Below, piece by piece: positions 1 to 64,000 of a stretch of 64,000 nucleotides of DNA. The notes beneath the pieces were generated by a model, which saw only the letters and a list, made by a program, of their open reading frames with translations, was not told where the DNA came from and made no database searches. Each line of letters opens with the position of its first letter. The stretch's first letter is position 1. The stretch lies in the NCBI RefSeq assembly GCF_000764305.2, contig NW_025942170.1:25963-89962 (forward strand), written 5' to 3'. The DNA is from Hyalella azteca. Its lineage: Eukaryota > Arthropoda > Malacostraca > Amphipoda > Hyalellidae. Both the position numbers and the translations under genes were made by a program.

Positions 1-139
1 GTGAAAGGATCACGTGAAAGGATCACATGAAAGGATCACGTGAAAGAATCAAGTGGAAGGATCACATGAAAGGATCTAGGGAAAGGATTAGAGGGAAGGA
101 TTACATGAAAGGATCTAGTGAAAGGATTACGTGAAAGGT
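1..139. repeat. Minisatellite, about 13-bp unit
   Basis: About ten tandem copies of GTGAAAGGATCAC and variants begin at the window edge. The same GTGAAAGG core recurs at 2850-3170. No coding potential is seen. Confidence 0.85.
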
Positions 140-370
140 GAGGACGTAACAATTCCACGCTGAGGACCCGGGGGATTGCGTCGGCTCCCCAGCAGGCAGG
201 GCCTGCCCTCTGCGGGGCTCCCTAAAACTAAACTCATAAACAATAATAATAATTATCTTCAAATTAATACAAATTTAAAATTTATTTGGTGCTAATCTCG
301 CTATTTCACCCACCGACCTCATGAAAAATATTTTCATCGTTTTCAAATTCAAATGAAAACCGCGGATGAA
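140..370. other. Unassigned sequence
   Basis: A GC-rich stretch of about 75 bp (150-225) is followed by AT-rich DNA. I recognise no gene or repeat. Confidence 0.5.
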
Positions 371-577
371 ACCTAAGCGAAAGAATGAATTATTAAGACT
401 ACTTTATCAGCCTAAGTAAAAGACTCAATTATTAAGACTACTTTATCAGCCTAAGTAAAAGACTCAATTATTAAGACTACTTTATCAGCCTAAGCAAAAG
501 ACTCAATTATTAAGACTACTTTCAGCCTAAGCAAAAGACTCAATTATTAAGACTACTTTCAGCCTAAGCAAAAGACT
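371..577. repeat. Minisatellite, 37-41 bp unit x 5
   Basis: The unit is CAGCCTAAGTAAAAGACTCA plus ATTATTAAGACTACTTTAT. Later copies lose a TTAT. Confidence 0.9.
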
Positions 578-1832
578 CGATAGTGCATGCTTACTTTATC
601 AGGACATTTCATTCAAAACTGAACGACAATTACAATGAATTTATTAAAAATCTAGAAAGCAATCAAATTATTACTATGAACATTTATAGAAAATTGCCAC
701 ATATTTGAACATTTTAACACTAATAATGCCTAACATTTCACGCGTGGATGTATTTATAAGACATGGAATTACGAGCTTGAACTTGCTTGCCAGACTCAGA
801 CAAATCAATGGCTTATATTGTCCAAACTATTCACTTTATGCGCGTAGCACTGATACACTCTTTTGCTGGACCAAAGTGTGTCAGGATGACGCACATAAGG
901 GCAAAAAGTGCATCACTTTTTGAACAAAAAGTCCCATTCCCATTTGAACAAAAATCCCCCACACATACACAACAGGAGGAGGTTGTCTACAAATATATTG
1001 GAGAGCACGAACAGTAATGGAAAACATGAAATAAATATCTTATAATTACTTCTAATTCATGGTGAAATGGGGAGAAGAGGGAGAGAGAAGGGGGAACAAG
1101 TGGGTAAAGTGAGGGATGAGAGGGAAGGTAGAAAGTGCTAAGGGTACGAAGAAAGTGTAAGAAGTAAAGAAAATGAAAGATCGAAAGAAATTGTGAGTAG
1201 AGAAAGTTTAAAAAGAAAATATGCTTCTTGTATCAAGTGCAGGAACTGGCAAGATGAACAATCATATAAATTCACATATAAATCATTATATAGGATCGTA
1301 AATGAACAGCTCTTAATACTTCAGAACTTTAGTTGCGTAGTGCAACTCATGTTCATGAATATATTCATACATGCATACAGTATGAACGCACTATTTCATG
1401 ATATGAAACAGAGAACTATGAACTCTTTGGAAGAAACGGTAACAAAATTCACACTCAATCTCGAAAATAAAAATAGTTTTATTATATTTAATAGGATATA
1501 ATTTATTAATAATGCCTGCATATGATATACCCAGCACTCTTAAAATTTGTTAAAATTTTCCTAAATTAAATTGAAAAAATTGTGTCGCTAAATTCGTATA
1601 TTCACTACTAGTATTTCACGCTTACGTTATAATTATTTCTCGAATCAAATAAACATAATTTTAAGCTTAAAACATTAACTCGATTATTAAATTTAGCAGT
1701 TAAATAGAAAAATTGTTGGTATGAGTGTTCTGTTATAAGGAACAATGAGAGTTATTTTAATTACTAATACGAGGTTAATTGTTCACCGTTATAAACCACT
1801 AAAGAAACTTCGAAACAATTGGAATTACTGAC
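578..1832. other. AT-rich DNA without recognised features
   Basis: Short ORFs here lack family resemblance and splice context. A purine-rich tract lies at 1070-1200. Confidence 0.5.
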
Positions 1833-2027
1833 CCTATCCCAGCGTTGAAACTTGCAATTTCTAAGCTGATTCAAGCGTTAAAAATTGAAATACTGGCCTT
1901 CAAGCATTGAAAATTGAAATTACTGGCCTCATCAAAGCGTTAAAAATTGAAATTACTTCCCTTTTTCAAGCGTTGTAACTTCAAATTACTGGCCTTTTTC
2001 AAGCATTGAAACTTAGAATTACTGGTC
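1833..2027. repeat. Minisatellite, about 32-bp unit x 6
   Basis: Diverged units follow GCGTTAAAAATTGAAATTAC then TGGCCTTTTTCAA. Confidence 0.75.
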
Positions 2028-2849
2028 ACTTGAGACGCCTTCGGATGGATAAAGGCGTAGGTTCCTGATAAACTAAAAGGTCTAAAACAAGACACAAAAT
2101 CAAATAAAACAGAGCACTTTCAAGCTTAGCAACCCACGTTCAAGTTCTAACTTAAATAAATTTATTTCAAATTTATTTTAAATTTTAAATTGTTCTAATT
2201 CAAAATTTACTTATCTTAAACCCAACACCGAACCCAACACTTAAACCCAACTTTTGAACACTTGGTCAACCAAAAAGTTTCTAATATCTTCTCCAAGTTG
2301 ATGATTGTTTGATTTCATCATCATTATTGACAGTGCGCAGTGCAAACATTAGCTTTAAAATAAACATTTATTTTGGTGATCAATAAAAAGTTATATTTTC
2401 AATGTAAAGCTCGGCTGTCGCTTCACAAATATCAACACTCTAAACAATTTTCTTAATTAATATTAATAGCTTATATAATATTATGAAAATATTTAAAATT
2501 ATTAATTAATATAACTCAAATCTTCATGGGAAATGTAACAACCGTAAAGCATAGCGTGTAGTAACTGCCTGGAATTAGAAAATGTAAGACAATAATAATA
2601 ATAATAAATACTAATAATAACCTAGAATTATGCATTATTATGCATGGAACACAATTCCCGATTTTTTTTAATTAAATGAAGCAAATAAATAATTAAATGA
2701 TGGCAAACAAATAACCACGACACACATGACAGGTTAAAACTCGATTTGAACACCACTAAAAGTTTGTATAAAAGTTTATACAAGAAATACAAAGGAAGGA
2801 ATACGCGACGAAATAACGTGACTTTTTAGCCGCGAGAGTTCAATACACG
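2028..2849. other. AT-rich DNA without recognised features
   Basis: Low-complexity AT tracts and an ATA repeat near 2590 are present. Nothing gene-like is seen. Confidence 0.5.
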
Positions 2850-3175
2850 TGAAAGGAAAGGCATGTGAAAGGAAAGGCATGTGAAGGGAAAGGCATGTGA
2901 AGGGAAAGGCATGTGAAGGGAAAGGCATGTGAAAGAAGGAATGACATTTGAAGGGAAAGGCATGTGAAGGGAGAGGCATGCGAAGGAATGACATTTGAAG
3001 GGAAAGGCATGTGAAGGGAGAGGCATGCGAAGGAATGACATTTGAAGGGAAAGGCATGTGAAGGGAAAGGTATGCGAAGGAATGACATTTGAAGGGAAAG
3101 GCATGTGAAAGGATGGCATGTGAAGGGAAAGGCATGTGAAGGGAAAGGCATGTGAAGGGAAAGGTATGGGATAGG
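2850..3175. repeat. Minisatellite, 15-bp unit with 44-bp higher-order pattern
   Basis: About 20 copies of AAGGCATGTGAAGGG. In the middle part a higher-order unit containing GGAATGACATTTG repeats about four times. Confidence 0.9.
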
Positions 3176-3354
3176 AATGATATGGGAAGGAATGTGGAAG
3201 AATTGATACTCTTATAAAATGAGGTTGTATTCTTCCATCAACTTTGCTTTATTAATATAGTTCATTTCTACAAACTCGCTTACAAATCCTAATACAACTT
3301 GATATTAAAAGGATAGCTTATCAACAGCGAAACTTGATAGTTACTTTGTACATG

Positions 3355-3875
3355 GTGAATGGCCTTTGAAAGGTGATAGTGAACTGCTTATGAAGAAAAA
3401 AAGACTTTGAAAGGTGATAATGAACTATTAGGGATAAAAAAGAGCCTTTGAAAGATGATAGTGAACTGCTAGGGATGAAAGAGAGCCTTTGAAAGGTGAT
3501 AGTGAACTGCTAGGGAGAAAATAGAGCGTTTGAAAGGTGATAGTGAAATGCTAATGAAGAAAGAGAGCGTTTGAAAGGTGATAGTGAACTACTAGGGATG
3601 AAAGAGACCCGTTGAAAGGTGATAGTGAACTACTAGGGATGAAAGAGAGCCTTTGAAAGGTGATAGCGAACTGCTAGGAATGAAAGAGAGCCTTTGAAAG
3701 GTGATAGTGAACTGCTAGGGATAAAAGAGAGCCTTTGAAACGTGATGGTGAACTGCTAGGGATAAAAGAGAGCCATTGAAAGGTGATAGTGAACTGCTAG
3801 GGATAAAAGAGAGCCTTTGAAAGGTGATAGTGAACTGCTAAGGAAGAGAGACAGCCTATGAAAGGTTCACTGCCA
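3355..3875. repeat. Minisatellite, about 39-bp unit x 13
   Basis: Units read CCTTTGAAAGGTGATAGTGA then ACTGCTAGGGATGAAAGAGA with point changes. Each unit also contains AAAGGTGATAG. Confidence 0.9.
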
Positions 3876-4254
3876 CCTTTTGAATGGTGACTATTCAAAG
3901 ACTAGTAATGCTCAGGGCGAAATTACTAAACATTTTGGTGTCATCGATGGCGTTTACAAATAATAATAATATTAGATAATTACAAATATTATATAGTAAT
4001 ATGGATATAATAATAATAATAAATGTTAGTTATATTTGACACTATCGCTCACGAGATCCAACGCTGGGCACGAACACGGAGTTCACATTCGTTACATTCA
4101 TACTCATAAGATACGTGATACGTATTCTTAATACAGAAATGACATCAACACACCCACACAGAAGTAATACAGGAACACAGTGCAGTGAATTAGATGGATG
4201 TACAGTGGATATACATAACGCAGGCCACCTCGTGTAGCTGCTGTGGCTCCAATG

Positions 4255-4515
4255 TATGTTACACAGCACTAGCACAGCACCAGCGCTAGCACAGCACCAG
4301 CGCTAGCACAGCACCAGCGCAGCACTAGAACAGCAATAGCACAGCACTAGCTCAGCACCAGCGCAGCACTAGAACAGCACAACGTAGTACAGCATGAACA
4401 TAGCACTAGCACAGTACAGCGCTAGCACAGACCAGCACTAGCACAGCATTGGCACTGCATGAACACAGCACCAGCACTAGCAAGTACAGCACCAGCACTA
4501 GCCCAGCACTAGCAC
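4255..4515. repeat. CAGCACTAG-type short tandem repeat
   Basis: Interleaved CAGCACTAGCA, CAGCACCAGCG and GCTAGCA hexamer-based units run for about 250 bp. Confidence 0.85.
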
Positions 4516-4594
4516 CGCATGCAGGTAAATGCACGCAGCCTGGTAAGCTGTGCAGAACACAAGAGCCTCTGCACAGCTCGTGCACTTCTCCACA

Positions 4595-4790
4595 TCAGGG
4601 GCCACAATGCCAACCAAGGGCTTCAATGTGAACTGGGGTGCCTGCAATGCAAACCAAGGGCTCTGCGAACCGGAGGGCTCAATGCCAACCGGGGGACTCT
4701 AATGTGAAACTGCGAACCGGTGGCTGAATGCGAATTGGGGCTCAATGCGAACCGGGCGCTCCAATGTGAACCGGTGGCTCAATTTAAAAT
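4595..4790. repeat. Diverged minisatellite, about 18-24 bp unit
   Basis: Units are built on GGGCTCAATGCGAACCGG with many substitutions. The apparent ORF over it is a repeat artefact. Confidence 0.7.
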
Positions 4791-4807
4791 TTGTTGCTTG
4801 CCGTGTT

Positions 4808-4995
4808 TGTTGGAGGCCCCAGTTAGTCCCCCATCAGTTGGAGGCCCCAGTTAGTCCCCCATCAGTTGGAGGCCCCAGTTAGTCCCCCATCAGTTGGAGG
4901 CCCAGGGGGTGAAAGGAGAGGGGGATGAGAGGGTGGGGGTGAAAGGAGAGGGGGATGAGGGTGGGGGCGAAAGGAGCAAGGAATGAGATGAGTAG
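4808..4995. repeat. Two adjacent minisatellites (28 bp x 4; GA/G-rich x 3)
   Basis: Four copies of TTGGAGGCCCCAGTTAGTCC plus CCCATCAG are followed by a purine-rich GTGAAAGGAGAGGGGGATGA repeat. Confidence 0.85.
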
Positions 4996-4999
4996 GGAA

Positions 5000-5540
5000 G
5001 GAACACAGCGGGTGTAGCCGCAGTTTGACGCATCTCTCATAGCATTTATTTACCATGAGTAGTGTTCAGCATCACCCTTTCTCCACGTGTCACTTTGCTC
5101 CCGACGCTGACCAGTACGGTATGGTGCGGAGATGCTGAACATTTGTCATATTATTATCTATCAGATTTGAATATTTTTTACGATTTATTACTGTATGTAA
5201 TAGCCCTTAATCCCATTGCAGACGAAAATGCAAATAATTTCAACCTGCGGCATTAGACCTGTGACACTAACTTGAAGCCCGTTTGGCGAAACTTTGCTGT
5301 AATAAAATTTATTTGTGTTGAATATTCATAGTTTCATGCCCTTGTGTGAATTACTAAGTCAGGGAACGTGAAGACCATTACTAGAATGGTACGTAACCAT
5401 CTTAGACTGCAAGGCAGCGGTTACAGCGGGGAGTGAGAGGGCGTAATTGTGATGAGATGTAGCAGGTACAGCGTACACCACAAGACACACCACAGAAGAT
5501 AAGGTGAAGTACTCTCATCATTGTCCTGAATACAGCGCCG
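5000..5540. other. Unassigned DNA between arrays
   Basis: No CPT1 C-terminal exon could be found here on the minus strand. A patch near 5330-5370 weakly resembles the dispersed noncoding family seen near 60 kb. Confidence 0.45.
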
Positions 5541-5641
5541 AGTATGGTGACACTGCATCACAGAGTATGGTGAGCACACCACCATACCACAGAGTATGAC
5601 CTTATAACCTTATGATGAGTTTATGACTTCCCAGTCCATGA

Positions 5642-5728
5642 TCAAGCTGATGCTCCACCTTCGTCGTCCTCCGCCTCCAGGTCGTCGATAGGCAGGTCAC
5701 AAAAATGGTGACTCACCATCTTCCTGAA
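5642..5728 (-). CDS. Possible acidic terminal exon after the duplicated CPT1 donor
   Basis: In the frame of the preceding exon, the second copy of its end reads through its donor into [18 protein letters not shown] and a TGA stop at 5642-5644. The composition is coding-like, and the upstream TTCAG of the copy could act as an acceptor. An acidic tail is not a standard CPT1 feature and the catalytic C-terminal part is missing, so this may be a chance ORF or a mis-assembled last exon. Confidence 0.3.
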   Translation of the reverse strand, partial: FRKMVSHHFCDLPIDDLEAEDDEGGASA

Positions 5729-8700
5729 GTATGGTGCACACACAAGATTATGGTGAGCACACCACAGAGTATGGTGAGCACACCACAGAGTATGGTGAGC
5801 ACACCACATAGAGTATGGTGACTCACCATCTTCCTGAAGGGCTCAAAGTTGATGTCAGGAAGGTTGGAGTTGGTGACCTGCTGCTGGGGCTGCTGGGAGG
5901 TGCTCAGCGTCCACGGCCGCTTGATTACGTTCTCCAGCAGCTCGCAGTCCTGTAACATATATAATATATTAACTAGCTCATATAATATACTAAGTCGTAT
6001 GATACATTAACGCATATAATATACTAACTAACTCTTATAATATATTAATTCATATAATATACTATATAAGTCGTATAATATACTAACTGATATAATATAC
6101 TAAATAACTCCTATAATATATTAACTCTCTTATAATATACTAACCAACTCATTTAATATACTAACTAACATATAATCCTAACTAACTCACAAGTGATACT
6201 AACTAACTAACTAATAGAAATACTAACTAACAGATACTAATTAACAAACATAATATGTAACTTACAACTTACTCAATTAATGGCATTAAATATTCTCAAT
6301 TAATTTTAATTTCTGAATTAATATCATATTAATAAAACCAATGTCGCTCACTTCCACTTTCTAGGGAAGGCTGGAGCAATATTCATTTATTTTATTGTTC
6401 ATCATGTTTGGAATTAAAGTCCAAATGTAGAATTTATATAACCTAGCAAACTGAAATAATATCAAAGATTATTCTATTCTCAGCATATATCGCTCACATT
6501 GACTTATTGGCCCATTAAGTCAATGTTTAATAGTGGGCCTATGTTCACTATTAAATAGTGTATACGGGCGGTGTAAGATTTGTTTCATTATCAAAGGTTT
6601 GAAATTTATAAAAGTTGGCGCTCGAAATGTTTTCAATAGAAACTATCTAGAAAACTATTATTTTCATAGTTAAAGTACAGTAAAAAATATTTTCGAAATA
6701 TTAGGGGCCCTACCAAGTGTGTTGTGTATCGTCTGCTATTTTAAATTATTAAGGAGACTTGGAAATTAATTAAAAATACTGATGAAAAAGTTTTTCTTTT
6801 GGGAATCGAGTACGAACAATTTGGGACTTTAATGGCATTGAAGGCAAAATGTCAAAAAAAATATAACTCAGTACTCACTGCAGTGAGTGACAGAGAGCGC
6901 ATTTTCCCGTCGACGAAAATGGAAGTCACGGACGGACAGACGGACGGACAGTCAGACAGACAGACACAGACGGACGGACATGGCGAGCACAATAGTGCAT
7001 TTTTTCCATAAATGAGAAAATACGCTAAAAAGAGCATGGCCACACGTATCACAGGACACAGAGCATGGCCTCACGTTTCCGAGGACAGAGAGCGTGGCCT
7101 CACGTACCCGAGGACTAAGAGCGTGGCCTCACGTACCCGAGGACAAAGAGCGCAGCCTCACGTATCCGAGTACAGAGAGCATGGCCTCACGTATCCCAGG
7201 ACAGAGACCATGGCCTCACGTATCCGAGGACAGAGATCGTGGCCTCACGTATCTGAGGACATAGCATAACAAGTCTTACGTATCCGAGGCCCCTAGAGAC
7301 GACGTAGAGGGCAAAGAGGTGCCTGTCGATGCCCTCGCCGTTCATCGCTGCCTTGTAGAGGCTCTGGTGCCTCTCCCCGGCCTCCCTCAGCAGCGCCAGC
7401 TTCTGCGTCCTGCTCACCGTGTCCTCGCTCATCGCCCTATAAGCAGTGACCATTTAATTATATATTGTTTTATATATAATATATATATACATTTATATTA
7501 TATATATAATATTTATATTATATATAAATTGTGTTATATTGTATAGTTATTTTTGTATGTTATATATTATATATGCGGAGCTCACTGCGTCCTCGCTCAT
7601 CGCCCTATAAGCAGTGACCATTTAATTATATATTACTTTATAATATAAAGTTATTTAAGTATGTTATATATTATATATGCGGAGCTTAACTTCTATCACG
7701 CCGCTCTGACAGCAGTGAGCACTTAATTATATACCTATTGTCTTTGTTATCAATGGATGTTATATTACCTCAATATTATTATTATTAATTTGTACATCAG
7801 GACGTTAATTTACATATATTAGGTAAATTATATCCAATGTAATATATTATTATTCAAGATCTTTAATATAAAGCAGTTGTGACGAAGGCGTGACCCACCT
7901 GACGAAGGCGTGACCCACCTGACGAAGGCGTGACCCACCTGACGAAGACGTGACCCACCTGACGAAGGCATGACTCACCTGACGAAGGCATGACTCACCT
8001 GACGAAGGCATGACTCACCTGACGAAGGCATGACTCACCTGACGACGGCATGACCCACCTGACGAAGGCAGAGCTCTCCCTCGTACAGGACCGGACGGTC
8101 TCGGTCCGGCCGTGCTGGTAGAGACGTGTGGCCGAGGCCTCGTAGGTCTGCACGAAGCGGCCGCCGGAGTCCCTGAAGTAGGCGAGCTGAAGGGCGATCT
8201 GCACGAAGGCGTCGGGGCTGATGAGGGCCTTCTTCAGCACGCCCTTCCCGAAGGCGGAGTGGTGCTCGATGAACAGGTCCAGGTCGTCCGCTTGCTGCGG
8301 GGTAAACTATGGTTAATCAGGTATAAGGAGGATAAGGTTAACCTCACGTGAAGGATAACCAGAAGAGTAAGGGTATTGGGTAACCTGACGTGAAGGGTCA
8401 CCAGAAGAATGAGGGTAACCAGAAGAATGAGGGTAACCTGACGTGAAGGATAACCAGGAGAGCGAGGGTAACCTGACGTGAAGGGTAACCAGGAGAGCGA
8501 GGGTAACCTGTCGTGAAGGGTAACCAGGAGAGCGAGGGTAACCTGACGTGAAGGATAACCAGAAGTGGAGAAAATAAGCAATGGAGAAAGGTTAATCAGA
8601 CATGGGAGGTTAACTTAGCGTAGCAGGTAAAACTGCTGGTCCCTAATCTGAGGGATTACTATCCTAGCCACACCAGGGCGATGCTGGGGTAGAAGGCGTG

Positions 8701-11700
8701 AACGTTAATTGGCGTAATGGACGCTAATGGGCATAATGGACGCTAATGGATGGCATAATGGACGCTGATGGATGTCAGAGGGCACCTGGAGGTTGGCATG
8801 GGCGGCTTGGGTGATGCTGTGGGCGAGGGCATCCGTCATGTCCCAGATGATACGGCGTGGGGGACTGTGGGGGCCCTGACGGAACTCCCGCGGGGGAGGC
8901 ATCACCTCCCCGTTGTCCAGGTAGCGCTTCTCCAGCACCCTGACCAGGGGGGTGGTGGGGGGTTAATAAGAGGGGCTCATTAGTCAGGGTATTAATGAGG
9001 GGGGACTCGTTAGTAGGGCTTTAATGGGGAGGGGACGTACAGTGGATGATCGATGAACATTCAATAGTCATGACACTCGCTCATTAGTCAAGACACTCAC
9101 TCATTAGTCATGGCATTCACTCATTAGTCATGACACTCACTCATTAGTCATGACACTCACTCATTAGTCATGACACTCACTCAATAGTCATGACATTCGC
9201 TCATTAGTCATATTAGTCATGACACTCACTCAATAGTCATGACACTCACTCATTAGTCATGACACTCACTCATTAGTCATGACACTCACTCATTAGTCAT
9301 GACACTCGCTCAATAGAAATGGCACTTACTCACTAGTCATGACACTCACTCGTTAGTCATGGCACTCACTCATTAGTCATGGCACTCACTCATTAGTCAT
9401 GGCACTCGCTCATTCATCATGACACTCATTAGTCATGGAACTCACTCATTAGTCAAAACACTCGATCATTAGTCATGGCACTCGCTCATTAGTCATGGCA
9501 CTCGCTCATTTGTCATGACACTTACTTATTAGTCATGGCACTCACTCATTAGTCATGGCACTCGCTCATTAGTCATTGCACTTGCTCATTAGTCATGCAC
9601 TCACTCATTAGTCATGGCACTCACTCATTAGTCATGGCACTCCCTCATTAGTCATGGCACTCACTCATTAGTCATAGCACTCACTCATTAGTCATGGCAC
9701 TCACTTATTAGTCACGGCTCTCACTCATTAGTCACGGCACTCCCTCATTAGTCATGGCACTCGCTCATTAATCATGGCACTCGCTCACTAGACATGGCAT
9801 TCACTCATTAGTCATGGCACTCACTTATTAGTCATGACACTCACTCATTAGCCATGACACTCACTCATTAGTCATGGCACTCACTTATTAGTCATGACGC
9901 TCACTTATTAGTCATGACACTCACTCATTAGTCATGAAATTCGCTCATTAGTCTTAGCACTCACTCATTAGTCATGGCACTCACTTATTAGTCACGGCTC
10001 TCACTCATTAGTCATGGCACTCACTCATTAGTCATGAAACTCGCTCATTAGTCATGACACTCACTCATTAGTCGTGGCACTCGCTCATTAATCATGGCAC
10101 TTGCTCACTAGTCATGGCATTCACTCATTTGTCATGGCACTCGCTCATTAGTTATGACACTCGCTCATTAGTCATGACACTCACTCATTAGTCATGACAC
10201 TCACTCATTAGTCACAGCACTCGCTCACTAGTCATGGCACTCGCTCATTAGTCATGCCATTCGCTTATTAGTCATGGCACTCGCTCATTAGTCATGGCAC
10301 TCACTCATTAGTCATGATACTCACTCATTAGTCATGGCACTCACTCATTAGTCATGGCACTCACTCATTAGTCATGGCACTCACTCATTAGTCACGGCAC
10401 TCACTCATTAGTCATGGCGTACTCCCAGACGTGTCCCAGGGCGGGCGCGTCGGCCATCGAGTGCTCGGCGTTGAAGCCACATTGGCCGTCGGGGAAGAAG
10501 CAGACGTTGAGGCTCTTGTCGAACCTGCGCATGCGGACCATGTTAGTGGGTAACTGCTGTTATCGTTTGGGTTATGTGGTAATAGAACATAAAAAACTGG
10601 GAATTACAGTGATAACAACACGGAATAACAGTGATAACAGCAGGGAATAACAGTGATAACAGCAGGGAATAACGGTGATAACAGCAGCGGTTCAGTTTGT
10701 TCATGAATAAAAAGGGATAACAACCGCATCACCTCAGGCGCCCACATAATTTAGTTTAGTGTTGAATAAAAATGAATAAAACCAAGTTTCTATCTTTCCC
10801 CAAGAGCCCCCGTTGACCCCTCAGGACCACCCGGTCCCCTCCCCTCCTACCAGAGGGTGCGGCCATCAGCATGCAGAAGCGTCTTGCCCTTGTCGTGGAT
10901 GTCCTTAGGAGGGGCGTCCAGCAGCACCACCTGCCCAGGCGGGCATACAGAGGGTATAAAGAGGGCATCAAGAGGTATGAAGGATACGGCAAGAGAGGTT
11001 AACGGCTGAGTAGAACGTTTGTTAAAGGGTAAATTGAGGATACAGCAATGTTTACAGTGAGTAATATGTTGAGGGTATATCAAGTCTACGTTAAAGTTCA
11101 AGGTGAAGACCATGTTCAGGGTATATCAAGTCTATGTTGAAGGCCGAGTTCAGAGTTAGACCAGACATGAGGCTTTGTAATCACGGCGAATGTCTCGCCC
11201 AGTCCAGGATTATGCATGGATACTCAAGCAGTTGGTAATACAACACGTTGCTAAAAGTAACACTTATACCATATTGTATAGCCACGATAATACCATTGTA
11301 CAGCCACGATAATACCATTGTATAGTCACGATAATACCATTGTATAGCCACGATAATACCATTGTATAGCCACGATAATACCAATGTATAGTCACGCTAA
11401 TACAATAACAGGGAAAATAGTGCATTCGCTTATTGCAGGTAGCAGAGACCCTGTAAGTGCTTAACTTCCATCGAAAATAATTATTGATTCAGAAGCCTTG
11501 TAAAATTAGGGATTAGCTCAGACGCAATTAAATTACTGGATTATTGGGAGGGAAGGGAGAGGCGAGAGTATTTATTGGTAGGGAGAATTAGGTGAAGAGT
11601 TAAGAGAAGGGCCCAGTGAAGGGCCAAGTCAAGAGCAAAGAGAAGGGCCCAGTGGAGGGCCAAGTGAAGGGCCCAGTGGAGGGCCAAGTGATGGGCCCAG

Positions 11701-14700
11701 TGAAGGGCCAAGTCAAGAGCAAAGAGAAGGGCCCAGTGGAGGGCCAAGTGAAGGGCCCAGTGAAGGGCCAAGTGAAGGGCCAAGTGAAGGGCGCAGTGAA
11801 GGGCCAAGTGAAGGGCCAAGTGAAGGGCGCAGTGAAGGGTGCAGTGAAGGGCGCAGTGAAGGGCCCAGTGAAGGGCCCAGTGAAGGGCCCAGTGAAGGGC
11901 GCAGTGAAGGGCGTCGCACCATGAAGGCAGCGCGGTGGATGATGTCCAGGTTGTCCCTGTTGATGCCCTTAGCGAAGTGCTGCTCCATCAGCGTCGCCCA
12001 CTGCGTCCTGGGGAGCCCCGTGAGCGCCGGTACACTGCGCTCACTGTCGCTCACGCTGCCTGCTCACGGGGGGGACATGAGGGGACATGAGGGGATATGA
12101 GGGGACATGGTCAGAAAGTGGACAATAAGTAGCTTTTTTGCCCCTTGTTCAATCACTCCCGTCATGAATATGGGCAATAACAACAATACCTCCACCACCA
12201 GCAGGATTGTCACCACCACGCCCCTTCCCACCCGTCCTGTTGGGCGGTGCCTCCCACGACTTCTTCTCATCCCCTCCCCCACTTCCACACCACCCTTCCC
12301 CCACCACCCACACCACCCTCCCCCACNNNNNNNNNNNNNNNNNNNNNNNNNNNNNNNNNNNNNNNNNNNNNNNNNNNNNNNNNNNNNNNNNNNNNNNNNN
12401 NNNNNNNNNNNNNNNNNNNNNNNNNNNNNNNNNNNNNNNNNNNNNNNNNNNNNNNNNNNNNNNNNNNNNNNNNNNNNNNNNNNNNNNNNNNNNNNNNNNN
12501 NNNNNNNNNNNNNNNNNNNNNNNNNNNNNNNNNNNNNNNNNNNNNNNNNNNNNNNNNNNNNNNNNNNNNNNNNNNNNNNNNNNNNNNNNNNNNNNNNNNN
12601 NNNNNNNNNNNNNNNNNNNNNNNNNNNNNNNNNNNNNNNNNNNNNNNNNNNNNNNNNNNGTAGCACAATACTGCTCGTTATTGACAATGTAGTACACTAA
12701 TGTACTGCACGAAGTAGCACAATACTGCTCGTTATTGACAATGTAGTACACTAATGTACTGCACGAAGTAGCACAATACTGCTCGTTATTGACAATGTAG
12801 TACACTAATGTACTGCACGAAGTAGCACAATAATGCTCGTTATTGACAATGTAGTACACTAATGTACTGCACGAAGTAGCACAATACTGCTCGTTATTGA
12901 CAATGTAGTACACTAATGTACTGCACGAAGTAGCACAATACTGCTCGTTATTGACAATGTAGTACACTAATGTACTGCACGAAGTAGCACAATACTGCTC
13001 GTTATTGACAATGTAGTACACTAATGTACTGCACGAAGTAGCACCTGTCTCTTATACACATCTAGATGTGTATAAGAGACAGGACTAGACGTGACCCACG
13101 AGACGGTAGCAGAGTTCCTGGAGGGGCAGACGCTGGACGAGGCGCTGGCGCAGAAGAAGATCTTCATTTGTGACCTCGCGGTGCTCGAGAACCTGCCCTG
13201 CAAGGACGGCAGAATTGTCAGTAACGCTCGCTTGCGAACTAAAATATATGTTTATTTTTTGTTCGATTGCGAATATAAAATACATGAGGGTAACATGAGG
13301 GTAATGTGAGGGTAACATGAGGGCGTAGAGCAGACCACGGCACCACTTACGAACAAAAATATATGTTAGAAGGCTCTTTAAATATGCATTTCTTAAGAAC
13401 GAGACTCGAGTTCTTACGAACTCGAATTCGGTTCTCTATAACACGAGCAACTGGTGGATGTAGCATATGCACATCTGTATCTTTCGTGATATGATATGCG
13501 GATATGAGTATATATGTGTATGTGCATATAGATTGATGTGATATATGCGTACGAGTATCTAAGTATATGATATATGCATATGAAACATATGGATATCATA
13601 ATGTATATCATGAATGTATATTTGTTTAGTTGGATATGATCTAAAAGCTTTCCCGGATAATGAGCAACAGTGAAGGAATGAAGCCACGGGGAGTGGGCTC
13701 CCAAATTACCGATGTTTACTTGACGATGGTGACTTAAAATTCTCATTTGCGTGAGAGCCTTAATTAATATAGGTCGTTTTTTAGTGAACCTTGTTGCGTA
13801 TTACTCGAGTCTGCCATTGCAACTTCGTGTTAAGATCATGTCTGTTTCATGTCTAACAGCTGCCTTACATGTTAAGATCATGTCTATTTCATGTCTAACA
13901 GCTGCCTTACATGTTAAGATCATGTCTGTTTCATGTCTAACAGCTGCCTTACATCTGTCTCTTATACACATCTAGATGTGTATAAGAGACAGCTAGAAAC
14001 TAGTGTTGTGCATGCTGCTAGTGTACTAGAAACTAGTGTTGTGCATGCTGCTAGTGTACTAGAAACTAGTGTTGTGCATGCTGCTAGTGTACTAGAAACT
14101 AGTGTTGTGCATGCTGCTAGTGTACTAGAAACTAGTGTTGTGCATGCTGCTAGTGTACTAGAAACTAGTGTTGTGCATGCTGCTAGTGTACTAGAAACTA
14201 GTGTTGTGCATGCTNCGCTCGTACTGCGCCATGACGCACCTGACGGTGGAGAAGAGACGCTCGTACTGCGCCATGACGCACCTGACGGAGGAGAAGAGAC
14301 GCTCGTACTGCGTCATGACGCACCTGACGGTGGAGAAGAGACGCTCGTACTGCGCCATGACGCACCTGACGGTGGAGAAGAGACGCTCGTACTGCGCCAT
14401 ACAGATGGGTATTGTGCCACGCAGACACAGCGGCTGTAGCTGCTCGCGGTCTATCAGGCGGCGCATGACGCACAGCGAGTAGATCACGTTAGCGGCGCGA
14501 GATACCTGCCATAATCACTATTATTATTATCTTAATATTATAATTACTAGTATTATTATTCTTTTATTATTATCATTATTATTATTAGAGAAACTAAATT
14601 ATTATTACCTATTATAAGCATAGCAAATAGATTATGTTAGCGGCACATGATACGTGGCATGTTAATCAATTATTCGCATTACAAGAACAATTTACACATA

Positions 14701-17700
14701 AATGTGCAAAACATACACCAGAATAATGTGAATAATGTTACATTATAAATGAATTTATAATATAACGATACATTATAATATTTATATAATTTATATAATA
14801 TATATAATTATAAAATAAGGATATATTATATTTACATAATTTATATAAATATAAATAAATGATAGGTGTAATGTTAGGACCTGCTTGGTGGTGGGTGCCC
14901 AGCTGTAGTGGTCCAGACAGTAGTAGTTGCTGTTGATGGCCAGCGGTGTACGGTTCATTAGGTACGCATACTTCTCCCTGTCAAACATCAACATTAAATG
15001 CGCCAATACATGCATTAAATAAGTTAATACATAAAGTAAATGCGTCAATATATGCGTATGCGTCAATACATACATTAAATAGGTTAATACATGCCTTAAT
15101 GCAACAATACATGCACTAATTGCGTCAATAGATACATTAAATAGGTTAATACAAGCGTTAAATGCAACAATACATTAATTAAATACGTCAATACATACAT
15201 TAAATGCACCAATACAATATATGATTACAGTTTTAGTACACAAGTCTATCCAGATAATAAATTAAATTACAGTTTCAACTGAAATTATATTTTCCTTGCA
15301 TCTTATTCGGCACGGACAACCTATTTCTATTACAATTGTGTAAATAAAAATTCAGGTTGAGCAGTTTAGGATAATATACACTGGGAAAAGTGAGCCAGAT
15401 TTTGTCTAAATTGTGATACATTTATCGCTCTTGAGTACCGTACCTATATCATTCTGACCCAGTATGGCAGTAATGTACCAGTAATAAGTCGTATCAATAT
15501 TACGTGTGTTCTTCTATAGGTAAAGCAGTGTCAGCATTTGGACAATGTAACACGTTGATTTACGTGTGTTCTACTGTAGGTAAAGCAGTGTGGCAGTATT
15601 TAGACAATGTAACACGTTGATTTACGTGTGTTCTACTGTAGGTAAAGCAGTGTAGTCATGGGCAGGGTGGGTCATGGGCAGGGTGGGTCATGGGCAGGGT
15701 GGGTCATGGGCAGGGAGAGTCATGGGCAGGGTGGGTCATGGGCAGGGTGGGTCATGGGCAGGGAGAGTCATGGGCAGGGTGAGTCATGCATACATTGGAC
15801 GGAATACGATGATAAAGTGTGCATTTTCCCTCAGACACACTTATGACTCAGCGCCATCGACGTTGACAATAAACCGGAATAAAATTCAGACGCGGGCCCG
15901 ACTCTGCATCAGGCGCCGCCCAGGACTCGGGCAGCGCGTAAATCAGCCGCTCATGTCCGCCTCGGCCGGGCTTGAAGTGCAGCCTCTGAGCAGCTTGTAA
16001 GCTCGGCATGACTCGGCCATGACAACCTATGTTATAATCTCACGACATACTTATCATACCCCTAGGTGACGAGAGCCACCACCACCACCATCACCACACC
16101 ACTCACCCATGGTAGCGTGCAGAGGAGGTACCGGCATGCGTGGTAGGGACCGCTGGCAGGAGTACAGGCTGGGCTGGTACCCCGACACGAGCTTCACACA
16201 CACGCCCCACACGCGCGTCTTCAGGGACATCTCCCGGGGCTTCTCGTCTGCGATGTTATACTTTATATCATTGTTATCAATGTAGCATCTTATATATATC
16301 ATTCTTATCACTTGTATCATCTTATATATCATTGTTATCACTTGTACAATCTTATATATATCATTGTCGTTACTTGTAGCATCTTATATACCGTATCATT
16401 ATTGTCAATGTAGAATTGTTATGATTTGTATAATTGTTATCACTAATATATGTCATTTTTATCACTTTGTAGCATTATATAACTTATATATACCATTGAC
16501 ATCACTTCTATAATTGTTATCACAGATATGTGTCATTGTTATCACTTTGTAGCATTATAACTTATATATACCATTGGTATCACTAATATATGTCATTTTT
16601 ATCACTTGTATAAATGTTACTAGTTACATAGTAGGGTACATTGAATCCACTTATGATACATTGTTATCACTGATACAGTCAGCTACATAGTTATCTGTAC
16701 ACTCACACATCCAGCCGCGATACGCCAGCAGTATACGCAGCAGATATTGTCGTACACGCATGAGAACCACGAAGAACCCGACACTGATGCCGCACGACAC
16801 CACGGCGTTGCGAACCCACGTGGGTGAACCTGCGGGGAGAACCACAAATGAGGGAACGGCATTGTGTGGGGAACCACATGTGAAGAAACCGTGTTGCACA
16901 GTGAACCACATGTGAGTGAACCGTGTTGCACGGTGAACCACATGTGAGTGAACCGTGTTGCACGGTGAACCACATATGAGGTAAATGATTTGTATGGTGA
17001 ACCACATATGAGGTAAGGCATTACACGGTGAACAACGCGTGAACTAAATCACAATTTACAACAGTTAGGAAGCATCAAATAACACTGTATTTGATGCTTC
17101 CTAGGAAGCATCAAATACAGTTCACAATTGTTAAAGGGAACAATGAATGCAATAACATTCATTCATTCCAAGGGAAATGGGCAGATCTCATTAGATAAAC
17201 ATCAAAATATGAAATATTCAACAGATATTCAACAATACACATTCCACAAATAACATGGCAGTTCATTCACCAGGGTGAGTGTTTTCAATTTTCAACCCAG
17301 CATGGTGGTCAAATGAGAGTATTTTCAACCCACGGTGCAAGCATGGTGGTCAAATGTGCAGTATTTTCAACCCACGGTGGTTAAATGTGCAGTATTTTCA
17401 ACCCACGATGCAGGTATGCAAGGTTAAGATAACCCCACAGCTTCTGCATGGTGCACTGAAAAGGTGATAACACACAGCCTTCTCAACAGACATGGAGATA
17501 ACACAAGACAACAACATCATAAACATCAATGCTGCATAAGCAGCATAACAACAACAAATAATAACCTTGATTAATGTAAGATAGTTAATTAGATTATTCA
17601 AAATGAATTTAGATAACAATGATATTAAGGGTATAGGGCCATTCATTAAAATGACTGTGATTAAAATTAATGCAATTTGTATTCAAAAATTCTTTGGAGT

Positions 17701-19400
17701 ATATTTTCTACATCTGTAATAATAATTGGATAATGAATAAATGGTAATTAAATGAACAACCAAAACAAATTTATGTCTTTCATATTCCTTAGTTCCCTAA
17801 TCTAGGGTGTGCTGCTCCCCAAATCTAGGGTGTGCTGCTCCCCAAATCTAGGAAGTGCTGCTCCCCAAATCTAGGGAGTGCTGCTCCCCAAATCTAGGGA
17901 GTGCTGCACCCCAAATCTAGGGAGTGCTGCACCTCAAATCTAGAGAGTGCTGCTCCCCAAATCTAGGGAGTGCTGCTCCCCAAATCTAGGGAGTGCTGCA
18001 CTCCAAATCTAGGGAGTGCTGCACCCCAAATCTAGGGAGTGCTGCTCCCCAAATCTAGGGAGTGCTGCTCCCCAAATCTAGGGAGTGCTGCACCCCAAAT
18101 CTAAAGAGTGCTGCTCCCCAAATCTAGGGAGTGCTGCACCCCAAATCTAGGGAGTGCCATCCACTAAATCTAGAGAGTGCTGCCTAAATTTATGGAGTGC
18201 TGGTAGTGGCAGGGGTGGTAACTAGTGTCAGCACCCACCTGCTGGTAGAGGCAGGTAACTAGTGTCAGCACCCACTTGCTGGTAGTGGCAGGTAACTAGT
18301 GTCAGCACCCACCTGCTGGTAGTGGCAGGTAACTAGTGTCAGGACCCACTTGCTGGTAGTGGCAGAGCAGTGGCCATGGTGTTGAGGTGTCGGGTGAGGT
18401 AGTGTAGGGAGGGAGGCTGGTAGTGCAGCAGGTACTGAGATAACCCGCACACCACAACCAGGTTGTTGGTCGTGGTTGGCCACACACGGTTGCGCACGCT
18501 GTTTCTGTGAACACATAACATGGTTGTGTCATCAACATCTTCTAGTTTCTTAAATTAAATACTCCCAAAAAATAAATACTCTTAATAAATACTCTTAAAA
18601 AATAAATAAGTTTAATAAATAAATACTCTTAAAAAATAAATACTCTTAAAAAATAAATAAGTTTAATAATTAAATACTCTTAAAAAATAAATACTCTTGC
18701 TAAACCAATAGTCTTAATAAATAAATATTCAAAACAAATAAATACTTTTAATGAACAAACACTCTCAAAAATATATACTCTTAAAAAATAAATATTCATA
18801 AAAAATGAACAATAAATATTCTTAAAAATAAATACTCTCAAAATCTCATCGAGCAACCACAAAAATTGACCAAAGTTGAAGAATGTATGAACAAATGAAT
18901 GAGTAGCCAGAACAAAATATAATTGAATATTCACACACAAGTACTGTAAGTCATTCACCTGAATCAAAAATATCCTCTGATGAAGGCAACTCTATAAGAC
19001 CTAAGTTGAAGAACTTATATTATCAGTCTGCTTATATTGCAAGTTCACAAGGAATTTATAAGCAAAAAAAACTACAAGAAAATTCATCATACGGTATCAA
19101 TATTGAAAATGTGAAAAATTATGTTTTCAGTATCGATATGGTGAATTTTCTTGGCGTTTTCTTTGCTTTTAAATTCCTTGTAAGTTGAAGAATGGTATGA
19201 AAGAATGAAAAAGTAGGTAGCCAGAACAAACAATATTTAACTCAAATATTCACACATGAGTAAGTTATTCACCTGAAGCGGAAATATCCTCTGATGAAAG
19301 CAACTCTATAAGATGAGAGCAACTCCTCCCATGACAAGGTTGATCCGTCGTCTTCTTTTGGCACTCGAGGCCGGGCGACGGCTATACGAGCGTCAGTCAT
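5642..19400 (-). CDS. CPT1: Carnitine O-palmitoyltransferase 1 gene (13 recognisable coding exons, incomplete)
   Basis: CPT1 of the mitochondrial outer membrane transfers long-chain acyl groups from CoA to carnitine, the committed step of fatty-acid import for beta-oxidation. Read on the minus strand, the exons give the N-terminal regulatory stretch, a second membrane segment ([20 protein letters not shown]), the RSLPRMPVP block, the NSNYY block, the catalytic [11 protein letters not shown] (His and Asp of HxxxD present), [34 protein letters not shown] and [10 protein letters not shown]. The exons sum to about 598 codons; the family is about 770-800. Missing are the exon between the RSLPRMPVP and NSNYY blocks, the exon after FSTVR, and the C-terminal GGGFGP...SSK part. 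Most introns carry minisatellites, and seven exon ends are themselves repeat units. CPT2, COT and CrAT lack the N-terminal membrane part, so CPT1 is preferred. Identity is firm; the complete gene model is not. Confidence 0.93.
5701..5840 (-). repeat. Donor-spanning duplication at a CPT1 exon end
   Basis: TTCAGGAAGATG|GTGAGTCACCAT occurs at the exon end and again 110 bp into the intron (donor at 5716). Between them are three units of about 21 bp based on CATACTCTGTGGTGTGCTCAC. Related units continue to 5545. Confidence 0.85.
5827..5949 (-). CDS. CPT1: CPT1 coding exon (PWTLSTSQ block)
   Basis: The acceptor is ATGTTACAG. The product is [20 protein letters not shown] then [21 protein letters not shown], matching CPT1 '[20 protein letters not shown]'. 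The donor is ATG|GTGAGTCACC, phase 0. The expected next segment (GGGFGPVADDGYGVSY...) is not visible downstream in the window. Confidence 0.92.
5950..6250. repeat. AT-rich intronic tandem repeat (TAATATACTAACTAAC type)
   Basis: About 14 imperfect units of roughly 20-25 bp built from CATATAATATACTAACTAAC lie in the CPT1 intron next to the exon at 5827-5949. Confidence 0.8.
6852..7020 (-). repeat. Dispersed element with ACGG-repeat core, copy 1
   Basis: It runs from TCAAAAAAAATATAACTCAG through CAGTACTCACTGCAGTGAGT, an ACGGACAG core, and ends in AATAGTGCATTTTTTCCATA then AATGAGAAAA. An inverted homologue lies at 43245-43398 in the other gene. It looks like a SINE or MITE family; I cannot classify it. 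Confidence 0.75.
7035..7289 (-). repeat. Donor-spanning array at a CPT1 exon end (about 30 bp x 9)
   Basis: Units hold CCTCGGATAC (the exon end, Leu-Gly-Tyr) then GTGAGGCC in place of the GTAAGACT beside the exon, then CACGCTCTCTGT. Most copies keep GGATAC|GTGAGG or GGGTAC|GTGAGG. The intron-side copies have the stronger GTGAG donor. Confidence 0.85.
7280..7436 (-). CDS. CPT1: CPT1 coding exon ([13 protein letters not shown])
   Basis: The acceptor is TGCTTATAG. The product is [20 protein letters not shown] followed by [20 protein letters not shown] and [12 protein letters not shown], matching CPT1 'HQxMYRxAMTGxGIDRHLFxLYVVSKYL'. The donor is GGATAC|GTAAGACT, phase 0. Both ends are duplicated: the donor side as a roughly 30-bp array and the acceptor side 168 bp away. 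Confidence 0.93.
7570..7735 (-). repeat. Duplicated CPT1 acceptor and exon start
   Basis: Bases 7589-7637 repeat 7421-7469: the intron end (ATTAAATGGTCACTGCTTATAG) and first exon bases (GGCGATGAGCGAGGAC) on the minus strand. The period is 168 bp. A more decayed third copy lies near 7690-7735. AT-rich simple sequence separates them. Confidence 0.75.
7740..7880. other. AT-rich intron sequence
   Basis: Unique AT-rich sequence between the acceptor duplication and the 20-bp donor array. Confidence 0.5.
7881..8070 (-). repeat. Donor-spanning array at a CPT1 exon end (20 bp x 9)
   Basis: Units read TTCGTCAG|GTGGGTCACGCC or TTCGTCAG|GTGAGTCATGCC on the minus strand. Every copy keeps an intact AG|GT with GTGAGT or GTGGGT, and the preceding CGTCAG could also serve as an acceptor. 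Nine copies precede the true exon end. Confidence 0.92.
8059..8294 (-). CDS. CPT1: CPT1 coding exon (SPDAFVQ and GRTETVR blocks)
   Basis: The acceptor is TACCCCGCAG. The product includes [20 protein letters not shown], then [15 protein letters not shown] and [20 protein letters not shown]. These are the CoA- and carnitine-site blocks of the family. It ends ESSAFVR at TTCGTCAG|GTGGGTCA, phase 2. The last ten exon bases plus donor form a 20-bp array. Confidence 0.94.
8335..8570. repeat. Intronic minisatellite, about 33-bp unit x 7
   Basis: Units follow GGTAACCTGACGTGAAGGGT then AACCAGGAGAGCGA. It lies just upstream of the acceptor of the SPDAFVQ exon on the minus strand. Read on that strand each unit has CGTCAG|GTTACC, a weak splice-like motif. 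Confidence 0.85.
8700..8775. repeat. Short intronic repeat next to a CPT1 donor
   Basis: Four units of about 18-22 bp based on TGGACGCTAATGGGCATAA lie just downstream of the donor at 8785 on the minus strand. The unit does not include exon bases. Confidence 0.8.
8786..8939 (-). CDS. CPT1: CPT1 coding exon (IIWDM block)
   Basis: The acceptor is CTGGTCAG. The product begins [20 protein letters not shown] and ends [24 protein letters not shown], matching CPT1 '...RLQWDIPxECQExIExSLxxAxxLADD'. The donor is CAG|GTGCCCTC. Reading through would add VPSDIHQ, so the donor is slightly uncertain. Phase 0 at the donor joins the next exon. Confidence 0.85.
9051..10414 (-). repeat. Donor-spanning array at the CPT1 catalytic exon (20 bp x about 67)
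   Basis: On the minus strand each unit reads CATGACTAATGAGTGAGTGC with variants. It is the last 11 exon bases (ATGACTAATGA) plus the GTGAGTGCC donor. The copy at the exon keeps GTGAGT. Many distant copies have GCGAGT, so the invariant GT has decayed to GC. The unit is not a multiple of three. The array fills essentially the whole intron. Confidence 0.92.
10405..10524 (-). CDS. CPT1: CPT1 catalytic exon ([10 protein letters not shown])
   Basis: The acceptor is ATGCGCAG. The product is [20 protein letters not shown] and then [19 protein letters not shown]. It holds the choline/carnitine acyltransferase active-site His and Asp (HxxxD). The final codon is split GA|G with the next exon. The donor GTGAGTGCC and the preceding ATGACTAATGA form the unit of a very long array downstream. 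Confidence 0.93.
10600..10690. repeat. Intronic minisatellite, about 21-bp unit x 4
   Basis: GGAATAACAGTGATAACAGCA repeats in the intron before the catalytic exon. Confidence 0.85.
10851..10930 (-). CDS. CPT1: CPT1 coding exon (HADGRTLW)
   Basis: The acceptor is CTGGGCAG. The product is [20 protein letters not shown] followed by ADGRTL(W). The Trp codon is split TG|G with the next exon, giving W-FDKS as in CPT1 'CYDRWFDKSF'. The donor is GTAGGAGG. No exon-end duplication is present. Confidence 0.88.
11265..11405. repeat. Intronic minisatellite, 22-bp unit x 6
   Basis: ACCATTGTATAGCCACGATA plus AT repeats with few changes. Confidence 0.9.
11600..11919. repeat. Intronic 12-bp minisatellite beside a CPT1 donor
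   Basis: About 26 units of GTGAAGGGCCCA, GTGAAGGGCGCA or GTGAAGGGCCAA. It begins about 10 bp from the donor at 11919 on the minus strand; the exon end CTTCATGGTGCG is only loosely like the unit. Confidence 0.9.
11920..12059 (-). CDS. CPT1: CPT1 coding exon (AAF block)
   Basis: The product is [20 protein letters not shown] and then [24 protein letters not shown]. It matches CPT1 '...ALTAGxRxxWAxxRxxFFSxGxNKxxLxxIExAAFFV'. The acceptor is GAGCAG before GCAGCG, or four bases later. The donor is ATG|GTGCGACG, phase 0. A 12-bp minisatellite begins within about 10 bp of the donor. Confidence 0.85.
12327..12659. other. Assembly gap (N run)
   Basis: A 333-bp run of N. It lies in the CPT1 intron where one CPT1 exon is missing. 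Any ORF through it is meaningless. Confidence 0.99.
12660..13044. repeat. 54-bp tandem array x 7 ending at an adapter junction
   Basis: Near-identical units of GTAGCACAATACTGCTCGTT plus ATTGACAATGTAGTACACTA and ATGTACTGCACGAA. The array starts at the gap edge and ends at the Nextera junction, so its genomic place is uncertain. Confidence 0.9.
13045..13082. other. Nextera mate-pair junction adapter (artefact)
   Basis: The 19-bp Tn5 mosaic-end sequence CTGTCTCTTATACACATCT is followed directly by its reverse complement. This is the circularisation junction of Nextera mate-pair libraries, not genomic DNA. Confidence 0.98.
13085..13216 (+). CDS. Lipoxygenase exon fragment in a chimeric insert
   Basis: The plus strand reads [20 protein letters not shown] then [20 protein letters not shown] and DGRI. 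It matches the animal lipoxygenase segment 'VTNExVAxFLEGxTLEEAxxxxRIYIxDYxILExLPC'. A donor-like ATT|GTCAGTAA follows at 13217. Lipoxygenases dioxygenate polyunsaturated fatty acids; the catalytic iron ligands lie outside this piece. It sits between two adapter junctions inside an intron of CPT1 and on the opposite strand, so it almost certainly belongs elsewhere in the genome. Which lipoxygenase type it is cannot be told. Confidence 0.8.
13217..13954. other. Rest of the chimeric insert (intron-like)
   Basis: AT-rich sequence follows the lipoxygenase exon. GTAACATGAGG repeats lie at 13285-13325 and three 42-bp units (TGTTAAGATCATGTCTGTTT core) at 13828-13954. It ends at the second adapter junction. 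Confidence 0.7.
13955..13992. other. Nextera mate-pair junction adapter (artefact)
   Basis: The same 38-bp palindromic mosaic-end junction as at 13045. Its translation is the familiar contaminant peptide [12 protein letters not shown]. Confidence 0.98.
13993..14214. repeat. 33-bp tandem array x 7 between adapter and single N
   Basis: Identical units of CTAGAAACTAGTGTTGTGCA plus TGCTGCTAGTGTA. It is bounded by the adapter on the left and the N at 14215 on the right, so it is not securely part of CPT1. Confidence 0.9.
14216..14383 (-). repeat. Donor-spanning array at a CPT1 exon end (42 bp x 4)
   Basis: Units of 42 bp contain the coding bases for [10 protein letters not shown], the CAG|GTGCGTCATG donor, and no other intron sequence. 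The unit is a multiple of three, so using a later donor would keep the frame. One copy has a substitution in the last codons. The array stops at a single N at 14215, so the true length is unknown. Confidence 0.88.
14366..14505 (-). CDS. CPT1: CPT1 coding exon (RRLIDRE block)
   Basis: The acceptor is TTATGGCAG. The product begins [20 protein letters not shown] and ends [17 protein letters not shown], matching CPT1 'AARAGNVVHAxLLYRRLLDREE...ERMFNTTRIPG'. The donor is TCAG|GTGCGTCA and the final phase is 2. The exon end and donor are the unit of a 42-bp array. The next exon (PGEETDxLxH...) is missing; the gap and chimeric inserts lie there. Confidence 0.9.
14510..14880. other. AT-rich CPT1 intron
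   Basis: ATT/TTA-rich intron between two adjacent in-phase exons. A short repeat links 14490-14515 and 14636-14660 (AGATTATGTTAGCGGC-like), a weak copy of the acceptor side. Confidence 0.6.
14881..14977 (-). CDS. CPT1: CPT1 coding exon after a missing exon (NSNYY block)
   Basis: The acceptor is TTTGACAG. The product is [19 protein letters not shown] followed by [13 protein letters not shown], matching CPT1 '[25 protein letters not shown]'. It ends in phase 0 at CAG|GTCCTAAC and joins the next exon in frame. Its own start phase needs two bases from the missing upstream exon. Confidence 0.9.
14985..15240. repeat. Diverged intronic repeat (GTCAATACATACATTAAATA type)
   Basis: About nine imperfect units of 28-30 bp containing AATACATGCATTAAATAGGT. 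Confidence 0.75.
15500..15656. repeat. Intronic repeat, about 68-bp unit x 2-3
   Basis: TTACGTGTGTTCTACTGTAG plus GTAAAGCAGTGT repeats. Each unit has CTGTAG|GTAAAG, an AG|GT context on the plus strand. Confidence 0.8.
15656..15792. repeat. Intronic 16-bp minisatellite x 8
   Basis: GGTCATGGGCAGGGTG and GAGTCATGGGCAGGGA variants alternate. The apparent ORFs are repeat artefacts. Confidence 0.9.
15880..16015. other. GC-rich unassigned island in a CPT1 intron
   Basis: An abrupt GC-rich patch of about 130 bp lies in AT-rich intron at the place where a CPT1 exon is missing. None of its frames matches the expected CPT1 segment. Confidence 0.5.
16107..16247 (-). CDS. CPT1: CPT1 coding exon 4
   Basis: The acceptor is ACATCGCAG. 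It encodes [20 protein letters not shown] and then [20 protein letters not shown], the conserved CPT1 block after the second membrane segment. The donor is ATGG|GTGAGTGG. The following CPT1 segment (normally 'YLxSVRPLL...KSWWxTNYVSDWWEEY', about 55 codons) was not found between here and 14977. Confidence 0.9.
16250..16680. repeat. Intronic TATATCATTGTTATCACTTG-type repeat
   Basis: About a dozen irregular AT-rich units of 30-40 bp. Confidence 0.75.
16707..16829 (-). CDS. CPT1: CPT1 coding exon 3 (membrane segment)
   Basis: The acceptor is CTCCCCGCAG. The product is [25 protein letters not shown] followed by [15 protein letters not shown], a hydrophobic segment ending in the CPT1 'LLSYHGWM' motif. 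The donor is GTGAGTGTA and the final phase is 1. No duplication of the exon end is seen here. Confidence 0.88.
16845..17035. repeat. Minisatellite just upstream of a CPT1 acceptor, about 32-bp unit x 5-6
   Basis: GAACCACATGTGAGTGAACC plus GTGTTGCACGGT repeats. On the minus strand it ends at the CTCCCCGCAG acceptor of exon 3. Its GTGGTTCACCGTG resembles the exon start GGTTCACCCACGTG, so it may derive from a 3' splice-site duplication. Confidence 0.8.
17060..17116. repeat. Small hairpin (GGAAGCATCAAATA)
   Basis: GGAAGCATCAAATAACACTG is followed by TATTTGATGCTTCC and then a third direct copy. It could fold as a short stem. Confidence 0.7.
17275..17410. repeat. Intronic repeat, about 35-bp unit x 4
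   Basis: TATTTTCAACCCACGGTGCA plus AGCATGGTGGTCAAATG with deletions. Confidence 0.8.
17800..18198. repeat. Intronic 24-bp minisatellite x 16
   Basis: CCCCAAATCTAGGGAGTGCT plus GCTC or GCAC. It abuts the exon 2 donor array on its intron side. Confidence 0.92.
18199..18366 (-). repeat. Donor-spanning array at CPT1 exon 2 (about 37-39 bp x 4)
   Basis: Each unit, read on the minus strand, holds CTGCCACTACCAGCA(A/G), a GTGGGT donor and then GCTGACACTAGTTAC. The unit nearest the exon body is the real exon end. The others sit in the intron and keep both the coding bases and the donor. Two copies have the stronger CAG|GTGGGT context. Confidence 0.85.
18350..18504 (-). CDS. CPT1: CPT1 coding exon 2
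   Basis: The acceptor is TTCACAG; phase 2 from exon 1 completes an Arg codon. The product reads [20 protein letters not shown], the CPT1 'NGVWPATPTSW' block leading into the first membrane segment. The end is CCAGCAA followed by GTGGGTCC, and it leaves one base that joins exon 3 in frame. The exon end plus donor is repeated four times downstream. Confidence 0.85.
18540..18850. repeat. Intronic TAAATACTCTTAAAAAA-type repeat
   Basis: An A-rich low-complexity repeat of 13-19 bp units. Confidence 0.8.
18957..19000 (-). repeat. Diverged copy of CPT1 exon 1 end and its donor
   Basis: This stretch repeats the last 30 or so bases of coding exon 1, the CAGGTGAAT donor and the flanking intron. The flanks match too: a GTAGCCAGAACAAA block and a TATTCACACA block lie beside both copies. 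It is therefore a tandem duplication with a unit of about 310 bp. It carries a donor but no evident acceptor. Confidence 0.7.
19273..19400 (-). CDS. CPT1: CPT1 coding exon 1 (start codon)
   Basis: The start is the ATG read from 19400, giving [18 protein letters not shown] and then a segment ending [12 protein letters not shown]. This matches the usual CPT1 N-terminus (MAEARxAV..., then FIRFKNGVWP). It ends in CAG followed by GTGAATAA and leaves phase 2. It joins without a break to the next exon ([10 protein letters not shown]). The exon end and donor are repeated in diverged form about 316 bp downstream, at 18957-19000. Confidence 0.85.
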
Positions 19401-22400
19401 TGTAATGTGGCTGGCCCAGCTAATCTAGGCGACTATGATTTAAAATACTTTGTATCTACACAATTATTATGTATTGTTTTATTGAGTAAATTATCTGTAG
19501 ACACATAAGAGAGAAAATTCAAGTAAAATAAAAAATTAATGCATTTGCCATTTCATCATGAGAGTATTGGTCAAAGTCAAAGGCTATATAAAGAAACTAT
19601 CATCACTACACAGTCAACAGACATTCAAGTTCACTTGAAATTTACACATAGCATACATTTATAAGTCAATTCCAATTAAACTGATATTTTTTTATACACT
19701 CACTAGGGAAAATTTGCCCAGAAAACAACATATTTATTGATGAATCAGTATACTACTTACTAGAGCTTAACACGTTGACTATGTATTGGTACATATGCGT
19801 ACCACGAAATGTATTTCTCCAGGATGAAGTGGTGCATAATTCAGGTTGCCTATAATTGGCCAAATCTGAGAACAAAAAAGGCCAAAAAAGGCCTATAACC
19901 CAATATATACTAGTTTATTTGTAGGTTCTGCTATAAAAATTCCATTTATTTTCTTTTTCCAGTACTTGAAATTCAATTAGGAAGTACCTCTATCATAAAT
20001 TTTAGCCGGCCAATGCAATTGAGAAAAACTAAATCACGGAACTTGTCCGGAAAAATAACCGTCTGGCAACCCTGTTTAAAAACAGTACAAAAAATGAAAT
20101 AATAGTACAAGATGAAGCAATCGTAGTCAACGTGTTAAAGAAAGTTTACCTATATTTTCAATAATGATGTTGTGCATGTGTTGTTGCCGTTATGGTGCCC
20201 CCTGTCAAGTTATTATTCATATTAATTATTTATTATTTGCAAAAGACAAGCATTGCATAAAAACAAACTGCCTTTTTTCCTGCAACATAATTAATCCTAT
20301 TATTCCTATAACTATCCTTGTGTTATAAAATGTTAATGAGACATCTCGTTTCTCCACCAAATTTCTTGGTAGTACAAGTGTTTTCAAAACTTTTTTTGTA
20401 TCAATAATTCAAACAATTCAGTCATATATCAATTCTCTATTAAATCAAGTCAAAAGAGGTCTAACAGCCTGATCTTTTATGCTGTCACTGCAATTGCTAT
20501 TTTCTTTATAGACATAGGTATACCTATAAATAATAATTGAACTATTACATATGCCTTGGCTGAATCATATATGATCATAAACTGAACTGAATCATACACT
20601 GAATCACGATCACATATTCTGTGATCATAGACTGAATAGAATGCCAGTTCTTTTGTCATAGTTTACCACTTACATATTTGTATGGTGCAGGGACTTTTTC
20701 CTGGCAGAAATTACTTTTTATTAATACCACCTTTAACCAACCTCTTCATTTTCCATGTTTGGTTGTGAAAAATGATAGATTTTTAAAACCAGTTAATTTT
20801 TTTTAATTCCAGTTATCAATCAATATCTTATGTATGTTACTGGTCCACATACAAGAATCAAAAAGGAAAGTTAATCAACTTATATGCCACAAGGTATGAT
20901 AAACATTTACCTTCCAAGCCATGATTAGAGCAGTTAAGCTATTTTTTAAAAGCTGTGAGATTTCCAACAGATCACAAATATATACATTCCTTCCATGAGT
21001 TATATATACAACCCATGTGCATATCTAACATAACTAAATAATGGGGCAGAAGCAACTTATAAACAAGACAAAACATCCAGGCGTGCAGACAATTTTACGC
21101 ATTCTCATGACCATTGCCTGATTTCTGACATAAAAAATTCTAACAAAAATTCAGATTTTTACATAAGATTTTTAACAATAACCCCTAAAATAATTATTTT
21201 CACCATCAGTTTTTAAGAAGTTTAGCCCAAAATTTCAAATTGCTATCTATCTGGTGACAAATGGCAAAATTGAGCCACAAAATGGCCAATTTATTGAAAA
21301 TATCACATTGGAGATGCAAAATTTCATTATTAGGTAAGAAAATTAAGTATTTTTTGCCACTATATTTTGCTACAAATTCTGTAACTTTCTACTCAGAGAG
21401 TTGGCCACAGCTTCCAGTTCAAAGCAACAAGGCAAACTATAAAATTGGGCAAAAGATATAAATTAATGAGATGTAAATGCCACTGCTATGGAAGAATTCC
21501 AGGAAGTGGTTGGTCATTTAGCTCCAACAGGACAATCGGGGCACTCCACACTTCAGGAGGACAACCAGGGCACTTTGCACACAGAGCATGTGTGCAAATT
21601 GAGGGCAGTACAAGAGTGCTAATTGTTAAGAAAATGCCAGTGATTTGGGTGCTCCAGTCGTGCGTTGGCTCCAGCCACAGCTGGACCAGTGATGCCGGGA
21701 TCGGGCGCGGGGCAACAACAACAACATTTGGGTACTGCAGTGCTGTAGTGCACTAGTCCGGAGCTTCCCGCTCCTTTTGCATGGCATTTGCTCCTATTTT
21801 GGCAACAGCGCTCCTGAATTGCTCAAGTGCATGGTCACTTAGAGGGCATTTAGAATGCCACCAGTTCATATGGCCAGGCCCAGGCAAGGAATATATCTAC
21901 TTGGGGAACCGCAACTGGATTTTTTGAGATGTGGTTTTAAGGACTTGCCAGGCACCAGCCATGATTCCATTTCTTCAAGACCGTGGTTTTATGGACTTGC
22001 CAGCCGTGATTCCATTTTTTCAAGCCGTAAATTCCACATCTTGGCCATGAAAAGCCATTTAAAAGCCGCAAACTTATTTATAAAGTCCTGTAATCCTCTG
22101 CATGTCAGCACGTCCACGTGTTACCCCAAATCTCTAATTTTACCCTAAAAACAGTCAAACAGCAACATTTGTCTTTACCTTCAGTGGCAACTGAACATGT
22201 GTTAATGCAGTCTGACCGCTCTGACCGTGACCGTCTGACTTGACCGCAAGTCCTCAACCATGCAATCTTCAAGGTACCTAAAGTTTTAGGTTGACATTAT
22301 CATTGCCTTCTCAGCTTCAGCAGGATACTTTGGCAGGAGCCTTGAAGTACTGCGGAATGCAGATTTCAGAAGCTGCAAATTTTATTAAACAACATGCTTG

Positions 22401-22424
22401 CAAAGTGCAAACTGCAATAATTTC
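19401..22424. other. Region upstream of CPT1, no gene recognised
   Basis: Likely 5' flank or first intron of CPT1. A decayed MITE-like piece lies at about 19845-20074, ending CCGTCTGGCAACCCTG, the inverse of the terminal repeat found at 39382. GC content rises locally at 21650-21720. Short ORFs have no family resemblance. Confidence 0.5.
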
Positions 22425-22552
22425 GGTATTATTGCAGATTAACTACATCCAAAAAAAAGGGTGTTTTTTTTTTTAATTATATGTTTTTTGGGGTGTAGAT
22501 TACGAATCTGAAATCCATTTTTGGCGGTCGGCATCGGAAAACCGATTTTTTT
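22425..22552. mobile_element. Truncated MITE, same family as 40167-40357
   Basis: It begins with the same GGTATTATTGCAGATTAACT end as the complete copy. The internal part is in the opposite order, and the second terminal repeat is missing. Confidence 0.8.
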
Positions 22553-24477
22553 AGAGCCATAATTTATTTTCTACTTTTTAGTCAACAAGAAAAACGTGGT
22601 TCTTTAAAAAGTTTTTTTAATTATTTTTTTTCAGATTGGTACCAGCCTACCAGGTACCTATATATTACGCTGTACTGACTGTAGGGACTACACTAGGGTC
22701 TAGGCCTCTAGGCTCTAGGGCAAGGGCCTATCTGTAAATTTAAGGCAATACAAATAACATATTTCATTTTTCTGGTTCCTGGTTGTGGCCAATGTCAATG
22801 AGACCATGGGAATGGCAATGGACACTCACACAGACAGTCTGACAGACTGACAGTGACACGGTGACACCTTACGGCTTACAAATTACAATGATCCTAGCCT
22901 ATTCCTATACATTACACACTTTAGATTTGATCATTTTTGACATAAATAAATGAACTTGAATGGCTTGATTGCATAAATTTCATTATTATTTCACATCCAG
23001 TTAGCTCCTCACTCCTCAGAAGTCAGAAAAAGGCTTGGCTTGACCGAAATGGAAACTGTCACTGACTGTAGTCTCACTAGTCTGTACTCGGTAGCAGTGC
23101 GCTGTGCAGGCCGCAGCGTTTGCAACAAACTTGTGTTCAACAGTTTTTCATTTCCCCAGGCTTGAAACAAATACCTCCTACTGCTACTGGCGTGCTATCT
23201 ACGGTACTTTATCTCTATTCTACACCTACTGTACAGTAGGACTGAGTAGGTTATTCTCATGAGTTAGGCCTAACCGCCTAAGGGCCCTACTCGGAGTACT
23301 CGCACTCCAGTCTCCGTTCCAGACTTCCAGTGAATGAGGCCCTAGGAGTAGGAGCCCCATTCACTCTCCATTTTCGAAGTTTACACTACACGACCGTCTA
23401 AATGTAATGACAAGGGGAAGTGAATACAGTTATGTCCACTAAAAGCAACGAAGTTAAGAAAACAATTAAAATAAAAGTATAATATAAACTTGAAGTCAGA
23501 CGACATCTATCAGTGTCACCAAATCTCCGCAATTTAGAGGCTACGTAACCAGTCAGTGTGCTGCTGCTGGGTCTGGGAAACAAGATGCAAGAGCTATTAG
23601 CTTATCAACCATCTTCGACAGCCACTAATGGCAGACTAATTTGCGACTTGCGTTAGCAACTTACCAATAGCATAACAGAAATATTGGTTCAAGATTAGCA
23701 ACTTTCCAGTAGCATAACAGAAATATTAGTTATAGGGATTTTATAATAAAAATTATTCGTATTATAATTTTTACACGTATTTAATCGCTCGCAGTTAAAT
23801 TAAACTATATCAGTAGAAATACTAACCCGCCTCTCATTCTTAAAAATGTAGTGGTTATACCCAGGCAATGTTATCAGATAAAGTGCCTTGGCAGTTTTTG
23901 TTTACGATGAAAATCGCTGTTTTAAATACTAAGTTAAGATTTTGTCATCTCAGTATCTATGAATAGGCCTATATGTCTTTATATACCGTTTAAAGTAGTC
24001 GAATAAAAATAATTTAATCGAGTGAGTAACTAGGATGTCAACAAAAAACTGCGGGTGTGACATTGCGTAAATTTTTACAAATAATATCTAAATACAAATT
24101 AATAAATAAATTCAATGCGATTGTAAAATTGTAATCGTAAAATTGATGTACAGTCAGTCGTCAAAGAGCCATTAAATGTTTAATGATTGTTTTACAACTT
24201 ACGATGCAAAATATTAACAATACATCGTAAACAAGTCATTACAATCATTGCTTTTAATCAATAATAAAAAATTCAAAATCTTGAAAACGTCCAGAAACAC
24301 AAAGTTGAATGAATTACCATTTTATCATTCATTTTTACGGACAATAACATTTTCATACACATCAAGTACTAAATATATATTGCATCAACACGATAACTAC
24401 TACTTTATCTCTAGATAAAGACGACACGCAGCACTTTTCATCATGAACTTTGGGCTAGAATATCATCGGTAGCTCAC
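22553..24477. other. No gene recognised; possible promoter area
   Basis: A less AT-rich part (about 22790-23400) might be a promoter or noncoding first exon for CPT1, but no coding exon or core promoter motif can be supported. A two-copy repeat of about 60 bp (TTAGCAACTT...CAGTAGCATAACAGAAATAT) lies at 23650-23735. Confidence 0.4.
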
Positions 24478-26989
24478 ATGACGACAGACAGAAATTCTGT
24501 ATATACGCGAGATGAATTATTTTATCTACGGGAATATTGTGCCTTAATTAAGAAGCTTCACTAATGTTCCATGCCATCACATACACTCGATCTAATTGTA
24601 TTCCGAAAAATTAAAAAAAAAAATGTTTCAAAGCTTCGCGGTTCAAAGGCTTCGCACCCGCACCCCTTTATTAAATTTTTTAATTGTACGTGTAGGAGAA
24701 CTGATCACTTATCTTACATTGTTTTTTATCAAAAATTGTATGTCGTACGTTGGAGCAGCCCATAATGTGAACACGATTCAAACTTCGTATATCTACAAAT
24801 AAATCTTTAGTAATGGTCATTTGTTGTTAATAAAAGTCACAATATAAAAAATTTAACCATTCTTCTTTTCATTTTATAAAAAACTTCGTATAATCAATTT
24901 GGAAAGAAACTAAAACCGTATGCTATTGAGAATTATTTATAATGCGAAAGAAAATTGAGCTAAAAGCATTTAACTCTAAAACTCTCTGGTAATATTGTTA
25001 TCATAATAATATTATTATAGCGTTTTAGTGTTAATAAGTTAACGACTTTCTCACTCGCCAGCACAATCTCTTATCCATAGGTGGGTCATCCTGACACTGC
25101 ATGGTATTGGTAAATAGTGTCACTATCTACACATTATAACCCATTAATTTTTCTGATTGTATTATTAACGAACCTATGAACCTGTCGTCGCTGTGAACCG
25201 TTGCCTGGCGACCAAAGCTCCTCATTATAAGATTCATCTTGTAAATTTTTAGAAAGATTAAGTAATGCAGTTTCTGGAGAAGTTTCAATTACATTCTTAC
25301 AAATTGGCCTGATAATTAAAGTGCACAGAAAAATCAAATAATTTTTTTTTTCATTGCGACGAGACGGAACAGTGGGCGGCCAGTGGATGAAGGCGCCTGA
25401 GTATGTAGCGGATGACGAGAGCAGAACAGCCTTGGCAAATTAATTGAATCGCCAAATGATTTTATCCCTTGGTCTTGACTGCATGAAATTTGTATTTCAG
25501 CGCAAAATTACGATTAATCGGTCTTGGTTCGCGAGACAGCGCCGCGTTAACCTTTCAATCGCACAAACTAATTCTGACGAATTTAAACCCCAATCGCTTC
25601 GCAGCGCTAAGGTTTTCAAAAATAATAAATCCCAACGAAACATATAAAGAATATATAGGATTTAAACGGAGAAAATGTGCACCCCGACACGTAACCACTG
25701 AGCACTCTGGTCAAAACCTGAGCTGATCCTAAACTAAAGTATTCTCAGCAGCGATAAGGCAAGGAGAATAAAATCCCGGAAATTTTCTAAAACATTGTTC
25801 AATTGCCCATTGCTAATCACCTCCACATGTCTCTACCCCTTACTCACCTAAAGTCAATAGATTTATCCATCATACTTGCTCATATTTACCTAGTCCTTAT
25901 CTTCACTGATCCTAAGTCATAGAGTGACATATCCTACTTACTCTTACTCACCATATGTCTGCCTTTACTCACCCCAAATCAATTTGCCAGTTATTTTTAT
26001 ACTAGTAATGTTTAATAAACTACGCACCGAACTTTGGCTGAGTTTATATTCCCTTATCCAAAGCCATTCAATGCAGCAGTGAAACACCCGACACGAAGGT
26101 GATTATCGTTGGCCGTGATTCAGAGTTTATTATATTAATTACTATGTTATTATACTAAGTAAGATGAGCGACCTGCAATGACTGCACAAAATCATGTGGC
26201 ACGAGATTCATTGTCTGTAATTTTGCCTCTCTTATTTATATATTTTCAGCTTGCTGAGAATATTAAATGCTCCCAAGCCCCGAAACATTCATTGTAGGTG
26301 TAGCCGCTCGGTGACGCGGATGTACCGGGAGAGTGTATATCCGCGTACAATTCTTAATTAAAACACTTCTTAATTATTGCCTTATTTACCCCATGGCGTA
26401 TAAAATTTTGCATCATTTATACCAATGTTTGTACCCATTACTTATACCTGCACAATTTACACCAATATATACATGTACAAATGGTTTGCACCATGTATGC
26501 ACGGTACACCAGGTGTGAGCCCATGTGTGTGCCAAGCACATATATCTGCACTATGTACACAAGGTGTCCATGTAAAATACTTTTGCCCCATGTACATCAA
26601 GGCATACGCCAGTTTTAGTGTTTCGTTTACGCCAGATTAATCCGTGGAAAACACAAGTGAAGACTAGATTTAAAATTTGAAGTAATATAATTTTGTTGAT
26701 GCTATGATGTTTTCTATGCTTAGCATTTTCTATTGGAATAACCGCGTAGACTTTGTTAAAACATGGTCTTATAATCGCAATCACTCTGCAATTCATCAGT
26801 CGAACACGCTAGAGTAAATCCTGTATCATTAAATAATATAGTCACGATTGGGTTTAATAATAATAATATATATAGTCTTTTCAAGGTCTGAGAGTGAAGG
26901 TTATTCCTGAAGATAGAGCGTTTTCCCCCAAAAAATTCATGTATTTTCGCCGGAAGATTTGCATTGCAGTGAAGTAACTGCTCGAGTCG

Positions 26990-27370
26990 ATATGAATGAT
27001 GAATGTAGCACGTCATAGAATAGAATAGAAGTGTCGGCACTGAAGAAATAGGCCCATGGCCTGTTGCCGATTCTTGTTCATAGAATATAATAGAAGTGTC
27101 GGCACTGAAGAAATAGGCCCATGGCCTGTTGCCGATTCTTGAATTTTTCGTGGTTAGATTCACAAGAGATCCGGCCTTTGGAACCCGATCTTTCCATAAC
27201 TGACGATTGATTGAGATAGCTGCTGGACTTATTGCCTGGTCCGTAATTTGCTAGGCATTTTAAGACTGAACATATGCTCCTGCATAGCTTCGTCTGGACT
27301 TATTGCCTGGTCCGTAATTTGCTAGGCATTTTAAGACTGAACATATGCTCCTGCATAGCTTCGTCTAGTC
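26990..27370. repeat. Two short tandem duplications beside the LINE fragment
   Basis: A block with AGAAGTGTCGGCACTGAAGA is doubled at 27010-27145, and a block with ACTTATTGCCTGGTCCGTAA is doubled at 27225-27365. Confidence 0.85.
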
Positions 27371-27482
27371 TGTTCTTGAAGGCGTTCATACTCGGAGCGT
27401 CAAAGATGCTATCAGGGAGGCTGTTCCACATGTCGGTGATTCGAAGCGAGAAGAAATGTTGTCACATGGATGTGTTCCAACG

Positions 27483-27836
27483 CTATTTTTTTAGTTTATA
27501 GCCGTGGCCCCTGGTGTTGGTTCTTGTTTCAAATTCTAGTAATCCTTCTGGGACCTTGTATAAGCCATGAGTATACTTGTAAATTTCAATGAGGTCCCCA
27601 CGCAGACGTCGATAACTGAGGCTTGGAAGCTTCATAATCTTTAATCTTTCCTCATAGGACTTGCCCTTCAAGCCTGGAATTATCCTTGTTACACGTCTTG
27701 GAACACTCTCTATTAAATTTTTGTCCTTTTCAAATTTCGGTGACCATACGACGTTTCCAAACTCTAGGTTCGGGCGCACGACAGCAACAAACAACTGCTT
27801 CATCGTTTCTGCATCTAGGAACTCGAAAGAGTTCAC
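27483..27836 (-). mobile_element. Non-LTR retrotransposon fragment (C-terminal reverse transcriptase end)
   Basis: The minus strand encodes KQLFVAVVRPNLEFGNVVWS, then SVPRRVTRIIPGLKG and KSYEERLKIMKLPSLSYRRL RGDLIEIYKY. This is the conserved region after the RT catalytic core in CR1/Jockey-like LINEs ('VRPHLEYGxxVWSP...ERLxxLxLPSLxYRRLRGDMIE'). The catalytic FADD box and endonuclease are absent, as usual for a 5'-truncated copy. It is inserted in the first unit of the kilobase-scale array. Confidence 0.85.
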
Positions 27837-30800
27837 ATACGTATTGTATCCATATTGTATACATATTTATACATATAGTATACGAAAGAGTTCATATACA
27901 TGCATCATATGGTGGCCTGACGATGTTTGTTACTACGAGGATAGTTATGGTGATAGTAGCAATGTTAGCAATTACATTCGTACAAACTGGCATGATAATT
28001 GAAGTGTACAGAAAAATCAAATAATTTTTTTTCATGACCACGAGACGGAACAGTGGGCGGCCAGTGGATGTAGGCGCCTCAGGATGTGGCGGATGACGAG
28101 AGCAGAACAGCGTTGGCAAATTAATTGAATCGCCAGATGATTTAACCCCATGGTCTTGACTGCATGAAATTTGTTCATCAGCGCGAAATTACGATCAATC
28201 GGTCATGGTTCAAGAGACAAAGCAGTGTCCAAACTACTCTTACTTCTTTCAGGCACACAACATAACCTAGTCGCATTATAAACCCTAAGGTCTCAAATAT
28301 ATTATACGAAGCGACCACTAGAGTTGCTATAGTCTCAAACGATGCTGACATTGTGCCCCCCGACACGTAACTACTGAACACTCTGGTCAAATCACAGTTG
28401 AAGTGTGCATTTGGATCCTAAACTAAAATATTCTCAGCAGCGATGCGGCAAGGAGATTAAGATCCCGGAAATTTTCTAAAACATTGTTCAATTGCCCATT
28501 ACTACTCACCTTCACAAGCCTCTACCCTTTACTCACCCCATGGCAATAAAGGCAATTGCTCTTATTCACCCCCTCCTTACCTTCACTGACCCTAAGTCAT
28601 AAAGTTACATATCCTACATTACTATTAGGCGACATACTCCTACACAGTACACATCATATCTCTGCCTTTACGCACCCCAAATCAATTTACCGGTTATTTT
28701 TATACTCTTAATGCTTATTAAACTACATACCGAACATTGGCTGAGTTTATATTCCTTCGTTCAAAGCCATTCAATGCAGCAGTGAAACACCTATGAGGCA
28801 AAGCCGACACGAAGGTGATTATTTTTGACTGTGATTCAGAGTTTATTATATTAATTACTACGTTATTATACTAAGTAAGATGTGCGACCTGCAATGACTG
28901 CACCAAGTCATGTGGCTCGATATTCATTGTCTGTAATTTTCCCCCTCTTATTTATATATTTCCAGCTTGCTGAGAATAATAAATGCTCCCAAGCCCCGAA
29001 ACATTCATTGTAGCTGCACGGTGACGCGGATGTACCTGGAATGTGTACATCCGCGTACACATCTTACAACAATTTTTTGCCCATGTACACCAAGGTGTAC
29101 GCTAGTACACTTTTGTTTACGCCAGATTAATCCATGGAAAACAGAACCATCCTAGTTGTGACGACTATAGAAAATGTAATGTAATTTAATTGTGTTAATG
29201 CTATGAAGTTTTCTATGCATTGAATTTTCTATAATAATAAGAGCGGAAACTGTGTTTAAAAAGGCGCATAAATCCCAAACAGTTTGCAATTCATGAGTCG
29301 AATACGCGATAGTAAATCAAGCAATTTTAATTAATATAGTCACGATTGAGTTTAATAATATCTATGTATTTTTGCAAGGCCTGAGAGTGAAGGTTATTCT
29401 TTAAAGATAGATTTCCCCCAAAAATTCATGTATTTTCGCTCGCAAGATTTGCATTGCAGTAAACTTGAGTGAAGCAGCTGCTCGATATGTATGATGAATG
29501 TAACACGTTACACGTCATACATCATATGGTTTTGTACAATTTACACGTAGTGCGTTAGAGCAGTCCTATGATATCCCATATCTTGACATTTGAGGGATGC
29601 CACTAGAAGAGTAGCTCAGACCAAATACCCCAGTTTAATGCATTGCTCTAGCCTCTAAGTAACAAAGTGATGCCAAGTGAATAAATCGGTTACGATCCGC
29701 ATTTCAGTTCAGTGTTGCACTTTGAGGAAAGTCTAGATTATTATTTGACAAACATTGTTTATATTTTTCGAATTATGAAATTCTATTTTATTTTAATATT
29801 GTCCTCAGACGTATGTGCAGGCTAACTAGGTACATTTATAATTGTCCTGAACATGCCTTATTTTATAATTCATGACAAAATGAAATAATACATTTTTCGA
29901 GACGTTCACTACAAAGCTACTATCCCATTCATGCTACGTGGCCCGATGATTATGGTATAAGGATAAATAAAAGGGAAGGTTTTTTATTATCAAAAGACGG
30001 AATAGTCCGAGGCTGGCGGAATGGGACGCCTCAAGATGCGGCGGATGGCGACAGCAGAACAATTGAATTAAATCGCCCGTTGTTTTTATCCCTTGGTCTT
30101 GACTGCAGAAAACTTTCCCTCCGTGCGAATTAAGATTATTCGGTCTTGGCTTGCAAGACGTAGAAGCGTCATTCCCAACAACTGCGCTGTCTGAGCTTTC
30201 AACCTAATAGATATTTAAAAACTTTACCCTCTCCGCTTTGCAACTTGAGGGCTAAAAAATATGGCAATCACACCTTCTATGGGGCGGCAGCTAAATTATA
30301 TCGTTGAATTGTACCCCAACCCATAACTACTAAAGACTTCGGTCAAAATTAGAGTCAAAACAGACAATTGTATCCTACTATGGTTCACTATAATCTTATA
30401 AGATCTAAATAATGTGTCAATGACTATTTGAAATCATACATTTTACACTTGAACCAGTAATAATTTATTGTACATCTCCATATTGTCATGCTTTTTAATC
30501 ATGTGAACTGCATTTTATCCAATTAAAACATGACTGAATTACGCATTGCTATTCATCTTTAAAAGACTACTCCTCGACTCACCCTGTCATTACTGTCACC
30601 ATTCCTGCTCACATTTATCTCGTCTCAACTTTTACTCACCCTAAGTCACTACTCACTACCGTTACCTATGTCAATTACTCTAACTTACGTCACCTTTACT
30701 TCTACTAACTACAAATCATTTAGTTACATATCCTACCTAATCCTACTCACCATTTCCCTGCTTCTACATTAGATTTCCCGACATTGAAGTTACCCACCCA

Positions 30801-32656
30801 GATTTTCCTTCACTCACCCCATGCAGTAAGGGGTGGCGTGACGAAAGAACCGGTATTAAATAGTTAAAATCTTCTGGGATTTTTTTATACCCAATTAGGC
30901 CGTCAACAATTAAAGTTTAGACCGCAGGCTCGGATGTCTTCTTTATATTTCGTATAATTCGCTCGAGATTCATTGGAAGATGAGCCCATCATGACAAATG
31001 ACGTTGTTCCAGTGTTGAGTGCGCGTTAACAAACGAAACTTTGCTATCTGCATCTAACCCTAGTGTGTCCATGTTAGCCGCATCACGAGACAATACATGT
31101 CTTCACACGTGACGTTTCATTGAATAACTTTCGCGACTTCATAAAAAGAACTTTAATTTATTCGAAAGAACGTCTAGTCTATGTTAATTCGACGTCAGAT
31201 AATTGATGGGGCTGCGCTACAAACCAACAATATTCTCTTCTTTTTGATGAACTTGAACGCGTATTTTACTTCCTCGTAATACTGTACACATTGGTTGTGT
31301 TCATATTCCTTCATTCATATTCCTTATAAATGAAGCTAAGCTCTCGTAAGGCTGAACCGGCATGAAGGCGATTATTTCTGGCGGCGATTCAGAATTGCAT
31401 TTCATTTCAGAGTGAGAGACGACGGGCAGAAATGCTGTAAATACGCGAGATGCATTATTTTATCTACGAGAATATTATGCCTTAAGGAAATTAAAGAAGA
31501 AGATATTGCGCCTTAAGAAGCTTCACTAATTTTCCATGCATCTAATTGTATTCTGGAAAATTAAAAAAAAAAATTCAAAGCCTTTGCGGTTCGAAGGCTT
31601 CGCAACCGCACTCCTTTATTAAGTTTTTTAGTCGTACGTGAAAGAGAACTGAGCACTTATTATACATTGATTTTTCATTCTAAATCCTAGATAATTTCAT
31701 TAAATGTAATTGTTAATTTGTGTGCCGTACGTTGGAGCAGCCTTTTTTTGCTCTTTTATGACCACGAGACGGAACAATCGACGGGCGGTGGATGAAGGTG
31801 CTCAAAAGTCAAAATGCGGCGGATGACAAGAACAGAACAGCGTTGGCAAATTAATTGAATCGCCTGATGATTTAACCCATTGGTCTTGACTGCATGAAAT
31901 TTGTTCATCAGCGCGAAATTACGATTAAATTAATCGGTCATGGTTCGCGATACAGCGCAGCGGTTAACCTTTCAAGGACTTAGTCTAATCCTAAAGAATT
32001 TAAACCCATTCGCCTTCCAGCGCTAAGGTTTTCAAATATATAATGCACAAATAAAAATAATAATTTATAATCTCATAATGAGGAAAATGTGCACCCCGAC
32101 ACGTAACTACTGAGCACTCTGGTCAAAACCTGAGCTGACGTGTGCATTTGGATCGTAAACTAAAGTATTCTCAGCAGCGAAATTGCAAGGACATTAATAT
32201 ACCGGAAATTTTCTAAAACATCATTCAATTCAAAACTCACCTTCACAAGCCTCTACCCCTTACTCACACCAAGGTAATAAAGGTAATTGCTCTTATTCAC
32301 CCCGTCCTTACCTTCGCTGACCCTAATCATAAGTTGCATATCGGAAATACTCTTACTCACCATGTTTTTACCTTTTCTCACCCCAAGTCAATTTGCCTGT
32401 TATTTTAATACTCGTAATACAGTTGTTTAACTTTGTAGAAAAAAAAGCAGATCACAGACATGACACAAAACTGAAGTCATTTCAAATGGGCAACTTTTTG
32501 GCTTTAAGAAACACTATAAGAAATCAAGAAAAAAAATTGGGCAGTCATGTAACGGTTATTTTTTTAGATCAAGCAGAGGGAAAAAATATGGAATCACTCA
32601 ATTCTGGGGAAAAAATTATGGAATCATGAAAAACAAAAGAACGCTCCAACACACCA

Positions 32657-33285
32657 CTAGTATTTGTTTGCACCACCTCTGGCTTTCATAACAGCTTGCA
32701 TTCTCTGAGGCATGGACTTAATGAGTGACAAACAGTACTCTTCATCAATCTGCCTCCAACTTTCTCTGATTGCTGTTGCCAGATCAGCTTTGCAGGTTGG
32801 AGCCTTGTCATGGACCATTTTCTTCACCTTCCACCAAAGATTTTCAATTGGATTAAGATCCGGACTATTTGCAGGCCATGACATTGACCTTATGTGTCTT
32901 TTTTTTCAAGGAATGTTTTCACAGTTTTTGCTCCATGGCAAGATGCATTATCATCTTGAAAAATGATTTCATCATCCCCAGACATCTTTTCAATTGATGG
33001 GATAAGAAAAGTGTCCAAAATATCATGGTAAACTTGTGCATTTATTGAAGATGAAATGACATGTGCCATCTCCCCAGTGCCTTTACCTGACATGCAGCCC
33101 CATATCATCAATGACTGTGGAAATTTGCATGTTCTCTTATGGCAGTCATCTTTATAAATCTCATTGAAATCTCATCTTTATAAATCTCATTGAAATCTCA
33201 TATTGCACCAAACAAAAGTTCCAGCATCATCACGTTGCCCAATGAAGATTCGAGATTCATCACTGAATATGTCTTTCATCCAGTC
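32657..33285 (-). pseudogene. Tc1-like transposase, C-terminal part
   Basis: The frame carries IWGCMSGKGTGEMAHVISSS, EIIFQDDNASCHGAKTVKTF (second catalytic Asp) and [16 protein letters not shown] (catalytic Glu of DD34E). A frameshift near 32885-32910 separates the two ORFs. It stops at the insertion boundary. Confidence 0.88.
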
Positions 33286-33287
33286 AT

Positions 33288-35540
33288 TAAGGAAACTTTA
33301 TGGCAGAAAGACAAAAACTGTTTATACGAAATGATTTATTCGATCAACCGTGTGCAGAAAATAAAAATTGCGTGAATTCCGCCATTGTTTCGTTCAATGA
33401 AGGTTGAAGGGCCAGCAGAAAGCTTGAGGCGGATGACGCCATGCGTACGTCATCATGCTGCATCTATTAAGTAAATAGTAAAAATGACATTAATAGGGTA
33501 ACATAGGGCAGCGAGCCCACTGCGGGTCATGGGCCCATAGCGGGTTTCTCGCTAAGTATGGCAGATATTGGTCCGTGTTCTCTACCGCCAGTCGACAGTT
33601 TCACTGGGATGAAGTGTACGGATTTACGTTTTGCTAAGTGTTTGCGTTATTAAGTTATTCGTGAATAACTGTTTTAGTCCAGATAAAAATTTTTTTGCTG
33701 CTAAATAAAATTTTTTTCTATTACTGTAGATGAAGCTTTTGAAATTACTGTGAATAATATTTTCAAAGTAATATTTATAGGGATAATTTTGAGATCAAGT
33801 TTAGACTATTAGCTTTTAAAATAAAATGTTGACACGATATAAATTGAAATGATACCTAGTGGGGCAACGGGCCCACGCGTGTCACGGGGCAAAGCGCCCA
33901 TGGTGAAGTCTTGTGTTATACATCATTAGATTTGTCTCAATGACCTTTTCAAACTATGACTTGCTTTTTGAATTACAAATTACACTTCATATTGCATGAT
34001 TTTTTGATTTGCAGCCTCAAGGCAGCAGGTTTAGTTTCTAAATATGCATATTTATGACCCCTTATCGAATTATTGACTCTTGCCTTGCCAAAAAATGATT
34101 TCAGCCAACACAAATGAGCCAAAAGTTGATGAGTTTTTATGGTGTTGGCTGAAATCACGATTAGGTATGAATTCTCTGCACATATCTGGATTATGGACGA
34201 AACTGGAACGAAGTTTTTTTTGTGATCAGCTAAATATATTTTTTCTAGTCATGAATACATTTTTTCATGTTTAGGACGAATTTTCTATCGCAAGGATATA
34301 TTTTTCAAGTCAAGGATATATATTTTATGTCAATGAAATATTTTTCTTCACTTCAGTGATAGATTTTTTAAGCCAGGAGTATATTTTTTTCAAGTTACGT
34401 ATATGATTTTTTGAGTTGTTAATAAATGAGTGAATGTCATATTTTTTATTACATTTTCTTATTTTTAACTGTAAAGTGTTGTTTTTTTCATTTTTAAACG
34501 AAAAATATGCATTTGTGGTAAAGGGACAAAGGGTGGGCGCCTTGTCCCAAGCCCATGGGCCCATTGCCCCAGGGGTGGGGCAATTGGCCCATTTTGACAC
34601 TTTTTACAAAATAGTGTTTCATTAAAAATTGAATAAGCATATAGGCGTCTAATTCACATCATGCATTCCTCATTAGTTGTACATTTAAACAAAACAAAGA
34701 ACCACCTCTTATCAAATAAAACTTCATAAAAAATTTAGTTAAAAAAAGGGGGGGGGAATTGGAATTTGTTATTTGTTTCTTTGTTTCACTTGGAATTTGT
34801 TATTTGTTTCTTCGAGATCAATTAGCGAGTTCAACAATCATTTACTCAATTTGGGATCAGTTATGAATCACTTATTCAATTATACATCATTTGGATCAAT
34901 TTTAAAAAATCAATTCATTACATTTACTCTATTGACAACATAAGATTAGATCAGTTGGCCCTACATCTTTATTATAAATCAGGCCGTGAAGCGGCTATTA
35001 GATCTTTAACCCAACACCATCCTTGACAATGAATCACGCTCTGTCATTGCCAGACTTACAGTGTATTGAATAAAGACTTGGCCTCCATGGTAAGTTAGGT
35101 CCAGCTGAGTCTTCGAAGAGAGGTCCATCATCCCGGGGCGGCTGGTGCAGGTTTAGATTATGGATCCATGCATAGGACGTAGGTCTACAAGGCGAGGGTA
35201 CATCACTTGAGGAGGGTTGTAAGCGTGAACATCACGAGGTCGTCACGAATACAGGTTCACGCACTCCGTAGCAACATTAGGAGCTAGATCCGTCCTTTCA
35301 TCCAAAATCACTGTTTCCACTGGAGCCACAGCGCTGTTGTCGCTGTCGCACCCTGGCTTTTCCTTGCTTAGAATTTTATTAGTATCGCGGAAAATGGGGG
35401 CGAAAATTCAAAAGTCAAACAGGTGTTGGGTCAGATCTAATGTTTCATGGAATTGGTCTTTAATGATTATTTGATAATGTGGCCATTTATTTTATCCCGC
35501 TATATACAGAACCTTTCATATATTGCGATATTTGATAGTA
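33288..35540. mobile_element. Unclassified 2.25-kb insertion inside the Tc1-like element
   Basis: The transposase sequence breaks after TTTCATCCAGTCAT at 33287 and resumes at CCACAGTCCACGATTGC near 35541. The insert is AT-rich with no recognisable protein. It contains related GC-rich patches near 33510-33545, 33860-33900 and 34540-34600 (GGGCCCATTGCCCC-like). No clear terminal repeats were found. Confidence 0.6.
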
Positions 35541-35933
35541 ATCCACAGTCCACGATTGCTTTTTCTTAGCCCATTGTAACCTTGTTTTTCTTCTGTTTTT
35601 GTGTTAATGATGGCTTTCGTTTAGCTTTTCTGTATGTAAATCCCATTTCCTTTAGGCCGTTTCTTAATTAACAGTTCGGTCACAGACGTTAACTCCAGTT
35701 TCCTCCCATTCGTTCCTCATTTGTTTTGTTGTGCATTTTCGTTTTTTGAGACATATTGCTTTAAGTTTTCTGTCTTGACGCTCTGATGTCTTCCTTGTTC
35801 TACCAGTATGTTTGCATTTAACAACCTTCCCATATTGTTTATATTTGGTCCAGATTTTAGACACAGCTGACTGTGAATAACCAACATCTTTTGCAACATT
35901 GCGTGATGATTTACCCTCTTTTAGGAGTTTGAT
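35541..35933 (-). pseudogene. Tc1-like transposase, N-terminal DNA-binding part
   Basis: The minus strand encodes IIIKLLKEGKSSRNVAKDVG, YSQSAVSKIWTKYKQYGK and RTRKTSERQDRKLKAICLKK, a paired-type helix-turn-helix. The start methionine is lost to an insertion at about 35934. Confidence 0.85.
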
Positions 35934-36645
35934 AATAATATAATATAATAAAGTTATCACTTTAGAATTAGAATCAGTTATCACTTTAAAATTAGAATCA
36001 GTTATCACTTCAGAATTAGAATCAGTTATCACTTTAGAATTAGAATACGTTATTTAGCAAAACTTTCAGTAAATCATTGAGAACGAATATGAAACGTTTT
36101 AGAAATTTCGATGAAATGTAATTGAAATTGGATGAATGTCACTTTATTAAGAGGAACTTAGCGAGCGAGCTTAATGCTCTTCCAGAAGCAGTCATTAAGA
36201 GCGGCACAGGCTAATTTAACGACTTACGGCTTCTTTGTGGGAAGAACAGGCCTTCTGGGTGCAGGTGAGGAGTTGTCCAGTTGAAGAACCGGCTAGAGGC
36301 TGAGGACTGTCATCTCGCAGAGTAGGAACTACGTAGAACGGACGGGCATAGACCACGCGAGACGACACATGGACGAGTTGAATGTGTGAAGGTTGAAGTG
36401 AATCTGTCTGTTGCCGGCCAGAGATGCAAGATTTCTGCTTTGCTGCAGGGAAAGCCTCGGAAGCAGTGAGAAAAGTCGCAACCAGCCCGGCCGCTAAATG
36501 ACTGCTTTGAATAAAATTATTAGAATTGACAATAATGACGTTAATTTAATAAAGGGTGAAGATTAAATCGTTCTCAATGGTTTACAGAAAGGGATGGACC
36601 TATAAAATTGAAGACATATGCACGAAAGTTTGTAAACTTTCCGAC
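35934..36645. other. Second insertion in the Tc1-like element, with a short tandem repeat
   Basis: It opens with four units of TTATCACTTTAGAATTAGAA plus TCAG, then unassigned sequence to the point where the element resumes. Confidence 0.55.
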
Positions 36646-36905
36646 AGGTGTTTCCATAATTTTTTCCTCAGAATTGAGTGATTCCATATTTTTTCCCTCT
36701 GCTTGGTCTAAAAAAATTACCTTTACTGACTGCACAATTTTTTTTCTTGATTTCTTATAGCGTTTCTTAAAGCCAGAAGGTTGCCATTTGAAATGACTTT
36801 AGTTTTGTGTCATGCCTGTAATCTGTTTTTTTTTTCTACTAAGATAATTAAACAGCTGAATGAACATCCTCCGAGGCCGGTCCATAATTTTTGCCAGGGG
36901 TTGTA

Positions 36906-37341
36906 GCACCTTATGGTAGTTACAACGGTATTTGCAATTATTGTTATAATTATAGGCGCAATGATAGTTACAATGATTACAATGATTAAAATTACGGCGA
37001 TAGTCTCTTTTGTGCCGGTTTGTTGGAAATCCTGATGAAATAATGAACGAGCAGCATCGCGATTATTTTTTTATCATAATATTCACGAGTAGCATACATG
37101 AATATTCAACACATGGCCGGTATAAATTTTTCTGGAATATTCAGATGTACATTTTAACATTCTTCCTGCATTCAGTCTCTATTCAAGTATAATATGCATG
37201 CGCAGGGCACTATATTTATAATCTACATACAAGAATCTAATGTTTTTTAAAATAGTATTCATACTCAGAATATATTTAATTAAATCATGATTTGTATTCA
37301 TTTTGGAAAATCATGCATGAGCAGAATATGTATAAATATAC
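36906..37341. other. Unassigned AT-rich DNA
   Basis: No feature recognised. Confidence 0.5.
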
Positions 37342-37738
37342 ATATGCGTACAATTTATGACCAGAGAGTGCATTTGAATTTTCAAGGAGTTGAACAATTC
37401 TTAGATGACGTTGGTAGATCAAAAGGCAGATTTAGCAAATAATAATATATTAACGACGTTTCGAATGTAGCAACATTCATTTTCAAGTTAAGAGAAGCAA
37501 AATTTCTGGCTCGAAATTTTTGTGTTGTATCCTATTTACGTGTATTATGTACTTATGTCCAACCAAATTTCACTATTCAATGCTTCTCTTAACTTGAAAA
37601 TGAATGTTGCTACATTCGAAACGTCGTTAATATATTATTATTTGCTAAATCTGCCTTTTGATCTACCAACGTCATCTAAGAATTGTTCAACTCCTTGAAA
37701 ATTCAAATGCACTCTCTGGTCATAAATTGTACGCATAT
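37342..37738. repeat. Long inverted repeat, 158-bp arms and 81-bp spacer
   Basis: 37342-37499 and 37581-37738 appear perfectly complementary, including ATTAACGACGTTTCGAATG and its inverse. A transcript would form a long hairpin. Part of an arm reads as an ORF tail followed by a CGAAACGTCG motif that also occurs at 61722, suggesting a retroelement 3' end in head-to-head copies. Confidence 0.9.
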
Positions 37739-37739
37739 A

Positions 37740-39381
37740 ATCAAGAAATTTCTGCCATCTTATAATAAAATATACATATGTATATGTATATGTATACGTG
37801 GGGCCTGCACGATGGCCCCGTATCACTCGTTATCTATAACGACGCGTTTTATGTGTCTATACCTATTATCTATAAGGTGTGTTACATGACTGCGCGTATT
37901 GCATGGTTTAATTAATCACCCATTACTAGACAGCGTGGTATTTGACTCAATACATGTTAACCCCACCTTCAGAAATCTTTGCAATATTTATGACTTATAT
38001 TATTTAATATATTGTTATAATTACATTATAAGAATATTTATAACAATGCCACATAATAATCTTTAGACAGACTAAAGACATCACAAGAGAGCCTGAAAAT
38101 CCTCATTGAATTGAAATTTCTCTGAGTGTATAAATAAATCAGTTGAGTAATCGAGCTGCTTACTCAAACCGTTCACGAACTGACTTTAAATTCCCAGCCT
38201 GCGACTATGCCACGTTGAACGTGCTAGCCTGCTACGAAGCAGGCCGGTATTTAATAAGAAATATATTTTAAGCAGAGAGTTGTGGGTGTAAAATCGAGCT
38301 CGCTGCGAAAATTTAGCGATGCGAAATCTGCGACAGCTCGAACGTGATCTCGAATTTAAATATTTCCTAGTGAGACATGGTAAGACTTAACGTATGATAA
38401 CGGAATAAACCATGCCAGTTTCAAATTATAAATCCCCCTATATATATAGGGCCCCGAATTAAAGCCGGTATTTATAATACAACTAATGCTAAAACATCAG
38501 TGTTGCCGATACCTGTGTAACTGATACCACAATTACTGATGCCTGTGCTGATGATCGGCGTAGAATTACTCACACTGTTGACTATGGTAAATTTAGAACT
38601 TTTGGCTTCGATTGTTAAACGAACCATTAGAGCAAAATCGCAATAGTAACGAAATAGGTAGTTGTTAATTTTCTAGCAATTGTTTATACGGGAACCTAGG
38701 CGAACCTATTTTATTGCACGTATTTCTACTAGGAGCCTATTTTCTAGCAACTAATTATACGGTTCCCCATGGAAATGAGTTCCCCTGAGTCGGATAATTT
38801 TAAAAGTAATATTTTAATACAAACTATTTTAAGTGGGATTACGGAGAATCATTCAAATATAGACTGAACACGCGTTCAAAAATAACACGTTAGTGTAAAA
38901 TGACTACATTTTTACATTGACTCAATATCTGAATTACATTCCCATATATCAGTACTGATATATAAACGATGAGAAGAATCTATGTAAACCGTTTCATTGT
39001 TGCATCATCCATTAGCAGTTTCAGGACCAAGCAATGTAAAGAATGCCATCGAAAACAAACGAAATATCAGCTCCTAAATCAACTAATAGTGCAAAAGCAC
39101 CCGGAAAATTTTGCTGATAACTTTAAGAGGTTTGGAATATAATGATAATAATTGCCCGCACGCCCTACTCAACGAAGGTTTCTAAGAAATTATTCAATTC
39201 CAAGAACTTCTCACCTTGAATAAGTTTTGTAAGCTAGATTATGATAAAAAAAACTTCGTGTATGTAATCATTATTTATTTATGTGAGTTCGTTAATCGAA
39301 AATATATTTCATATGAATTCTGTAGTGATACGATTCAAATTTGTTGCAACCTCTAGCATCTGTTTAGTTAACCTACCCTAC
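37740..39381. other. Intergenic DNA upstream of SLC3A2
   Basis: Mostly unique AT-rich sequence. No exon, RNA gene or clear repeat is recognised. Confidence 0.5.
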
Positions 39382-39613
39382 CAGTGTTGCCAGATGGGCC
39401 TTTTTCAGGCCAAGTTTCGCAGATGTGGCCTTTTTTAAAGGCATTGGCCTGACAAAAAATAATTTGGCCTTTTTATCCGTTTTGGGCCTTTTTTATGAAA
39501 AGTGTAATTCCCGTTTTATTTAAGAATTTCTTATTAATTTCAAATGAGGCCTTTTGTGGCCTTTTTTGTGAGCTAAATTGGCCTTTTTCACTCGGCTCCA
39601 TCTGGCAACCCTG
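39382..39613. mobile_element. hAT-type MITE in the SLC3A2 5' region
   Basis: The terminal inverted repeats are CAGTGTTGCCAGATGG at the left and CCATCTGGCAACCCTG at the right (one mismatch in 16). Both sides have the 8-bp duplication TACCCTAC (39374-39381 and 39614-39621). The inside is made of GGCCTTTTT-rich sequence. Eight-bp duplications are typical of hAT elements. It ends 136 bp before the SLC3A2 start codon. Confidence 0.9.
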
Positions 39614-39749
39614 TACCCTACTCAATTGGCAAGCAGCCAGCGCGGCCATAACGTAGTGACGTACGAGTTGGCTAAGCACGTAGTGCTGCTGTTGCGATAT
39701 TTTTAACCTCGCATTAAGCTCGTGACTTCGAAAAATTAATTTTGCCAGT
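39614..39749 (+). promoter_or_regulatory. Likely SLC3A2 promoter / 5' UTR
   Basis: 136 bp of mixed composition between the MITE and the ATG. It has CpG-containing ACGTAGTGACGTACGAG and no clear TATA box. The role is inferred only from position. Confidence 0.4.
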
Positions 39750-39851
39750 ATGGGTGAGGAAAAGGACGGTGTTCCCAACGGCGAGATGGCACCTCAAGAA
39801 GAGTCGTCAAAAGTTTTGCTTAATGAAGGAGCAGATGGAGCGAAAGCTGAG
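39750..39851 (+). CDS. SLC3A2: SLC3A2 coding exon 1
   Basis: The start is MGEEKDGVPNGEMAPQEESS, then KVLLNEGADGAKAE: 34 codons, phase 0, donor GAG|GTATGG. It is the hydrophilic cytosolic tail. No earlier in-frame ATG lies close upstream. Confidence 0.85.
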
Positions 39852-42800
39852 GTATGGCGCCATTGAGTCGACATCACATGGCCGGTTATAGGAAATGCGA
39901 ACCTAGGGTGTGGCGTTCTACAATTTGCTTCTTTGTTGAATGGGTTTCTTTCATTATTTTGACTTTATTATTAAAGACAAAACACATCAAAATTTTTAGT
40001 CATATGATTATCAATAGTCTTTTTTTTATACCTAACTACTGTAGAGTGTAGACTAGACTGACTAGTAGTAGTAGTAGAATAGTTGGGACAGAAAGTGGAC
40101 TAAAATTTGTCCATTCCAGTAGCTCATTACAATACCTATTTCATTACTTTTTAAGTTTAAATATTAGGTATTATTGCAGATTAACTACATCCAAAAAAAA
40201 GGGTGTTTTTTTTTAATTATATGTTTTTTAAAAAAATCGGTTTTCCGATGCCGACCGCCAAAAATGGATTTCAGATTCGTAATCTACACCCCAAAAAACA
40301 TATAATTAAAAAAAAAAACACCCTTTTTTTTGGATGTAGTTAATCTGCAATAATACCAAATATTATTTCATGGATTATGCATAACTAGAATTAGAATTTC
40401 CCAACTTAGCACTGGAATGATAATCTTATGGCTCAATTAGGCAATTATGCAAACAATTTGATATGATATAGTACCTAATTCTAGCTGCAGATGAGAATTT
40501 ATCTAGCACTAGCAGGAATCTTGACTTCTTGTGGCTCAGAAAATGGCACTATGGCAGGAAAGCTCTAGTTGTGGCTTATATATATTATTATCCTTAAGAC
40601 CTTAACCCCTTTAATTTAATGCTTATCATGCCCTTGTTAGAAAATTATTTTCGAATTTTATATTTTTATTATTAATTGTTCTATGTTGCAGGTTGCTTCT
40701 TTATTAAAGGCCTAGAAAATAATTATGTTGAATATATCAAAAATTTAGTTTGAAATTACTGCATCTAACAAAAAAATGTTGACATATATCTCATCTGAAG
40801 CATTGAAATTGCATCTCAAAGGTACTAATTTACATAGATATCTGTTATAGAAAACATTGTTTTGATAGTTGTGCTTCTGAAATTGCTTGTAAAGCATTCT
40901 TGCAAAGTTGAAAGTTGCATTGACGATTGTGTTGTTAAATGCTGTATAAATATGCATTGATTGTGAAAATGCTGTGATGTCATCATGTCAATGCAATTGC
41001 CTTTAGGGCCAAAAAATGTTCCAAAGTATCAGATTTAAAACATTGGAATTTTCCAAGTTATCAATGAATTTTTGCCTATTTTGAATAGCCAGCAGAAGTT
41101 TCATAAAATAACAAGTAAATGAGATTGTTTTATGAATGATTTTCAAAAATCATTATTGAAAATAGGCAGTTTTTCTTAGTTTTCAATTAAAAAATTTAAA
41201 AAAGGCCACAGGAATGGGTAAAATTGGCCAGATTAGCAGGTATTTTGTCCAATTCACAGGAGGCTTGTCCAAATTATCCATTTTGGAAACCCTGCAGCTT
41301 GAAAGTAATAATTTATGAAATTTTTTGATATTGTTTTATGAATTATTTTCAAAAATCATTGAAAATGGGCAATTTTCTTTATCCAGGTGCAGGCAGCTGA
41401 CATCAAAGTCGACATCGCAACCGAGGATGAGTTCCGTGGACTCACCAAGTCTGAGCTCATGAAGTACGCCAAGGATCCATTTTGGGTTCGACTCCGCATT
41501 ATCCTCATGTTCCTATTTTGGTCAGTATAACAATTAGCAATTATATTTAATGTAAAGTTTACCTAATGTCGAATATTGTTATCCTCGTGTTCCTATTTTG
41601 GTCAGTATAACAATTAGCAATTAAAGCCAATTATATTTAATGTAAAGTTTACCTAATATTGAATGTTGTTATCCTCATGTTCCTATTTTGGTCGGTATAA
41701 CAATTAGCAATTATATTTAATGGAAAGTTTACCTAATGTGGAATATTGATTGATATATTTTCAACCTGTAGTTCTAGCATGTGCTTCAAAGTGTAATTTT
41801 CTCAGCATTTTGATCTGATAAATACTATCTTTTTCTTCTGATTCTGATAGTAATGGTTAGCATGCTGGCCACTGTGGTCAATCCTGTACATTAATATGGT
41901 ATCAATAATTTCTGCAAGAAATTTTAGTCGATTATCTACAGTGAAGATGGGGATTTTGCTCTCTATAGCAGCATTTTCTTATCAACTTGATCTGATTCAC
42001 TGAATGTAGCTTTTGGTCTGTTTAACTAGATGAATAATCTTGTTTATTGTGTATTATCTTGTTTATTGTGTATTGATATTGACTCAATGGAGATTTAGGA
42101 TTGATAGAATTCTGTGAGCACTTCCTGAAAAGCAATAGCTGCCAATTTATATATACTCTACCAATTTTTTATCATATATTTGAACATGTTGGTGTTGCCG
42201 GGTCTAAAATGTCTCGTGCCGTAGGTGAGATAAACCTGTTATCTGCTTTTAACTAACTGGCAACAACCCTACTCTGAATGAAGGAAAATGAAAGACTGGT
42301 TCTAATGCAAAATGAATTAAAATATGGGACAGTAAATAAGCACACAACTTAATAAAATTGCAAATGAAATGGTTGTTTTAATTTGAAAGGTGTAATGAAA
42401 ATGTGCTTGTTAATTGGATGTAAGGAGCATGGACATGTGGAGATGAGTAGATTTAACTGCAAACAGAAAGAACAGAATAAAAATGCAAATCATGAATGAC
42501 TGATAATCTGATGGGATGTAGAATGTAAACAAAGCAAGAACCATTAAACTCCATAAAACTAGTAAAAGCTCATCTCCATATTGTGAATTTATTTTTAAAA
42601 CTAATGAGTACTCGCATGAGGATTGAATTGAAAGGAATCACAAGTGGACAGATAAATAAAGGAATACTGCCAGATGAATTGTGAACATAACTTGCTGAAA
42701 TTAATTATAACCATAATCCAATATAATAAATTAACTTCCTCAAACTAGACCATATCAGTCAGAGATGAACACAATCAAAGTAAAATGCAAGGGAACACAA

Positions 42801-45800
42801 AAGGTTAATATCAATGAAATTAGCAAAATAACAAAGACAAAACTTAACCTAACTTATCAATGAGTAAATGAAATAAATTTCTATGTTACTCACCAATGCA
42901 ACTGAGTGCCCAGGCTGAGATACTGAGTAGGAATCCAAATACTAAGAGTGATAATTCAAGTTTGCAAATTATACTTTGGTCATCTACACTGAAAAAGCTA
43001 AAAATATTGAATTTAATTTAAATTGAGTTGGATTGAGAACTGAAGAAATATGATAAATAGTAAAGAAAGACATGAAGGTTGGGCTACACAGTAGCCTAAT
43101 TCAACCTCCGGTAACATTGGTTGTTTTGAACATGCTAGGTGCATTGAAAGTGTTAACACGGTGCATGCATTGAATCATTAATATGTTGGATACATTGAAC
43201 TTGATAACAGTTGCATTGAACATGTTGGATGAATTGACCATTTTTAGCGCATTTTCTCATTTATGGAAAAAATGCACTATTGTGCTTGCCATGTCTGTCC
43301 ATCCATCCGTCTGTCCGTCCATGACCTCAAGTTTTTGTCAATGTGAAAATGCACTCTGTCACACACTGCAGTGAGTACTGAGTTTTCTTTTTTGACTGCA
43401 GGGCAGCATGGGTGGCTATGTTGGTGCTGGCTATCTGGATCATTGTCAAAGCCCCCGCCTGTGAGCCTCCACCCACCATCACCTGGATGCAGGAGAGTGC
43501 CATGGTGGAGGTCAACCCAAGTGCCATGGATCCTCAAGGTATGAATCATTATATTGCATCCCATATATACCTATATATATATTAGTGAACATTGATATAC
43601 ATGCTATAAACCTGTGTTTATCTTGGTCAATTACTCTTATCCTTATCATGTTATCAGATGATCAAGTAATTCTATCTGTATTGCATTGCACCACTCAACA
43701 ATAATGAAACCTGAATTTTTTTACTATAAAGACGTATTTGTTTGTATCAATTCCCCTCATCATCCACCATCATGGGCTAATATCATCATGTTCTAAGCTC
43801 TATCATCCATCATATGCTAATATATCATGTTCTACCAGACATGTGAACCTGGTGTAAGCTTTAGTCCTGGTATCATTCTACCTCCCAGATCTGATTAAAT
43901 CGTCCTTATCAATTTACCTCATCCTCACCATGAAATGATAATAATAATATCCTCCTATATAATATTAATAATATCATCCTATATGATATTAATAATATCC
44001 TCCTATATAATATTAATAACATCATCCTATATAATATTAATAATATCTTATTTTGCAGACTCGGTGAACCTGGTGAAGGCTCTGGGCTTGTCGTCCTTCT
44101 ACATCCCCGCCCTCATCAGCGGCCACGACTTCTACAAGCTTAACCCTGCGTATGTGGCGGAGCAGGTCACCAGCCTGCTGCAGGTACATGATGAGCAGGT
44201 CACCAGCCTGCTGCAGGTACATGATGAGCAGGTCACCAGCATGCTGCAGGTACATGATGAGCAGGTCACCAGCATGCTGCAGGTACATGATGAGCAGGTC
44301 ACCAGCATGCTGCAGGTACATGATGAGCAGGTCACCAGCATGCTGCAGGTACATGATGAGCAGGTCACCAGCATGCTGCAGGTACATGATGAGCAGGTCA
44401 CCAGCATGCTGCAGGTACATGATGAGCAGGTCACCAGCATGCTGCAGGTACATGATGAGCAGGTCACCAGCATGCTGCAGGTACATGATGAGCAGGTCAC
44501 CAGCATGCTGCAGGTACATGATGAGCAGGTCACCAGCATGCTGCAGGTACATGATGAGCAGGTCACCAGCATGCTGCAGGTACATGATGAGCAGGTCACC
44601 AGCATGCTGCAGGTACATGATGAGCAGGTCACCAGCATGCTGCAGGTACATGATGAGCAGGTCACCAGCATGCTGCAGGTACATGATGAGCAGGTCACCA
44701 GCATGCTGCAGGTACATGATGAGCAGGTCACCAGCATGCTGCAGGTACATGATGAGCAGGTCACCAGCATGCTGCAGGTACATGATGAGCAGGTCACCAG
44801 CATGCTGCAGGTACATGATGAGCAGGTCACCAGCATGCTGCAGGTACATGATGAGCAGGTCACCAGCATGCTGCAGGTACATGATGAGCAGGTCACCAGC
44901 ATGCTGCAGGTACATGATGAGCAGGTCACCAGCATGCTGCAGGTACATGATGAGCAGGTCACCAGCATGCTGCAGGTACATGATGAGCAGGTCACCAGCA
45001 TGCTGCAGNCCTGTGAACGATGTGAAGATCTCATTTGTATCAGCTGTTCAAAGTTGAGCTCTAAGGAGTACTCATTTCTCCAGAAATCTAAATTGCTTCA
45101 TTGGTTTTGCCGTGATTGCGAAAAACCAACTCTTGGTGCTCGAAAAAGAGAGGAGTTGGTGGAAGAGCACGGCAATGAGTCGAAATTGTTGAATGATGTA
45201 GTAAACTCCTTGAGTGAGATGGTGCTGTCTCTTATACACATCTAGATGTGTATAAGAGACAGGTTTAGATCTATGAACAAGGCACGAAATGGAAAAGAAT
45301 CGGCGACAGGCCACATCAGGCCTACACTTCAGAGCCGACATCACTATGTTATGTTATGTTATGTTATGTTGAACACATTATGCATGATGCAGATGCTGAC
45401 AGGTGCCGGGGATATCTAGATCATTTATTCATGATGCAGATGCATTCAGGAACGCATATCATTAACTCTGACAGTGGTACATCTTCTATCATTTATGCAC
45501 TTAACATCATAATGAACACATTACGCGTAATGCAGGCTCTGACGGGTGCTGGAGTGCACGGCGTAACAGACTTCGTGCCCAGTCCTGTGCTGCCCTACAA
45601 CTCCTGGGTGGTAAACACAAGCTATGCACACCTCTTCAACCTGCCGGCACTGACACTCAACTATGACGAGGAGGACCTCAGCCCCGAGCTGCAGGTGACA
45701 GTGGGTAGCTTAGTGGGTTGCTTGAAGTGTAGCTTAATGTGGGGTTTAATGGGTGGTGTGTAGCTTAATGGATGGTGGGTAGCTTGATGGGTAGCTTGGT

Positions 45801-46715
45801 GTGTAGCTTAGTGGGTAGCTTAATAGGTGGTGTGTAGCTTAATGGGTGATGTGGTTTAATGGGTGGTGTGTAGCTTAATGGTGGTGTGTAGCTTAATGGT
45901 GGTGTGTGGCTTAATGGTGGTGTGTAGCTTAATGGGTAGTGTGTAGCCTAATAGGTGGTGTGTGGCTTAATGGGTGGTGTGTGGCCTAATGGGTGGTGTG
46001 TGGCCTAATGGGTGGTGTGTGGCCTAATGGGTGGTGTGTGGCTTAATGGGTGGTGTGTAGCCTAATGGGTGGTGTGTGGCNNNNNNNNNNNNNNNNNNNN
46101 NNNNNNNNNNNNNNNNNNNNNNNNNNNNNNNNNNNNNNNNNNNNNNNNNNNNNNNNNNNNNNNGGTAGCTTGGTGTGTAGCTTAATGGGTAGCTTGGTGT
46201 GTAGCTTAATGGGTAGCTTGGTGTGTAGCTTAATGGGTAGCTTGGTGTGTAGCTTAATGGGTAGCTTGGTGTGTAGCTTAATGGGTAGTTTGGTGTGTAG
46301 CTTAATGGGTAGCTTGGTGTGTAGCTTAATGGGTGGTCGGTAGCTTGATGGGTAGCTTGGTGTGTAGCTTAATAGGTGGTGGGTAGCTTAATGGGTGGTG
46401 TGTGGCTTAATGGGTAGCTTGGTGTGTAGCTTGATGGGTAGCTTGATGGGTAGCTTGATGGGTAGCTTGATGGGTAGCTTGGTGTTTAGCTTGATGAGTA
46501 GCTTGATGGGTAGCTTGGTGTGTAGCTTGATGGGTAGCTTGGTGGTATAGCTTAATGGGTAGCTTGGTGTGTAGCTTAATGGGTAGCTTGGTGTGTAGCT
46601 TGATGGGTAGCTTGGTGTATAGTTTAATGGGTAGCTTGGTGTGTAGCTTGATGGGTAGCTTGGTGTATAGTTTAATGGGTAGCTTGGTGTGTAGCTTAGA
46701 ATATATTGTTGCTCA

Positions 46716-46747
<32 letters not shown>

Positions 46748-49700
46748 ATATATACATATTAGTTCATGTCATAGTGTGTGTAGCTTAGAATGTAGCTTAG
46801 TATATGCAATTGCTCATGACTTAGTGCGAGCTTAATAGTGATGGAATCAATGTGTATATAATTTGAGATATGCTATTAAATGTATAGCGTTGAGTGCAGC
46901 TTAGTGATCCGGCTAATAATGTTGAATTAACGTGATGTTTGAGTGGCAGAAATTGCTGATTGATATTGACAATGATGTTTTGTTACCGTAATGTTTACGT
47001 GTTTGTTAGGTTGCAGAAATTGCTGATTGATATTAACATTGACATTTAATTAACGTGATGTTCACGTTGCAGAAAGTGTTGATTTTCTGGAAGAACGAGT
47101 ACAACATCACGGGCTTTACGGTGCCTGCTGACGAGACCGAGAAACAACCTGAGCTTCATAACCTCACCACCTCCCTCAACCATGACCTAGCTGACCAGGA
47201 CATGTGAGTCATGTTATAGCTTACTGACCTCAACCATGACCTAGCTGACCATGACATGTGAGTCATGTTATAGCTTACTGACCTCAACCATGACCTAGCT
47301 GACCAGGACATGTGAGTCATGTTATAGCTTACTGACCTCACCGTAATCTATGTAGATTTTGTCCTTGATTCATGATAATTATTTGAATGTACAAGTACTA
47401 TTATGTCGAATGAGTGAGTATTCTAATGTACCTATCTCTATGTTATTTATCAGAGTGTAATTCTTCATAAGTAAATGAATATGCTGTTGTTATAACATGA
47501 TAACATCTAACCTACCCTGGACAGCGTGGTGGGGGAGGGGATGGTTGACGTGTCAGATGCTGTCAGCAACCTTAACCTTCCTGGCAGCTTCCAGCAATTC
47601 CTGAAACTGAACTCTGACTCCTGGCCCTACTATAAGGTATGGCCTCGTGACAGGAGAAGTGGGTGGCCCCCTGACAGTGCTGGTGTGTGGCCCACAATGG
47701 GGCCAGTTGTAAAAGTTGTCAATAATTGGTCAAAGCTTTTCATTTGATTTTGCCATGAGTTGTATTCAAAATAATTCTCTTTAAATGGTTCAGAGAACCT
47801 AAAAGGCAAATAGAAGATGTATATGCCGTATAACTTGAATACATATTAATATGTGTCACAGGGTGATCGTAGAAATACCTACTACTATATTCTATTATAT
47901 TATTTATTAGAGTCAAGTATGTCAACTATAATGTCTTGAATCATTGACAATGATTCATTGTCAATAGAACATTTATAGAAAATAGTTTAATAACATGCTC
48001 GATTCTCAAGGTGTTCTTTACTCTCTCAGCACGTAAGGACCGAATCAAAAGAAAGATATTTAATGAAAATTTGTTTGGCCAAAATACCGTAGCGCGGCCT
48101 TTAGTCGTAGTTTAATATGAAAAAAATCATAAATTACTTTAGCGCATTCATTCAATTGCAGTCTTTAGGCAGACAATGAGATCATTTCAACGGATAACAG
48201 GAAAATGTCAATGGTATTGATTTCTGTAATTAATATTATTGTCTTGTTTCCAGTTTATGCCGGTAGTGGCTGACCATCGTACCGCCTCACCCGCTCAGAT
48301 GCCGGCAGTGACGATGGCCCTTATGCTCTCCCCTGGCACTCCCATCCTGCAGGTGATGTGACGTTCAATGTATTAAAATACATAGGTACCGTCAACTGGG
48401 GTGACTTTGGCCACCCGGGGTGACTTTGGCCACCTGGGGTGACTTTGGCCACCTGGGGTGACTTTGGCCACCCGGGGTGACTTTGGCCACCCGGGGTGAC
48501 TTCGGCCACCTGGGGTGACTTCGGCCACCCGGGGTGACTTTGGCCCTGTCTCTTATACACATCTAGATGTGTATAAGAGACAGACCTGCGTGAGCCTGAA
48601 GGGGACGGTCTCAGGGGTGGGCAGGATCTTGGACCCACCTGCGTGAGCCTGAAGGGGACGGTCTCAGGGGCTGTCTCTTATACACATCTAGATGTGTATA
48701 AGAGACAGATGCTGCACTGTTGCTGCGTAATGCTGCAGTGTTGCAGCGTAATGCTGCAGTGTTGCTGCGTAATGCTGCAGTGTTGCTGCATAATGCTGCA
48801 GTGTTGCTGCGTAATGCTGCAGTGTTGCTGCGTAATGCTGAAGTGTTGCTGCGTAATGCTGCTATGCTGCTGCGTAATGCTGCTATGCTGCTGCGTAATG
48901 CTGCTATGCTGCTGCGTAATGCTGCTATGCTGTTGCGCAATGCTGCAGTGTTGCTGCTCTGTCCTTTGAGACCCTCATATTGCTGGTGAATGACTTCCTC
49001 AGTCTTCTTAATTTTTGTAATCCAAAATCTATTTTCACATAATGAGTGTAATTTATTGATCACTTTATTTGATTAAGTACACTGTAATTTATTAATTACA
49101 TTAATTCACATAATGAGTGTAATTTATTAATCACGTTACCGTCATTTATTAATCACTTAAGGCGTGACGGTAACAGCTCTTATTGTTGTCAGAGTAACTA
49201 CCCTAGACGTGACGGTAACAGCTCTTATTGTTGTCAGAGTAACTACTCTAGACGTGACGGTAACAGCTCTTATTGTTGTCAGAGTAACTACTCTAGACGT
49301 GACGGTAACAGCTCTTATTGTTGTCAGAGTAACTACTCTAGACGTGACGGTAACAGCTCTTATTGTTGTCAGAGTAACTACTCTAGACGTGACGGTAACA
49401 GCTCTTATTGTTGCCAGAGTAACTACCCTAGACGTGACGGTAACAGCCTCTTGTTCCGCAGATCCCAGGGAACAACACGGAGAAGTTCGTGACCAGCCTG
49501 GGGGGCGTGGTGGCTGCGTGCTCGGAGCTTCGCTCCAAAGACGCTTTCAAGTTCGGCGCCACGGAGTTCGTCAACTCCACCGCCAACGTCGTGGCGTTCA
49601 CCAGGTGTGGGGCATGAGGTTCTGGAGGAAGGAGGGTCTGGCTCATGATGTGCCTCGAGTGTGATGTGTCTGGTCATGATGCGCCTCGAGTGTGATGTGT

Positions 49701-52437
49701 CTGGGTCATGATGTGCCTCGAGTGTGATGTGTCTGGTCATGATGTGCCTCAAGTGTGATGTGTCTGGTCATGATATGCCTCGAGTGTGATGTGTCTGGGT
49801 CATGATGTGCCTCGAGTGTGATGTGTTTGGGTCATGATGTGCCTCGAGTGTGATGTGTCTGGTCATGATGTGTCTCAAGTGTGATGTGTCTGGTCTATGA
49901 TGTGCCTCGAGTGTGATGTGTCTGGGCCATGATGTGCCTCGAGTGTGATGTGTCTGGTCATGATGTGTCGAGTGTGATGTGTCTGGTCATGATGTGTCTC
50001 AAGTGTGATGTGTCTGGTCATGATGTGTCTCGAGTGTGATGTGTCTGGTCATGATGTGTCTCGAGTGTGATGTGTCTGGGTCATGATGTGCCTCGCGTGT
50101 GATGTGTCTGGATCATGATGTGTCTGGATCATGATGTGCCTTGAGGGTGATGTGTCTGGATCATGATGAAACTACTGTTGCCCGAAGTATAAGTATATTA
50201 AGTATAAGTTTGATTATTATATAAATAATAAAATATATTAAGTGTAAGTTTTAAATTATTCATACGGGTGAGGCTTGACACATGAACTAAGACTGAGAAA
50301 TTTCTGTTCAATGTTCACTCATGCTGCTGTTGATTTTAACTGTGTTCACTGTTGACTTATTGTGTTCTGTTCATGTTTACTGATACCGGGTACTATTGTT
50401 TGTCTCCATGCCTCCCTCAGGATCAGGTGAGTATTATACCTGTATTGTCTAAGTAGCTTCAATTTACTCGGAAAAGGGGCGTCATAATGTTATTGTGCCT
50501 TTGAGCTTTTACAAGTTAGTTAATTAAAGCAACAAATTAATCTTGTAACGCCAATGTCAGTTTATATTACAAGTTTGTTCATCTTGTAACCGCAATTGAG
50601 CCTTGTTTTTTCTGGCTGTATTGTCGTATTATTCCTAATGCTGCATGTTTATTGTTAGCTCCTCCCTTTCTTTGAATTCTCTTTACCTTTATTATATCGG
50701 TAAATTTTGTTCATATATAAAGGCTTGGTAAGTAGAGTTCTCTTCAGTAGATATAGGATCAAGAAAGCATAAAGACTGTAAGGTTGTGAGTTTTAAAAAG
50801 TTTATTAACCTGCCTGCCAGTCCTCGGTGAGTTATGAGTATGGTTAAGAATCCATCAGTTGCGCTTGATGCATTCAATTAAGTAAGAACCATATACGGTC
50901 ACGCTTGTGCTGTGCCTTCGAATCGCCGTCCCACGCTAGGGGCCATACTTTCGAAACGCGCTCAGTGAACGTAAGTACTTACGCTCTATTTTCTTGTCTA
51001 TGAGGATTTTGCTTGAAAAGCCGTCAATGATTGGCTGATGAAGTTACTATTTTCTTGTCTATGATTGGTGGATTTTGCTTGAAAGGCCGTCAATGATTGG
51101 CTGATGAACTTACGATCTCTTAACTTTTTTGAAAGTATAGGCCCAAGACTGGAACCCTCGCCTTCGTCTTCACCACTAACCAGTTGGGTGTGCAGGACGA
51201 TGAAGGGCGTCACTAAACTGCCCGTTTGTGTGCAGGACGATGAAGGGCGTCACTAACTTGCCCGTTTGTGTGCAGGACGATGAAGGGCACGCCTGGGTAT
51301 GCCGTGGTAAGCAACTTGGCGCACGAGGACGTACTGCTGGACTTCAGCATCCTCCCCGCCGTCCCCTCAACGGGGACGCTCGTCTATAACCTCACCAGTG
51401 GGGAGGTGCCCCCCAGGTCAGGCTCACACTGTAGTTCTTCTCGTCTGAGTTTATATGCAAAGAAGGAACCAAGGGACACTACGTGCACTTAGGCCGCTGT
51501 GTGCACTTAGGCCACTACGTGCAAGTAGGCCGCTACATGCACTTAGGCCGCTACGTGCACTAAAGTCTTTTCAGAGAGCAATCCGAGGATTTTGTTTTCC
51601 TCGTCCGGCTCCTAATTTAATGGTTTTTGAATCGCTGCATCACTGTTGAATTGTAACTTTGCCCTAACAACGATTACAGATTGAGTTTTATGTACCAAAT
51701 CACGGTTATTCGGTACTTGTGTAAAGATTTTTGGGTGTGAATTTGGCTTTCTCAATTAATTGAACTTCTATTTGTTGAAATTCTATTGAACTGATGATGA
51801 AACGGATCTGAAAGAAGTTTTTGGTTAAAACATTGTAAAATTACTCTGTTTTTTCTACCTTTTCAAATTTTTACTTAATATGGGATTTAAGCACTCTAAT
51901 GGTCTGAGTTCTCGTCTATATCGTGTTTCTGAAATTTCCTATTCACCGCGAATTCTTCTTGAACTACAAGTTTTTGCTATTTATGAATTTGTAAAAACTC
52001 TTTGTCTCAAGTTTCTACTTGCCATTTATGCCTCGGTCGACATTGATCGTCTAAAGACACATCAATATTTATGTTTAGTTATTGCGATTACTTGATTACT
52101 TAAGCTTGAATTGCAAATTTACAAAGAATTTTTGAGCTGTCTTTTTAATATTCATTAATACAATATGATTTTCGCTACTGTCTTGGCAATATTTGTTGGG
52201 CAAATTTATGACCGTGGAAATAAATAAATTAAATAAATAGTAAAATAATATAAATAAATAAATAGTAAAAAAATGTGCAAAATAAGTAAAAATAAATAAT
52301 AAATGAATAAGTGAAATGAATAAATGTGTTGCAAGTACGACATCATGTCTCCCAACAGCAACAAGGTGGATCTAACATCCGTGCTGGTGGAGGGCCATGG
52401 AGGAGCTGTCATCGAGTTCGTGGCTCAGGACCATTAA
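39750..52437 (+). CDS. SLC3A2: SLC3A2 / CD98 (4F2) heavy chain gene, 11 recognisable exons
   Basis: The protein is the type II membrane glycoprotein that pairs with SLC7 light chains to carry amino acids across the plasma membrane. The exons give a cytosolic N-terminus, the conserved KYAKDPFWVRLR run-up, one membrane segment (about residues 69-95), then APACEPPP, whose Cys matches the one that links to the light chain. An alpha-amylase-like ectodomain follows with LSPGTPI and sequons NTS, NIT, NLT, NNT and NST. Recognised exons total about 457 codons, against roughly 530 in mammals. An exon between LSPGTPILQ and IPGNNTEK (normally YGDEIG...) is missing where adapter junctions occur. rBAT (SLC3A1) keeps more glucosidase motifs, so CD98hc fits better. 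Three exon ends lie in donor-spanning arrays. Confidence 0.9.
39852..40166. other. SLC3A2 intron 1, first part
   Basis: Unique intron sequence with a short AGTAGTAGT tract near 40060. Confidence 0.5.
40167..40357. mobile_element. MITE with about 62-bp terminal inverted repeats and 8-bp duplication
   Basis: The ends are GGTATTATTGCAGATTAACT and its inverse AGTTAATCTGCAATAATACC. Flanks are AAATATTA at 40159-40166 and 40358-40365. It lies in SLC3A2 intron 1. Eight-bp duplication suggests a hAT-like source. Confidence 0.92.
40366..41386. other. SLC3A2 intron 1, second part
   Basis: Near 41180-41295 is a decayed piece with AAAAAGGCCACAGG and GGAAACCCTG, likely a relic of the GGCC-rich MITE family at 39382. 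The rest is unassigned. Confidence 0.5.
41387..41520 (+). CDS. SLC3A2: SLC3A2 coding exon 2
   Basis: The acceptor is TTTATCCAG. The product is VQAADIKVDIATEDEFRGLT then KSELMKYAKDPFWVRLRIIL and MFLFW, the CD98hc juxtamembrane motif and the start of the membrane helix. The donor is TTTTG|GTCAGTATAA, phase 2. The exon end with donor is repeated twice more downstream. Confidence 0.92.
41500..41745 (+). repeat. Donor-spanning repeat at SLC3A2 exon 2 (80-90 bp x 3)
   Basis: ATCCTCATGTTCCTATTTTG|GTCAGTATAACAATTAGC recurs with donors at 41521, 41601 and 41691; the last is GTCGGT. Twenty exon bases are included in each unit. The third spacing is 10 bp longer through an inserted AAAGCCAATT. Confidence 0.93.
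41746..43244. other. SLC3A2 intron 2
   Basis: Long, mostly unique intron. Nothing coding recognised. Confidence 0.5.
43245..43398 (+). repeat. Dispersed element with CCGT-repeat core, copy 2, ending at an acceptor
   Basis: It is the inverse of 6852-7020: TTTTCTCATTTATGGAAAAA, an ATCCGTCTGTCCGTCC core, then CACTGCAGTGAGTACTGAGT and a TTTTCTTTTTTGA tail. The T-rich tail runs straight into the CTGCAG acceptor of exon 3. Confidence 0.8.
43402..43538 (+). CDS. SLC3A2: SLC3A2 coding exon 3 (membrane helix and linking Cys)
   Basis: The product is AAWVAMLVLAIWIIVKAPAC then EPPPTITWMQESAMVEVNPS and AMDPQ. It completes the membrane helix and holds the APxC Cys expected to bridge to the SLC7 partner. 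The donor is CAAG|GTATGAAT, phase 1. Confidence 0.93.
43920..44050. repeat. Intronic ATAATATCATCCTATATAAT-type repeat
   Basis: About six units of roughly 18 bp just before the exon 4 acceptor. Confidence 0.8.
44059..44183 (+). CDS. SLC3A2: SLC3A2 coding exon 4
   Basis: The acceptor is ATTTTGCAG. The product is SVNLVKALGLSSFYIPALIS then GHDFYKLNPAYVAEQVTSLL Q. The donor is CTGCAG|GTACATGA, phase 0. It continues directly into exon 5 (QALTGAGVHGVTDF), which aligns without a gap to the mammalian 'LLQSAKKKSIRVILDL' strand. The exon end is expanded into a long array. Confidence 0.9.
44157..45008 (+). repeat. Donor-spanning array at SLC3A2 exon 4 (33 bp x at least 25)
   Basis: Each unit is GAGCAGGTCACCAGCATGCT plus GCAG|GTACATGAT: eight codons of exon end, then the donor. 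The first two copies have AGCCTGCTG, all others AGCATGCTG, so most are identical. The unit is a multiple of three without stops, which makes a spurious ORF of EQVTSMLQVHD repeats. It runs into a single N at 45009, so it is probably collapsed. Confidence 0.95.
45010..45224 (+). mobile_element. Zinc-finger ORF fragment (LINE ORF1-like) in a chimeric segment
   Basis: The plus strand reads CERCEDLICISCSKLSSKEY then SFLQKSKLLHWFCRDCEKP. The spacing C-x2-C-x5-C-x2-C ... H-x2-C-x2-C is PHD-like, as found in ORF1 of some CR1-type LINEs. It lies between the N at 45009 and an adapter junction at 45225, so its position is artefactual. Confidence 0.65.
45225..45262. other. Nextera mate-pair junction adapter (artefact)
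   Basis: The same 38-bp mosaic-end palindrome as at 13045. It separates the zinc-finger fragment from SLC3A2 intron sequence. Confidence 0.98.
45367..45565 (+). repeat. Diverged duplication of the SLC3A2 exon 5 acceptor
   Basis: GAACACATTATGCATGATGC AG|ATGCTGACAGGTGCCGGGGA (from 45368) matches GAACACATTACGCGTAATGC AG|GCTCTGACGGGTGCTGGAGT (from 45514). The period is about 147 bp, and the duplicate includes about 20 exon bases. A run of ATGTT pentamers lies just upstream at 45345-45370. Confidence 0.75.
45536..45694 (+). CDS. SLC3A2: SLC3A2 coding exon 5
   Basis: The acceptor is CGTAATGCAG. The product is ALTGAGVHGVTDFVPSPVLP then YNSWVVNTSYAHLFNLPALT and LNYDEEDLSPELQ, matching the CD98hc barrel strand and 'NYRGENSWF' loop. 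53 codons, phase 0 at both ends. The donor is CTGCAG|GTGACAGT. Confidence 0.9.
45700..46700 (+). repeat. Intronic GGTAGCTTAATG minisatellite, about 1 kb with gap
   Basis: Units of 12 and 24 bp (GTGTGTAGCTTAATGGGTAG and GTGGTGTGTGGC forms) begin within 10 bp of the exon 5 donor. The exon end is not included. Confidence 0.92.
46081..46163. other. Assembly gap (N run)
   Basis: 83 Ns inside the minisatellite. Confidence 0.99.
46716..46760. repeat. GT/ATGT microsatellite
   Basis: (GT)n passing into (ATGT)n and (AT)n. Confidence 0.9.
47073..47203 (+). CDS. SLC3A2: SLC3A2 coding exon 6
   Basis: The acceptor is TCACGTTGCAG. The product is KVLIFWKNEYNITGFTVPAD then ETEKQPELHNLTTSLNHDLA DQDM. FW matches the CD98hc 'ALEFWLQAGVDGF' helix; sequons NIT and NLT are present. 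The donor is ACAT|GTGAGTCA, phase 2. Confidence 0.9.
47180..47342 (+). repeat. Donor-spanning repeat at SLC3A2 exon 6 (54 bp x 3)
   Basis: CTCAACCATGACCTAGCTGA CCAGGACAT|GTGAGTCATG plus TTATAGCTTACTGAC recurs with donors at 47204, 47258 and 47312. About 28 exon bases are in each unit. Confidence 0.94.
47525..47636 (+). CDS. SLC3A2: SLC3A2 coding exon 7
   Basis: The acceptor is CCTGGACAG. The product is VVGEGMVDVSDAVSNLNLPG then SFQQFLKLNSDSWPYYK. The donor is AAG|GTATGG, phase 0. It fits the barrel region before the 'LPGTP' motif. Confidence 0.85.
47637..48253. other. SLC3A2 intron 7
   Basis: Unique intron; no repeats recognised. Confidence 0.6.
48254..48352 (+). CDS. SLC3A2: SLC3A2 coding exon 8 (LSPGTPI)
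   Basis: The acceptor is TTGTTTCCAG. The product is FMPVVADHRTASPAQMPAVT then MALMLSPGTPILQ. It matches CD98hc 'LLRLYQLMLFTLPGTPVFSYGDEIG'. The donor is CAG|GTGATG, phase 0. The YGDEIG continuation is absent. Confidence 0.9.
48400..48545 (+). repeat. Intronic 18-bp minisatellite x 8
   Basis: TGGGGTGACTTTGGCCAC and CGGGGTGACTTTGGCCAC repeat and end at an adapter junction. Confidence 0.9.
48546..48583. other. Nextera mate-pair junction adapter (artefact)
   Basis: The 38-bp mosaic-end junction as at 13045. Confidence 0.98.
48584..48670 (-). CDS. ATM-like PI3K-related kinase fragment in a chimeric insert
   Basis: The minus strand reads SKILPTPETVPFRLTQ, near-identical to the ATM kinase stretch 'KILPTPETVPFRLT' ahead of its activation region. 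A donor CAG|GTGGGTCC follows. The 87-bp piece holds two copies of the exon end with donor (period about 53 bp). Adapters on both sides show it was mis-joined from another locus. ATM acts in DNA double-strand-break signalling; with so short a piece ATR or another relative cannot be excluded. Confidence 0.7.
48671..48708. other. Nextera mate-pair junction adapter (artefact)
   Basis: The 38-bp mosaic-end junction as at 13045. Confidence 0.98.
48709..48960. repeat. 21-bp tandem array x 12 after an adapter
   Basis: ATGCTGCAGTGTTGCTGCGTA with a few changes. It starts at the adapter, so it may not belong to SLC3A2. Confidence 0.9.
48961..49160. other. Unassigned AT-rich DNA
   Basis: A short repeat (GTAATTTATTAATCAC) occurs three times. 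The YGDEIG exon of SLC3A2 was not found here. Confidence 0.5.
49160..49461 (+). repeat. Acceptor-like tandem array before SLC3A2 exon 9 (45 bp x 6)
   Basis: Units are GACGTGACGGTAACAGCTCT plus TATTGTTGTCAGAGTAACTACTCTA. The last unit turns into the true acceptor GACGGTAACAGCCTCTTGTT CCGCAG. Each unit thus carries a pyrimidine tract and CAG resembling the real 3' splice site. Confidence 0.88.
49462..49604 (+). CDS. SLC3A2: SLC3A2 coding exon 9
   Basis: The acceptor is TTGTTCCGCAG. The product is IPGNNTEKFVTSLGGVVAAC then SELRSKDAFKFGATEFVNST ANVVAFTR. It has sequons NNT and NST. It corresponds to the part around CD98hc 'SLLSLFRRLSDQRSKERSLLHG...'. The donor is CCAG|GTGTGG, phase 2. Confidence 0.88.
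49620..50170 (+). repeat. Intronic minisatellite, about 31-bp unit x 18
   Basis: GTCATGATGTGCCTCGAGTG plus TGATGTGTCTG repeats just after the exon 9 donor. It does not include exon bases. Confidence 0.92.
50171..50967. other. SLC3A2 intron 9, unassigned part
   Basis: Unique sequence without a recognised exon. A CCTCCCTCAG|GATCAGGTGAGT at 50412-50432 looks splice-like but encodes almost nothing. Confidence 0.5.
50968..51136. repeat. Dispersed element with CGTAAGTACTTACG palindrome, two copies
   Basis: CTATTTTCTTGTCTATGATT then GGTGGATTTTGCTTGAAAAG and CCGTCAATGATTGGCTGATG AA appears twice here. It appears twice again at 59685-59914. It begins near the palindrome CGTAAGTACTTACG. Confidence 0.85.
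51185..51290 (+). repeat. Acceptor-spanning repeat at SLC3A2 exon 10 (40 bp x 3)
   Basis: TGTGCAG|GACGATGAAGGGC and GTCACTAAACTGCCCGTTTG recur with acceptors ending at 51195, 51235 and 51275. Only the last copy continues into exon 10; the earlier copies hit TAA within a few codons. Confidence 0.94.
51276..51405 (+). CDS. SLC3A2: SLC3A2 coding exon 10
   Basis: The product is TMKGTPGYAVVSNLAHEDVL then LDFSILPAVPSTGTLVYNLT SGE. It matches the CD98hc 'RFLVVLNFGDVGLSAGLQAS' beta domain. The donor GAG|GTGCCCCC is chosen because it gives the phase needed by the last exon; an alternative CAG|GTCAGG at 51417 does not. Confidence 0.85.
51465..51565 (+). repeat. Intronic 18-bp repeat x 5
   Basis: CACTACGTGCACTTAGGC with minor changes. 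Confidence 0.88.
51566..52335. other. SLC3A2 intron 10
   Basis: AT-rich unique DNA; AAATAAATA low complexity at 52215-52325 leads into the last exon. Confidence 0.6.
52336..52437 (+). CDS. SLC3A2: SLC3A2 last coding exon
   Basis: The acceptor is TGTTGCAAG (weak, A-rich upstream). The product is YDIMSPNSNKVDLTSVLVEG then HGGAVIEFVAQDH and TAA at 52435. It matches the CD98hc end 'LELERLKLEPHEGLLLRF'. The tract has little pyrimidine, so the exact acceptor is less certain than the coding sequence. Confidence 0.85.
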   Translation, partial: YDIMSPNSNKVDLTSVLVEGHGGAVIEFVAQDH

Positions 52438-53590
52438 AATCCTCCACCAACTCCTCCAGTGTTATCCACCTTCTTCAGTGTTATCCACCTCCTCCAGTGT
52501 TATCCACTGTCATCCACCACGCCAGCCGCTCACTCACGCTCATTCCTTACCTTGGATGTCAGCTCTAGCAGCATCTCGGAAATGTTTCTTCTGTGCTAAA
52601 TTAAAACGTTTCTTTTATTTTTGACGTTATTGCTATCATTATAAAAAAATTAAATGCAGGGAAACTAAATCCTTTTGATGAATTGTTATTGAACAATTTA
52701 TAAGTTTGAGCGGTGAAGTAATATTTGAAATATCATTATTGATATTTTAACTCGCAAGTTGTATAACTCTTACTTTGAACGTCACGTTACACTGGTAATG
52801 TTATTAACGCTTCTGTACGCACGGTCACGTTATTCTTATTGTTTGTAGTACTTTTACTTTAGTTAAATTCGGGCTGACGTTGGGTGGTTAGAAGGCAGGC
52901 GCGTTGGAGCCAACGTTGAGTGGTGGGCAGTGGATCTGCTTGTTCTCGCTTCTGCTTATATCGCAAATATTCAACACAAACACGCACGAAATGTGTTACA
53001 TATTCATATGTAATGTATTACATAGGAACGCTAGCAATATCTTGTACGCAAGATAATCTGTCGAACGGTCCATACTCACTGAGCCCAGGTGCGGTAATAC
53101 AAAGTCCAGGCGATATCTTTGTTTATTAATGGACATGGTCCATTTAATATATGATGTTGATAATAACATGTATGTTGATGTTGATAAACGTCATCAATCA
53201 ATGTTGATGTTGTTGACTTCAAAATGTGTATCAGACTTAAGAAAAGCCCTGCCTCGAATGTAGAATCAATGTTCGAATCGTTGATTTGAGTTCAATTCGT
53301 GTGTTTTTGACTTCAACTTGATCGTGAGTTTTATTTTATGCGATTTTACTGGCCACGATGGTTAGTATTTTGACGTGTTCGATTATACTATGCGTGTATA
53401 ATTGCTTGTTATATAGTTAATTTAACTGATCAGCATTAATGGTAATTGTTATTGTTTTTTGAATTGATGCCTTGAGCGCGGTTCAGTTGTTCGATGTAAA
53501 CCATCATGAAGGTGCAGGGTTGCGATGTGAACCATTATGAATGGGTTCGGGCCCAGTAAGAAAAAGGTTTGAATATCGTAATGTTGAAGT
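52438..53590. other. SLC3A2 3' flank, no gene recognised
   Basis: A short TCCTCCAGTGTTATCCACC repeat lies at 52445-52510. An ATTAAA near 52600 could be a polyadenylation signal, but this cannot be established. The rest is AT-rich. Confidence 0.45.
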
Positions 53591-53945
53591 GGGATTGAGG
53601 ATTACAATACCGAATTGTACACATAATACCACATTCTAACATTGTACGACATTGTACACGCAGCACCACATTCTATCATTGTACGACATTGTACACGCAG
53701 CACCACATTCTAACATTGTACGACATTGTACACGCAGCACCACATTCTAACATTGTACGACATTGTACACGCAGCACCATTCTAACCATTGTACAACATT
53801 GTACACACAATACCACATTCTAACCACTGTACAACATTGTACACATAATACCACATTCTAACCGTTGTAACACCACATTCTAACCATTTTACGACATTGT
53901 ACGCATGATAACACATTCTGAGCATCGTACAACATTGTTCCTCCA
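53590..53945. repeat. Minisatellite, about 38-bp unit x 9
   Basis: ACCACATTCTAACATTGTAC plus GACATTGTACACGCAGC. Confidence 0.9.
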
Positions 53946-54104
53946 TTACTCTTTAATTATAATACCGCCGCTTGTACCCACGCCAGCTGCTTCGCTAATA
54001 AACATTCTGCCGTAATGTTGAGTTATTTATTCTCATAAATATCTGTGTGAGGCAGTCAACCTATGTGAGGACCTCACTGTGTGAGAGCTTTGCTAGTTGA
54101 TCCC

Positions 54105-54275
54105 TTCAGGAGTATGAGGCATGAAGGAAACAATTGTGAGGTATGAAGGAAACAGGATTATGAGGCATGAAGGAAACAGAATTGTGAGGCATGAAGGAAA
54201 CAGGATTGTGAGGCATGAAGGAAACAGGATTGTGAGGCATGAAGGAAAGAGGATTGTGAGGTGTAAAGGGAATAG
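54105..54275. repeat. Minisatellite, 24-bp unit x 7
   Basis: GTGAGGCATGAAGGAAACAG plus GATT. Confidence 0.92.
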
Positions 54276-54299
54276 CGAAGCCAACGCATGGTTGAATTT

Positions 54300-54470
54300 A
54301 TGTACAATAGGATGTGAATCAAAGTGTGATTTAGAACAGGATGTGGATCATAGTGTGATGTAGAACAGGATGTGGATCATAGTGTGATGTAGAACAGGAT
54401 GTGGAGCAAAGTGTGATGTAGAACAGGATGTGGAGCAAAGTGTGATGGAGAACAGGATGTGGACCAACTT
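54300..54470. repeat. Minisatellite, about 29-bp unit x 6
   Basis: AGTGTGATGTAGAACAGGAT plus GTGGATCAT. Confidence 0.9.
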
Positions 54471-55135
54471 ACGTGAATTAACATGCAAGCTATGGACCGT
54501 AGTTATCTGTCACTCGCCGACTGAGTGCAGTGGAACAACGGTAAACATTCATGAAATTCACCAGGTGGTCCCTGAATGAAACTACGGACTAGAATTAATT
54601 CGATTTACAAGCAATATGATATAATTTGAATATATCAAATAAGAGCTTGTAAGTATTCTAGATAATAATATTTTGATTATTAAGTAGAAAAACTTATTAA
54701 CGGCTTGAATGAGTTAGAGATGATAATCGTTATGGAAGGCTGGAGCGCGTGCGACTGAGGCTGGTAGCCTGCGAGGCTGCGACTACCGACTCGAGTCAGT
54801 CGAGTGTGGAGTTAGTGCGCCTCTGGCTGTGGTCGAGTGAGGGTGTAAGTGTTTTGTGCTCCGTCTTGTGCCGCACGGTGCCGCTCTTTCAGTGCCTTTA
54901 GTTATCGCTGCTATGGTGATCAGATAAAATGTGTTTCAAATTATCAATACAATCTAATTACTTAATAATAAATGTGCGGATAAGATCACGAAACTTTAAT
55001 TAGTTGTAATTTTCAACGTAAATTTTTAAGTTACTTCGAAGTCGACGTAAGAAGTGAAAATTGAGCTAAGCGTACGCCAGCTGAATGATGTGAGTGCAAC
55101 CTGTTCTGATGTGCGTTCGTACGTACGTGCGGTGA
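54471..55135. other. Unassigned DNA
   Basis: A GC-richer stretch at 54740-54880 (GGCTGGTAGCCTGCGAGGCT) has no recognised coding frame. Confidence 0.45.
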
Positions 55136-55375
55136 ATGCTGTCGTGGTGACACATGTGTGGTGACCGTACACAATAACTGTGTGGTGACACATGTATGGT
55201 GAGCGTACACAATAACTGTGTGGTGACACATGTATGGTGAGCGTACACAATAACTGTGTGGTGACACATGTGTGGTGACCGTACGCAATAACTGTGTGGT
55301 GACACATGTGTGGTGACCATACGCAATAACTGTGTGGTGACACATGTGTGGTGACCATACGCAATAACTGTATAT
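55135..55375. repeat. Minisatellite, about 38-bp unit x 6
   Basis: GTGTGGTGACACATGTGTGG plus TGACCGTACGCAATAACT. Confidence 0.92.
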
Positions 55376-55479
55376 TGACCGTACAGTAACCGTTCATTCA
55401 TCATAATTATTTGTATTTGTGTCATAATGATGGTTTGTAATATCATTTTAATTCAATGCGATGCTTGAAATCATTCCCA

Positions 55480-55575
55480 GAGAAAATGATAAAAATTCTA
55501 CACTTAGAGAAATAAGTGAAACTTTGTCTAAATGCCGTTACCCAGTTGTGTGTTATGTGCCATGACCAAGAAAGT
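55480..55575. repeat. Dispersed noncoding family member (AGAGAAATAAGTGA type)
   Basis: ACTTAGAGAAATAAGTGAAA then CTTTGTCTAAATGCCGTTAC resembles 57825-57915. Confidence 0.55.
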
Positions 55576-55744
55576 GTGTTACTATTCGTACAATTTGACA
55601 CATTAATTTATCTGAGTGTATCTGTCAGAGATGTTTTTTACTTTAGTATACAAAAAAAAATCAAGCCTAAATGAACGATTTTATTATAAAAATCATCGCT
55701 ATCATTTCACAATTATATAAATAATTTTAGATTCCGAGTGCATT

Positions 55745-55995
55745 TCACACTTGACACAATGACACACATGACACAATGACACACTTCCTGACACACTTGG
55801 TGGCCAAGTCATGTGTCGGTGTCATGACACACTTGACACAATGACACACTTCCTGACACACGCTAAGGCCATGTCATGTGTCGGCATCATGACACACTTG
55901 ACACAATGACACACTTCCTGACACACTTGGAACAGCTGCACACCTCTTACAGCTGCACACCTCTTACAGCTGCACACCTCTTACAGCTGCACTGT
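55745..55995. repeat. GACACA-rich minisatellites
   Basis: GACACAATGACACACTTCCT units with a larger period of about 79 bp, then four CACCTCTTACAGCTG units. Confidence 0.85.
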
Positions 55996-56329
55996 ATGAG
56001 TCATGTCCATGTTCATGTTCACATCATTAAACATGTTCTATACCTCACTATTATAAAGCACTTTACCTTCATTAATAAATAACTCATTCCTCCCTCATTC
56101 CCATTAATGACTATTTCGCAATTCCGGGAATTCCGGACGCATTCCCATTCCCATTCCTGGCTGCCTTCCAGGAATTAGGAATTGCAGAATTGCACACTTA
56201 GAAGAACGAATGGGTCAAATTGTCCTAATTTCGACACACTTCTTACCGACTTCATACGCCGATAATGAGCCAAAACAATTGCATGAAGTATGAGAAAATC
56301 AATATTTGAATTCATTGAGATGTGAGTTT

Positions 56330-57090
56330 ATTGAGGATTTGAACGTTTTACAGGTTTTGAACGTTTTTCACGATTTGAACGTTATTTTGGATTTGAAGTT
56401 TTTTTTCGGATTTGAACGTTTTCAGGTTTTGGACGTTTTTAAGGTTTGAACGTTTTTAAGGTTTGAACGTTTTTAAGGTTTGAACGTTTTTAAGGTTTGA
56501 ACGTTTTTAAGGTTTGAACGTTTTTAAGGTTTGAACGTTTACAGGTTTTGAATGTTTTTCAGGTTATGAATGTTTTTCAAATTTTGAACGTTTTTCATGT
56601 TATGAACGTTTATTAGGTATGAATATTTTCTGGATTTGAACGTTTTTTTAGGATTTGAACGTTTTCAGGTTTTGGACGTTTTTAAGGTTTGAACGCTTGT
56701 CAGATTTTGAACGTTTCTCACGATTTGAACGTTATTCTGGATTTGAACGTTTTTTAGGATTTGAAAGTTTCAAGTTATGAACGTTTTTCAGTCTTTGAAA
56801 GTTTTGAAGGTTTTTCAGATTTTAAACGTTTTTCAGGTTTGAACGTTGATCAGATTTTGAACGTTTTTCAGGTTATGAACGTTCTTCAGGTTATGAACGT
56901 TTTTCTGGAATTGAACGTTTTTCAGGATTTGAACGTTTTTTAGGTTTGGAGGTATGAACGTTTTTCAGGTTATGAAGTTTTTTGGATTAGAACATTTTTT
57001 CAGGATTTGAACGTTTTTCATGTTTTGAACGTTTTCCAGGTTCTCAACGTTTTTTCAGGCTATGAACGTTAATCAGGCTTTGAACGTGTT
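56330..57090. repeat. Minisatellite, about 17-18 bp unit x 40 or more
   Basis: TTTGAACGTTTTTCAGG with many variants. Frequent frameshifts rule out a coding repeat. Confidence 0.9.
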
Positions 57091-57204
57091 GGTGACATGG
57101 TGTTACTGATATGGTGGCACGATTCTTGACATAATTTATGTGTTTGCTCTGAAATGTCGAATTCCGCAGAAAAACTGTGTAAAGTGAGAGCATAAAAAGA
57201 TAGC

Positions 57205-57300
57205 TCTGACATGACAGGTGTTGACATGACAGCTGTTGACATGACAGCTGTTGACATGACAGCTGTTGACATGACAGCTGTTGACATCACTGGTGTAGAC
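57205..57300. repeat. Minisatellite, 15-bp unit x 6
   Basis: GACATGACAGCTGTT. Confidence 0.9.
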
Positions 57301-57639
57301 AGCTGCAACAATACACTGCGTTGACAGTGATACATGACACAGCGGGTCAACTGAGGTAAGGTTCTAATTCTTTTTTATCTTATTTGTTTTGTCTTGTCTT
57401 ATCGTGTATTGTCTTGTTTGTCAACGAAATATAATAAATATATTAATTAGGCATCATTCAATGTCTAATTTATTCCCGTTCAATTGTTTACTAATAAATT
57501 AATTTCCCGATATATTTTGTACATAAAAAGCTGCGCCAAAAGCAGTCGTGACAGCTGCAGTTGTAGCAGCTGTAAAGCCTGCAACACGGTGTGCGTGTTG
57601 GCAGGTATATAGAGCTGCTATGTAGCAGATGTGTGCACC

Positions 57640-57790
57640 TGCAGCGTGTGTACAGCTGTAACAGGTGTACAGCTGTAGCAGGTGTATGCACCTGTAGCAG
57701 GTGTACAGCTGTAGCAGGTGTACAGCTGTAGCAGGTGCACAGCTGTAGCAGGTGTACAGCTGCTACAGCTGTAGCAGGTGCACAGCTGCA
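57640..57790. repeat. Minisatellite, 15-bp unit x 9
   Basis: CAGCTGTAGCAGGTG with variants; the CAGCTG core is palindromic. Confidence 0.9.
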
Positions 57791-58150
57791 CTAAAAAAGA
57801 GCGCAGTAAGAATTCTCTGCTTGACGAGGTACGCGCAGAGAAATAAGCGAGTTTTTGTCGAAATGCCGATTAATTTTCTACCTCGAGTGGGTCCTCCTGA
57901 CCCAGTCTGTCTAGGCGAAATAAAGCGTTACAATATAAAAAAGCCTTAATTATATTTATTCAAAATATATTATTTATTTAAAATATATTAATTATCAGTT
58001 AATATATATAAATCAATTAATAATATAAATAATCAATTAAGCACTTTTTTTATTTGGAAGATATTTATTAATATGTATGTATTATATATGTTAGGTACAT
58101 ATAATATATATTATGTACCTATATACTATATATATTATTATGTATAATTA
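57791..58150. other. Dispersed noncoding repeat copy, then AT-rich DNA
   Basis: 57825-57915 holds CAGAGAAATAAGCGAGTTTT and GTGGGTCCTCCTGACCCAGT, shared with other sites in the window. AT-rich simple sequence follows. Confidence 0.55.
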
Positions 58151-58189
58151 AATACTATTTGTTGTGTCAAGGCTGCCCTCGAGCGCCTG

Positions 58190-58495
58190 CCAAGTGAGGG
58201 GCGAAATAGAGGGGCGAGGGGCAAGTGAGGGGAACCGATGGGCCAGGGGACAAGTGAGGGGCGAGGGGACACCAGGGGCGAGGGGAGACAAGTGGGGGGA
58301 ACCGATGGGGAGGGGACAAGTGAGGGGAACCGATGGTTAGGGGACAAGTGAGGGGAACCGATGGTTAGGGGACAAGTGAGGGGAACCGATGGTTAGGGGA
58401 CAAGTGAGGGGAACCGATGGGCGAGGGTACAAGTTAAGGGAGAGGGACAAGTGAGGGGCGAGGGGACACCAGGGGCGAGGGGCAGGCAGCGGGGG
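58190..58495. repeat. G-rich minisatellite, about 28-bp unit x 10
   Basis: GGGGACAAGTGAGGGGAACC plus GATGGTTA, mixed with GGGGCGAGGGG units. Confidence 0.9.
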
Positions 58496-58669
58496 GCTAA
58501 GCCCTCGCTCGTATTCGCTTTGTTATATCGAGGACGCGAGCCGCTGTGGTGAATATATTGATATTATACTAATAATGACGAATATGTCGGTATTTTATTA
58601 TTGAATATGTATAGACTGATATTTTCTTATCATTAATATTTAATTGCTGACTAAAATCGTATATACTGG

Positions 58670-59470
58670 GGGTGCAGAAGATATCCGATACAATGGAAAA
58701 ACTTTATTTAATTTAAGCTTATTCAACAAAATAACTTAAATAAACACGATTCTAATGTCAATTTACATTAAAAAAATATAAATGTCATATCAAAATAACA
58801 ACATCATTAAATGTTGACTTTAAAAATGCAATTTTGTAATGTCATGGTTCAAAAAGTATTCAACACATTGTACACAAATATACTCAGCACTTCTTTATGT
58901 GACCTTTAACAGCCAAAAGTGCTTCTAACCGATTGGAATACTTAATTGTTCGCAAGATTAGCAAATACGCTTAAAGGAATTTTAGCCCACTCTTCCTTGC
59001 ATATTTCTTTCAGTTTGATAAGATTTATTGGATCTCCCTCCTGAACCCTCAATTTCAATTCCCGCCACAGATTTTCAATCGGATTGAGGTCAGGTGATTG
59101 GCTTGGTCATTCTAATAACTCAATGTCCCTCTCTTAAAACCATGCAAGGGTTGCCCTAGCCGTGTGCTTATGGTCATTGTCTTGTTGGATTATCCAATCA
59201 AATTCCAATATTGTCTTGTTGGATTATCGAAGAAGGTTCAAATGTTTAGGCTGACTTCACGAGACATCTCTCAATAATGTCCCGATACATTTCGGATTTC
59301 ATCCTTCAATGATTTAAAATATTCAGCGCCTGCAGAAGATTAACTACCCTAAAGCATTACGCTGTCACCTCCAAACTTCATTGTTGGGAGGGTATTCTTT
59401 GAGTGAAACACAGAGTTCTTCTGACTCACACAGTTCCGACCAACTAACTATTTTAGTCACATCTTCCTAT
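58670..59470 (-). pseudogene. Decayed Tc1-like transposon remnant
   Basis: On the minus strand, broken frames give pieces such as [15 protein letters not shown] residues (around 59065-59100) and a C-terminal RLEALLAVKGH-like end near 58895-58935. Stops and frameshifts are numerous. The left edge may be near GGGGGTGCAGAAGATATCCG at 58667. Confidence 0.7.
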
Positions 59471-59604
59471 AATATTTTATCACAAAAGCTTAAAGGTTTA
59501 CTCATGATTTTGTTAGTAAAGTTCCGGCGGTTCTTTACGTGAATTTACTTATTTACTTCAAGTGAGGGGTTTTTTTTGGTGACCGAGAGTGGAATCGTCT
59601 CTCT

Positions 59605-59630
59605 CTCTCTCTCGAACTTTCTTAATTGTA
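59605..59630. repeat. CT microsatellite
   Basis: (TC)n of about 20 bp. Confidence 0.85.
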
Positions 59631-59684
59631 TTATTGAAAACATTCGTCCCACTTGATTGCAAGTCTTTTTGCAGACGGTAAGTG

Positions 59685-59914
59685 AACTTAAGTACTTACG
59701 CTCTATTTTCTTGTCTGTGATTGGTGGATTTTGCTTGAAAAGCCGTCAATGATTGGCTGATGAACTTAAGATCTCTTAACTTTTTTTGAAAGTATAGTGA
59801 ACGTAAGTACTTACGCTCTATTTTCTTGTCTGTGAATGGTGGATTTTTGCTTGAAAAGCCGTCAATGATTGGCTGATGAACTTACGATCTCTTAACTTCT
59901 TTTGAAAGTATAGG
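59685..59914. repeat. Dispersed element with CGTAAGTACTTACG palindrome, two more copies
   Basis: Two tandem copies of the element found at 50968-51136, about 112 bp apart. They share GCCGTCAATGATTGGCTGAT and GATCTCTTAACTT. Confidence 0.88.
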
Positions 59915-60014
59915 CCTCAGAACTAATCAGTCGAGTATTATTCTGTACCTTTAAAATTAAACTCTTAGCTGTACGGTCAGGCTGATATATATAACAAAGG
60001 TCACAATTTGTATC

Positions 60015-60125
60015 TCTCTACACTGAGGGAAATAAATCAGACTTACCACGAATAATGATGGAATTTATGCCCTTGCGTGGGTCTTCTTGACTCAGTTTGG
60101 TCCGGCAAAGACGTGTCAGTGGTGC
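60015..60125. repeat. Dispersed noncoding family member beside the mariner
   Basis: CTACACTGAGGGAAATAAAT and GTGGGTCTTCTTGACTCAGT match copies near 57.8 and 62.4 kb. Confidence 0.6.
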
Positions 60126-60232
60126 GTGCAGGAAGCGTGTATAATAGTTGAACATTTAGACGCATTTATTTTTCTGATTGAAATTTATGGTTACTATTCT
60201 TTCTTATATTTCACACAGGCGACTCCTGTGTA

Positions 60233-61543
60233 CAGGGTCCGCCATATTTATGACAACGCATGTTTTTTGTTATTTCTCAATGAAACAAACAGGTGCATTG
60301 TTTTTTTATTGGATGAGATATATAGTAGCCAAGAATTACCTAAACAATTCTCAGACATATTTATTCAATATGACCACCTTTATTTTTAATGACGGCCTCC
60401 AATCTACGCGGGAAAGCTTCACAGGAGACACGCAGCATTTCTTGAGGGATCAAGTCCCATTCTCGTGTCAATTTAGCCTTCAAACTATCCAAAGAATCAT
60501 GAGGTGTTCTGCAGACCCTACTCTCTAAAATAGCCCACACAGAAAAGTCGAGAGGATTCAAATCAGGGCTTCTTGAGGGCCATTCATTTTTGCTAATGAA
60601 CGCTGGGATGTGACCCTGAATCCAGTTTTGGGTCACATTTGAGTTATGTGATGGGGCAGAGTCTTGTTGAAAACTCCATGGTGAGCCGTTGAAGTGTTTT
60701 CGGGCCCAAGGGAACAACACAGCTCCCAAAATGTCCGAAATTTATCGCTGACTGTTCAATTTCACTTATGAGGGGACAAAAACGAGTGGGGACCTCCCAG
60801 TGGCAGTTACCGCGGCCCAAACCATCATGGACATGGGTGGACATCGTGTTGCTGTTCTGGTTGCCACAGATCCATCCCGACTGCAAACTCTGTCAATATT
60901 GATGGTTAACGCTTTGTTCAATGTCAAATTTTTTCTCGTCACTGAACACCAAGTTGGGCAACGTGCCATCCTCAATCAGATCCAGAATGTGCTGGCATCT
61001 TTCGAGCCTCATTCGTTCATGACGGTCTTTTAATTCATGCCTTGTTTGCATCTTGTAAGGGGAGGTTTTGAGGTCATCGTTGAGGACGCATTGATACGAT
61101 GTCTGATGTCTACGCATTGATGTCTGACTGACTCCTGCTTCTGCAGCCAATTTTGCAGCTGAGCGACGAGGGTTTCTCCTCAACTTCTTCCTCGTGTTTT
61201 TGGCCAATTGTTTTGTTCGGACACTTCGTTTCCTTCCTTGACCAGGTCGATTGCATGTTTCACCAGTTTCCTTGAATTTTTTTACCACCTTCCACAAAGT
61301 TTCATGACGAATTTGTAGCTTTTTTGCAATGACTGAATTACTCTCGCCCTTTTGATGAAGGGTTACAATTGCATTTCTATCTACTGCCATAAGCAATAGT
61401 AAATTTAGACACCGTAGACTTCTGCAATATAAAATAGATGAATTAATAGATGATATTAAGCTTTAATATAAAAGAAAAGTCTCCTAGAAACCAATTTATT
61501 TTTATATAGCAAACATCCGTTGCCATAAATATGGCGGACCCTG
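60233..61543 (-). mobile_element. Mariner-type (DD37D) transposon with intact ends
   Basis: The ends are CAGGGTCCGCCATATTTATG and its inverse CATAAATATGGCGGACCCTG, each flanked by TA (60231-60232 and 61544-61545). Length is 1311 bp. It encodes a helix-turn-helix plus DDE transposase on the minus strand. The distance from the Asp of QQDSAPSH to the Asp of SPDLNPLD is 37 residues, which places it in the maT/DD37D group. Frameshifts make it non-autonomous. Confidence 0.9.
60361..61396 (-). pseudogene. DD37D mariner transposase, frameshifted
   Basis: It starts MAVDRNAIVTLHQKGESNSV, continues through IAKKLQIRHETLWKVVKKF (helix-turn-helix) and LVFSDEKKFDIEQSVN (first Asp), then shifts frame near 60893-60900 and again near 60740-60770. 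The last part has QQDSAPSHNSN (second Asp) and PSRSPDLNPLDFSVWAILES (third Asp). All three acidic residues survive, but on different frames. Confidence 0.88.
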
Positions 61544-61574
61544 TACTTGTTTGTGCGTCTCGTATCGCTTTTGT

Positions 61575-61605
61575 GTGTGTGTGTGCATGTGTGCGTGTAA
61601 TTTGA
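61575..61605. repeat. GT microsatellite
   Basis: (TG)n tract. Confidence 0.85.
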
Positions 61606-61865
61606 TTTTCGATTTTGAACCGTATCTACGATACTTTCTGTATGAACTTATGTCATGTCCAAATTTCAATTTTTAGCGTTGTAATAACTGTTCAATTGCT
61701 TGATAATGAATATTGATATATTCGAAACGTCGCACTGCAATAAAATGTCATTCGGTAATCTACTTTTTGATCTCCAAGCTCCAGCTAGAAATTTCGTTCG
61801 GCTTATCGAAAAGAACAATAAGAAAATCGTAAATAAAAAGTACGCTCTGGTCTTCAACCAAACCT

Positions 61866-62080
61866 GTATAAGTGTGCGTGTACGTGCATGTATGCATGTA
61901 CGTGCATGTGTGTGTCCGTGCATGTGTTCGTGTACATGCATGTGCGTATAAGCGCATGAGCGTGTACGTGCATGTGCATATACGTGCATGTGTGTGTGTG
62001 TACGTACATGTGTGCGTACATGCATGTGCGTGTACGTGCATATGTGTGCGTGCATGTACGTGTGTGTGTCTGTATACATT
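61866..62080. repeat. TGCATGTACGTGCATGTGTG-type repeat
   Basis: Degenerate GTGCATG/TACGTG units. The H- and T-rich ORFs across it are artefacts. Confidence 0.88.
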
Positions 62081-62379
62081 TCCGCTGCCCAGCATCCTGC
62101 AGCAATCCTAGACGGCGGGACGGAGAGAAGGAGGCGCGGTGAACGAAATTTTATTTTATTAAATTGTATTTTATTTTTATTAAATATTTTTTTAATTATT
62201 TCACTCATAAATATAATTTTTGTATTACTCTAATTTATGTATTTATAGTATTATCATGTGTTAATCACAATTTAATTGATTATATTTTAGAAGCAAATAC
62301 GTTCAATTAATCTCACAGCAAACAAGGGTTTACACTCAAACAAATGTGTGGCACTGTATAAATAGCGAAGCGCTTAATT

Positions 62380-62460
62380 TTTGTCCGTACGTGAGTCATT
62401 CTGACTCAGTTTGGTCAGGGCGCATCAGTGCTACGTGCAGAAAGTGAGTCATTAATTGGA
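62380..62460. repeat. Dispersed noncoding family member
   Basis: CGTGAGTCATTCTGACTCAG then TTTGGTCAGG matches 57885-57915 and 60078-60108. Confidence 0.6.
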
Positions 62461-62604
62461 CAGTGTGACCCATTCATTTCATGCACGCCAAACTGAATGA
62501 TGAATAATTAAGTTACGTCACTAGTGGTTCAGGTGTGTGGTTCACTCCTGTGTGTGTGTGTGTGTGTGCTATGTGTATGGTGTCATCTGTGTACGTAGCC
62601 CCGT

Positions 62605-63160
62605 ACATAAATACGTGCATGTTGACTCGTACGTACACGTGCACAGATACGTACATGTTGACTGGTACGCACACGTGCACAGATACGTACATGTTGACTC
62701 GTACGTACACGTGCACAGATACGTACATGTTGACTCGTACGTACACGTGCACAGATACGTACATGTTGACTCGTGCGTACACGTACACAGATAGGTACAT
62801 GTTGACTCGTACGTACACGTACACAGATACGCACATGTTGACTCGTACGTACACGTACACAGACATGTACATGTTGACTGGTACGTACACGTGCACAGAT
62901 ACGTACATGTTGACTGGTACGTACACGTGCACAGATACGTACATGTTGACTCCTGCGTACACGTACACAGATACGTATATGTTGACTCGTACGTACACGC
63001 ACACAGACACGTACATGTACGTAGCCACGTACACAGACACGTACATGTACGTAGCCACGTACACAGACACGTACATGTACGCAGCCACGTACACAGACAC
63101 GTACATGTACGCAGCCACGCACACAGACACGTACATGTACGTAGCCACGTACACAGCTGC
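62605..63160. repeat. Two adjoining minisatellites (36 bp x 11; 30 bp x 5)
   Basis: ACGTACACGTGCACAGATAC plus GTACATGTTGACTCGT, then ACGTACACAGACACGTACAT plus GTACGCAGCC. They are open in several frames on both strands because the unit lengths are multiples of three. Confidence 0.93.
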
Positions 63161-63175
63161 GTGCGTCCCACTGAC

Positions 63176-63389
63176 CTCCACGAGTGACTTGCGGTGCCAC
63201 TTTTTTTAGGCCTAAAAACTTTAAAGTCGCGCCTATTTTTTGTTTATTTATTTTTGTCCGAAAGCAATACCATGGCCACCGCTTTGGCCGTGCATACAAA
63301 TGGCGCTCACGAAGCTCCATTTCCTTAATAACTTCGCGTAAAGTCATTTTTTGGTTTAAATCACTTTTCTTGACACATTTTTTGGCCAT
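63176..63389 (-). CDS. Weak candidate first exon, unknown protein
   Basis: An ATG at 63389 gives MAKKCVKKSDLNQKMTLREV then IKEMELRERHLYARPKRWPW, and further to KKVAPQVTRG before a donor-like GGAG|GTCAGTGG. It is basic and not repetitive, unlike its surroundings. I recognise no domain. A minisatellite array follows in the putative intron, as in the two real genes. It could equally be a transposon remnant or a chance ORF. Confidence 0.3.
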
Positions 63390-63419
63390 ATTACAATTTC
63401 ACTCGTTCCTTTCTTTTTA

Positions 63420-63835
63420 GTCTTACAGCAATTTTACTTGCATCTTTTAGGCCTTAAAGAAATTTACTTAAACTTTCTATTTCCTTGTAACTTTTCCCTA
63501 TAAACGACTTCCTTCGCCAAAACCTTACTTATTGTAGCGTTTAAGAACCTAAATTCACTGATGCCTTCTATTTATATAATTGTATCATTTAATTATACTC
63601 ACTAAGATTATATATTAATTTTTTATATATTTAAAAGGGTATATTTCACGGACTAATTGCTTCAGCCGCACCCCTGCTGTAATGCTATTCGTACGGGATG
63701 CTTTAATTGAAGAACTTGAGGCGAAGATTTCCTTCTTTTTCACGTGGCGCTAATTTAATCAAGTTTTCGATCTGACGATTAATTTTAAGCGCAAATTCAA
63801 TGGCCGCTTGTAAATCGGACAAGATTTTTATGAAG
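63420..63835. other. Unassigned AT-rich DNA
   Basis: Nothing recognised. Confidence 0.5.
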
Positions 63836-64000
63836 GTTCAAGGCGTGCAGGTCATGAAGGGTTCAAGGCGTGTAGGTCATGAAGGGCTCAAGGCGTGCAG
63901 GTCATGAAGGGCTCAAGGCGCGCAGGACATGAAGGGCTCAAGGCGTGCAGGTCGTGAAGGGCTCAAGGCGTGCAGGACATGAAGGGCTCAAGGCGTGCAG
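63835..64000. repeat. Minisatellite, 25-bp unit x 6, running off the window
   Basis: ATGAAGGGCTCAAGGCGTGC plus AGGTC or AGGAC. Confidence 0.92.

Follow-up and report, generated by a model that had tools for sequence, protein, structure and literature searches.

It is still unsettled how introns lengthen, and transposons are often given as the answer. The window analysed here, a stretch of 64,000 nucleotides from the amphipod Hyalella azteca, raises the question of whether tandem duplication at splice sites offers another. The initial annotation had named ten exon ends in two genes, CPT1 and SLC3A2, as the first copies of tandem repeats whose unit runs from the last exon bases across the donor.

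Donor repeats in CPT1 and SLC3A2

The ten positions are as claimed, and at each of them the exon end, the GT donor and some intron sequence recur downstream:

18946..19313, minus strand: CPT1 exon-1 donor 19273, two copies at a spacing of 314 bp, 41 exon bases in copy one, score 41.5
18217..18365, minus strand: CPT1 donor 18350, 37-bp unit x 4.0, 16 exon bases in copy one
14216..14400, minus strand: CPT1 donor 14366, 42-bp unit x 4.4, 35 exon bases in copy one, stops at N 14215
9061..10418, minus strand: CPT1 donor 10405, 20-bp unit x 67.7, 86% match, 14 exon bases in copy one
7880..8070, minus strand: CPT1 donor 8059, 20-bp unit x 9.6, 12 exon bases in copy one
7031..7289, minus strand: CPT1 donor 7280, 29-bp array, diverged copy one with 10 exon bases, score 12.5 (under threshold)
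5705..5839, minus strand: CPT1 donor 5827, copies at a spacing of 110 bp with 13 exon bases, a 21-bp array in between
41499..41748, plus strand: SLC3A2 donor 41520, repeat unit about 90 bp long, 22 exon bases in copy one
44160..45008, plus strand: SLC3A2 donor 44183, 33-bp unit x 25.7, 99% match, 24 exon bases in copy one, stops at N 45009
47174..47340, plus strand: SLC3A2 donor 47203, 54-bp unit x 3.1, 30 exon bases in copy one

The periods are 314, 37, 42, 20, 20, 29, 110, 90, 33 and 54 bp. By eye, the unit sequences set side by side differ at every site, donor motif aside, which agrees with the earlier view that the units are unrelated and do not represent a single mobile repeat. The repeats are minisatellites in that a unit of some 10-100 bp is repeated head to tail with imperfect copies, with larger spacing and two full copies only at 19273 and 5827. 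The 20-bp array at 10405 occupies most of its intron, up to the acceptor at 8939, and the second copy of the CPT1 exon-1 end (18958-19005) contains a stop codon. Since the arrays at 14366 and 44183 stop at N, their lengths and copy numbers are unsafe.

Because the coordinates of Tandem Repeats Finder (TRF) alone overlook gapped or two-copy cases, a pairwise copy test was added, which demands at least 4 bases on either side of the junction at shifts of 10-500 and has a threshold of 15. Nine of the 22 testable donors of the two genes reach this threshold as part of a first copy, and no copy lies upstream of any of them. Random points in the window introns lie in a first copy and in no later one in 11/120 and 49/450 cases, so that nine donors compare with 2.29 expected from gene-matched points (Poisson p 6e-4). 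Read strictly, TRF coordinates give 6/22 donors, because the first copies at 19273, 7280, 5827 and 41520 are gapped, diverged or part of a two-copy repeat. For the 15 introns of the window in which donor and acceptor are both known, the strict test yields four donors and no acceptors vs 1.75 expected (p 0.09 and 1). Array starts number 13 per 1,320 bp at -40 to +19 of the window donors and 7 per 5,280 bp further in.

CPT1 lies in the window without two internal stretches and without its end. The stretch 13083-13954, between two adapters, was considered as a possible further gene; it has a weak CPT1 match (13345-13304, E 0.40), and a Pfam search gave no match for its minus-strand frame 13088-13435. 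A third gene, an 'ATM-like' fragment at 48584-48670, had been thought to show the same phenomenon, but this 87-bp piece sits exactly between two adapters, where the assembly is chimaeric, and it was excluded:

48546..48708, no strand: mate-pair junction adapters at 48546-48583 and 48671-48708, marking a chimaera around the 87-bp 'ATM-like' piece

Acceptors and other genes of the assembly

Donors are not the exclusive site of such repeats, as three of the 20 window acceptors form the last copy of one (1.73 expected, p 0.25):

7412..7642, minus strand: CPT1 acceptor 7436, acceptor and 25 exon bases recur 168 bp upstream
46922..47084, plus strand: SLC3A2 acceptor 47073, a diverged copy lies 123 bp upstream, with 12 exon bases
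51188..51288, plus strand: SLC3A2 acceptor 51276, 40-bp unit x 2.5, the real acceptor being the last copy, 13 exon bases

The initial annotation had proposed comparing donors with random intron points and with acceptors across the genome. A comparison of this kind was run outside the window on 74 introns with predicted splice sites, the 23 of 97 candidate introns that failed having been dropped, and donors were found in first copies at about 4-5 times expectation (10/74 vs 2.14 from gene-matched random points). Acceptors are enriched there too (7/74 vs 1.71), which suggests that it is the exon-intron edge that is favoured; the excess at donors over that at acceptors is not significant (Fisher p 0.10), and the lean of the repeats toward donors is only suggestive. 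Counted by array, 10 of 35 span a donor vs 1.92 expected if births were even (p ~5e-6), and 5 span an acceptor vs about 1.9 (p 0.035). Array starts are again denser at -40 to +19 of donors (13 per 4,440 bp) than further in (6 per 15,960 bp). Counting these ten outside cases, a unit that runs from the exon end through the donor into the start of the intron occurs at ten donors in the window, one of them below threshold, and at ten outside.

The strongest gene (L011) supplies four of the ten outside donors; without it, six donor-spanning arrays remain vs 1.57 expected (p 0.0026), and without L011 and L026 four vs 1.40 (p 0.04). The donor-array signal is confined to few genes, and a further small sample of seven exon hits held no donor-array case. 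The idea that births track GC content was rejected, as interior arrays (0.36-0.37) and introns (0.34-0.35) are about equally GC-poor.

Origin of the edge-spanning arrays

Where it can be checked, the protein follows from the first donor. CPT1 spliced at the first donor has the length of Hirondellea CPT1 at 19273, 18350, 10405, 8059 and 7280 (five of its seven array donors), and first-donor splicing of SLC3A2 preserves the 4F2hc alignment at 41520, so that protein comparison finds continuity at 6/10 window sites. Later copies match copy one at 0.86-0.99 in exon columns, at 0.98 and 0.96 in the GT, and at 0.60-0.88 from +4 to +14; the better match in exon columns and GT is what would be expected if constraint acts on copy one alone.

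The arrays are best read, with a fair measure of confidence, as intronic minisatellites whose founding duplication straddled the exon-intron edge, making exon end and donor copy one, and whose births probably cluster at edges instead of being spread evenly along introns. A short segment reaching from exon into intron (unit 16 to about 314 bp) would be duplicated in tandem, perhaps through repair of a staggered break or through transcription or replication stalled at the edge. As the exon-proximal donor would still yield normal mRNA, the duplication would be nearly neutral, and such duplications would survive because splicing removes the surplus copies. The array may then expand intronward like any minisatellite, lengthening the intron while surplus copies drift, as copy number and divergence suggest. 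At acceptors, a mirror-image process would operate more rarely. Repeated duplication at the edges is the probable way in which introns grow in such genes. The initial annotation had offered two routes, duplication nucleated at donors or retention of duplications that leave a working donor. The unrelated units, the absence of later copies from the protein where checkable and the outside donor excess fit its proposal, but the enrichment at acceptors seems to point to the edge and not to the donor alone as the favoured place, and retention by itself predicts no excess of junction-spanning over interior births.

A purely selective account, in which births are even over genes, exonic arrays are purged and edge arrays are tolerated through splicing, so that the edge is not favoured at all, appears rather unlikely. 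Tolerance at donors is real, array-rich genes give edge arrays by chance (about 1.9 expected per end outside), and the strict-test excess in the window falls short of significance; edge arrays may also remain recognisable for longer because copy one is constrained, and interior ones may drop out of view sooner as they diverge, an effect that in our judgement is probably below twofold. Against this stand the 10 donors and 5 acceptors spanned outside and the greater density of array starts near donors than deeper in the intron. It is quite improbable that the later donors are kept as a functional series, used as alternative exon ends or as a splicing buffer. The GT is retained in 150/175 later copies, and in 88/91 without the two longest arrays; the longest array, however, keeps it in only 42/66 copies, with the T among its two least conserved columns, and GT retention does not exceed that of the best exon columns, so that evidence for conservation of later copies as donors is mixed. 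Moreover, 7/20 base periods are divisible by three, which means no frame preference, and the conserved protein comes from the first donor wherever this was checked.

Creation of the arrays by gap filling or mate-pair chimaeras is very improbable. The window does contain five mate-pair adapters as well as four N runs, and several of these sit beside near-identical arrays, among which are the arrays at 14366 and 44183. The remaining eight donor repeats of the window adjoin neither an N nor an adapter, many copies carry substitutions, donor-spanning TRF rows outside the window have 76-98% match, and where both intron ends are known the three arrays within 60 bp of an N or adapter are all internal. 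Hardly any credence can be given to intron gain, in which an exon segment carrying AGGT was duplicated in tandem and the array itself became the intron, a link the initial annotation had drawn. AG|GT occurs in many units and the intron at 10405 is mostly array, but true intron sequence forms part of the units and the donor flank is not repeated as the acceptor: periods differ in all five introns that have repeats at both donor and acceptor (CPT1 8059/7436; L011, L049, L051 and L053), and among the remaining donor-array introns whose acceptor is known, none has an acceptor copy at threshold.

Precedents and significance

The closest likeness to these edge-straddling minisatellites is the human CBS 31-bp VNTR, c.1444_1467+7(16_21), whose unit, as described, joins 24 exon and 7 intron bases in 16-21 repeats and so spans exon end and donor with the same anatomy (PMC2630376). 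CBS is one gene, with known variation in the copy number of its repeat, whereas here unrelated units occur at many donors of several genes and are known from one assembly. AGGT-bearing or boundary-crossing tandem duplications near splice sites, as outlined for Hellsten ATP2A1, fission yeast 24-bp AGGT arrays and potato RdRp, are likewise spliced out with the peptide unchanged (PMC4974935); they made a new intron, whereas here an intron would be lengthened at its edge, and its donor and acceptor are not copies of one unit. In the amphipod Trinorchestia longiramus, tandem repeats are the largest repeat portion (6.18% of the genome), and the available part of that account does not mention their position at splice sites (PMC7062882). 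Intronic minisatellites also lie beside exons in C. elegans, near alternative exons and tied to splicing, but they belong to shared families such as CeRep25B, and units containing an exon end are not described in the portion of that account drawn on here (PMC4039745). Titles and abstract openings of the literature searched for precedents describe no recurrent donor-spanning arrays. The new part is the recurrence across donors and genes, with human CBS as a one-gene precedent.

For gene finding and short-read assembly these arrays are a warning, since they attract gaps. In some genes a sizeable fraction of the donors is copy one of a minisatellite, which points to an alternative route of intron lengthening, one that could be observed through copy-number polymorphism and tested by asking which of several identical donors is spliced. 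More tentatively, exon-intron edges, donors above all, could be birth hot spots, and the introns of array-rich genes might be growing outward from their own splice sites through transcription- or splicing-linked breaks, as an ongoing process, gene by gene and without transposons.

Donor-spanning repeats in CPT1 and SLC3A2

The window was taken from a 519-Mb assembly (contig C3321, bases 25963-89962), and two of its genes, CPT1 (minus strand) and SLC3A2 (plus strand), carry tandem arrays in which the exon end and its GT donor form the first copy. Two amphipods have the closest relatives of the joined-exon CPT1 protein: Hirondellea gigas, with 81% identity across 56% of the query, and Trinorchestia longiramus, with 69% across 84%. 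The source of the window is therefore probably an amphipod as well. The second gene matches the Pfam SLC3A2 N-terminus (E 2.9e-29) and aligns with human 4F2hc. By reading frame, 22 donors and 20 acceptors were placed in the two genes, the CPT1 exons being afterwards confirmed with the Hirondellea protein. A pairwise test for junction-spanning segments that recur within 500 bp (threshold 15) identified a downstream copy at nine of the 22 donors (19273, 18350, 14366, 10405, 8059, 5827, 41520, 44183 and 47203) and an upstream copy within this distance at none of these nine; donor 7280 scored 12.5. The initial annotation, which had counted such arrays at 10 of 23 exon ends, was essentially right. 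Upstream copies were present at three of the 20 acceptors (7436, 47073 and 51276), and random points in the same introns gave first-only repeats at 11/120 and last-only repeats at 9/120 (49/450 and 40/450 in a larger draw).

When CPT1 exons 9-15 are spliced at the first donors, a single open frame of 336 residues results. At five of the array donors (19273, 18350, 10405, 8059 and 7280) the Hirondellea protein is continuous from one exon to the next, with no residues inserted; the next exon after donors 14366 and 5827 was not found. Solved carnitine acetyltransferases align through the 8059 junction (CPT1 exons 13 and 14), 4F2hc aligns through SLC3A2 donor 41520, and the second copy of the CPT1 exon-1 end (18958-19005) contains a stop codon.

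The window also contains four N runs and five untrimmed 38-bp mate-pair junction sequences, which we take to be Nextera adapters, together with transposase-like pieces:

13045-13082, mate-pair junction sequence
13955-13992, mate-pair junction sequence
45225-45262, mate-pair junction sequence
48546-48583, mate-pair junction sequence
48671-48708, mate-pair junction sequence
58945-59106 and 60364-61462, minus strand, Tc1/mariner-type transposase-like pieces (HTH_SB helix-turn-helix match, E 3.5e-6, under its cut-off; weak DDE_3 matches)

Several of the junction sequences adjoin N or near-identical arrays, and the flanks of each may have been joined from different places. The proposed third example, an ATM-like gene at 48584-48670, was rejected, as this piece is bounded by an adapter at each end. 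For the CPT1 gene (5700-19400), tblastn against the window gave no convincing match to three stretches of the Hirondellea protein, namely residues 183-235, almost the whole of 315-375, and everything from 715; the corresponding exons have either dropped out of the assembly or been put in the wrong place.

Arrays at exon-intron edges outside the window

A search of the rest of the assembly for PF00755 (to which CPT1 belongs), PF00118 and PF00063 gave 187 matches, of which 160 in 28 loci were examined and 27 left out (22 myosin matches, including an exon cluster on C3480, and five PF00118 matches). The 3' end lay inside a TRF array in 22/160 exon matches and the 5' end in 12/160. A later PF00171 sample (7 of 13 matches, 3 loci) had no end of either kind in an array, giving pooled values of 22/167 vs 12/167 (Fisher p 0.10). 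In a carnitine acyltransferase gene on C335 (L011), arrays were found at five of eight 3' ends and one of eight 5' ends. The C3480 cluster (G000:C3480:70706-73952), which was not in the test, comprises five consecutive myosin-head matches to one profile stretch (about 376-436), an arrangement like that of mutually exclusive exons. Two exon matches of chaperonin locus L025 (900-1085 and 3777-3962), 2,877 bp apart, have a common profile stretch and identical junction sequence; either the exon was recently duplicated locally or the assembly contains it twice in error.

Among 132 neighbouring match pairs, 97 were near enough in profile to try and 74 yielded a consistent donor-acceptor pair; the 23 that failed were dropped, several of them from array-rich genes. 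In these 74 predicted introns, the pairwise test found repeats at 10 donors and seven acceptors, compared with gene-matched expectations of 2.14 and 1.71 (1,022 points; Poisson p 8e-5 and 0.002), and random points gave 11/584 first-only and 14/584 last-only. A stricter test took the 35 arrays that these introns contain and assumed that births fall evenly along the intron once its arrays are collapsed:

Arrays spanning junctions in the strict test
Sample; donor; acceptor; expected for each; p (donor, acceptor)
Outside; 10; 5; 1.92; about 5e-6, 0.035
Outside without L011; 6; 4; 1.57; 0.0026, 0.061
Outside without L011 and L026; 4; 4; 1.40; 0.04, 0.04
Window, 15 introns with both ends known; 4; 0; 1.75; 0.09, 1

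An excess of arrays at exon-intron edges is supported, and a lean toward donors is suggestive (window and outside pooled, 19/96 donors vs 10/94 acceptors; p 0.10). Array starts cluster at -40 to +19 of donors, with 13 in 1,320 bp for the window compared with 7 in the 5,280 bp between +60 and +299, and 13 in 4,440 bp vs 6 in 15,960 bp for outside donors. In the stretch 0-19 bp ahead of window acceptors, array ends numbered 10 in 400 bp vs 9 in 4,800 bp further in, with only one in 1,480 bp ahead of outside acceptors, so that window arrays enter the exon at donors and tend to halt just before the acceptor. Donor- and acceptor-spanning repeats of differing period occur together in five introns (CPT1 8059/7436 and, transcript-oriented, L011 787/2161, L049 473/2061, L051 345/776 and L053 2151/3710), i.e., in 4/74 outside introns vs about one expected under independence.

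Array density and copy structure

Array density is patchy. Measured in 2-kb bins, cover by arrays with a period of at least 10 is 31-67% in the 1-20 kb part of the window, 0-16% at 20-44 kb and 21-58% at 44-60 kb; of the 28 loci elsewhere, 16 have less than 5% cover and 12 have 9-56%. High GC at third codon positions tends to accompany array-rich genes in these loci (0.85 in L054, 0.84 in L011), yet L010 and L033 combine high GC3 with few arrays.

Among introns whose two ends are known, 14 donor arrays exceeded 47 internal arrays in median copies (7 vs 2.5; p 0.020), identity (95% vs 86%; p 0.021), length (193.5 vs 109 bp; p 0.009) and GC (0.51-0.55 vs 0.36-0.37), the last partly because exon sequence is included. 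Five outside acceptor arrays had a median of three copies and 77% match. Judged by eye, the flanks of copies one and two have little common sequence.

Across 20 donor repeats, seven with a base period divisible by three, GT is kept in 150/175 later copies, and in 42/66 copies of the 20-bp CPT1 array (38/59 by a second count, walking along the copies). With the two longest arrays excluded it is kept in 88/91, hence weak constraint on the GT of later copies is possible. Compared with copy one array by array, later copies have identities of 0.86-0.99 at exon columns -12 to -1, 0.98 and 0.96 at the GT, and 0.60-0.88 at +4 to +14, and this step across the junction is the pattern predicted by drifting copies with constraint on copy one alone.

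Origin of the junction-spanning arrays

No description of recurrent donor-spanning arrays was found in the literature searched, where most subscription journals are absent. The human CBS VNTR, c.1444_1467+7(16_21), has the anatomy of the donor arrays in one gene (PMC2630376). Intron gain by tandem duplication has ingredients in common with these arrays, but not the geometry (PMC4974935).

Even birth of arrays followed by survivorship could also leave junction-spanning arrays, but predicts several-fold fewer than the outside sample has. The simplest account with one assumption added, namely a concentration of births, is that minisatellites arise preferentially at exon-intron edges. Duplications spanning an edge would be tolerated, since the mRNA is restored when splicing uses the exon-proximal copy, and ordinary minisatellite expansion would follow. 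Candidate causes of the edge concentration may include polymerase pausing, R-loops, the base-composition step and break repair.
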